Source: Leptasterias polaris (lineage: Eukaryota > Echinodermata > Asteroidea > Forcipulatida > Asteriidae). From it: a DNA stretch of 64,000 bases. Within the stretch, counting starts at the first letter, position 1, and every line of letters begins with the position of its first letter. The stretch spans positions 3,357,501 through 3,421,500 of the forward strand of contig JAZGTN010000044.1 in assembly GCA_037783415.1 (NCBI GenBank), given 5' to 3'. The translations under genes and the position numbers were made by a program. The notes beneath the pieces were generated by a model. It did not search any database. It was not told where the DNA came from and was given only the letters and a program-made list of their open reading frames with translations. Of this stretch, positions 1-64,000 are shown piece after piece.

Positions 1-1767
1 TTCTGTCAGGCCTTCCACATACTTCCCGCTGGTAAGGTAATGAATTAATAATAATAATTAATAATAATAATAATTTATTCAATTTATATTGCGCTCTCTC
101 CAGGACCAGCCTGTTCGAGGGCGCATAACAATAAAAATTCCATTAAGAAAATTAGTCCATCCGAGGATGTTCAAAAAGATGCAAATTACAACAAAAATCC
201 ATAAAAATTACAGTAAATTACAAATATCTTCACACATTGAGTTACGAAACGACTTGACATGCTTGTGCGTCCATAACACTACTGTAACAGCTCATGGGCG
301 ACGCCATGACAGCTAGAGACTAGAGGAACACTCAGTGATGCGGCACAAAATTGACTACTTTCGCTAGCTGCGCGCAGGCATGAAAATTAATGACGTAATG
401 TGATATATTTAGTCATCTGGAACGTTTAGTACACCGGAATGCTCAGTGCGCGACAGCGGGTAGGTGGTGTAGGCCGTTTGAGAAACCACCGCGCGGGCTA
501 CGGCTTGGACATTAAGCCCCTAAAATCACCCGCTTTCTAAGCAACTAACGGAGCCCAAGCAAAAAGCACAAGCCTTGATTTCGATAACGGCACCTTGTGG
601 ACGCGGTCATGGCGGTGGCATGCGGAAATGACACTTGGCATTATTTGTGCATTCAATTGATTTGGTTTAGCTGAACGGGCTATATATACGTGGCAGTGTT
701 ATAGTGTACCATCCAAATACATTTTAAGGGAGATACCCCTGTCGATACATACTGCGCCAAAACTTCCAACATTGCAAATATTTTGCTTTTTCTTGCCTAT
801 AAAATATAAATAAACCCATCATTTCAAGAGTTTACATGTGCTACCGGACGTGACTCATGACGCCTTCATTTAAGAACCAAAAACTAGTACTAAGCTGCAG
901 TTGCAACATTGATAGTGACTGGAATCTTCTCTTGTAGGATTTTGTGAGTATTCAATTTAACATAATATGCCAAGCAGCATGGAATGGACTAACGTGTTGT
1001 TATTAAATGTCCCAAAAAGATTCCGATATTAGGTGACTCTGCAAGTGCAATGTGTTTGAGTTGTAGCTTGCAACAAATGAAAAATAAAATAACTATACAA
1101 AAAATGGTCTGTGAACCTAAAACAGAGAAATAGGCTACGTGTCATCAATTTGAAATGTAAAGTTGATAAACACACTTTTAATCTAGACCCAGTAACTGGG
1201 CGCTGTACTCGTTATTTTAAAACTTTGACATCAGTCTGCAGATGTCGAAAAGGGGGCGGGGGTGTATAGGCCTACATTACCCCAGTTACTGGGTTTACCT
1301 TTAGTCATAGTCCTAGGAATATCAAGACCAAAATTAGGAGTCAACCCCTGATCAATTTGCTGAGGTGTGGTTGAGAAACGAGCAATAAGTTTTGATGGCC
1401 CAAAGAAAAATTAACTTGAAGCTTATTTTTCCAGCCAACGTCTGCTACAGGTTGTGCTCATATCAATTGCTGACATAAATTGATTTTGTGGTTGTTTGTA
1501 TTTTGAACGTAAGCGGGCGAACTAAGTATACACTGTAAAGTTATAGTTTTGGTATCATTGGTGAGTAGTCATCTCTTGATGACAGAAATGCAAATTCTTA
1601 CAAAGGTTTTGTTGATATTATATAGTTGCATCCTTAGCCAACTATTCTCCAACAACATATATTTAAAAATATATGCTTATATGTTTTTGTCGATTTTTTC
1701 TTTCTTTTGTTTTTAATTCCGTTTTTTATTTATTTTTTTATTTTAACTACAGCACCTTTTGTTAGCA
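1..1767. other. Noncoding sequence upstream of the TRIM-like gene
   Basis: I see no gene here. An (AAT)n-rich tract (about 42-76) leads into a motif like the 'tatagcgc' SINE family found elsewhere in the window. A 13-bp near-palindrome CCCAGTAACTGGG (about 1189-1201) is repeated in inverted form (about 1281-1293). Just before the TRIM start, a T-rich tract ending in ACTACAG (to 1752) looks like a splice acceptor, so the TRIM coding exon may be preceded by a noncoding exon that I cannot place. Confidence 0.5.
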
Positions 1768-2811
1768 ATGGCGGAAGAAGCATCAGGTTTTTCCGGTAGG
1801 ACCAATATTCACAGCAAGTTTCAATGTGGTTTTTGCCACAAGAGATTAAGGGACCCCAAACTCTTACAGTGTTTGCATAACTTCTGTGAAAAATGCCTGG
1901 TTAATCAAGTGCCTAGAGGTGTTTGGAATAATAGTTGGGCAATTACATGTCCATTGTGCAGCCAAACAACAGCATCCAGTAATGGTTTCCAGAATTTGAA
2001 AACCAACTTTCATCTCATCGGACAACTAGAGGATGCACTGATCAAAGAGGAATTATTAAGTGAGGAGTTTGGTCAGCCTATTTGTGATTTGTGTGATCTG
2101 GAGAAAAAGGCCGTGTCGAGATGCCTTGATTGTAGCATGTACTTGTGTCCTAGATGCAAGACGATACATCGGCGCATTGCTGTATTTTCCAAACACACGA
2201 TTGTCTCACTGGATGAGCTTCGTTTAGGTGAGGTCACCAAGACCTTCCGGAGACAAAAGAGAGCGGATAAATGCCGTCCTGGTTGGAAAGGAGCATCTGA
2301 GCACTTAATCACAATGTCAGTATCCTCAAATAAGACAGTGACCAAACAGATGATAAATAATCTTCAAAAAGCACTAGGTGATTACAAATCCACCCTAAAG
2401 AGCATTGCTGCATACAGAGCAAAGTTGAAGGATGAATCAAGAGAGTTGGAAGAGCAAGTAAATGTAACCGTAAGAGAGATCACAAAGAAGGTTGAAGAGG
2501 AAGAAGCCCGTCTCCTCAAGGAGATTGCTGATAGGCAACAGGAGAAAGAGAAATTTATAACAATTAGTAAGAAGAACCTAGAGGCTGCAATGCAACACAT
2601 GAGTGATTCATTGGAAATGGCAATCGATGTCACTGAGAATGCTTCAGATCAGAATTACCTTGGCTTAGTCCCACTTATCCACAAAAATATTGAGGATCTG
2701 ATAAGCAAGAGACCCGACAAAGTCTATAGTGGATTACCATGGCGGATGTTCAGGGAAAGCAGTGGAATTGGTAGTTTGAACGAACGCTCTTATAAAGGCA
2801 AGTATACTTAA
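1768..2811 (+). CDS. TRIM-like protein: RING, B-box and coiled coil
   Basis: A 347-residue protein encoded without introns. A C3HC4 RING finger uses C20, C23, C35, H37, C40, C43, C61 and C64. A B-box-type zinc site follows (C106, C109, C119, C122, C127, C130, H134, H143). Residues about 195-275 are rich in K and E with a heptad-like pattern, as in the TRIM coiled coil. TRIM proteins of this layout are usually E3 ubiquitin ligases that dimerise through the coil. I chose ATG 1768; an in-frame TTG lies 9 bases upstream. No NHL, filamin, PHD or SPRY domain follows. The frame ends in TAA at 2809-2811, but a possible splice donor (GTATAC, 2802-2807) sits just before it, so a C-terminal domain on a later exon is not excluded. 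The exact TRIM subfamily is not recognisable. Confidence 0.85.
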   Translation: MAEEASGFSGRTNIHSKFQCGFCHKRLRDPKLLQCLHNFCEKCLVNQVPRGVWNNSWAITCPLCSQTTASSNGFQNLKTNFHLIGQLEDALIKEELLSEEFGQPICDLCDLEKKAVSRCLDCSMYLCPRCKTIHRRIAVFSKHTIVSLDELRLGEVTKTFRRQKRADKCRPGWKGASEHLITMSVSSNKTVTKQMINNLQKALGDYKSTLKSIAAYRAKLKDESRELEEQVNVTVREITKKVEEEEARLLKEIADRQQEKEKFITISKKNLEAAMQHMSDSLEMAIDVTENASDQNYLGLVPLIHKNIEDLISKRPDKVYSGLPWRMFRESSGIGSLNERSYKGKYT

Positions 2812-3540
2812 AATAAATTCAAACTCTGGTCCAGACTGTTGTGAGACAGTCCACAAACTGTGATTTGTTGCCTTTAAATCAGGAGGAAGAAAACCTATGT
2901 TAGCCTAAAAACCTCCATCCCCTAAGTGGTAACTCTTAGTCTTATATAAACGCAAAAATACTTTTACAAAATTGCAACTCTGGACAATTCTATTGAGGCA
3001 CATGAATTATGATTTTAATCCACTTTGACTTTTGAACAGGGGAAAAAACCTCAAAAACTTAAATACCTAGCCCAACAAAAAAAGGGCAAACGAAAGGTAC
3101 ATTTAAAAAAATAAACATTAGGCCTAGATTAAAAAAGCCTATACATGAAAAAAGAAAATCGTTTTTAAAACAGAATATCAGTTTCAACCAAAAATTGCCC
3201 AACAAAGTAGCGAAATAAAATAAAATAAAACATTGAAAAGAAATTATAAAATATGGCTTTGTGTTGTGGCTGCTATTGCATTTTTTGTCTATATACCTAT
3301 GGACAGGATGGATTTGGTGGTTCGTTATATCATCAAAAAAAAACGTCGAGGTTAGGCCCTAGTATAACTAAATTAATTTTCTGTTGATTCATTTAATTTC
3401 GAAGCTTCGTTTTAAAGTAAAAACCAAGAAATTTTAGTCAACGTTTCCCTTGGCGAACCACTGTTTGTAAGACACCAGCTTTTAAAATAAGATTAAATGT
3501 CAATGCCATGGCTTCAGCTTTCCTAAATATTTTTTTATTA
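2812..3540. other. AT-rich noncoding stretch
   Basis: No coding signal or clear repeat. This is the 3' flank of the TRIM-like gene. AATAAA-like words (for example near 2812 and 3220) could serve as poly(A) signals, but none is decisive. Confidence 0.4.
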
Positions 3541-3542
3541 TA

Positions 3543-4570
3543 GGTTTTCTCGGTCAATTTCGGCAAATGAGCAGCCGATTTCATTTTCGTGCGTTCGAAT
3601 TAAAGCTATTTTGCCTCTCCAGTTACTGCGTTTCAAATTCAGAATTCAGGCATTCAATTTCGTATTGAGGCATTCAAATTCCTTTTGCACTGTGTTCAAT
3701 TTAGCATTTCATCATTCTTTTTCGTGACGCACAATCATCATTCAATTTAGCAAAGCTGGTTCGACTGGAGATTTTACTGGTTTAATTTTTTTCAATTTCG
3801 TAAAGAGGCAATCAATTTCGCTAAATGAGAATTCAAATAAGTACGACTAAAGAAATACGAATAAACAGATAATCTGTATTAGGCAACTGTTTCGTATCTT
3901 CACTTTAATTCAGGCAAACCTTATTTTCTTTATTTATGGTTCCAGTAGACTTTACATTGGGCCCATGATGTTTTTTCGTCTTTGTTTTCTCCTATATTCT
4001 TTTTTTGGGGGGATCTTTATTGGTTAACTGGCCTAATTTTGTATTGTGTTTGGATGGGGTGTTTCTTTATGTTTTTCCTGGTGTTTTTGTTGTTTATGTT
4101 GTTTCTTCCTCAACCATCAATCTGTTGGCGTCCAGACATCTTGGCGTAGGCCTATATGTTTAGGTATGGTTGTACCACAAGCTGCAACTTCTTGAAATAT
4201 GTGTGTAAAACTGTAGCAAAAGCTCGTCTTCGAAGTACAAAGTGACTCAAGTGCAAATAAGTGAACCGTAGGCCTATATGCCTTATTAACAAAGCGTTTT
4301 TTAGATTGCACAAATTATAAAAATGACTGCCCAAAAATGAATTTGAATGACCAAACACACGCCTCAAAAAGCTCCTGTGAATTTGAATGCTGCTTTGATG
4401 AATCGTTAAATTGAATGATTATTTTGTTACATCGAATGACGCAACAGTACATTTGACTAGTCATAAAACGAAATCGAATGACCCTTTTTAGTAGCATTCG
4501 ATTTCGCGCGAAATAGAATAGCGTGGTGGTTAAATTGGCTGCTCATTTGCCGAAATTGACCGAGAAAACC
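3543..4570. mobile_element. 1,028-bp TIR DNA transposon (non-autonomous), copy 1
   Basis: The ends are perfect 34-bp inverted repeats (3543-3576 and 4537-4570), beginning GGTTTTCTCGGTCAATTTCG. TA dinucleotides flank both sides (3541-3542, 4571-4572), giving TA|GG...CC|TA. No transposase ORF is present. A second copy at 18527-21018 shares both ends and the internal sequence. TA targeting is typical of the IS630/Tc1/mariner group, but without a transposase the superfamily is inference. Confidence 0.9.
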
Positions 4571-5774
4571 TATATATACATCAAATAATAAACTACAAGG
4601 GAAACTGACTGGGTAAATTTTAAATGATTTTGGGTTGAACAAGGAAAAATTGTATACAAGTATACAAATCTTACATCCCGTTATAATGATACACAAGATC
4701 ATAACTTATAATTGTATATTTTGGCGGTACTGTTTTTTATCACAATTCTATACAGTAGCATGAATTTGTGTAGGCCTAACACTGAAGTCAACTGAGAAAA
4801 CGTCGTATCGATACACAACACTGCTAGCGCGCGTGCTCCCGATTGCTGTGTGTGTGTGGCTCTCTGGGCATGTTCAGACAGCTTACTAAAGTTAGACCCG
4901 AACCGGTTTAACTTTACGAGCAGCGGGGGGCGGTCGTAAAAATAAAACTACCTTGCGTTCAGACAGCTCTAAGTTAAACCCGATACGGTTTATCTTCGGT
5001 TTTAAGAGGTCAAACAGCACTGTGACCCAACACAACAACATCCGGTTTATTCACAAAAGCACGCGCATGGCCCTGTCTATATTATTGCCAGCGCTGGCAA
5101 CATTCACATTTTGCAATCAGTTTTATTTTTTTTAACAGGAATTTTAACACCGAGCGGGTGTTAAATACCTCGCATTTTTAGATTGCGTTTTTTCCAATGT
5201 CCTGATGCCATCCGATCGTCCCAAAGTGTCGCTATTTTCGTTTCGTCCCCACGTCCATTCTTTTTTTCCCACAGGATATCGGCACTTCTTCTTTGTGGAT
5301 CGATGAACCAGAACCAGAATGTATGTACTGACTGCATGTATACAGATCACGTGCGTGAAGGTATTTCTGCCAGGCAGCCAATAACGAATTTTCCTATTGG
5401 TTGATGTGTAGGACATGGATATTATTGGCCAATAGGAAAATTCGTTATGAGCTAAATGTTTTAATAGGGGGGATTGGCAATCTGGGAGATTTTAGACGTG
5501 CACGTGACGTGTTGGTATATTGATGTCTGGAGTTTGACGCATTTTTTGTGATCTGTAAAATTCTGGATAGGCTACTCCAATTTACCGTCCGGTCACTACG
5601 TTTCTTAATTATACCACATCACACCAGTGATTACAACTTTGGGAGGCTAACCGACAGACATATACAGGTGTAAAGAACGGGATATTATAGCTTTGATAAT
5701 TTCATATCGTATCGTTACCACAGTGTATTATTTACTAATGGCCTACATTTATAATTCTAAGAACTGGTACTTAT
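4571..5774. other. Noncoding stretch with repeat fragments
   Basis: No gene is seen. Positions 4869-5020 contain two arms of a GTTCAGACAGC... repeat, related to the element at 10471-10675. A perfect 20-bp inverted repeat lies at 5381-5448, and an 11-bp hairpin around 5141-5166. Confidence 0.5.
5381..5448. repeat. 20-bp perfect inverted repeat with CCAAT motifs
   Basis: Arms 5381-5400 and 5429-5448 are exact reverse complements with a 28-bp spacer. Each arm ends at a CCAAT/ATTGG motif facing inward. It could be a foldback element or a paired CCAAT-box promoter element; nothing nearby decides. Confidence 0.7.
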
Positions 5775-5827
5775 TTGCATCCAATAGTTGATGGACTGCT
5801 GATTGTAAAAGTATATACATTAAAACT

Positions 5828-6052
5828 CTATAAACCTAGTGACTGTGAGACTTCCAGTTTTTCGTACAAGGCTTCCCTGACATACATGTCCTTAGCTGTA
5901 TCTAATACCCAACGGCCATGTTTTTTAATTAGTCTATCAGGAATCCCTCCTTTAGCCGCTTGTGTAGCGCCTCCTGAACGCAAACTATGAAGACCATAAG
6001 TTTCCACATTTGTCACAAAATCTTTCAATATATCTCTAAACACCCCTCTCAT
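5828..6052 (-). pseudogene. DIRS tyrosine recombinase, C-terminal part
   Basis: This fragment carries the catalytic box HSLRSGGATQAA (the H-x-x-R motif), a later HGRW, and a candidate nucleophile tyrosine in DMYV. These are the C-terminal signatures of DIRS tyrosine recombinases, which integrate circular cDNA by recombination. The upstream half of the same domain lies at about 6780-7000 (minus), separated by a 716-bp inserted element. The gene is therefore disrupted. Confidence 0.85.
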
Positions 6053-6054
6053 TC

Positions 6055-6770
6055 TAGACTTGATTCAAGTCCCTTTCTCGTGCGAGGTTCCTAACGTAAC
6101 GCGCCAGCATGCAGCCACAGAATACCAGTGCGCCCTCACCGACAAAATGTAGTTATTTATGCGGTGGCGATCAAGGGACTTGACGGGGTCGTTTCCTACT
6201 CCACGCATTTGAATAGAAAAATCTCCCCAAATGGGGAGATGTACAAATCCAATGGGAGCGTGGAAGTGCCGCCCCTTTCATTTAGTATTCATCTTGCTCT
6301 GTGACGTTTGTATCATGTATCTATGGACGTAAGCATCTCCAGAATGGCTGCCGGGCGGAAGAGGGGGTGGGTGTTTTAAGTCGCTAAATTGCATTTGTCA
6401 ATAATTCAAAGTATGCATTTGCAAACAATACCAATCCCAATGTATACGTAATATTAACTTGAATTCAAATAAATTTGTAGTTTTTATATATATTCATGCA
6501 TTTCGATCCTCGACAAAGTACTTTACCACCCCCGCAAATAAAAAAAATCAACGAGTCTTCTTTTTGAACGCGTTTGATTGGACAACAAGTAATGCGCCAT
6601 AACTTTGCATATTCGTAAGTGAATAAATTTACATATCAGGCAACTGCGGGTTCGTCAAGTCCCTGTCCCGCGCGCGGAACAGGTTGGGGAATGCAGAGCG
6701 CAAAATAATAGTTTTCTGACGATGAGGCAAGGAAGGGCCTTGCACGGGATTGGGACTTGAGTCAAGTCTA
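6055..6770. mobile_element. 716-bp miniature element with 9-bp TSD, copy 1
   Basis: The termini are TAGACTTGATTCAAG... and ...CTTGAGTCAAGTCTA, bracketed by the 9-bp direct repeat CTCTCATTC (6046-6054 and 6771-6779). It has no coding capacity. A second copy lies inverted at 53440-54204 with its own 9-bp duplication. Duplications of 9 bp suggest a Mutator-like element, but this rests on length alone. The insertion lies inside the DIRS recombinase frame. Confidence 0.92.
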
Positions 6771-6779
6771 CTCTCATTC

Positions 6780-7020
6780 TGGAATATGATATCGGTCTGT
6801 TCTCTGCTCTAAGATTGAAACCAGAATTGAGTTTATTGACAGAGCCTAATATGAATTCCTCCGAATTTGGGGAAAACTTACACAAACTTATGTATCTTTC
6901 CAGAATCTTAACTGGGCACGTGGTTCCACTTGTTCTACTTATAACCGTCCACGCCCCCTCTCTATGCTTGCCTAGTTGTTATCATACAAGTATTATCAAG
7001 GCTCTTCAGCCTGCCTGTTA
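6780..7020 (-). pseudogene. DIRS tyrosine recombinase, N-proximal part
   Basis: On the minus strand the translation includes a CPVKILERYI segment and, later, NRPISYSRMR running to the edge of the inserted element at 6770. Both match the strand/helix region before the catalytic HxxR box in DIRS recombinases. Upstream, around 6960-7140, short repeated words ('ggctct.cagcctgcctg') interrupt the frame. Confidence 0.7.
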
Positions 7021-7186
7021 GCATGTTAGATATGTACAAGTATTCTCAAGGCTCTACAGCCTGCCTGATAGACATGTGAGTATTCCGAGTCTCTACAGCC
7101 TTAAGGCTCTGTCACCTGCATGTTACCTGCAAGTATAGCTGCATTTAATTAATGAACGATAGACGTAATGCCAGCATTTTGAACTT

Positions 7187-7375
7187 TATACAATTGCTGC
7201 TCGATATGGGGCAGAGGGAGGCCCCCCTCTATTGTGTCTTCATTGTGTTCTGGGAATCTCAGGAATTCTTTTGAGAATTTTAGGGGGGGTGCTTCTGTAT
7301 ACAAGAGGGAAGAGTGTGTTAGGGTTAGGGTTAGTTTGGGGGGGCCTCCCTCTGCCCCATATCGGGCATGGTATA
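7187..7375. mobile_element. 189-bp foldback MITE with AACTT target duplication
   Basis: Inverted arms about 30 bp long (CGATATGGGGCAGAGGGAGG... in each) form the element. TATAC/GTATA ends are flanked by the 5-bp direct repeat AACTT (7182-7186 and 7376-7380). It interrupts the DIRS pol/recombinase region. With one AACTT copy removed, the DIRS frame on either side lines up again, which confirms insertion after the DIRS element. Its interior contains TTAGGG repeats (7319-7334). Confidence 0.85.
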
Positions 7376-8315
7376 AACTTTGGGAATGACTCTTTAAAGA
7401 GTGGTCTCCCACTCTTACCGCACACAAATGACTCATATGATGCTGGGAATTCTCTATACTCCTTTACTTGAGAAATAAAGGAACCATCACATGAATTGAC
7501 TAATAATGGCCAGAATATTGCCGACGGCCAATTTGGAGTAATCAAGGTGCCTATTGCTTTGCTGGATCTTAATTGCAAAATTGTTTTAGCAATGAGAGAA
7601 ACTGGTGGAGCTAGCCAATTGTTCTCACCTGACCAATTTTCTGTAAATGCATCTATGCTTTCGGATTTGGGGTTCCAGAATCTGGAATTGAAGCGATTGG
7701 TCTTCCTGTTTTGGAAATTAGCAAATCTATCTATGGAGTGAGGACCCCACAGTGAGTCTAATTGGCTGAAGATTGAACCTGAAATTTCCCAATCATCATA
7801 GTCTACGATGCGACTTTATAATAAATCGGCTTGTTCGTTCTGGGAACGTGGAATCCACTCAGTTTTAAGGCCAATTCCATATCTTACGCATATTGAGTAA
7901 ATTGAACATGCAATGCTCTGAAGATCTGGTTTGCCACTGCGCATTTTCAATAATCCGTGCAACGTTTTGACTGTCTGTGAACCATTTTACATTATTTCCG
8001 GTCAGAATAGGCACGAAACTTTCTAACACAATATGAACAGCCTCCAGTTCTTTTCATGGCAATCCCAAGCTCCATGTGCAATGCTTTATCTACACCCACT
8101 ACGTAACCTGCTCCACCAACATTGCTTGCATCTGAATACACCACCTTATGGTACATGACATCATTTTTCATTGGGATAGGTTCCAAGTTGGAAAATATTT
8201 GAACTCCAAAAATACAACTCTTGTTTGGATACTGATGATAACGTGATGCCGATTGTATGTCACAAAGCATGGCTCTAGTCATCAGACGTGCAATATTGCC
8301 CAGCGCGGGTGTCAT
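7376..8315 (-). pseudogene. DIRS RNase H and linker region
   Basis: On the minus strand, the segment at about 8150-8020 reads VVYSDASNVGGAGYVV, the first acidic block of an RNase H. A KWFTDSQNVARII segment (about 7945) is the later one. Further on, VDYDDW (about 7800) and TLITPNWPSAIFWPLL (about 7540) are blocks typical of the DIRS pol C-terminus. Stop codons break the frame at several points, so the gene is inactive. Confidence 0.75.
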
Positions 8316-8332
8316 GGCTATTATTTGGCCAA

Positions 8333-9491
8333 CTACACTGGCAATATACGCTTAACCTGTACTTTATTGCATTTTGCGAAAAGAACAGAGTTTGTAACGA
8401 TGCGTTCTATTTTGGACTGCAACGGACAGATAAAGCCCTTCCCTGTATCTAGTTGAAAACCTAGCCATTGGCAAGAAAGTGACGGTTCCCAGTGTGATTT
8501 TTGCACATTAACAATGAACCCTGCCTCTTCCAAATCTTTGCGCACTGCGTCTGATTGGTACTTTGCCTCTACAAGGGATGGGGCCATGCCCAAGCCGTCA
8601 TCTAGATACACTATTATTTCTTTGCCCTCTTTTCTCCACTTATTGACTAATAATAATATACGCATTATTTTTGTGAAAATATACGGTGCTGAAGTTAAGC
8701 CAAAAGGTAACGCCAAGAATTTGTAGAAGTTGTTGCACCAGGCAAAGCCAAGGTATTGGGTGTGGCCGGGGAGTATGTCGATGTGATGATACCCACTTTT
8801 AAGGTCAAATGAAAACATATGTTTGCCTTGTCTAAGATAGTTACTAGCAGTTTTAAGGCCTTCAAATTTGACAGATTGTTTCCATACATGGTAATTGACT
8901 TTACGCAAATCTAAAATAAGACGCTTTTTGCCATTTGATTGCACTGAAACTGAAAGGGGGCTCACATACCTTTGGTTGAACAGTGCATTGTATAATACTG
9001 CCTACCCTGAGAAGTTGGGAAATTGCATCTGCAACGAAAGCGGAATGTTTAAAAGCTGACCGGTTATTATTTGCCACCATTGATTGTGGGAGAGTATGAA
9101 ACGGAATTGCATAACCCAATACTATTGTATCTATAATAAACTGGTTACTACTGCATTTTTCTTGCCAAAATTTGACATGTTTCTTTAGTCTTCCTTCCAA
9201 ACGCATACCACTATCACATTGTTCCCAATCGAACCTATCTGATGGTAATGTGTGCCCAACTAACATGTACTTATCTTGGAATGTGTCTACTTTATGTGTT
9301 CCGGGCGTCTCTGGCAGACGTGATGAAGCTTGAGGTTGCTGGTGCGTTGTGCCGGCCTGGCTGTGAGAAGGGGCATTCCTTTCTCCAGTGTCCACTGGAC
9401 CCGCATGAAAAGCATACACCTGGTCTTGTGCGTGCTTGGAATTTGGTGTTGTCGGCGATGCTTGGTGTTGGAGTTTGGGGAGTGGTACCAT
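8333..9491 (-). pseudogene. DIRS reverse transcriptase, frameshifted
   Basis: Two overlapping minus-strand frames (9491-8901 and 8965-8333) make one RT. The first holds the N-terminal GRLKKHVKFWQE and SAFVADAISQLLRVGSI blocks. The second holds KKRLILDLRKVN, FSFDLKSGYHHI, the PFGLTSAPYIFTKIM block and the active site VYLDDG (about 8600). The join near 8960 needs a frameshift, so the copy is damaged. YLDD in place of the common YxDD is normal for DIRS elements. Confidence 0.88.
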
Positions 9492-9996
9492 TGTAGAGAC
9501 GAAACCGACTGCTTCCCCTAGTTGTTTTGGCTCTTTTCATCTTCCTGACTGCTCTTTCCTCTGCTCCGTTTATTCTTTTCTCGTCCTCGGAGTCCGAGGC
9601 CAAGTCATTCGTTTGGTATTCACGAACTGTCTGCCATCCTCCTTCGCTGGAATCTGCCAAACGGATCAGCTTTTGTCTGGTTGACATTTTCTGTATGGCT
9701 TTATCAATATGCGAGCTGACTGCTGCAATATCTCCTGATTTGCATGCATCTGACGCCTTGACCATTATTTCTAGGACATCACGATTGAAATCGAACTGTT
9801 TTTGATTACCCTCTCTTTTCCATTTTGTCGATGTTGAAGTCTTTATTTTTTCGTTGATGGCTTGAATCGACTCTCTCTGATTATTTAGCAACTCTGCTCG
9901 CAATGTGGAACATGAATCTTTAAATGTCCGTTGGATTTCGCTGGTCGTAGCCTGGAATGCATGTAAAATGCGATCTGTGGATTCGTTGGCATCCAT
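9292..9996 (-). CDS. DIRS gag-like protein with zinc knuckle
   Basis: An ORF of 234 codons from ATG 9996-9994. Near the C-terminus, CFSCGSSGHWRKEC is a CX2CX4HX4C zinc knuckle of the type that binds retroelement RNA. The central part is rich in charged residues (EDEKRINGAEERAVRKMKR). It overlaps the start of pol in another frame (9491-9292), as is usual for DIRS gag/pol. This frame is still open, unlike pol. It is a retroelement gene, not a host gene. Confidence 0.75.
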   Translation of the reverse strand: MDANESTDRILHAFQATTSEIQRTFKDSCSTLRAELLNNQRESIQAINEKIKTSTSTKWKREGNQKQFDFNRDVLEIMVKASDACKSGDIAAVSSHIDKAIQKMSTRQKLIRLADSSEGGWQTVREYQTNDLASDSEDEKRINGAEERAVRKMKRAKTTRGSSRFRLYNGTTPQTPTPSIADNTKFQARTRPGVCFSCGSSGHWRKECPFSQPGRHNAPATSSFITSARDARNT

Positions 9997-10099
9997 AGTA
10001 AAGGTAAGTATCAATTAGTGCGCTTAACAAAATGTGTGTGTGCGTGTGTGTGTGTGTAGCCTGTCGGTACGCAGATGGCTCTTAAGGCCACGCCTTGCC

Positions 10100-10106
10100 T
10101 TTTATA
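10100..10106 (-). promoter_or_regulatory. TATA-like box at the 5' end of the DIRS element
   Basis: The minus strand reads TATAAAA about 105 bp upstream of the gag ATG, within a GC-rich block that includes the hairpin CTCCGCG-CAA-CGCGGAG (about 10133-10149). Position and motif suggest the retroelement promoter, but this is inference. Confidence 0.45.
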
Positions 10107-10470
10107 CCTCAGTGCCCACAGCACTTCTTATTGCTCCGCGCAACGCGGAGTGATATTCACCAGTAAGAACCTAATTTCTTTCTAATTCGCCACTCAACCG
10201 AAAGAAATTACATTTATTGACGTGTTGATTTTCAAGCAGGAACCAACTGACATGGCTGAAAATGTAGCGTTATTACAAATTTATACACGATCGTATTCAA
10301 AGAGATTTTTGTGAAAACGAACCTAAATTACAGGTGAGCAAGATGGAAATAACCCGAACGAAAGACCACGCTTTCTCTCATTTCGACACGTGTTCGTTGA
10401 GGCGTGCGTAAAGACGTCTTTCAGGTCAACAGTCACCGTGGAGGACTTTAAAACCGGATGTCATTCTGTC

Positions 10471-10675
10471 CACACGCCGTGTTAAAAGATAAACCCGAAC
10501 TGGTTTAGACTTAGACCGTCCCGCTGGACGGTCTAAGTTTTGGGGTTTAGACCTGATCCGGTCTAACTTTGTTTGCGTTCAGACGCAACAGAGTTGAACC
10601 ATAGAGCAAGGACTATGGTTGAACCAGAACCGGTTGAGTTAGACCAACTTTAGACCAACTTTAGTACGGCGTGTG
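10471..10675. mobile_element. 205-bp miniature TIR element
   Basis: The termini CACACGCCGTGTTAAA and (inverted) CACACGCCGTACTAAA match at 14 of 16 positions. The interior holds several half-sites of the form GAACCGGTT/AACCGGTC and a hairpin around 10523-10542. Related arms occur at 4869-5020. There is no clear target duplication. Confidence 0.6.
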
Positions 10676-10679
10676 AACG

Positions 10680-12300
10680 ACCTCTTTGGCTACAACATGG
10701 GAATTTCCATTATGCAAAATAGGGGTGTTTTTTAAAACGGGGCGCACCAAAACTTGGCATGGATAAAGTGTCTGCAAGCGTTTAGCAATGATTGTCATTG
10801 TATCGTTCAACAAGGCGTTCTTCCTTAAATTTGTTGAGTTTAGGCAGATGTACACATACTGACTTAAAAAGCTTAAAGTAGACAAATAATTCATGAACAT
10901 TTCGAAATTAATTTTTTCTTTCAATTGTCTTAAACAATACAATTCAATATTGCAAAATATAACAAAACATATATCACTGGATTTGTGTTTTATTGGTTTG
11001 TCTATTTATGTCAGATTATTTGCGCCACTCATCATAATCTTTTGACCAACCATCATATTAATGGACAAGAACCTCTTCTACGCCTTCATTTATATTGTGC
11101 TTTGGTAAACAATCTGCAATGTCTGCAGTTTTGAAACCGGCCAGTATCTTTTTTGTACTACTCTTTTAAATTTGCATAAAAAAATAACCTTCTTCAGTAG
11201 TGTAACCATTCACTAGTAGACGATAATCAACTGTGTGCTTCTTCCCGACTGACATTAGCCTCATCCTGCAAGGTATTAAATAAAATAAAAGTATGTATGA
11301 TATAACTTTCACTGATAAAAAAACAATAACAATTTATAACAATAAATATTTGGGCCCCTATAGAAAGATAAACAATTCTGTCAAGATTCTGTTTTAGTCA
11401 AAACTTGTTTTATAAAACAGGCAGAGTGATTATTTGTGGGCTTCATTAAACAACTAGAGAGCAGGATTGGAAGGATGCTTATCGTTGGACTAATGTTTTT
11501 ATATGATTGTCTCACTATGAATCATTAAAGCCTATCAAGCTGCGGCAAACCTTTGGGTAACGATAGCTCCTCACGAATGGAAATGGATTTACCCGTTTTC
11601 ATAATGGTACATATACGCTGGCTCCGTTCCATGAACACGAACATAGAGGACAAAAAACAAGAAAGAATTTACACTTTTTACATCATGCTGCCGTCTTTTT
11701 TTGTAATCATATTGTGATTAAATTTACATCCCCAGAATCAGTATGTGTTACCCTTTCTACCAGTATGTATCTTTTTCAAATATTCAAACTATTTACAGAT
11801 AAAACTTACCGAAAGAAAAGACGACGAAAACTACGTTGTAGACTCGCTTTTCTCACGACGCGTTGAACAATTTTGTGCAGCTTGCTATGATTTGTTACGA
11901 GGTCGTTTATTGGTTCGACTTTTTGATGTCCAGAATGACGGAGGAAATATTGCTCCAATCAGAATGATTGTCTCACCAGATTAAAGTTGATAAAACAAAG
12001 TTTAACTTGATATAAACTTCATTTTTATGAAACGTAAGGAGGGCGCTAGATACGGCCTTTGCAAGGTTGCGTAGTTATAAACACATTATTTTCCGGTTTC
12101 TCACGCGAAACGGTACAAAACTAATCTTATTTAAAATATATACATATATATATATAAAAGGGAAAGAATTCGTCTTTCTTTTTCTGCAAACAACAAGTTC
12201 ATACAACAAACGATGTTAGCCAAAAAAGGAGTGAAAACGTGTTGCTTTTTGCTAGAAACGAAGCGTTGCAGGGAGTTTCGAAACTCCAGGAAGTTTCTAG
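10680..12300. other. Noncoding stretch
   Basis: Apart from the weak pseudo-exon at 11016-11280 I see no supported gene. An open frame at about 11790-11984 (plus) has no recognisable domain. AT-rich microsatellite (TATATA) lies at 12140-12157. Confidence 0.4.
11016..11280 (-). pseudogene. Degenerate exon, possibly Tudor-knot/chromo-barrel-like
   Basis: On the minus strand, a fragment reads VEEVLVH, a stop, then YDGWSKDYDEWRK. This resembles the VHYxGWxxxxDEW core of Tudor-knot/chromo-barrel domains. Another open piece upstream reads GKKHTVDYRLLVNGY. In-frame stops make it nonfunctional as read. The match is short and could be chance. Confidence 0.3.
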
Positions 12301-12685
12301 GGAATCTTGTGATACCTCAAGTATTAATTAACAAAGCAGCTTCCAAGAAAATTCCCCATGGTTGACATTTATTGATGTCTCGTAATTGTGCAAAACGTCT
12401 AAATGCATGAGCGACTATTAGTGAAACAAACTTTTTTAGACCTAAAGGTTATGAATGTACAGTATTTACACAGTATTTCAGGCCATTCAAAGTCACATAT
12501 CGAAATTGATAAGATAAGATTAAATTTCAATGCCATTATAAATTGGCATTTAAATGTTTTTGCACAGTGAAAGGCAAACTATACCTTAATTGAATTTCCT
12601 ATAGGACATTTTCATGCGAAACAGGCTGCACAAACTTTACAGTTAATTGTTTACTTTGACAAAAATACTTTTTCTTGGTATACAG

Positions 12686-13369
12686 GATCTTCAAGAAAAA
12701 TAAATAGGAAATATTTTGCAGATGCTTTGAGTTCAGCAGTTTTACCTCCAGAGTCTTCTGGTGACTACCACAAGGATGATAATGGTGATAACTTCCACTT
12801 TGATCACATCGTTGAGTTGCCGGAATGCATAGAGGCAAGAAATGGTGAGGAAGGCGAGGAGGTGAGATTCAGTGATCGAGCCGATCTGTTCTACCACAAT
12901 AACAAGGAGCCCAGTCAATTGAAAGAGCGGGATATTGGGGAAATCAAGGTCCTTTACAATCCAGACAACAAAAAGTATCGCATCGTCATGCGTAGAGAGC
13001 AAGTCTTGAAGGTCTGGGCTAATCACTTTGTTACACACGAACTGAAGTTGCTGCAATATGCTGGATCAACAACGTCTAATTGGGTCTGGATGACAATGGA
13101 TGCATCTGAGGTCCAAACGGAAAAGGTGCTCGTGAGATTCAGAACTAAAGAGTTGGCCCAGCAGTTCAAGGAGGTAGTTGAAGCAGCCCAGGAGGACATG
13201 AAGACAGAAGGAGTAGAAGATGCAGTGAAGATAAAAGATGAGGAAAAGAAAGAGACAGAAGAAGCTGAGAAAGAAAAGAAAGGTGTTCAAGGAGATGTTG
13301 GGGAAGATGATGGTGAAGCTGATGAGGAAGATGATGAGGATGCTGAGGAAGATGATGGAGAGGAATACG

Positions 13370-13400
<31 letters not shown>

Positions 13401-13731
13401 CTACGATGAAGAGGATGGAGGTGGAAACAGTAATGAACAAGGTGAAGATAAACAAGATGACACAACGCAAGGTGATAAACAGGGTGAAGACAAGCAAGAT
13501 GCCACAGCACAAGGTGATGAACAAGGTGAAGATAAGCAAGATGCCACAGCACAAGGTGATGAACAAGGTGAAGATAAGCAAGATGCCACAACACAAGGTG
13601 ATGAACAAGGTGAAGATAAGCAAGATGCCACAACGAAAGGTGATGAACAAGGTGAAGATAAGCAAGATGCCACAGCACAAGGTGATGAAAAAGATGAAGA
13701 TAAGCAAGATGCCACAGCACAAGGTGATTAA
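12686..13731 (+). CDS. Ran-binding domain exon with acidic repeat tail (RANBP2-like)
   Basis: An internal or terminal exon starts after the acceptor TACAG (12681-12685) and runs open to TAA at 13731. It encodes a full RanBD1-type domain. Landmarks are HFDHIVELPE, GEEGEEVRFSDRADLF, ERDIGEIKVLYN, RIVMRREQVLKVWANH, WVWMTMDASE and VRFRTKELAQQFKEV. RanBDs bind Ran-GTP; in RANBP2/Nup358 they act at the cytoplasmic face of the nuclear pore. The domain is followed by a Lys/Glu-rich linker, an Asp/Glu tract (about 13309-13425) and seven 14-residue repeats of type QGEDKQDATAQGDE. No intron interrupts the RanBD, whereas the RanBD at 15445-16939 has two. No start codon belongs to this exon, and its upstream partner is unknown. 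It may be expressed, or it may be a non-transcribed duplicate with an open frame. Confidence 0.7.
13438..13728 (+). repeat. 42-bp coding minisatellite, seven units
   Basis: Units are 42 bp and in frame, each encoding a variant of QGEDKQDATAQGDE. The last unit is one codon short and runs directly into the stop. The third to sixth units are nearly identical, suggesting recent slippage. A (GAT)n tract encoding poly-Asp lies just upstream (about 13371-13400). Confidence 0.9.
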
Positions 13732-14227
13732 AAAAAGATTACAAAAAGATTAAATGTCAAAACCATTAAGTGGCCTCACCTTTCCCAAATAGAAAACCTT
13801 ATTATTATTATTTATTTATTCTTAACTTGGGTTACCTCAAGTACTGACAAAGCAGCTTCCAAGGAAATTCCCCATGGTTTGCATTTACTAATGCCTCGTA
13901 TTTGTGCAAAATTGTTGTAACTTGGTTTTGTGGTAACGTCTAAATGCATGAGCGTACTTTGTGCAAAAACTTTTGTTAGTCTTAAGGTTATGGATGTACA
14001 GTATTTACACAGTATTTCAAGCCACTCAAAGTCACATATCGAAATTGATCAGATAAGATTAAATATCAACGCCATTATAAATTGGCATTTAAATGTTTTT
14101 GCACAGTGAAAAGGCAAACTATATCTTCATTGAATTTCCCAGGACATTTTCATGCGAAACAGGCTGCACAAACTTTACAGTTGTTTACTTTGACAAAAAT
14201 ACTTTTTATTTGTATATTTGTGTACAG

Positions 14228-14454
14228 GATCTTCAAGTAAAATAAAAAATTCTTCCTATAGGAAGAATTTTCTGTTGAAGAGGGTTACAGCTAAATCTCG
14301 CTTGCGATCAAAGTATCTCCGGAAGCCTGCTACAGTTTTTGCATTTACCTTTGGTCAGACAACAACGCTGGACAAGAAACCTTTTGCAGATGAATTGACT
14401 TCAGCAGTTTTACCTACTGCAGAGTCTTCTGGTGACTACCACAAGGATAATAAT
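14228..14454 (+). pseudogene. Truncated RANBP2-like exon (second tandem module)
   Basis: It starts after acceptor TGTACAG in the same phase as the exon at 12686 and keeps residues missing there, including an FG motif in FAFTFGQTTTLDKKPF. It then matches the first module through SSGDYHKDNNG (about 14425-14454) and breaks off. The Ran-binding domain is absent: the sequence jumps straight into the intronic block of the third module. Confidence 0.8.
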
Positions 14455-14706
14455 GGTTTGCATTTACTAATGTCTCGTATTTGTGCAAAATTGTTGTAAC
14501 TTGGTTTAGTGGTAAAGTCTAAATACATGAGAGACGTACTTTTAGTGCAAAAACTTGTTTAGTTATTGATGTACAGTAGGCCTATTTACACAGTATTTCA
14601 AGCCATTCAAAGTCACATATCGAAATTGATAAGATAGGACTAAATGTCAATGCCATTATAGTGGCATTTAGAGCTAAACTGTTTTTTGCACAGGGAAAGG
14701 AAACAA

Positions 14707-14880
14707 ATATCTCCAGAAGCCTGCTTCAGTTTCTGCAACATCAACATCATCCAAACAATACCTCCCCTCTCTGAGAAGCTCCAAAGTTCACCTTTAGTCC
14801 CTTTACCAAACCTAGTCGGTTTTCATTTAGCTTTGGTTAGACAACAACGCATGACAAGAAACGTTTTGGAGCTGCAACAG
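14707..14880 (+). pseudogene. Degenerate exon remnant (third tandem module)
   Basis: The words 'tatctccagaagcctgc' and 'ttagacaacaacgc.tgacaagaaac' align with the FG-containing part of the exon at 14228. Stop codons and shifts are present, so no protein is likely. The aligned part is short. Confidence 0.6.
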
Positions 14881-14924
14881 TAAATTTCTCTGCAGAGTCC
14901 TGCCAGCCTCCATCCATAAAAATA

Positions 14925-15122
14925 TCACAGACTAATCTCCATTTATCCAAGGGTCTAATTAGCAATCTCCGGTAGTTTTATCCCCGGGACTATGAGCAAT
15001 CTCCGGTTATCCCAGAGACATACAAACAATCTCAGGTTATCCCATAGGACTAAGCAATCTCCGGTTATCCATGAGACTAAAGCGATCTCCAGTTATCCCA
15101 GGGACTAAGCAATTTCCGGTAC
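14925..15122 (+). repeat. Imperfect ~30-bp tandem repeat
   Basis: About seven degenerate units share 'actaagcaatctccggttat' and 'ccca.ggga'. The array is noncoding and lies between the degenerate third module and the intron-containing RanBD exons. Confidence 0.8.
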
Positions 15123-15444
15123 CCTCAGCTTCGACACACAAGGAACTTTTGCTGGGAAAGATAAGTTTCTGTTAGGTGTTTTTATAATATTAAGCTCAAA
15201 GGCAACTGGAGTGAGTCCAGTTAAACTCCTACCCAAACACTTTTGGAGGAATTCATGCGAGTATAGATTAAGTTAAGATTTGCTCTAGCATGGGACTGTC
15301 TTTGAGGACTTTCTGTTCCTTACTGATGATAAAATGTATTAATACTAACTGGTAGTTAGCTGAGTTTTATGGTTATTATTTGAACAAGTAGATTAATGAA
15401 TACCTTTTAATTGTTAACTCTTTTTTTTGGCACTCTACCCTCAG

Positions 15445-17785
15445 AAGCGAAAGGATTTGTGTTTGCCCGGGCTGGTGCTCAAGTTTTGGGAGGTGCAGGT
15501 GGAGGTTATGATACTGCTGGGGGAGACAAGGAACACGACCCCCACTTTGATCCCATTGTTCCCCTACTTGAGGTACAACAGATATATTCTTTTCTCTCTG
15601 TCTAAACCTCTACAAGCAGCTTTGGTGACATATTGATCTTGGGATTGAGGCCAACTATAGGGTTTGGAAAATGTTATGTTTATAGTAGATTGTCTTGGCG
15701 AGTGGTCTAGCATGGCTTCAAGTTATGGTGACTTTTGGAGTGTGGGTTTGAGTAATCATGGTCTCTTAAAGGGTATTTGTAACATTGATAAGAGTAAAAA
15801 TATTAATGTTCACATATTAATGCACAATTTTACATGGAATAAATGGTCATGGTGGGAAACTCCTTTTCAAATATTGTTGCTTGAAATGCTACAGCTTTTG
15901 AGAAATGAGTATTTAAAACAATTAGGCCTAGTCTTGATCTTGCGAGTCAAAAACTCAATGTTTGAAAATATTGAAAACATTTAAGGTTTTTTCCCAACTT
16001 TTTTTCTTGTGATTCCAATGACCGATTATCTTAAACTTTCAAAGGTTTGTTATTTCATGTATATGTTGGGTCACATCAAGTTAGTGTGGATACTGGTCTT
16101 TGACAATTACCAATATTACACATATGCTTTAAGTAAGATAGCAAAGTTATCACATCTTTTATATGCACCCTAGTCTGTCAACATACTCACTTTTACTTGC
16201 TTCGTGTCATTCAGCTAGTTGATACAAAGACTGGTGAGGAAGATGAAGAGATCATGTACAAGCAGCGAGCCCGTCTGTACTGCTTTGCTAAAGAGCTGAA
16301 TGTGTGGAAGGAACGAGGCATAGGAGAGGTCAAATTGATGCGACATAAAGACAGTGGAGAACTAAGACTGCTGATGAGACGGGAACAGGTTAGACGGGGT
16401 TAACCCTCCTACTCTTGGCAACATATGATCTTTGAGGCTTTTTTAGTTGGTCAAAGGAGTGCAGTTTCTAGATCTCCCCCTTGTCCATGCTTGATTATTG
16501 CGCAACTGAAGATTTGGGTCTTTATTTTGTAACTTTATTGGGTTTACTGTTTTGAAAGAGTAATATTTTCTACCTGTAGGTTCTGAAGCTGTGCGCCAAT
16601 CATCGCATTACAGATGACATCAAGCTTGAATCCCTGAAGTCCTCGGATCGTACCTGGGTGTGGCATGTCCTGGATTACTCCGAGGATGAACCCTGCCATG
16701 AAAAGTTTGCCATCAGGTTCAAGACGCATGAGCTCGCCGTTGAGTTCAAACGAAGGTTTGAAGAGCTTCAGGCTGAGAGGAAGAAAGAAATAGAGGTAGA
16801 GGTAGAAGACAAGGCTGTTGTACCGGAAGGGCCAAGGAGAGATCAGCCGGCGAAAGACGATGACGGAGACAAAAAAGACGGAAATGAGAAAAACAGAAAA
16901 GATGACGTGGCTGCTGAAGCTACTGTTGCAGATACAGAAGTTAGTATATGGTCAGCATTTTCACAAAGTAGGGAAATTGGTTTGTTTTCTGATTGAAAAG
17001 ATTTTAAAATATATGTTTTCTTTCCTCTCTAGCCAACCGTAGAGGAATTGATTGCCAAGTATAAACCCAAGCCAGGCTCATGGCAATGCGATGATTGCTG
17101 GCTGAGCAACGAGGAAACCGCTTTGACCTGCATCTCATGCACAGCATCGAAACCTGGTGCTGTAACTCCCTCGGCGACCCAGCAGTTGAGCACATTGTCT
17201 AAACTTGCCGGAGCATCACGACAAAATCAGTCTGTGACCAGTTTAGGGAGTGAGTTTACAGTTGGCGCTGGTGGGGGTTTCTCATTTGCTGGCATGCGGA
17301 CTTCAGACAATGCAAGTAAACCCTCTGGATTGGGCTCCTTTGGGCAACCAAGCACTTTCTCAAAAACACCCTCAGATTCTGGACCATTTGCTGGAGGACC
17401 CATTCAGTTTGGATTGTCATCACCTGATACCAAATTAATGGGTCCTAAAGAGAAACCATTTACAACCATTACTAGCAAAATCACCTTCGAAAGTGGATTC
17501 CTGAACTATTATCTTGGTGCGGCAGGTGATCAGTCTCAACAACCAGTTGTGACATCAACTGGTGGTTTTACACTCGGTGCAACGAGCCTGACACCCCCAA
17601 AGAGTGACCCCATTACAGCTGCCTCTTCCAGGAGCCAGACCCAACCGCTGACCCCAGTTAAACCAGACCAACCTAAAGAGGTCCTTCCAGCCAAGGAGGG
17701 AACAAGACCTGTGTTTGAAGCTGGTAACCTTACATCACAAACTCCCAAGAGCAGTGCACCACCAGCATTTTCCCAAGCCCAGTGA
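15445..17785 (+). CDS. RANBP2: RANBP2-like: Ran-binding domain plus RanBP2 zinc finger (partial)
   Basis: Four exons join in frame: 15445-15572, 16215-16388, 16580-16939 and 17033-17785 (470 residues). The first three encode a RanBD: DPHFDPIVPLLE, TGEEDEEIMYKQRARLYCF, WKERGIGEVKLM, LLMRREQVLKLCANH, RTWVWHVLDYSED, IRFKTHELAVEFKRRFEEL. A Lys/Asp/Glu-rich linker follows. The last exon carries a RanBP2-type zinc finger, WQCDDCWLSNEETALTCISC, then Ser/Thr/Pro-rich sequence with FG-like motifs (FSFAG, FGQPS, FGLSS). In RANBP2/Nup358 these parts bind Ran, COPI/exportin and transport receptors. The usual TPR region, SUMO-ligase region and cyclophilin domain are not in the window. The frame stops at 17785, but homologous sequence continues in a shifted frame to about 17888, so the C-terminus looks damaged. 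The first exon needs an upstream partner (phase 1). Intron 1 holds a TTAA element. Confidence 0.8.
15776..16132. mobile_element. TTAA-flanked MITE, copy in a RANBP2-like intron
   Basis: TTAA at 15776-15779 and 16129-16132 bounds a diverged copy of the element at 45203-45555. Shared words include 'gagaaatgagta', 'ctcaatgtttgaaaa', 'tactggtctttgacaattacca'. TTAA targeting suggests piggyBac-type mobilisation. It contains one TAGGCCTA (15923-15930). Confidence 0.75.
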
Positions 17786-18526
17786 GGAAAACCCTGTGGG
17801 CTTCTCTTTTGCTGAAATGACCAAAACAAAGGGATCTGTTTTCACCTTTCGCATGGGTGTCGGCAAAACCCCAAAAGAAGCTCCTTAGAAATCACCAGTC
17901 AAGCCTAAATCTCCTGGAATAGTCAAGTCACCCCAGGACTGAATAAAAGTGGTGATGGTGACTACTACAAGGATGATGGTGGTGATCACATTCACTTTGA
18001 TCCCATTGTTGAGTTGCCGGAATGCATCCAGGCAAGAACTGGTGAAGAAGGTGAGGAGGTGAGATTTAGTCATCGAGCCAAGCTGTTCCGCTATACAACA
18101 AGGAGTCCAGTCAATGGAAAGAGCGGGGTATAAGGGACATAAAGGTCCTGTACAACCCAGACAACAAGTATCGCATTGTCATGCGTAGAGAGCAAGTCTT
18201 GAAGGTCTGCGCCAATCACTTTGTTACTCCAGAACTGAAGTTGCATCCAAATGCTGGATCAACCAAGTCTTGGGTCTGGATGGCAATGGATGCATCTGAG
18301 GATGAGGTCCAAATGGAACAGTTGGCCGTGAGATTCAGAACTGAAGAGTTGGCCCAGCAGTTCAAGGAGGCAGTTGAAGCAGCCAGGATGACATGAAGAC
18401 AGAAGGAGTAGGAGATGCAGTGAAGATAAAAGATGAGGCCGAGATATAGGACGAAAAAGAGACAGAAGAAGCTGAGAAAGAAAAGAAAGTTGAAACGAGC
18501 CTGACACCCCCAAAAGAGTTATCATA
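17786..18526 (+). pseudogene. Broken RANBP2-like continuation with frameshifted Ran-binding domain
   Basis: After the stop at 17785 a shifted frame reads ENPVGFSFAEMTKTKG and on to a stop at 17888. From about 17990, HFDPIVELPECIQARTGEEG starts another RanBD that closely matches the one at 12.8 kb. It is shifted at about 18095 and 18130; a further open piece (18181-18396) restores MRREQVLKVCANH and WVWMAMDASEDE. Another shift occurs at about 18387. Like the 12.8-kb copy it has no introns. It ends at the TIR element inserted at 18527. Confidence 0.85.
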
Positions 18527-19070
18527 GGTTTTCTCGGTCAATTTCGGCAAATGAGCAGCCGATTTTATTTTCGTGCGTTCGAATTAAAGCTATTTTGACT
18601 CTGCAGTTGTTACTGCGTTTCAAATTCAGAATTCGGGCATTCAATTTCGTGTTGAGGCATTCAAATTCCTTTTGCACCGTGTTTTCCTTTAGCATATAGT
18701 CATTCTTTTTCGTGACGCACAATCATCATTCAGTTTAGCAAAGCTGTTTCGACTGGATATTTTACTGGTTTAATTTTTTTCAATTTCGTAAAGAGGCAAT
18801 CAATTTCTCTAAATGAGAATTTAAATAAGTACGACTAATAAAATACGAATAAACAGATAATCTGTAGTAGGCAACTGTTTCTTATCTTCACTTTAAATCA
18901 GGCCAACCTTTTCTTTATTGTTCCAGTAGACTTTACATGGGGCCCATGATGTTTGTTCTTCTTTGTTTATGTTTTCTCCTATATTCTTTTCTGGGGGGAT
19001 CTTTATTGGTTAACTGGCCTAATTTTGTATTGTGTTTGAATTGGGTGATTCTTTATGTTTTTCCTGTTTT

Positions 19071-20594
19071 TAACTGTTCCGACATAGGTCGGAACAGCTA
19101 TTGTTTTCGTCAAAAGTTTTATTATTATTCTTTGTTTCTACCTAAATTCCCATAGCAATTGCACACGTTTTTTTTAAAAGCCTAATATCCTAAAGTGTAC
19201 ATACGAAAGAGTTAAATTATATATCAAATTGAAGCTTAGTACATGAACTTAAGTCTAAATGTTAAAAATGTTAAAATTCTTAATTAATTAGCCAATTAAC
19301 AGCGAGATGAATATTTAATTAGCCAACCTTATAAGCACCATATCTCAACAAGTATACCCCCGATCGTCAAATTTTTTTCAGTTATAGACTCCTTGGGCAT
19401 TGGAGATTAGCCTTGGGTAACCGTGGCCCCATGTTGACCTTTACCTCCAGGTCAACCGGAAGTGGGACCATAATTATCTCAATAACTACACAACTGATTT
19501 TGAAACTTTTTTCAGTTATAGACTCCTTGGGCACTGGAGATTAGCCTTGGGTAACCGTGACCCCATGTTGACCTTTTCTTCCGGGTCAACCGGAAGTGAG
19601 ACCATACCTCAAGAACTACACAACCAATTCTCAAACTTTTTTCAGTTATAGACTCCTTGGGCATAGGAGATTAGCCTTGGGTAACCGTGACCCCATGTTG
19701 ACCTTTACTTCCGGGTCAACCGGAAGTGAGACCATATCTCAGGAACTTTTTCAGTTATAGACTCCTTGGGCATTGGAAATTAGCCTTGGGTAACCATGAC
19801 CTCATGTTGACCTTTACTTCCAGGTCAACCGGAAGTGGGACCATATCTCAAGAACTACACAACCAATTTTCAAACTTTTTTCAGTTATAGACTCCTTGGG
19901 CATTGGAGATTGGCCTTGGGTTACAGTGACCCCATATTGACCTTTACTTCCGGGTCAACCGGAAGTGAGACCATTTCTCAAGAACTACACAACCGATTTT
20001 CAAACTTTTTTTCAGTTATAGACTCCTTGGGCATTGGAGATTAGCCTTGGGTAACCGTGACCCCATGTTGACCTTTACTTCCGGGTCAACCGGAAGTGAG
20101 ACCATATCTCAGGAACTTTTTCAGTTATAGACTTCTTGGGCATTGGAGATTAGCCTTGGGTAACCGTGACCCCATGTTGACCTTTTCCTATGGGTCAACC
20201 GGAAGTGGGACCATATCTCAAGAACTACACACCCGATTTTCAATTTCTTTTCAGTTATAAACCCTTGGAGCATTAAATGTTAGACAAGGGTTACCATGAC
20301 CCCATGTTGACATTTATTTCTGGTTTAGAAGCTCTTTTCGAGCACATGGTTAAGTTAGAATGAAGGTGAAAGTTAGGATTAGTTTCAGGGTCAGGTTTAA
20401 AGATAGTTTGAGAGTCAGTATGAGAATGAAGATTTAGGTTTTTAGGCACACTTAAAGTCAAAATAAAGGCCTGTCAAAGATCAAGGGTCTTCTATCTCAA
20501 AGTCAGGTTAACTTTAGAGGTTTGGAGCGTTTCATCAAAGTAAAAAACAACGGAACAGCTCTGTGTTTGTCCACAAACACATAATGTCTAGTTT
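19071..20594 (+). mobile_element. Helentron/Helitron-like non-autonomous element with tandem repeats
   Basis: This sequence is absent from copy 1 of the host element, so its limits are known to a few bases. At the left is the palindrome GTTCCGAC-ATAG-GTCGGAAC (about 19075-19094). The middle has eight tandem repeats. The right end carries hairpin GTGTTTGT-CC-ACAAACAC (about 20564-20581), followed seven bases later by CTAG and T. A hairpin just before a CTRR end and no target duplication are Helitron hallmarks. A central minisatellite is typical of Helentron-associated (DINE/pearl-like) elements. There is no Rep/helicase, so it is non-autonomous. Confidence 0.7.
19378..20327 (+). repeat. Eight ~130-bp tandem repeats with three-unit higher order
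   Basis: Unit starts ('tcagttatag') are at 19378, 19512, 19642, 19751, 19881, 20012, 20121 and 20251; the last unit is partial. Spacings are 134, 130, 109, 130, 131, 109 and 130, so every third unit is short by about 21 bp. Most units carry ACTTCCGG-GTCAA-CCGGAAGT or a close variant, an 8-bp inverted repeat. Confidence 0.92.
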
Positions 20595-21039
20595 TGTTGT
20601 TTATGTTGTTTCTTCCTCAACCATCAATCTGTTGGCGTGCCAGACATCTTAGCGTATATGTTTAGGTATGGTTGTACCACAATTATAGCTGCAACTTGAC
20701 TCAAGTGCAAATAAGTGAACCGGGTATGCCTTATTAACAAAGCGTTGTTTAGATTGCACAAATTACAGAAATGACTGCCCAAAAATGAATTTGAATGACT
20801 AAACACACGCCTCAAAAAGCTCCTGCGAATTTGAATGATGCTTTGATGAATCGTTAAATTGAATGATTATTTTTTTAAATCGAATGACTCAACAGTACAT
20901 TTGACTAGTCATAAAACAAAATCGAATGACCTTTTTTAGTAGCATTCGATTTCGCGCGAAATAGAATAGCGTGGTGGTTAAATTGGCTGCTCATTTGCCG
21001 AAATTGACCGAGAAAACCTATATTACATTAAATTTATTT

Positions 21040-22929
21040 GAATGATGCCATAAAGTTACAATCGTGTACATCGTTAAAGTTAAGGTACATGATAATGAAT
21101 ATATAATGGCAAACCAGAGAAGTAGTAAAGACAATAACAATTTACACGGAAGTTAAATAATTAATCACAAACAGGACAAAAATTACTTAGGCGTAGGGTG
21201 AAACAAAAGCTTTTGTTCCCATACCTACGGACAGACAAACAACACACAAACACACCAACAGACTATTCACAACACTGACTTACATAAAAACATGTAGGTA
21301 CAAAGAAAACATCATCCGGAAATATGTCATAACTTTTCTTTCATGACTAAAAATTAAGGATTAGGCCCAAGGAACTGTGCTTAATTTTTTTTTGCAAAAT
21401 TTGACAAAGTGCAGATTTTAACGAATCGCTTTGACTATTCCAATTGGTACTACCACGTTGGACCAGACTATTTCTAAACAATGATGTCCTGTTGAAACGG
21501 ACATAAAGATTTTTCTTAGGGTACGTCTAGTATCATACGAATGAATATTTGAAGTTAAGGTAAAGAAAGAGTTAAAACAAGAAGGGAATGCATTATGGTT
21601 GTATATACATAAATTTACCTAAATTAAGGTAAAAAGGGTCATTGAAGTTTAGAAGTTTAAATTGTTCAAAAAGTGGAGCTGAATGATCACAATAATCAAC
21701 AGCCTCTTACACTGTGTTGAAGAACCACCCCTTAGAGAATGCAATATAGTTTAAATACGGCAGAACAACAGAATTATAGTTGGTTAATAAAATATTACTA
21801 GGTAGGAAAAACGTTAAACTATATATTCACATTTTTGATATTTTACTTGATAACCAACAGTTGGAAATGATGCGAACAGCCCGCTTTTGTAAAGTAAATA
21901 GTCTCTTACACTGTGTTGAAGAACCACCCCTCATCAATATTTATATACTTAAGAATTTCGTGACTTTCACTTGATTCAAATTGATACCATTTACAACTAA
22001 GGGAATAGATTGAGTATATTTATATTGATTTGCAAAATAAAACATAATTAGATTTTACCACATTGATACATAACTTATTAGCTAAAAGCCAAGTACTTAT
22101 TTTTTCAAGTTCCAAATTAAGGTTCTGAATCGCAGCATCTGCATTATTATGACTGTACAATAAACTTGTGTCATCTGCAAATAAGCAAAATGAAATAATA
22201 TCAGATGAGTTATACAGGTGTCATTGATGTAAATAATAACTAGCAAGGGACCTAACACAGAACCTCGGGTGACTCCACAAGAAGTAAGTTGATCAATAGA
22301 ATCGACAGCATTAAACGAAACAAGTCAGTGTTTTCTATTTTGATAAGAACTTTGAACAAGTCCAAGGCTCTTCCACCAATACCGTGTATAAATAGTGTTC
22401 TAATTTACGAAGCAAAATGTCATAATTAACCGTGTCGAAAGCCTTGGACAAGTCCAAAAATATACCAACAGAGATGTTCTTATCATCTATAGCTTGTGAT
22501 AATTTATTAACTATACATACGAAATTGCGAGGTAAGTAGAGTAATTTTCTCTAAATCCAAAATATTGTGATTCAGACAATATTGTGTTCGTTTAAAAAAG
22601 AGTTTAATCTAGAATAAATTAACTTTTCAAAAGTTTTTTAGAATATAGATACTACTGTGATGGGTATATAGTTTTTAATATCATGCTTCTTGCATTTTTT
22701 TTTTATGTATTGGTGTAACTTTGCCTATTTTTAACCCGTCAGGAAAAATTCCTAACGCTAAAGACATATTGAAAAGCTCAGCTAAAGGCTTCGCTAATGA
22801 GCAACTATTCAGTTTAATAACAAAAGAACTTAAGCCGTCACAGCCCGACACCTTACCATGAGGAATTTTGTTAAGAATACCCACTATTTCCTCTTGCGTA
22901 ATGGGCGTCAGGAAAAGAGACTGGAACAT
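21040..22929 (-). pseudogene. LINE (non-LTR retrotransposon) reverse transcriptase remnant
   Basis: On the minus strand, 22929-22681 encodes the N-terminal part of a non-LTR RT, including TPITQEEIVGILNKIPHGK, SGCDGLSSFVIK and GKVTPIHKKK. Further along, at about 22260-22170, the frame reads SVLGPLL and then LFADDTSLLY, the catalytic FADD box. Multiple stops and shifts separate these blocks. The family looks CR1/L2/Jockey-like, but I cannot assign it firmly. No endonuclease domain is seen, so it is 5'-truncated. Confidence 0.75.
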
Positions 22930-23228
22930 TCAGAAAGGATTAAAATGCTGTATATACATAATGGGAGTTTACTGGCAAGCCTGGTGCCAATGTAATTTTT
23001 CCTTCTTATGGAGTTATAAATACCATCCGATATCATAACGGCATTTGATTTCTTGCACACAGGTAAATTTTTTTCATACAATGTTTGTACAAGCCTTTTT
23101 AAGTCCTCGATCTTGCTTGCAACTTGAAGAGCTACAACAGTTCAAAAACTAATAGTCTGAGAAAAGGCAAATGTATTGCCCATAATGAGATGCACAAGTT
23201 TAAACAACCTGAGGGGGACCATTATTTG

Positions 23229-23345
23229 ATAATAATAATAATAATAATAACCAGTTCTTATATAGCGCATTTCACAATAACGTCTCAATGCGCTTTACAA
23301 AAAATGGAGGGAGGGGGAAATATGTCCCCCTGTCCCCCCATGATA
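23229..23345 (+). repeat. SINE-like fragment with (AAT)n and 'tatagcgc' motif
   Basis: (ATA)n is followed by 'ccagttcttatatagcgcat' and 'caatgcgctttac'. The same block occurs at 34264-34470, with weaker copies near 49225 and 56401. It is dispersed and noncoding. Confidence 0.7.
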
Positions 23346-23429
23346 GACGCTCGTCACCCAGGGTTGTAGGTGTCTGTGCTTGATTACAGAGTTAAATAGT
23401 AATATGAATGATCTGTTGGTAACAGTTAG

Positions 23430-23560
23430 AGATTAGATTAACGGTGAAGAGGACGAGAACCAGCTGTTCTGCTCTCGAGCCAAGCTGTATCGCTACGACA
23501 AGACCTTATCCCAGGGGAGGGATTGGAGACATCAAGTTGCCCTCCACTGGATGGTCACAT
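23430..23560 (+). pseudogene. RanBD exon fragment
   Basis: One frame reads NGEEDENQLFCSRAKLYRYDKTL, matching the GEEDEE...RAKLY block of RANBP2-type Ran-binding domains. The next block (GIGDIKL) lies in a shifted frame, and the domain then ends. It is an isolated remnant about 5 kb beyond the main RANBP2-like cluster, probably part of the same duplication history. Confidence 0.7.
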
Positions 23561-24326
23561 GCCATAGTGGCCAGAAGAGCACTCTTAAACTATGTGCTGT
23601 AGTTGCAATTGTTGAACCTTCCCTTCCAGGGATACAATTTTTTTAATACAACACTGCTGTTCCCTTTCCAATGTTAACTCCAGTTGGATATAAATTACAT
23701 TATAGAGGATTTGTTCTGGTTTACTTTAAATTTAGTAGCTAGTCTATGGTATGGCCTTGTTTAGGTCTATTCAAATTGGCCTGCCAATTATATAGTATTA
23801 AAAGATGGTTCTCCATCAAAGTACCCAAACTGCTTGACAATGTTCTTTCTATAGTCTGTGTTTCTTTAAGGTACATAATGAAGAAAAGAGAGGGGACTGT
23901 TAAACAAAGGAACTGAAAAGGAAAAAAGGACGCTGTACTCACTTTTTCATACGCAATAGTCTATCGAAGTAATAAGTTTGAGGGATAAAGGAAAGTCATC
24001 ACATTGATAGCAATAATTCATTTTTATTGCACACACGATCATATGCATTATGCGCCCTCCTATTTATTTTGTACTGTTTAGAAGCTCTGTTTATCCAGGG
24101 TTGGTTTTTGTTGGTATAGGCTTGGTCTGCCAACTTGCTCTTTTGGGATTGGCTAGTCTCCCTAGTCCTTTCTAATGTTTTTTTTGAGGGGCAAGTATAA
24201 AGTTTCGTCCAATCAAAACTGGTCTTAGCGTCGGAAGATTTAGGGTACGGGCATCAAAAATGTCAATTGAAGTTTCAATGTATTTTTCTTGTGTTGGTCA
24301 GAGTATAAATTGAAGTAGGCCTATGG

Positions 24327-24545
24327 AGTGGATTCACAATGACTTAAAGAATGTGTAGCTTGACCCTAAATACATTTGAAGCCTCTTGTATGAGAAGTAG
24401 ATTCACGGTGACTTTGTAGAAATGTGTATGCTTGACCTTTCATGAAGCACCAGGTTTGCTTGATTCACGTGGACTTAAATGTGTATGCTTAACCCGTTAT
24501 GAAGCCTCGTGGCTTGTAGATTCACAGTGATTTGGTTAAAACATT
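24327..24545 (+). repeat. Four degenerate ~70-bp direct repeats
   Basis: Each unit contains 'gattcac.gtgact' and most 'atgtgtatgcttgacc..atgaagcctc'. Noncoding. Confidence 0.6.
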
Positions 24546-24653
24546 TTAAGGACACAAACGCCAGCCAACAAGGCTTCCAGTGATTCCACGGCGTACTCTT
24601 GTGCATGCGGTTGGGGCACATGAATCAGCCCCACCTGCCTATAGGGTACGAGT

Positions 24654-24708
24654 GTTGTCAGTTACCAAATTAAACAAATTGTTGTTCAATTTGGTAACCG
24701 ACAGTTCA
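24654..24708. repeat. Short foldback, ~21-bp arms
   Basis: GTCAGTTACCAAATTAAACA and its near reverse complement (two mismatches) are separated by a few bases. It lies about 180 bp upstream of the BEL element. Confidence 0.6.
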
Positions 24709-24885
24709 GGTAGGGAAGGGTGGGGGTGGTCCATGGTGCCGAAACGAGGCAACTTGTCACTTTTACATTGTATGGCTCGTTCTATCGTGTCCTGGCCATG
24801 CAGTCTAAGGGACATGTTGCCTTCGGATTGGGCGTTATTGGCTATAAAATAAATGCGATTGGACACATTTTTTAAAAGTCAAATC

Positions 24886-25540
24886 TGTAAGATTTCCTGC
24901 ATCTTACTTTTCTTTGTTTGTTTCTTTGATATTAATCTTGTATATCGCCCTCTATTGTTGAGAGATTACCTTCTTAGATTGATTAGTCTGGTCCCAACTG
25001 TTTACTATTTTACATAGCATTTTACACTAAGTAGACCAGATACTAGACTTTGCCACATGTTCATTGTTTTAACCATTCATTTGATACAAGTTATACTACA
25101 AGTGTTTAAGATTCCTGTGATTACTGCCTTTAAATTGGACGCAAAACAGTGTAAGTTAATTTTGTTTTCTTTTATGTTAAAGCTGGATTGTCATTTTGTT
25201 AAGTATAATCTGAGAGAAGAGCAGAAGAGATAAATAAAGGACTAATTTAGATTGTTGTTTGATATGCATTCACAAAAGCACTTTCACTGGAGATTTTACT
25301 GCTAGACTTTTCATTAAAGGGATTTACTTAAAGGAGCAGTTTTGATTAAAGTTTTCTCTAAAGTTTTCTCTAAAGTTTGATTAAAGTTTCATTAAGATTT
25401 GATTAAGGTTTATATTTAGACATTGTATTTTTCATACATGTAGATTTCGAACCCGACCATTGATGTAATGTCTTCCGAGAATTGCAAATAAAGGAGTTTG
25501 GAAACGTTTGAAGTTTAAGAGACGCACACAGAATCTTACA
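24886..25540 (+). repeat. 5' LTR of the BEL/Pao element
   Basis: 655 bp with a 9-bp terminal inverted repeat. AATAAA near 25232 (in 'gataaataaagg') is a plausible poly(A) signal, and T/A-rich repeats 'ctctaaagttt' lie near 25355-25380. A primer-binding site may start at TGG 25558, but the match to a tRNA end is not verified. Confidence 0.95.
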
Positions 25541-25698
25541 TTCGAAATACTTGCCACTGGGTGTGCAGCCAGACAGTAGCTTCACCCCCTTGATGATTTG
25601 ATGAGGCAAGAGAGAGAGAGTAACTAGGTGAGACCGTTTCATTTTAACTAACCCCTGGGCTAGATGATAAGAAACCACATAACTCTTCATCTTTCGAC

Positions 25699-28600
25699 AT
25701 GGCTAATACTGAGATGAGGAAGATGAGAGGCCTTGCGAAGGGACGATTCACTAGAATATGTCGTTCCATTGACACCGCAATCACACAGAGTAAAACAATA
25801 GAGTATGTCAACATGTTGGCATCTGATTTGAAGTCTGCATGTGACACTGTTTACGCCAAGCATGAAGAGTTCATCCTGCATACTGACGGTGAAGATGAAG
25901 ATGAAGAGTGGATTTCTACCATAGAAGTGAACTACGATAAGATCAGAGAGATGCTGATGAATTACAAGATCCACGCCCATAAAGATGAGTCAGATGCCTC
26001 CAAAATACAGCAGACACAACTTGAGAACGAGGCAAAGCAAACATCACTACACAAAGCAAGAAATCTTAGAGATGTTCACGAAGCAGATCTACGTCAACTT
26101 TGTAAGGGAATTACATCGTACATCGAGAACGAGTCACTTGATGCAGTGAAGACTGGAAAGAGAGATTTAAAACAACTAATGGAAGACACGAAAGCAGCTC
26201 ACATGGAGTACGTCATGATGTTACCAGCTGATGAGTTTGAAAGTGAGAACACATGGCTCCTACCAATCCGTGAGTCATACTACAAAGTAAGCGAAGCAAT
26301 TGGTAAATTCCTAGATTGTCATGCTGCTTCTCCATCCCCAGCTCATAATGAGAAGAAATCTAAGAATGGCTTTCACATTGAGAAGATGCGCCTACCAGTT
26401 TTTGACGGCGACATTAGAAATTATCCAAGATTTCGTTCTGACTTCAAAAAGTTCATCCAACCTGAGACGACAGTAGATCAGTCTGCTTTCGTTCTGCGAA
26501 GATCATTGGGTGAAAAACCACTGCAAGTGATTGGTGCCATAGATGATGATGTCAACGAGATTTGGAAGAGACTAGATGAGCGGTATGGGGATCCTATCAA
26601 GATGGCGGACTCAATCATGCGAGATTTTGAGAAGATTAAACCAGTACGAGATGGAGACGACAAGCAGTTCGTCGAATTAGTCGATATTATTGAAAGGAGC
26701 TACAACGACCTCACGAAAGTTGAGATGGAACGAGAGATATCCAACACTAGAGTAGTTGGTGATATAGAGCGAAGATTACCCCCCATAGTGAGGAGAGAGT
26801 GGTCAAGATCCCTTTACGATGACAAATCTGAAGTAGATCGCTCTGACCGATTTCCAGCTCTCCTTCAATTTCTGATAAAAGAAAAGAAGAGCGTCGAGTA
26901 TGAGTTGTCCGAAATAAGAAGTCTTGCTACTCATAGCAACTCCCCGAGAGCAACGGTGAACACCACAGACGTCAAGGAGAAATATGAAACCACAAGGCGA
27001 GACGTAGTCAAGAAGTGTCTCCTTCACGATGATGGTAAACACACCACACCAGAGTGCCGAGTGTTCATGGGTAAATCAGTTTCAGAAAGAGCTCAGATCG
27101 TGAGGGAAAAGGGAGCATGTTACTGCTGTCTGAATCGTGGACACCGAATAACGGATTGCAGAAAGAAGAAGAAGTGTGACGTCATCAATTGCACTCGCAC
27201 TCATCATCCAACACTGCACTACATCCAGCAACAAGCAGAACAGACCCCAACCTCCACAGTCAACAACCACACTGTGGCATCATCAAGATCCAACGAGGCT
27301 TGTCTCCTTCAATTAATGAAGATCAAGGTTGGCCCAACCCAGATGAACGTGCTATGGGATGGTTGCGCTACATCCTCCCTCATCACCAACATGGCTGCTA
27401 AAGCAGCAGGCTTAAGAGGTACCCCCATCAAGGTTTCTATAACAAAGGTGGGCGGAGTGACAGAAGAGATTGACAGTTTCCGCTACTCGGTGCCCCTTAC
27501 TGACAGACAGGGTTACATAATTAACATCCTAGCCTACGGGATCGACCGCATTACTGCAGATATAGAGAACATCAACACACAGAGCGTTGTGGGACTTTTC
27601 ATGGGCGTAAGCCGGGAGCAGATTGAGCGCCCCAGGGGCCAGGTAGACCTCCTCATCGGTTTTGAATATGCAGGGTACCACCCAATAAGACTACAGGCTG
27701 TAGACCACCTGCTTGTCCTGGAGAACAGATTTGGTAGATGTTTGGGAGGCACTCATCCAGCCATTACTGAGAGAACCAGACGAATCCTTGCCGCTACAGC
27801 AATGATCCACCATGTGTCCACTTGCAGCCTAGACCAATTCATGACGTTGGAGAGCATGGGAGTGGAGTGTAACCCAAGATGCGGGAACTGTAGATGTGGT
27901 AAATGTCCCATCGGGTCCAAAGACTACACTTTGAAGGAAGAGCGAGAACTCGCACTAATTGATCAGAACCTCATCTTTCATGGATCTCATTGGGAAGCAG
28001 CTTACCCCTGGATCAAGGATTCCGCTAATCTGCCAGACAACAGACACGTTGCATTTGCCACCCTAAGAGCCCTAGAGCGACGACTGGAGCGTGACCCTAC
28101 CAAGGCACAAGTGTACGACGCACAAATAAAAGACATGATAGATCGAGGCGTCGCCCGAGTAATCCCCGAGGAAGAAAGGGTTTCGTATAAGGGACCGATC
28201 CACTACATAGCCCATCACGAAGTTCTGAAGCCAGACAGCAAGAGCACCCCTGTCAGGATTGTATTCAATAGCAGTGCCAATTATAAAGGACATATCCTCA
28301 ACGACTACTGGGCTAAAGGTCCAGACATGATGAACTCTCTCCTGGGAGTACTACTTCGATTTCGAGAGAACGAGGTAGCTTTGGTTGGCGACATCCGCAA
28401 GATGTATCACAGCGTCTTTACTACATTGAAGGACCAACACTGCCACAGATTTCTCTGGAGAGGAATGCGGACCGGCGAGGATCCAAAGACCTACTGCATG
28501 AAAGTTGTCAACATGGGTGACCGGCCATCAGCCACTATTGCCACCGTGGCACTGAAGAAAACCGCTGAGCTTGGCAAAGATAAATTTCCCGAAGCCGCAA

Positions 28601-31239
28601 GCACGATCCAGCAGAATGTTTATGTTGATGATATCCTCGAGTCTGTGCCAACACTAGACAAAGCCCGGATCCATGCACAAGAGATTGACCAATTGATCAA
28701 GCCAGGAAATTTCTTTCTAAAGAAATGGGTGTTCTCTGGAGGACACGACAAAGATGATGAAGAATGGCCTAGCAAGGAGAACAGTGAGAAGGTGCTTGGC
28801 ATTTCATGGGACCCAAAGAGAGATGTTTTCCACTTCATCACAAGGATCAACTTCGCCCTAAAGAAGAAGAAGATGAGACAAGGTCCTGACCTGAGAGAGG
28901 ATCAAATCCCTTCAGAGATTCCTTCCATACTCACCAAGAGAATGTGTTTGAGCCAAGTCAACGGAATTTATGACCCACTAGGCCTTGTTGCACCATTCAC
29001 AATTAAGGCGAAGATACTACTTCGAAAGATGTGGGGCATAAAGCTTGGTTGGGACGACCCAATGCCTGACAACATGAGAAGAGAATGGATACAGTTCTTC
29101 AAGGAGCTGTACGAGGTCGCTAATATTACATTCCAACGATGCATCAAACCAGAAGGAGTCGATCCACAGACAAAGCCAACCCTGATTGTCTTTTCCGATG
29201 GTTCTGAGCAAGCATTTGGGACGGTAGCCTACATTCGCTGGATGCTCAACGATGGCAGATACGTATCAAATTTAGTAGCAAGCAAGAGCCGCATTGCTCC
29301 CATCGAAGTAGCCAGCATTGTGCGACTAGAACTGAGCGGAGCTGTCCTCAACAAACGACTCACATGTTTCATCAAGAAAGAAATGCGATTACAATTCGAC
29401 AGAGAGTTTCACATTGTCGACAGCGAGATTGTGAGATCGATGATTCAAAAACAGAGCTATGGGTTCAAGACGTTCGTCGCCACGCGAATTGGTGAGATAC
29501 AGGAGGCAACAGAGCCAGAGGATTGGTGGTGGTGTAAAGGTGAACTGAACGTTGCTGACCTGATCACAAGAGGAAAAACTCCATCTGAGATTGGTTCTGA
29601 TAGCACATGGCAGCAAGGTCCAACATTTCTGCAACAACCCATAGAAGAATGGCCAATCCAACAAAGCTGCTCAGAAGGCAACCTTCCAGAACGGGCCAAG
29701 ATCATAATGGTTGCTGATGCACGAGAAGCCGATACACTAGCTAACAGAATTGATGTCAGTAGATACAGCAGCTACAACAAGCTCTTGAGGGTAACTGCCA
29801 GGATTCTTGCCATCTACGTCAACAAGAATTTATCCAGTGCGACCAAAGTTCTTTCCGCAGAAGATATACAGCGAGCAGAACTTTTCTGGATCAAGGAGTG
29901 TCAGAAGCCGATAATGAAGACACTTAATGATGACAAGGTGACTTTCGATAAGATGTACGCCAAACTGTGTCCCCAGGTCAGAGATGACGGCGTCATTGTT
30001 GTGGGAGCCAGAGCAGGAAGATACGTACACTTCAGCTACAACAAACAGGAAGTTCCCCTTCTCCTCTATCGTCACCCTTTCTCCAAGCTGTATGCTGTAC
30101 ATGTTCATGATAGAGGTCACCCAGGAGTTCAGACAACAGTCTCCAAGATTCGTTCAAAATTTTGGATCATCAACCTATACAAGATGGCGAAGAGTATCCG
30201 TCACCACTGTGTGCCGTGCAGAAGACAAGAGAAGGATATGGTCGGTCAGAAGATGGGAGAGCTGCCGTTGGCGCGACTAAAGCCATCACCACCCTGGAGC
30301 TACGTTGGAGTAGATTTGTTTGGGCCGTTCACAACTCGTGGAGAGGTCAACAAGAGAGCTCGAGGCAAAGCGTATGGCGTTATTTTCAACTGTTTCACCA
30401 CGCGAGCAGTGCACATAGATCTTGCAGTTGACTACAGCTCGATTGGATTTCTACAAGTCCTCAGAAGATTTGTATCTCTCAGAGGTTACCCGAGCGAGAT
30501 GTACAGTGATGGAGGTAGTCAGCTGGTTGGAGCGTCAAAGGAGCTCAAGCAAGTAACAGATGGCTGGGACGCAGACAAGCTACATGACTTTGGCGTTTCT
30601 AACGGGATGACATGGAAGTTCTCTATGGCGGATTCACCTTGGCAGAATGGAGTTACAGAGATTCTGATCAAAGGCGTCAAGAAGGCCATAAATCATGCCA
30701 TCGGGAACCAGGTTCTTCAGTTTCATGAACTACAGACCGTCTTCTTCGAAGTAGCCAACCTAGTGAACGAGAGACCGATCGGACGACATCCGACTGACCC
30801 AGAAGACGGAGTCTATCTATGTCCAAATAATCTACTGCTTGGACGTGCCACAGGAAGAGTGCCAAGCGGACCATGGAGAGAGACGAACAACCCCAGACAT
30901 CGTGTTGAGTTCATCCAAAACATCATCAAGGCCTACTGGATCAAGTGGACCAGAGACTATTTTCCTTCTCTCATCGTTAGGCAAAAGTGGCACCATCAGA
31001 GAAGGAATGTGCAGAAAGGTGACATAGTGCTGGTTCAAGATAGCAACGCTGTTCGCGGCAACTGGAGAATGGGTATAGTGGATGAGGTACACCCGGATGA
31101 AGCTGGCAACGTGAGGAACGTGCAAGTTAGGCTGAAAACCCCAGATAACACTGATCGAAGGGCGAACTACACTCTCATCAAAAGGGCTGTGCAAAGACTG
31201 ATCGTTCTTGTTCCTGGTAACCGCGACGAGATTGATTAA
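25699..31239 (+). CDS. BEL/Pao gag-pol polyprotein
   Basis: 1,846 residues from ATG 25699. Domains in order: coiled N-terminal gag; a gag region of DUF1759 type (about 228-420, with LPVFDGDIRNYPRF); a Cys/His zinc-binding stretch (about 440-500, with CYCCLNRGHRITDC); an aspartic-protease-like segment (about 545-700, LWDGCATSSLI, where the usual D-S/T-G is D-G-C); reverse transcriptase (about 830-1010, RIVFNSSA and the YVDD box at about 975); RNase H-like region (about 1150-1290, IVFSDGSEQAFG). The integrase has an HHCC zinc site (about 1468-1512), a D,D,E core (VGVDLFGPF, MYSDGGSQ, SPWQNGVTE) and a C-terminal DUF5641-like domain (about 1755-1840). This is the BEL/Pao order. No env-like ORF follows; the LTR begins 40 bp after the stop. 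Confidence 0.96.
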   Translation: MANTEMRKMRGLAKGRFTRICRSIDTAITQSKTIEYVNMLASDLKSACDTVYAKHEEFILHTDGEDEDEEWISTIEVNYDKIREMLMNYKIHAHKDESDASKIQQTQLENEAKQTSLHKARNLRDVHEADLRQLCKGITSYIENESLDAVKTGKRDLKQLMEDTKAAHMEYVMMLPADEFESENTWLLPIRESYYKVSEAIGKFLDCHAASPSPAHNEKKSKNGFHIEKMRLPVFDGDIRNYPRFRSDFKKFIQPETTVDQSAFVLRRSLGEKPLQVIGAIDDDVNEIWKRLDERYGDPIKMADSIMRDFEKIKPVRDGDDKQFVELVDIIERSYNDLTKVEMEREISNTRVVGDIERRLPPIVRREWSRSLYDDKSEVDRSDRFPALLQFLIKEKKSVEYELSEIRSLATHSNSPRATVNTTDVKEKYETTRRDVVKKCLLHDDGKHTTPECRVFMGKSVSERAQIVREKGACYCCLNRGHRITDCRKKKKCDVINCTRTHHPTLHYIQQQAEQTPTSTVNNHTVASSRSNEACLLQLMKIKVGPTQMNVLWDGCATSSLITNMAAKAAGLRGTPIKVSITKVGGVTEEIDSFRYSVPLTDRQGYIINILAYGIDRITADIENINTQSVVGLFMGVSREQIERPRGQVDLLIGFEYAGYHPIRLQAVDHLLVLENRFGRCLGGTHPAITERTRRILAATAMIHHVSTCSLDQFMTLESMGVECNPRCGNCRCGKCPIGSKDYTLKEERELALIDQNLIFHGSHWEAAYPWIKDSANLPDNRHVAFATLRALERRLERDPTKAQVYDAQIKDMIDRGVARVIPEEERVSYKGPIHYIAHHEVLKPDSKSTPVRIVFNSSANYKGHILNDYWAKGPDMMNSLLGVLLRFRENEVALVGDIRKMYHSVFTTLKDQHCHRFLWRGMRTGEDPKTYCMKVVNMGDRPSATIATVALKKTAELGKDKFPEAASTIQQNVYVDDILESVPTLDKARIHAQEIDQLIKPGNFFLKKWVFSGGHDKDDEEWPSKENSEKVLGISWDPKRDVFHFITRINFALKKKKMRQGPDLREDQIPSEIPSILTKRMCLSQVNGIYDPLGLVAPFTIKAKILLRKMWGIKLGWDDPMPDNMRREWIQFFKELYEVANITFQRCIKPEGVDPQTKPTLIVFSDGSEQAFGTVAYIRWMLNDGRYVSNLVASKSRIAPIEVASIVRLELSGAVLNKRLTCFIKKEMRLQFDREFHIVDSEIVRSMIQKQSYGFKTFVATRIGEIQEATEPEDWWWCKGELNVADLITRGKTPSEIGSDSTWQQGPTFLQQPIEEWPIQQSCSEGNLPERAKIIMVADAREADTLANRIDVSRYSSYNKLLRVTARILAIYVNKNLSSATKVLSAEDIQRAELFWIKECQKPIMKTLNDDKVTFDKMYAKLCPQVRDDGVIVVGARAGRYVHFSYNKQEVPLLLYRHPFSKLYAVHVHDRGHPGVQTTVSKIRSKFWIINLYKMAKSIRHHCVPCRRQEKDMVGQKMGELPLARLKPSPPWSYVGVDLFGPFTTRGEVNKRARGKAYGVIFNCFTTRAVHIDLAVDYSSIGFLQVLRRFVSLRGYPSEMYSDGGSQLVGASKELKQVTDGWDADKLHDFGVSNGMTWKFSMADSPWQNGVTEILIKGVKKAINHAIGNQVLQFHELQTVFFEVANLVNERPIGRHPTDPEDGVYLCPNNLLLGRATGRVPSGPWRETNNPRHRVEFIQNIIKAYWIKWTRDYFPSLIVRQKWHHQRRNVQKGDIVLVQDSNAVRGNWRMGIVDEVHPDEAGNVRNVQVRLKTPDNTDRRANYTLIKRAVQRLIVLVPGNRDEID

Positions 31240-31279
31240 GCGTGTTATTGAACTGTATTGATATTGTTGGTGGGCGGAG

Positions 31280-31934
31280 TGTAAGATTTCCTGCATCTTA
31301 CTTTTCTTTGTTTGTTTCTTTGATATTAATCTTGTATATCGCCCTCTATTGTTGAGAGATTACCTTCTTAGATTGATTAGTCTGGTCCCAACTGTTTACT
31401 ATTTTACATAGCATTTTACACTAAGTAGACCAGATACTAGACTTTGCCACATGTTCATTGTTTTAACCATTCATTTGATACAAGTTATACTACAAGTGTT
31501 TAAGATTCCTGTGATTACTGCCTTTAAATTGGACGCAAAACAGTGTAAGTTAATTTTGTTTTCTTTTATGTTAAAGCTGGATTGTCATTTTGTTAAGTAT
31601 AATCTGAGAGAAGAGCAGAAGAGATAAATAAAGGACTAATTTAGATTGTTGTTTGATATGCATTCACAAAAGCACTTTCACTGGAGATTTTACTGCTAGA
31701 CTTTTCATTAAAGGGATTTACTTAAAGGAGCAGTTTTGATTAAAGTTTTCTCTAAAGTTTTCTCTAAAGTTTGATTAAAGTTTCATTAAGATTTGATTAA
31801 GGTTTATATTTAGACATTGTATTTTTCATACATGTAGATTTCGAACCCGACCACTGATGTAATGTCTTCCGAGAATTGCAAATAAAGGAGTTTGGAAACG
31901 TTTGAAGTTTAAGAGACGCACACAGAATCTTACA
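31280..31934 (+). repeat. 3' LTR of the BEL/Pao element
   Basis: Same length as the 5' LTR with one visible substitution. A short purine-rich run (GGGCGGAG, 31272-31279) directly before it is a plausible polypurine tract. Confidence 0.95.
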
Positions 31935-32019
31935 AAATCTAAAATCCACACTGGAATTTACACATTCCGCCATTTGCCCTATGGTAGAACCAAACTTTCG
32001 ACACCACAAAATGGAGGAC

Positions 32020-32302
32020 TACGGAGCTTTTAAAGGGACATGCATGAAAAAAAACTGTGGAAAAAAAAATCGCACATATCGCAACGTTTGACACGCCATA
32101 GCCCCTCACGTGCGCGGGTGGGTTCGCTTTTTTTTGTTCGCACGCAGATTTTTTTCGTTCGCACGCATATTTTTTTCGTTCGCATGCAGATTTGTTTTCG
32201 TTCGCACGCAGATTTTTTTCGTTCGCACGCAATTTTTTTTCGTTCGCACGCAAATTTTTTTCCAATTTTTTTTTTCACGCATGTCCCTTTAAAAGCTCCG
32301 TA
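32020..32302. mobile_element. 283-bp foldback element with internal tandem repeats
   Basis: Inverted arms TACGGAGCTTTTAAAGGGAC... (32020-32044 and 32278-32302) are flanked by the 6-bp direct repeat GAGGAC (32014-32019, 32303-32308). Inside, about six 23-bp repeats 'ttcgttcgcacgcagatttt' occupy 32135-32260. Confidence 0.85.
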
Positions 32303-32727
32303 GAGGACCGTGTTTACAAAAGTAAAAGGAAAACCACACAATTTGTTATTTGATATTTTTGTGTGAATCACTGTATTTGAAATGCTTTTATAGTTGCCCA
32401 AAGCGCCTAATCTGAAGGGCAACGTGTCCCTTTAAATAAATAATGGAGCCTTCTATGCAAAACCGCGGTGACAAAATAAAATACACACAAGACAAATAAA
32501 TCTTCCAAAAATAATGTTTATTGCACTAAAACCTCAGCTCACAAAGGGATCCAAATAAATAGTTTTGATCCAAAAATATAAACATCTTTAAACAAAATAT
32601 ATCTCCTTTGCCTATTGTAAAGGCAATATTCATTTCTAGCTAATAGTTTTGAAGAAACACTTCATCATGACGGAAATTATCAGAATTTGTTTTATTACAC
32701 ATTATTCAGCTGATTTTGGGTTGAACA

Positions 32728-32835
32728 AAGAAAAATTGACTAGAGCGGGATTTGAACCAACGACCTCCGGTAAAACTTACCTTGTAAAAACTTACCTTGT
32801 ACAAAGTCAGCACTGGACTAGACTATCTTGGCTGC
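32728..32835 (-). repeat. tRNA-like SINE fragment (family 2)
   Basis: The minus strand has the B-box-like GGTTCAAATCCCGC preceded by a degenerate tRNA-like head. A better copy lies at 56210-56312. The shared 'gggttgaacaaagaaaaa' on the plus strand marks the family. Confidence 0.6.
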
Positions 32836-33450
32836 ATTTCCGTTTTGACATGATGTCAGCCTTGGAAAGAATTGTTTTTCCTAGTTTTGCTGAATAAAAA
32901 AATAATAATAATGTGCACATTTTGTAACATGGCCACACAACAATTTTTCTTGAAACATGATCATTTTGGTGTTTGGTAATTCTATGAAGGATACCATTTA
33001 GGCCTAGTACCAGTATAATGTATCAATGAATATAGACTTGTGGACAAGCCGTTAAATGTTTGTCCTGGTGATAGTGTATAAGTGGCTCTCACACGACAAT
33101 ATTCTCGCAAAACTGCTGCTTCCGTGAGACTTCTTCAGTAATGAGGAACCAGCAGTCTGCAAGCGAGAGCAGTATAGTCTCGCGAGAGCAGTATAGTCTA
33201 GCGAGAGCCGTTACCGTGACCAACATTTAATGACGTCTCAACAAGTCTACAATGAATACCGGCTTACAGATGGAATCAGCAAACTGCTTCCCCATAATGG
33301 TGTCTGTTCGTGTAGCCCAAACTGGTGTGCAGTCGCTGAACTTTATGTTAACAAGCTGAAAAGTAAAGACAATAATTGCAATGGTATAAGTTTTCATCAG
33401 TTTATTAAACTGGTATAAGCTCTATTACTGGTAGTGGTATAGGCCCACTG

Positions 33451-34620
33451 TAGACTGTGCAAGTCTCGCGCGTATCGGAGCGAGAAAACACGTCAAGTGA
33501 AGAACATATTGTTTCTGAAATCAAATCATTGTTTTTAAATTAGATCTATGAAACAATCTGACCAACAAAAATACTCATTACAATTTGCATAAAATGAGTT
33601 TTAGCTTTCATAATAAACACACAATTCATTTGTTAGTTTTTGTTGAATCAAACTAAAAACTCTGGGACAAGGATGCTTATTTGATCTGAACTTTTTAGGA
33701 AACCCTTTTGTAAATCCATGCCTGAATAGATAGGTTGCAGTATGACGTAAGTCGGCCATCTTTACGGGCAATTTGGAACACACAGTCATGCGTTACGCGT
33801 GAGAACGGCGTGCAGCACGCGCACATTTCACCAAACTCATTGCATGATTGGTTAGTGAATGACGCGGCTGCGTTAATAATTTGAGCGCTTGACGCGCCTG
33901 CAAGCCAAAATGCGATTTGCCCGTAAAGATGGCGTCTACTGGGAACTATCTATACGTGCAATCACTAAAGCAGGTTTAAACGCAGACGCGCGATGATCGC
34001 ACGGGCGTATAATCATCGTGTGACGCAGTTTAAAGAGGACGCTGACGCCTCGACAACCGTAGACTGCAATGAAAAGGCTTAGCGTCTGGCAATTACAGCG
34101 TCTGGTGATTATTATCGCGCGACCAAAACAAATTTGGTGATCAGAGGTGGGCACAAATTCTTAATTTTTTGCAAGTAACCGGAAGCAGAGGTCAAGTTTA
34201 ATTCTTGGGTTTTCTTCGTTGCATTGTTGAATTGATTTTACTTTCATATTTTTTATCACTTAGTAATAATAATAATAATAATAATAACCAGTTCTTATAT
34301 AGCGCATTTCACAATAATGTCTCAATGCGCTTTACATTAGTGCCCTGGTCATTGGGCCAATAACATTCCTTTAATCTTTCTCAGCTCCCTGGGGAGTATA
34401 CAGCCCGAGCTGCCGTGGTGGCGCTCAGAAGGCTTTTTCAAACACAATATCAACCTCTACCCTCGCAGGTACCCATTTATACCATATTTAATTTTCATGA
34501 TCATAAAGTACGTTAAACTAAAATTATAGACGAAACAAAATCTTGCCAACGTAAAACTCCATATGGTTGGGACCACAATGGTTCCGGAAGTTCGCTTACG
34601 CGCGAGACTTGCACAGTCTA
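33451..34620. mobile_element. 1.17-kb foldback bounded by 24-bp perfect inverted repeats
   Basis: TAGACTGTGCAAGTCTCGCG... (33451-33474) is exactly inverted at 34597-34620. Inside are a 17-bp inverted repeat (33755-33771 and 33917-33933) and a SINE-like block (34264-34470). It has no coding capacity and no clear target duplication. Confidence 0.65.
34264..34470 (+). repeat. SINE-like block with (AAT)n and 'tatagcgc' motif
   Basis: A longer copy of the 23.2-kb repeat: (AAT)n, 'ccagttcttatatagcgcat', 'caatgcgctttac', then 'ccctggggagtatacagccc'. Confidence 0.7.
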
Positions 34621-34833
34621 TAGGTGTTCACAAACGCCAAGCTTATGAAATCGGAGCGAACAGGATGGACCAATGAGCAGTCTTCTGTTTTAGTCTGAAC
34701 ATCTGACAACATATTTAATTTTCATGGTCATAAAGTACGTTAAACTAAAATTATAGACGAAACAAAATCTTGCCAACGTAAAACTCCATATGGTTGGGAC
34801 CACAATGGTCCCGGAAGTTCGCTTACTTCGAGA
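34482..34833 (+). repeat. Direct duplication of ~122 bp
   Basis: Copies at about 34482-34603 and 34711-34829 share 'aaagtacgttaaactaaaat' through 'ccggaagttcgcttac', with two or three differences. The second copy looks like a duplicated right end of the foldback element. Confidence 0.85.
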
Positions 34834-35069
34834 CTTGTGAATAGACCCCCTTGCAATGGATGCTATCTTTGATGCCAAACAAAGGAAATGTGCGCGCAGG
34901 TACGCGATTCTCAGCCATTAATAGCTCATTGACCTCAGTGAGGGCTTGTGACATTATTTGCAAGGGGTCTGTAACGCCAGATACCAGCCTTGAGATAAAG
35001 GCAGGGGACCAGTCTAAAGATCAGTTGACCTTTAGACAAGGACTCGACTCAAATGACGTCATGTGAATA

Positions 35070-38000
35070 AAATAATGTCAATTTCTTTCTAACCTGTGAA
35101 ATACGCTTTAAGCGCAGTTCCTACTGCTTCAATAAGCGCCGATTTTCGGCAAGCAGAGCCATAAAATTAGGCTAATAATTGGCTCCAATGGTTTCAAGTT
35201 TAAAAATTTACATAATGATTCTTCTAACCAGCTAAAAATGCATACTGGCTTTTAGATGAAATGGCAAAAATATATTTTCCAAAATGTAATTGTTTATGAA
35301 AACAATTGTTTATGTTCTAGCAGGTGGAAGAAACAAATAGTTTCAATGTTTTGCTCACATACCCCGAGTTGAAAACTACTCCTCAATCATTTGTCTTTGC
35401 ACATTTTAGTATTTTATGTAACATATTTTGACAGGGCCCACAGGCTTTGTACAAAACTAATGGCTGTAAAGTTTAACATTTTGTGTTTATCTCGAGTGAC
35501 ATAAGCCGAGAAATTTTTTCCTTTGTTGGTACTTGTCAAATTGGGATTAGTGGATTTCCCAAAATATCACACTTTTTGCTAATCAACTTAAATTTCATAT
35601 CATATTTTAAAAATATTTAACAGGTTTTGGGGTAGTTTGCTTCGAATTGAAAGTAAAGGGGGAATTAATGGGTTTTTTCCACATTTGTTATTTGTTCATT
35701 TTTACTTTGTTTAAATAGAAGTGCAAGTTTCTCTATCAAAGATTTTAAACACGCGACGTACCCATCCAACATGTTAATCCACTTAGGTACTATTTTCTAT
35801 GCATTTTCTCTTCCAAATGTCTGAATATTTTTAGTTTTTCTACATTAATTTATTTAACTCCTTACAGACTTGCATTTTGCTTTAGCATTTTATAAATAAA
35901 TGTTCTTTTCATTTTTCGTTGGGGAAGGGGGTGGCGGGAAGAAGGGTGGTGGCGAATATATTTTTTGGGGAGTATTTCTTTTTAAAGTTGAATAATATAT
36001 AGGCACTTGAAATTTGGTAGCGTTTCCACTTATTATCACTTACCCTGAATATCAACGTCAGCTGAGCTCTTTGTTGGGATGTAACGTCCTCGCCACAATT
36101 TCTTTGGGATTTTAATTATTTCTTAACTGAAACAAAATCCTCTAAGAATTGTCTATGACCACATTATCACGATTTGAAGTCATGCAAAATGTCCCCATCC
36201 ATGTTATAGAGAATATCTTTTAAATTGCACAGGCTTCCCTCAAAATTGTCCGTTGTCTTTGAGTTACAATAAAATATTCTTTTAAAATTTACCCAGTCAG
36301 TTTCCCTTGTGGTTTATTATTTGATAATAAAATATTCAATCATGTACAGGGGACAAAAATGTCTGAAACTAGGATCCAGATTTTAGGAGGTAAATGTATG
36401 TTGAAACGGTAGCAACTTCACTTGTTTACAAACCCCCACTGCAGAGTAATATATTTCAAGGAGCTTTGGAGAACTAAGAGAAATACATCGAAGAACATAA
36501 TTTATATGAAACTGAGGAAAATAACGGTTTCTCTATCAAAGCATGGACAAAAAGTCTGAATTCTTATAAATGTCTGCAGTTTGTAATTCCTGCATTTAAT
36601 AGACAGTTTGTCCCTTCGCCAAGGTATGAAATGTAGTAACCATGGTAACCAATACGTCAGACTAGTGCTGGCATTCTTATAACTCCAAACTATTCTTTCT
36701 CTTTTTCAAACAAAGACATTTATTTTATTTCACTCGATCCACATGTATATTGATAATAGTTTCTTCAATTAACTACAAAGTAAACTTAATCTACTCTCAG
36801 ATAGCGGTTTCAACGACATGTAAGTATTTTAAAGGAAGATTTGAAATGTTGCACGGTGCCATTTAGCCTTCGAGAAACACTGCTAGGGTCGAAACGTCAG
36901 GCCACTAACTAATTTTTGCATTTATACAACAGGTCCTTTTGGTTAGTAAGCAGTTTTCAACAGCTAACTTTATTTTCTCAAGTTAAGAACCGAGTATACA
37001 TTTACAGGTCACAACCATATTTATTAGATACATGTATTGAGAACTATTGGTTCCGAGGAAAACCGGGTTTGCTTGAAGTATTGTTCCAAAAATGTTATCT
37101 GGCATAACACTATACAGCATGGCAGAAAATACATGGTTGTGCCATCATTTTAGAATACGTTACTCATCTCATATTGCTTGTCTTAATTTTCCTCTAGTAC
37201 AATTTTGCATTTTATACTGATTTCCTCCTCGCCCCATTAGTAAGTTTTGGGCTAGTCTCTTACGTTTATCATGGACAGAGAACTTTATCCAAAAATTTTG
37301 TAGATCAAACTATTTGTGTTTTTTGCAGACTGAATGCTAATATTGAGTAAGAGAAATAGATGATTTTTGAGTAGCAACTGACACATTTTCTGTAGCACTT
37401 TGCTATGGTGTTCACGGAGAATCATTTATGAAAGAAAATTTCAAATTTTTGTTCATAAAGGCAGTTTTTCACCCCCGATGCAGAGATGTTCGCTTCACAA
37501 ATTAGAAAATGCAATTTGTATTTTGTTCTTATTTTAGTGCAGGATCGTGTGTACTGTACAGCAGGAATGTTAACTTGTTCATCCATTTAATATATCAAAA
37601 CTTACATCCAAACGAATACTTGTACATGTATAGTGTACAGTCACAGCAAGGGATTATGATTTTAACATCCATGTATTTTTTTTTTTTTCGCAGGCTTACA
37701 AATACAAAAAATTACCACCGACATTTCTTCAGATTGTTGAATGTTCACATACGTACTTTAGCTACTTTATAAAACATTTAACATTTGAGGAGAGAAATAT
37801 AAATGTACAAATAAAAGCCTATATTTTGTTAAACTGAAGGCTGGATAAAAAATACCAAAGTTTGTATGACAGTTTGTAATATTTATTTACTGAACGATTT
37901 TAAAATGTTTAATCAAGTATCTTTTTGGGGATTGTTTTGGTTAATTGGGAGCAGGATTTTTTAAATAGATTGAAAAAACAGAAATCACTAAAATAACTCT

Positions 38001-39189
38001 CCACTGTACCATAAAAATTAATATAAAGAAGCAGTAATAATTAAAAAATGTAACTACATACTTTGTGTTGCGCTGGCCAAAAAAAAAGTTTGTCTTTATA
38101 ATTGTGTTTCTACTCGTACAGATATCACATATATTTTCCATTAATAAAACCTTTTAAAAATGTTATTCGATGGCTATTTCCTTTAAGTGTAGTTACATAA
38201 GTGCCATGATTTGCGCTCACAAGTTTACTCTGTTATGCAAATTATTGCAGACAAATCTCACCAGATTACCAACGTGTATTCCTTCCTAATTTTTACAGCT
38301 ATGAAGATATGATTTTACCCAACGGCAAATTATTTCCAGAATTAATTGGGGAAATGGTTTAAATTTACAGAATCTGCCCCTTGGAATAGATGAAGATTTT
38401 GACTTGGGAGGCAACTCGTCAATTTGTCAACAATACACATCAATACAGTTCTATCTTTTCGGTACTTTTTAAGATCCGACTTTGCAGTTGATATGAATAA
38501 TTCAAAGAGCATTTTTATATTAAGATTAAAGTGTGATTTAAATTTAATTGGCAGTTCTTTTCAACAGTCCCTCCACCCCCTAATGTAATTTGATGTACAG
38601 TTAAATAACATATGGAACAATATTTTGTTATTTTCCTCGATGTACATATTTAATTTTTAACCCCTAAATTTGTGTATCTTATTTTACCTTATTTTATCTG
38701 TAATGAAACAACTGGCAATTTAAAAATTTTGATATCAAACCACTGCTTTAAATTTTTCTATAAATGCTAGTTTAAAAAACATACAAACAGAAGATTTGTG
38801 GTTGTCCATTTGACTTTTTTGTTATTTGTTTTCCTTTCAAATTCCTTTTTTTCTTTCCTTGATTTAATCATACCCCCCCCCCCCCTGTCTGCCTCCCCCA
38901 CCCCCAAACTCCCGCACAAGCAATTAATTAAACAAAACAGCAAAGAAGCACAACTAAGGAATGTACATGTACTTGTTGACATATTTTCCTAAAACGTTAA
39001 TCGCCCTGCAGTAAAAAAAAGGATTTAATTAAGTTAACAAGAATTAAACTACAACAACAGTCTTTGATAACTTTTTTTTAAACAGTTTTTTTTTTCCTTT
39101 CTTCTTTTACTTGAACTTTGACGTCTTTCTTGCTCTGGTGTTTTTTCTGTGCGTCTATTTTGCTACTTCCCCATTGTTACATGTTAACT
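35070..39189. other. AT-rich noncoding region downstream of RBMX
   Basis: No supported gene. Some of this probably forms the RBMX 3' UTR on the minus strand, but I cannot place the poly(A) site with confidence. A C-rich homopolymer run lies at 38872-38885. Confidence 0.45.
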
Positions 39190-50685
<11,496 letters not shown>

Positions 50686-50699
50686 TTTGATAGAGGTTT

Positions 50700-53430
50700 C
50701 TGTGAAGAGAAAAGTTGATCTGAATTACTACTAACATCACTAAACACAAACATACAATTCCCTACCCCTCCACAAACATAAATCCAAACCCTCACCACTG
50801 ACTTTAGCCCCATCAAGTACCCAATTCGCAGCCGAGGGAATGAGAATTACAGCTTGCCCTCTGGCATTTGAAACATTGTTAAATTATTAACAAACCCATA
50901 ACTGAGGCACTTTTGTTCTACTTCTTCACTTCCATGAAATTCATTTCCAATGTTTTTCCTATGCAAAATGGCAAAGACCTTACCTTTCTGATTAAGTTAA
51001 ATCAACATGGACCAGGACTTTTTTTCCCACAAATACACTCAGCAGAGTTGTGTGTTTGTGTGTATTGAGTGTGTACGAGTTGGTGGGCGTACCACTTGGT
51101 ATGATTATGAGTAGCCCAGGTTGGACTCATCTGTTGCATACATTGCGACGGAGTCCAGGGTATAAAGGTCCTGTACCATTGCGAACAAATTATAAAAATT
51201 TATTTTCTATTTTTACCCGATGGGGGAAGCTGAAGCTTTGTTAACATTATTTCTTGTGTCCGTAAACCCCATGACTGATGGGTTCAGAATGGTTAATTTT
51301 ATCCTTGGGTGACATCATTTTTGAAAATAAAATGGAAATTGACGCCTCTGTTGAACTTTCTGTACCGACTCGCGACTCCACAATATTCAATCATAGCAAG
51401 TCCGTCACACTTATTTTAATTTGTCATAATTTTCACCACTAGAGGATGCTATCATCCATAGAACCAGCTGATAGAACTGCTCGGACAATAGCGCCCTCTT
51501 GCTGAACAAATTTTGTTAAAAGAATAAGTTTAAAGTAGCGTTTTGCTGGATCTTAACTTCTGTTTAAATTTAAAGTACTAACACTTTTTATTCAAAAACT
51601 TGAGAAGAATGTAAAAAAAAGGTCTGCTCACGAACTGTAAGTTCAGAATTTCGTGTGACAAGAACAGCCCATAGTTCGTGTCTCAGTTCTATTGTGCGTT
51701 TCGACCGAAATTGTTTTGTTTGAGTGGGCAGACTAAAGTAAAAAAAATTGCATGCGCGGAAATTACAAAAATAGTCTTTGAATGTTTTCAAAAAATTGCG
51801 CCAACCAATTCCATGTTTCTTTATCCTGCCTCCACTTTGTAAGAGGTTATTTGGTTTTTTTAATAGATGTTAGACCTTATTTCCCTTTTTTGTTATATTC
51901 TTTGTGAGGAATTGGCAGCTAAAACACTAAATTTTGACCTTAAAAAAGACAATTCAAGCGCACATTTCATCGCGCAAATAGAAATCTCGCGCAATTAAGT
52001 CTGATTGAAGCGATAGAGCAAGGACTATTGAAGGAACTAAAATTATTAAATGGAGTGTACGTGGTGCATGCAGCAATTTTCCCATGCAGCGTAGTCACGA
52101 CTGACCACCACCACACCCGAAGAAAAAGGCTGCTTTTTCACAGTTTGTAATAGGCCTACATAGAATTAGATCAATTCAAAGAGCCTGTGCCTCTATAGTC
52201 AAACCTTCTGGACAGGTAAGGATATAATTTGACCCATGTGAATGTGGCAGGATACAGAATTTTCGGGGAAAAAATCAAAATAGCGAACAAGATTTTAGAA
52301 TTGGGAATTATCAATTAATTTATTTTTCATGAATTCAAACTTCTTGCAAATGCAGTATTCAAATCAACCACCTCCGCTATTTTTATTTCTAAAACTAATG
52401 GAAATGAAAACCTTCTCCAGATTTAAACTGAAAACGTAAACAGCAACAATATAATCATACATAGTATGTAGAGTGTCGGAATTGGGCGTAACACAGTGTG
52501 CAAAAACCCATTCACGAGCTGAACCCCTGTTTTCTTTGTGTGAAACTGAAGAAACTCAAAGAAGGTCGTCGTGTGTCGTGAAGTTATTTTCACACATTCT
52601 ACAAATTTTAACATGTTTAATACGCAACAAACCTTACAAAAACACTAAAGTAATTTAAATATATCGAAGGTAGAATTGTTATTAGTAATAATTATTGACA
52701 TTTCCGTCATCCAACATTTTGCTTACTTACACAAAAATAGATTTATCAACAGTACTTACTTGCTTCACAATCTAAAAATCAAGCGTTCTCAAACACCATG
52801 CGTTTGTTTTATAAAATGCCAAATGCAGTGTGTGTGTGGTGGCCGGATGCTTTTTTTGGACACATGCAGCACACGGCGAATAGACGACGGACACCCGCGC
52901 GACGGCCACCAGCTGCAAGCTACGCGTGCGCAGATTGGGAGAAAGAGAAATACGTGTGACGTAACGGCACGCGTAAAGGAGGTGTTCATATTTAGATGAA
53001 ACGCCAAAGAGGCAAGTAATCTGAACAACACATCGATCGGTCTTTTACATCGATCAATCGTTCCTTTCCATCGATCGATTAGTTCTCTCAACTGATAGAT
53101 CGATGAATAAATAGCGGTTAAAATAGACCGATCGATTGAAAACTGGAGCATCGGTAAAAAAACGATCGGATGAAAAATAGCAAATGAAAAGACTGATGCG
53201 CCTACATCGATGTGTATAAGCCTCACACATATTCCGCCGCCGTGTTTGTACGTAGACCGCCGTGTGTGTGTGTAGACTGACATTCCATTCCGTTGGCAAC
53301 GTTTGCGCAAGTGGAACGCACCCCAGGTGAAGTTGGCGTTCATTTAGCTCTTGTCAGGGGCTCATCCGGATGAGCACACCCGAGTCACCCAAGCAAGCTA
53401 ATCGAATGCAACCTTTTTTGGCGGCTTCCC
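50700..53430. other. RBMX upstream region
   Basis: Contains the acceptor of the first coding exon and an unknown RBMX 5' exon and promoter. A CpG-richer block lies at about 52840-52980. Repeated ATCGATCG words occur at 53030-53160. No other gene is seen. Confidence 0.4.
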
Positions 53431-53439
53431 ATCACAGAG

Positions 53440-54204
53440 TAGACTTGACTCAAGTCCCAATCCCGTGCAAGGCCCTTCCTTGCCTCATCGTCAGAAAACT
53501 ATTATTTTGCGCTCTGCATTCCCCAACCTGTTCCGCGCGCGGGACAGGGACTTGACGAACCCGCAGTTGCCTGATATGTAAATTTATTCACTTACGAATA
53601 TGCAAAGTTATGGTGCATTACTTGTTGTCCAATCAAACGCGTTCAAAAAGAAGACTCGTTGATTTTTTTATTTGCGGGGGTGGTAAAGTACTTTGTCGAG
53701 GATCGAAATGCATGAATATATATAAAAACTACAAATTTATTTGAATTCAAGTTAATATTACGTATACATTGGGATTGGTATTGTTTGCAAATGCATACTT
53801 TGAATTGTTGACAAATGCAATTTAGCGACTTAAAACACCCACCCCCTCTTCCGCCCGGCAGCCATTCTGGAGATGCTTACGTCCATAGATACATGATACA
53901 AACGTCACAGAGCAAGATGAATACTAAATGAAAGGGGCGGCACTTCCACGCTCCCATTGGATTTGTACATCTCCCCATTTGGGGAGATTTTTCTATTCAA
54001 ATGCGTGGAGTAGGAAACGACCCCGTCAAGTCCCTTGATCGCCACCGCATAAATAACTACATTTTGTCGGTGAGGGCGCACTGGTATTCTGTGGCTGCAT
54101 CACTGATCTCTATATACTGACAGCAGTATATAGAGATCAGTGGGCTGCATGCTGGCGCGTTACGTTAGGAACCTCGCACGAGAAAGGGACTTGAATCAAG
54201 TCTA
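53440..54204. mobile_element. 9-bp-TSD miniature element, copy 2 (inverted)
   Basis: Reverse orientation relative to 6055-6770. The 9-bp duplication ATCACAGAG is at 53431-53439 and 54205-54213. The extra length is explained by a 42-bp hairpin plus an 8-bp duplication at 54101-54150. Confidence 0.93.
54101..54142. mobile_element. 42-bp perfect hairpin insertion with 8-bp TSD
   Basis: Arms of 19 bp (54101-54119 and 54124-54142) are exact inverses around the loop ACAG. The ends read CACTG...CAGTG. GGCTGCAT is duplicated on both sides (54093-54100, 54143-54150). The sister copy at 6055-6770 has the site once and no hairpin (6109-6116, reverse strand). An 8-bp duplication fits the hAT group, but the unit is extremely short. 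Confidence 0.9.
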
Positions 54205-54213
54205 ATCACAGAG

Positions 54214-55763
54214 CAAAGACAGCTCTATGCTTCGCCAACAATTGAAAAACAGCTGGCGACGCTACTATACACGCGACGAACGACGACACAGGGCAGCAAG
54301 ACAAGACATATCTGTCATCTTTAGAACACTATATATACACGCCATAGTAAAGTTCCAACGGTCTTTTTTCGTCGCTCTAATTATTTCACCGATCGTTCGC
54401 TGTGTCAAAGACCAATCGATCGATGCGTTGATCGGAGTTATGCCTATTTGGCGTTCCATAGGGCCAAGCCAGTTACGTGCCAAACGGATCACTAGAGGGC
54501 GGTATTCATCTAAGATGGCAGCGCCCGTCGGAAGTTACTGAACTTTTCTAGTAGCAGCTCATTTTGCGGATGTAACTTTTCAATTTCATGTCCATAATAC
54601 ACACCATTATTAACGTAGTTTGTCCAATAATTTTATTATTGTTGCACGAGGTAATCATTTCAGTGAGGGTCGTCGTTCAAGATGGATCAACGACATTTTG
54701 AGAATATTATTTTCACTCACGGACAATCCATAAACAGAGGCAAGAAATTATTTCAATCTGAAATATTATAATTAAACCTTCGTCATTTGATTTAATGATT
54801 TTAAAATTAATGACAATATTCAGTAAGGTCTCAAAAAGGGTGTTACAGAATTGTTATTATCGGCCCTTATTATCATCTACAACACTTGTGGCCGAGTACG
54901 AGTCGGAGTAGCCCCTTCCCTTGGCAGCTTGGCTTTAGATAAATTAATATTTATAAAATATTATTAATATGAAATTAAAAAAATATTAATAATAATATAA
55001 ACATTAATGGGACTGAGTAAACAACAATGTGCAAAGGATCAGAGCAAAGGGGTGTGCCTGTACATACTGAATTAATTAGGCCCTGTATACATTAACAAAC
55101 ATTAACAAATTTAATCATTTCGCTGTTTTATATTATGTAGATGATTCCGCGCCGCTGCCAGGCCCCACTACTTGTTTTGTGATACAGTACTTCAATTCTT
55201 AAAAATAATAATGGCAGAGTGGCTATGTAAAGTTTTGACACAGTCTGTATCTACACCTGTGTGAAACCCTTTTTTATTTATTCAGACTGTTGAAAAACAG
55301 TGTAATTGTGGAACAACCAACTACATTTTATTTTTAGCCACTTTCCATGGCATTTATTGGATTTTTTAATGGATTTCACCCCCCCTTTAAAAATGTACTA
55401 ATACTTGAGTAATGGGTAGCTACAAATAAGCGCTAAATTTTGACCTTTAAATAGCCTTTAAAAAGGAAAATATTCAAGCGCATATTTCATCACTCGTGCT
55501 CAAAGGAACTAAAATGGAGTGTTATGTAGTGAGCAGCCTAGTCAAGACCACCATACATGTATATATCTTAAAATTCTTGCTAGTTTTTCATGATTTTGAC
55601 ATTCTGTAAGTTCAAGATTCCTACATTCTGTCAATCCTTCTGGACAGGTAATGGATATAATTTGACCTAAATTAAGTGGCTGTCTGATACAGAATTTAAG
55701 CCTAGCCTGACCATAAATTTATCAACAAAACCTTTTACCTCTTTGTATGATTTCTAATTACAG
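54214..55763. other. Putative BLZF1 5' region
   Basis: Likely holds the BLZF1 promoter and first exon(s). AAGATGGCAGCG (54514-54525) resembles the YY1 motif found at housekeeping start sites. A candidate short first coding exon is ATG 55211 to 55226, followed by a GTAAAG donor; it would join the 55764 exon in phase. Both are unproven. Confidence 0.35.
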
Positions 55764-58465
55764 ATGCTACCTCCCCTGTGTTTCCTAGACCAGAGGGAGA
55801 TGGAAAAGAAAATACTACTAGCACAAATGAATCCCTTGGAACGAGATTAGCAACTCGCCGCTTTCAGCAGCCAGCATTCTTCGATAGTAATAATCGAAAC
55901 TCGACTGACTTGGCTCTGCAAGAGCGCAAACACCAGCTTGATGTGAGGGCAGCGCCAAGTTCTCAACACATAGTAACTTTTGACAGCGAAGTGCAAGATG
56001 TGTACTCTCAGCTGGAGGAGGTCAGGAAAAAAAAGAGTCAATTGAAAAAGAAACTGTCAGGGTTGGAGAGAGAGTTGAGGACAGTGAAAGATGAGAAGAT
56101 GGAGATGGGTACTGAAATGGCTGTTCAGAATCAGGTGGGTCTACTATTAGATGTCAACAAACCAAAATCATCACCTTTTAATTTCTGTTAGCCTTTCATA
56201 TTAACGATTTGGGGTTGAACAAAGAAAAAATTACTAGCGCGGGATTTGAACAAACAACCTCAGGGTTTTATGTGCCAGCACTTTACCAATCGAGCTATCT
56301 ATAGCCCTATAATGGCAGTCTTCCTATTTTGTCAATACTTTTGTTTGGGGGATGCCAGTCAGAAGCCATACAACCTTTAACTGCCCTGTACATGCAGTTA
56401 ATAATAATGAGTGGGTTCTTATATAGCGCATTTATCTTGGTTGGTAGCTAGATCAAGGCACTTTACAACATTGTCCCTGTTCTTTAGGCTTAACCACTTA
56501 AAATGTAGGGCTTGATATACCAACGATTTTTTCCGTGACTATGAATGGTATTATTTTTCCCCTCCGAAGGATGAAGCAATTATGGTGAAGTGTTTTGCTG
56601 AACACAAGTGCCATGAGCAGGACCAGAACCCTCACTATATACCAGAACTTGAATCCCATGCACAAAAACCCCTCAGGCATTACACCTCTCTGCGGCAATG
56701 AATAAATTTACCAGACAAGTTCTTATAAGAATTTTAAACTTTTGTTTTGTTTTTGTTAATAATGCCAATTCCATACTTTACCTTCAAGGAACTTTATTTA
56801 TTTGGCACATTGGCAGGTTAACAGAGATCTGAAAAAGCTTCTTGTAGCCTCAATGGGTTCAGATCTTCAGGCCCAGTTGGAGCATTTATCAACTGAGCGT
56901 GCCCAGTTGGCTCAAGATCTTGAGAGTACAATACAGACACTAGCTACGGAGCGTGAGACGTTGGAAAGAGTCAACATTCAGTGTGACGTGTGGAGGAGTA
57001 AATTCCTTGGCAGCAGGTAGGAATAAACGTTGAATTCCTCTCAAGTTTAAAAAGCCGCATCTTTCGCAATTCAGCTTCTCAACTGCAATTAAGGATGATT
57101 TGCCTCTTAATTTATTATTATTATTATTATTTGTCTTTGACACAGATTGCAAGTAGATGAAGCCGTGACATTCCGGACTCGCCTTGACATGGCCCTTCAA
57201 GAAGCCTGCTTCGCCCTTAAGAAAACTTTAGATGAACGAGATGAAATAAGAACACACATGATGCAAACACAAAGGTCGGTGAACTAAAAACCTTTCTGCT
57301 TTACAAATAAGGGCAACTCAATGGTTAATCATTATACATTGAATGCAGGTGTTGGAAATATGATGACATTCTGGACGAGTTTTGTTGACATTTGTTTTTG
57401 ACAACATTGCTAAGTTTCATCATCTGAAGTCTTGAAGCACATGGACAACATTTGAAATGGGAGACTTTTGAGACAATAGTGGGTGTCGGCCCACTCACCA
57501 GTCCTTTTCCATTGTTCTAGTTGCTGAGAACAAAGGCAAAGGGCCTAATTTCATAGAGCTGCTTAAGCACAATATGAAGCTCAGCACAAAACAGTTATGC
57601 TTACCAGAATAGGATTACCAGCCCTAATACCCTTACATACATGTATGTACTGTTTCTGACTGGTATCCTGCTCATATTTGTTGAGCAGAAAGTTGTGAAG
57701 CAACATTTCCTGCTCAAAGAGCTCTTTGAAATTGAACCCAGCTAGGCTCGGTTTCAGATTCTACAAATAAACGACTTGTTTCTTTTTTACAGGTTACTCT
57801 ACTACCTTTCCAATGCTCTGCAGAGATCTCACAGTCTCTCAGAGGACACCAAAACCTCAAGTAACGTCCTAACATTAGCACTGCTCAATGAGCAAGTGGC
57901 CTCCATGATATCCAAGCACCTACTCGGAGATGTCAGACACTCGCAACAGAAGAGCACATCACCGTTTGAGTTTGTCGAGTGGACGTCGGCAGAGATGCTC
58001 GCTAAGGAAGTACGTATTTATTGAAAGAGGTTGAGGTTGAGCTCCGAAGGGATGCAATAATCTCTAATCTTCTAGGCTATTTTCATACAGTATTTACCAT
58101 TTCAGACTCCATACCCAAGCTTACAATATTTTATTTGTTTATTTACGTCAAGGTTGCTAATGCAATCCCTCCAAAATGGAGTGGAAAGATTTGAAATGCT
58201 TAACACAGGGGCAAACCCCTCTTGGCCACAGCACTCCATTACCAACTATTTAATTTCTTTCATCTGTTCTTTTCAGATTCTACTGAACAGGCAGCCATCG
58301 CTGAAATTAGAACAGTTGAAGGCGTTGCCCTCTTCATCGATGTCATTATCAACAATTTTTCTACCAAAAACCAATGTAGCTCAACGTTTCCATCCACATA
58401 CAACATATGATAATTTAACTGTAAACTGCTGTAAATACTGCAAGGGGGACATAAAGCTGGTTTAA
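55764..58465 (+). CDS. BLZF1: BLZF1 / golgin-45 (all but the N-terminal exon)
   Basis: Five exons with AG/GT borders join in frame: 55764-56134, 56817-57016, 57146-57274, 57793-58009 and 58277-58465, giving 367 residues to TAA. The first part is Ser/Asn/Gln-rich. Residues from about 80 on form a coiled coil (QLEEVRKKKSQLKKKLSGLE). Family signatures are VNRDLKKLLVASMGSDLQ, IQCDVWRSKFLGSR and the C-terminal RFHPHTTYDNLTVNCCKYC, which match BLZF1/golgin-45 (about 400 residues in human). Golgin-45 binds Rab2 and GRASP55 and helps hold medial Golgi stacks. The C-terminal hydrophobic residues expected to dock GRASP55 are near the end (DIKLV). The first exon begins in phase 1, so a start exon upstream is required. 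Confidence 0.93.
56210..56312 (-). repeat. tRNA-like SINE (family 2) in a BLZF1 intron
   Basis: The minus strand shows 'tagctcgattggtaaagtgc' (A-box-like) and 'gttcaaatcccgcgct' (B-box-like) in correct order. The 3' side carries 'tttttctttgttcaaccc', shared with 32.7 kb. The D-arm/T-arm spacing is tRNA-like, but sequence decay and dispersal argue for a SINE. Confidence 0.65.
57541..57740. mobile_element. ~200-bp MITE, 'ttcataaagc' family, BLZF1 intron
   Basis: Ends GGGCCTAATTTCATAGAGCT and, inverted, GGGTTCAATTTCAAAGAGCT. Shares 'gactggtatcctgctcat' with the 59.5-kb copy. Confidence 0.75.
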
Positions 58466-58508
58466 TTTGGACTGTAGGTGGCAGCAGACTTACTGAGTAA
58501 ATCCTTCA

Positions 58509-58897
58509 TGGTGTGTCGTGGCCGAGCGGTCTAGTTCATCGATTCCAAGCTCTGGTGTTGTCAGCAGCAGAGTGTGGGTTCGAATCCCAGTCATGACACT
58601 TGTGCCCTTGAGCAAGGCACTTAACCACAAAAATTGCTTCGTAAAAAGGTGGGAAGGTAGTGCATTTCTGCCCTACCAGCCAGGCTCCTAGTGGATGATA
58701 CCCATGCCTACATCCTTAAGGACTGTGAAGGGTAACCCTGTTTCAGCCCCAGGAGTAGGTGGCAACTGGAGACAGTTGGTTTGGGTCGACAGCCCAAATT
58801 AGTCATTAGTCAAGTGTAGTCCTCACCTTGATGTTGTCATCCTTCCTTGTAATGTTAGGCGATATCTCACCCCTAAGGCAATATCTCTTAAATAAAA
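58509..58897 (+). repeat. tRNA-derived SINE (family 1), just 3' of BLZF1
   Basis: 'gtcgtggccgagcggtctag' and 'gtgggttcgaatcccagtca' give the Pol III box layout. The body matches the 44.2-kb copy in reverse orientation. Its tail contains AATAAA (about 58891), which could act as a poly(A) signal for BLZF1. Confidence 0.88.
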
Positions 58898-59546
58898 TGA
58901 AACAAAAATTGTCCTCAGAACTATGTTAAACAGTGAGAAAACTACCAGGCATGTTGTGCTGCTGCCCCCCAGTGTCTGAAAGTCTCCAATCTTGTCGGCC
59001 ATCTTGGGCAAATCCCATAAGGCAGAAAACATTGCTCGGTGTATTGATTTGCTGAGAGAAATATAGCCGGGAACCAGGCAAAAGAAAGGTACATTGTATG
59101 GCATTTTGGGTGATAACCTATTTCAGCAGCCACTGTCAGAAGCACAGGGTCAAACTGCAGCGTAAAAGTTTGTACTGAAAAAATGACTCTGAGAATTGTT
59201 TTGTTTCCCGTCTGAAACGAAAAGTGTATACTGACTTGTTTGTATTGCCATGTAAGACAAGGAAAAGTAAGCTTTAAATTTGGTTTTAAAATGTACTGTA
59301 GCAAAATATGAAACTTTTCTTAAAACTGTTTTGTTTTCCCTCAAACCATGCAAAGTTGTTTCAAAAACATGTCTACCAGTTAGTATTATGATTTGTTACA
59401 AAAACACTGGATTGGAATGAATATACTCTTTTTGAAAACAGCTTTTTTGAAATCTCAAATACAGAGTTAAAAGAGTGGCAGCATGGCAGCCCAGTGGCTC
59501 AAATACAGGGTTAAGAGAGTGACAATATGGCAACTTAAGCTCCTGT

Positions 59547-60105
59547 CACCAATTTGTAATAGAGCTGCTTAAGCACAAAAAGTAGCTAAGCACAAAAAAT
59601 TATGCTTACTAGAATAAGGTTACCAGCCAAACTCCAATATAGCAAGTACAATTTGTGACTGGCACCCTGCTCATTTCTGCCTATTTAGCAGAAATTGTTT
59701 GAGCAATCGCTTCTGCTTAAAGGCACTGGACATGTTTGGTAATTACTCAAAAGCATAGTAACGAGCAACGGAGAGCTGTTGATAGTATAACACATTTTGA
59801 GAAACGACTCCCTCTGAAGTAACGTAGTTTTTGAGAAAGAGGTAATTTCTCACTAAAATATTTGAATCTGAAAAAGACTTCAGGCCTGAAGCCTTTTTCA
59901 GGCATCTGAAAGCACACAAATTTGTGCAACAAGGGTGTTTTTTCTTTCATTATTTTCTTGCAACTTCGATGACCAATTGAGCCCAAATTTTCACAGGTAT
60001 TGTTACTTTATGCATATGAATTGGGATACACCAAGTGAGAATACTGGTCTTTGACAATTACCAAACGTGTCCAGTGCCTTTAAGCAGCTCTCTGAAATTG
60101 GGCCC
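59547..60105. mobile_element. 'ttcataaagc' MITE split by a TTAA MITE
   Basis: Left part 59547-59716 and right part 60084-60105 belong to the same family as 57541-57740. The TTAA element at 59717-60083 is inserted at its internal GCTTAAGC-like site. Confidence 0.75.
59717..60083. mobile_element. TTAA-flanked MITE with strong terminal repeats
   Basis: TTAA (59717-59720, 60080-60083) bounds the inverted ends AGGCACTGGACATGTTTGGT and (inverted) AGGCACTGGACACGTTTGGT. Internal hairpin around 'caggcctgaagcctttttcaggc'-like bases at 59880-59905. Same broad family as 45203-45555. Confidence 0.85.
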
Positions 60106-60781
60106 AGTTCACTCCAGAAAATTTCCTTGGGGGCAGATTCTAAGGAAACATTGTGGGAAATAGCCATCCTGCTTCAGGAGTAGAGTTATGCGAGATAACC
60201 CCGGGGTAGGCATCCCAGTTATAATCTTTCCAGGAAAATTGCAGTGTGAAAAGGCTTTATGTGGCTTCCATTGCAGGGTGATCAAGTGAGTGACAACATG
60301 GCTGCCTATAGTGGCTCAATACGACGGTAGGTCATGCAGGGTCGTGACCCTTATACTGTTATCACGGCCCTCAAGTGGCAAGGTGAACATACATGCACTG
60401 GAGGTTACCAAACTACAATCGTATTTATGATAGCATGATAGCAGGGTTTTGATAGCTAGCAATATATATAATGGTGATAAACTCACAGTACACACTGACC
60501 TTTGAGCTGTGCAAATACATGTCAGTTGTGTTTATATGGCATTGAAAGGGTGACACGCATATCATTGTTTATTGCTTTTAATCCTCTTGTTTTTAATAAA
60601 CACACCATACAGCCATGATCTGGTGGAAATTTTCCATCCAAAAAAAGGGGATCACATTTTCCAGTACACACCGACTAACAGTCGATGCTTTGTCAAGGAT
60701 TTTGTACACTCATTTTGTGTTAGCTTTTAACAAAATGAAGAAAGTGAGTGTCGGTGGACAGTTTTCTTTGAAAGCCCACTA

Positions 60782-61114
60782 GTGCCAACAAAAAATTAAT
60801 TTTCAATCCGTTACAGATTCAGAATCTGTTATTACGGATTCAGAATCTGTTATTACGGATTCAGAATCCATTACTACAGATTAATATTCATTTATTGCAG
60901 ATTTACAATCCGTTGTTACAGATTCAGAATCTGTTTTTACGGATTCAGAATCCATTAATACAGATTAATAATCATTTATTGCAGATTCAAAATCAGTTAT
61001 TAGGGAATTCAAAATTTACGTCCGTTATTACAGATTCACAATCCGCTGTTGCGGATTAATTATCAATAATTTTTTTACAGAATAACGGATTGAAAATTTA
61101 TTTTTTGTTGGCGC
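60782..61114. mobile_element. 333-bp TA-flanked TIR element built of small palindromes
   Basis: TA (60780-60781, 61115-61116) flanks GTGCCAACAAAAAAT... and, inverted, GCGCCAACAAAAAAT.... The interior is a ladder of 'ttacggattcagaatctgt' units; each core GATTC-A-GAATC is itself palindromic. Confidence 0.8.
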
Positions 61115-61116
61115 TA

Positions 61117-62678
61117 AAAAAAAATTGTTGTTTCTACAATGACAGTAATTTCAGAAGGAATTGTTGTCCATTGAGTAGGCTATGATGATCAACAGCCCAT
61201 TTTCATGACAGTCATGTGTACAGAGATTTCCCCTGATACAAAGGGATTGTGCAATACATACATCAGTCTAAACAAATTTATCTTAAATTCATTCTCACCC
61301 AAGGCAAGTGTTTAATGAATGGTTGAGTTTGATATTGAAGTATAATGAATTTTGATCCCTGGCCAAATAAAAATTAATACCAGCAGAAATGTTCAATTAT
61401 GAAACTTAATCCTGAATGAGGATGTCATAGTGGTGTATAGATATAATATGTTTATTGAGTTTGCTTTGAGCGTCTAAAAAGTGTAAAAAAACGGGGGGGA
61501 AAAGCTATGCCTATAATGATCACGGAAGGTCAATCGAGTTGTGTGTATGTATCATTATATTTTTTAGTGTCCTTTCCTTTGTTCCCATAGAAGTTGCACA
61601 CCAAATTCTTTGTGGAACAGCTCTCTTTACAATTCCCCAATGGAGACCTTTTGTTGCTATTGTCTTCGATCTTCAGAAGGTAGCCAATATAAAAACACTG
61701 TAACTTGATGGAGTTTTGTTTGTGTTTAATTATGATTTCAAATGAGATATTAGCCTTGCTCAAGGCTGTCACAGTTTACTCTGAAAAAGACGCCGTAAAA
61801 CCCAACCCGCAGCCTATAGACCCATTGCACAACGCGCATACACGCGCATTTCCTGTCCGCCATTTTGGGTGTCAAAACGTGCACAAAAGGATGATACGCA
61901 CCAATGCGCTTGTAAACACTATCACAAATTTATTCTTATGATTATGATCTCTATCTAAGTGCTTTAAAAGCAAATTTCTAACTACCAAATTCAATAACAT
62001 TAACATTGAAATCAAACAGAACAAACAAATTAGTAATAATCATAAACTATTGTGAGGAAATCAGTTAACTGTGCTATTAAAGAGAATTACTGAAGATGGC
62101 TTAAATGTTACTACCAAAACGCTTAAAAATGATGTACTCGTATTGTTTTGAAGCCTATAATTATTTGTTTTTGCATTTTGAAAAAAAGGAAAGGGGGGAA
62201 AAAGAAAAAAAGAAAAAAAAAACAGCCCACACTTTGCTGTTATTTGACTAATGCCATATGAGAATGTCTTTCACTTTTTGAAAACTGAAATTTTCAACCG
62301 TGTCTTGTTCGCAAAATTAAGAATTTTAAAAAGTCTGTTTATGGATAAACATATAAGCACATTTTCTGGAGTACTGACTTTAAGCTTGGGAATAAGAATG
62401 ACAACTCAACTTAAACGGCTTGCTGAAAACATCTTAATGATTATTATTGCAAAATTAAGCCAATCTAAATAATTATTCTTTACCCTAAATGATATTCCAT
62501 ATCACTATGTACATAAAAATACAAAAATTTGATATCAAGTCCTCTGTGATAATACCCAGTGACCAGTGATAGAAAACTCCAGGTCGGCCATTGAAACTTT
62601 AAAACTATTCTTCGATTGTCCCTACCATCCACGAGCATGACCGATTTTGCTGAATCTTATAAAAGTAAGTTTACCCTT
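61117..62678. other. Noncoding stretch
   Basis: No gene seen. Purine-rich A/G homopolymer-like sequence at about 62180-62222. Confidence 0.45.
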
Positions 62679-63041
62679 TTAAAGGCCCTGTACACTATTG
62701 GTAAGATCAAAAAACACAAATGTTCACAGATTCACACACAACTTACATGATTTAAAGTAAGTAATGGTAGAAAGAGTTCCTTAAAATATTTCTGCCTAAA
62801 ATGCTATCGTTTCTGAGAAATGAGTAAAACAATAGTTTTTATCGCGCGCGATAATAAACTCGATGTTTGAAAAACAGAAAACACATAAGGTCTCTTTTCA
62901 CTATTTTCTCGTGACCTCGATGACCAATTGAGCTCAAATTTTCACAGGTTTGTTATTTCATGTATGTGGTTGATTACACAAAACATGAACACTGTCTGTG
63001 ATTATTTTGTCAGCTCTGCCAATCCTGTATAATACCTTTAA
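62679..63041. mobile_element. TTAA-flanked MITE, copy near the window end
   Basis: Close to the copy at 45203-45555 over its whole left three quarters; TTAA at 62679-62682 and 63038-63041. Confidence 0.87.
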
Positions 63042-63223
63042 GTGAAAGTATCTTTGAGAATTTTTTAATTTTCTTCTGGTTTTGAAACTGACATTAAGCA
63101 TGTCAACATGAGATTAACGGAGTTGACATCCCGGATCATAACCTTTACTCTGACCTTTTGAGCCAAGGTCAAGATCAATTGTGAAGGTAAGACCTCCAGG
63201 GTCAAACATCCGCAGGCCTTTGA

Positions 63224-63399
63224 GGGCCTAATTTCATAAAGCTTGTGAGCACAACAAATGTCTTAGCAATGAAATATCATGCTTAGAAGAAACAGGTTAC
63301 CAGCCAAAGGGGCATGGCATTCATTTGTTATGACTGGTACCCTTTTATTAGTTTGCTAAACAATATTTTCTGCTTAACGGCTTTATGAAATTTGGCTCA
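63224..63399. mobile_element. ~175-bp MITE, 'ttcataaagc' family
   Basis: Ends GGGCCTAATTTCATAAAGC and, inverted, AGCCAAATTTCATAAAGC. Confidence 0.75.
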
Positions 63400-63529
63400 G
63401 ACCTCTCATAGCATCTACATGTATGGTAAAAGATTTACAGATATTTTGGACATAAAGATTTATGGATTCTTCATACACAGCCTTTTAAGCGATAGCTGTT
63501 GCATAAATTAGCATCACACTTTAGCAGCT

Positions 63530-63594
63530 TGGAAAATGTTCAACTTATCTATGTACCTATGCTATAGGTACATAGATAAGTTGAACATTTTCCA
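63530..63594. repeat. 65-bp perfect hairpin (31-bp arms, 3-nt loop)
   Basis: Arms 63530-63560 and 63564-63594 are exact inverses around GCT. No target duplication is visible. It could be a foldback insertion or an assembly/read artefact at a snap-back. Confidence 0.85.
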
Positions 63595-64000
63595 CCATGC
63601 CTACTGTTTTGAAATTTTCTTATTAAAATGTATGTGTATTGACAGTATAATGCTCCAATAATTCTTCAATTAATTCGTATCACAACCAAATGAAATCTTA
63701 TTCAGCCCCTTAAACAAAAATAACACAATTTGTTTTTGTATATTTCAATTTTTTTTTGGCCTTTCAATTTTTCTTTTTTATAACTTTAAACCTATTTAAT
63801 ACAAATTATTACAAATCAAAAATATACTTGCATCACCAAATTCTTAACAGTAGGATGTGACCATTATAACAGCCACGTAAACTCAAAAGTTAGGCTCCCA
63901 ACATGATGCAATTATCTTCTGTACAAATTTCTGACAGCGAGAGTTGCGACAATTTTGATTAGATGTAATCTTGGTCAATTTTGTTACGCTTGTTTTGGGC
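63595..64000. other. AT-rich noncoding end of window
   Basis: Nothing recognisable; T-rich runs near 63750-63780. Confidence 0.4.

Follow-up and report, generated by a model that had tools for sequence, protein, structure and literature searches.

What has placed ten copies of the eight-letter palindrome TAGGCCTA in a single 64-kb stretch of DNA (the window, which is the whole of the sequence analysed here)? In the preliminary description, these octamers were proposed to be footprints of a transposon. This proposal is retained in the following form: TAGGCCTA is considered to be the footprint of a TA-targeting cut-and-paste transposon with ends starting with GG, which inserted and was then excised, with a probability of about 0.65. 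In favour of it are the excess of the octamer, its presence as an insertion at TA in three repeat families and the occurrence in the window of an element of the form TA-GG...CC-TA (hyphens mark the border between target duplication and element). The broader statement that TAGGCCTA is the scar of some TA-targeting transposon is slightly more probable still, and an excision scar of a TA-targeting element is rated well above any single cut geometry.

Frequency of the octamer and of control palindromes

The ten positions listed for TAGGCCTA in the preliminary description are all exact, and the excess over chance claimed there is confirmed within the window. The expected number is 0.37 when the sequence is shuffled with preservation of the dinucleotides (with a maximum of 3 in 100 shuffles), 0.41-0.53 for Markov models of order 1-3 and 1.13 for order 4, and in 200 windows of 64 kb simulated at order 3 there are never more than 3 octamers, so that none reaches ten. 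Among the 8-mers that occur ten times or more (530 with strands merged), TAGGCCTA ranks first by the ratio of observed to expected numbers (10 versus 0.46, about 20-fold). The maximal-order estimate is about 6, which says little, because 10 of the 11 TAGGCCT 7-mers sit inside the octamer, such that this model mostly restates the data. The one-mismatch neighbours of TAGGCCTA sum to 16 versus about 14 expected, and nearly all of the excess therefore concerns the intact octamer; among these neighbours, one is conspicuous, namely TAGGACTA counted with its complement (4 versus 0.9). The printed flanks of the octamers have nothing visibly in common beyond the octamer itself, except for the pair at 4147 and 4269, which are 122 bp apart in one copy of the element described below (copy A), and where the octamer is both times preceded by CG and followed by TATG, so that the pair may not represent independent events.

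A literature search for the TAGGCCTA motif, also in combination with transposon, gave no paper on it by title among the matches listed, this search being incomplete and not implying absence from print. The motif together with 'starfish' gave no match, and among the matches listed for footprints, palindromes and short insertions nothing was on point by title.

As controls, seven other TAxx ends were scanned for TA-flanked inverted repeats, and five of these gave pairs with at least 15 of 20 matching bases. For four of the five, the predicted scar shows no clear excess (TAGATCTA, 1 versus 0.67; TATGCATA, 1 versus 1.32; TACCGGTA, 1 versus 0.29; TACTAGTA, 0 versus 0.55). The fifth, TACATGTA, comes second among the palindromes in order of enrichment, with 17 occurrences versus 1.6 (1.57) expected, at 25435, 31829, 37029, 37623, 38964, 45801, 46872-46897, 47441-47460, 48929, 55554, 57638 and 63416. 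Seven of the 17 are in two (ACATGT)n runs, which are also the inverted pair behind this control, and two are in a pair of LTRs; after masking of the runs of at least two 6-bp units and of one LTR, 8 remain versus 1.5 expected. This palindrome would be the matching scar for TA elements with CA...TG ends, and it could be either another scar or the result of simple-sequence bias. An insertion of CATG at TA is found in none of the 30 indel rows of the window self-alignments. As TACATGTA is enriched without such evidence of insertion from sister copies, the excess of an octamer alone is no proof of scars.

The TA dinucleotide in sister copies of repeats

The self-alignments of the window, at an identity of at least 69%, list 30 rows of indels of 4-14 bp. 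Eleven of these rows are indels of 6 or 7 bp, corresponding to eight distinct events, and in three of the eight the extra sequence is TAGGCC or TTAGGCC. For four of the ten TAGGCCTA sites, a sister copy that aligns across the site is present in the window. When the 309 surrounding bases were compared with the window by BLAST, no convincing copy was found across the other six octamers (1267..1274, 3119..3126, 4771..4778, 24316..24323, 32999..33006 and 52151..52158).

At three of the four comparable sites, located in three unrelated repeat families, the sister copies read TA, in five of five copies. The octamer at 4147..4154 is within element copy A, and copy B has TA at 20655-20656. The octamer at 14577..14584 is in a block that is present three times near a stretch coding for a RanBP1 domain, and its sisters have TA at 12463-12464 and 14002-14003. 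The octamer at 15923..15930 is in a short interspersed repeat, which by our reading is MITE-like, and its sisters have TA at 45357-45358 and 62833-62834. At the fourth site, 4269..4276, also within copy A, copy B has GG at 20723-20724 and not TA, which is ambiguous and speaks neither for nor against the scar model. The alternation of TA and TAGGCCTA in three unrelated families, as put forward in the preliminary description, is thereby seen at three of the four comparable sites among the ten, and it is the pattern of a TA excision footprint, in which the sister reads TA where the scar reads TA-x-TA. Since the sisters have TA at these sites, the origin of the octamer is an insertion of 6 bp, namely GGCC and a second TA.

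The direction of this change can be judged at 14577, where TA is present in the relative with 88.6% identity and also in the more distant one with 84.5%, which makes the gain of GGCC and TA the simpler direction. At 4147, there are two copies only, and at 15923 the copy with the octamer is the outlier (72% and 70%, versus 90%), so that the comparisons at these two sites set no polarity.

These comparisons also bear on two other explanations. In one of them, TAGGCCTA would have a function, for instance as the binding site of a protein, and would be kept or spread by selection, with which its perfect palindromic form and strong over-representation are compatible; the difference between the repeat copies is, however, an exact 6-bp insertion at TA and does not consist of point changes, and a functional motif is considered very improbable. 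The pattern could also be an artefact of sequencing or assembly or a local peculiarity of the window, as the evidence comes from a single 64-kb window, but the precise addition of GGCC and a second TA at TA, at scattered sites and in unrelated repeat families, is not expected of an artefact, and this explanation is given equally little weight.

The GG-ended element as candidate source

An inverted-repeat scan of 132 TAGG and 161 CCTA positions, pairing those within 6 kb that have at least 14 of 20 matching terminal bases, gives only two pairs, at 3541-4572 and 18525-21020, both matching at 20 of 20 bases and both with the ends GGTTTTCTCGGTCAATTTCG. Copy A (3541..4572) has the form TA-GGTTTTCTCGGTCAATTTCGG...-TA, with 1028 bp between the TA dinucleotides, and lacks any ORF of 150 aa. 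Copy B (18525..21020) has the same ends, with 2492 bp between the TA dinucleotides, and it contains an inserted block that includes a tandem array (19337-20323) with units of about 130 and about 109 bp. The ends read TA-GGTTTTC...GAAAACC-TA in both copies, and the 1-kb inverted-repeat element with TA-GG...CC-TA ends is thus as given in the preliminary description. The reading AT-AGG...CCT-AT fits both copies equally well, the flanks then being ATTAT-AGG...CCT-ATATA and ATCAT-AGG...CCT-ATATT.

A possible assignment to the Tc1/mariner type would agree with the TA on both sides of the element and with the 20 of 20 terminal inverted-repeat bases in both copies; against it, the AT duplication fits equally well, and no transposase was found by a Pfam scan of 15 ORF stretches of the window. 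The stretches scanned comprise the BEL/Pao ORF, together with 14 of the 73 listed stretches of at least 88 aa (many of which overlap; the list omits 24800-32000). An autonomous copy of the GGTTTTC element was not found, and the family is probably non-autonomous. An exact search for the element end in viral_contigs and genome_contigs gave 0 matches, as did a search for a repeat pattern in the same two sets. In the window, no clean empty site was found for the element at 3541-4572; the repeat at 36278-36325, considered as an empty site of copy A, resembles the right flank, but the junction is not alignable base for base.

The pathway that we infer for the octamers, with its excision, geometry of cutting, end joining and source element, would be as follows. 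The transposon would insert at TA, duplicating it, and would later leave, its transposase cleaving at the TA border on one strand and slightly inside the element on the opposite strand, as in Tc1/mariner-type elements. After such a staggered cut, each flank would retain a few terminal bases of the element as a 3' overhang, which would be GG if the ends start with GG and the stagger is 2 nt. If both overhangs are retained and copied during end joining, the product would be TA-GG-CC-TA.

The GGTTTTC family is a candidate source of the scars, with a chance only just short of even. Its GG and CC ends are those of the scar, as proposed in the preliminary description, but of the ends of the 3541-4572 family only the outermost two bases match, and the octamers outnumber the element copies in the window by 10 to 2, which counts against this source. 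The 2-nt stagger also meets a difficulty. The GG/GG overhangs would be unpaired, so that partial scars should be common, and the one-sided scars TAGGTA/TACCTA are not in excess but below expectation (14 versus 21.8), which counts against this stagger; TAGGCTA/TAGCCTA are weakly above expectation (8 versus 3.9). In addition, the footprints of studied elements vary, so that a uniform scar is unusual. The preliminary description considered neither the one-sided scars that are expected from a 2-nt GG overhang nor a self-complementary GGCC overhang.

As the one-sided scars are not in excess and the scar is uniform, a different source has also to be considered, namely a TA-targeting element with GGCC ends and a 4-nt stagger, whose self-complementary 3' overhangs would anneal and be ligated, generating only TAGGCCTA. 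The near-expected number of one-mismatch neighbours (16 versus about 14) agrees with such a source, as does the size of the footprint, its 4 bp being inside the range of 2-4 bp that is quoted for Tc1/mariner elements in the cited passage of PMC7913693, where 0-3 bp is found for ZB. In the window, however, the scan gives no TA-GGCC...GGCC-TA pair with at least 14 of 20 matching bases (there are six TAGGCC and eight GGCCTA outside the octamers), and the sole GG-ended family reads GGTT. A GGCC-ended source is therefore rated as rather unlikely.

A 4-nt stagger has also been considered for the GGTTTTC family itself. The sequence 5'-GGTT-3' can pair with itself, with a G.T wobble at each of the four positions; if all of these are repaired to G.C, GGCC would result, which by inference only would account for both the uniformity and the source. 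The partly repaired products TAGGTTTA/TAAACCTA (2 versus 2.4), TAAGCCTA with its complement (2 versus 1.4) and TAGACCTA with its complement (2 versus 1.1) show no clear excess, however, and although the all-A.T product TAAATTTA is raised (14 versus 4.1), several other A/T-rich palindromes are raised too. Repair of wobble-paired overhangs is less likely again than a GGCC-ended source and is regarded as a doubtful explanation.

For the preferred reading, in which the octamers are footprints of a TA-targeting transposon with GG-starting ends, the density of scars is about 10 per 64 kb, versus two resident element copies in the window. That the genome as a whole is dotted with such scars, as suggested in the preliminary description, is an extrapolation from ten sites in one 64-kb window. 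In that case, a single transposon family would have left in the genome a fossil record of its past excisions that is dense, uniform and countable, the self-complementary GGCC junction making for a nearly constant repair product; this suggestion is tentative and stands somewhat below even odds. If it is true, excision events, which are normally invisible, can be counted, dated and mapped genome-wide, and, without experiments, the rate of excision and the outcome of its repair can be followed through evolutionary time. If TAGGCCTA is a scar throughout the genome, past excisions and resident copies are directly comparable. It would also account for a conspicuous k-mer that could otherwise be mistaken for a binding motif.

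Related transposon systems and other features of the window

On excision, C. elegans Tc1 leaves behind 2 nt from one of its ends or from both, and one-sided scars occur. For this element, the scar directly analogous to TAGGCCTA would be TACATGTA; the ends of Tc1 are CA/TG, in contrast to the GG/CC ends considered here, and one-sided scars of the kind that occur with Tc1, here TAGGTA/TACCTA, are not in excess in the window.

According to the cited passages on Tc1/mariner elements, cleavage of the second strand takes place a few nucleotides within the transposon, and the footprint corresponds to the 3' overhangs after end joining (PMC8151067, PMC3878927). The cited part of PMC9976928 gives footprints of 0-4 bp for Passer, and that of PMC3878927 gives C(A/T)GTA for Sleeping Beauty and Frog Prince. 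Like the footprints of the latter two, as far as described there, the octamer involves a TA target, a duplicated TA and a few terminal bases between the two TA dinucleotides. Unlike these, the GGCC core of TAGGCCTA is palindromic and uniform and would correspond to the retention of both 2-nt overhangs.

The ISL2EU group of the PHIS superfamily, in the description cited from PMC4482050, has terminal inverted repeats that usually begin with GG, animal hosts and a 2-bp A/T duplication, the target being A-AT-T, with AT duplicated. By comparison with this description, the element shares the GG start in both copies if TA is the duplication, and AT-AGG...CCT-AT fits as well; it differs in that A-AT-T is not seen at the element flanks when these are read with an AT duplication, and the scars are on TA, with no A/T rule evident in their flanks.

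The coding content of the window is that of an animal, with RanBP1 and RanBP zinc-finger stretches, the ORF of a RING/B-box protein and the BEL/Pao element described below. A protein search with the RING/B-box ORF gives five relatives, the best having 63% identity and one, with 23%, being from the starfish Patiria miniata. A repeat in the window presumably resembles starfish repeats, which would likewise suggest an echinoderm. The RanBP1-domain coding sequence is part of duplicated blocks at 12306-14715 and 17956-18492, in which a 42-bp tandem repeat (13346-13776) encodes an acidic repeat.

Other element-like features are also present. A BEL/Pao LTR element with an open frame of 1863 aa extends over 24886-31934. 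Between its LTRs, at 24886-25540 and 31280-31934, the identity is 99.8% over 655 bp, which points to a recent insertion. The regions 6055-10014 and 53436-54204 are by our reading likely to be the remains of a DIRS-type retroelement, with ORFs for a reverse transcriptase and a zinc-knuckle protein and a sub-threshold Dam-like match (24.3 bits, versus a cut-off of 28.1); 6055-6774 recurs in inverted orientation at 53436-54204. A further TA-flanked inverted-repeat stretch, at 33451-34620, has the terminal sequence TAGACTGTGCAAGTCTCGCGCGTA... and matches at 20 of 20 terminal bases. It includes a 117-bp repeat (34483-34599), which recurs just outside, at 34710-34826, with 98% identity.
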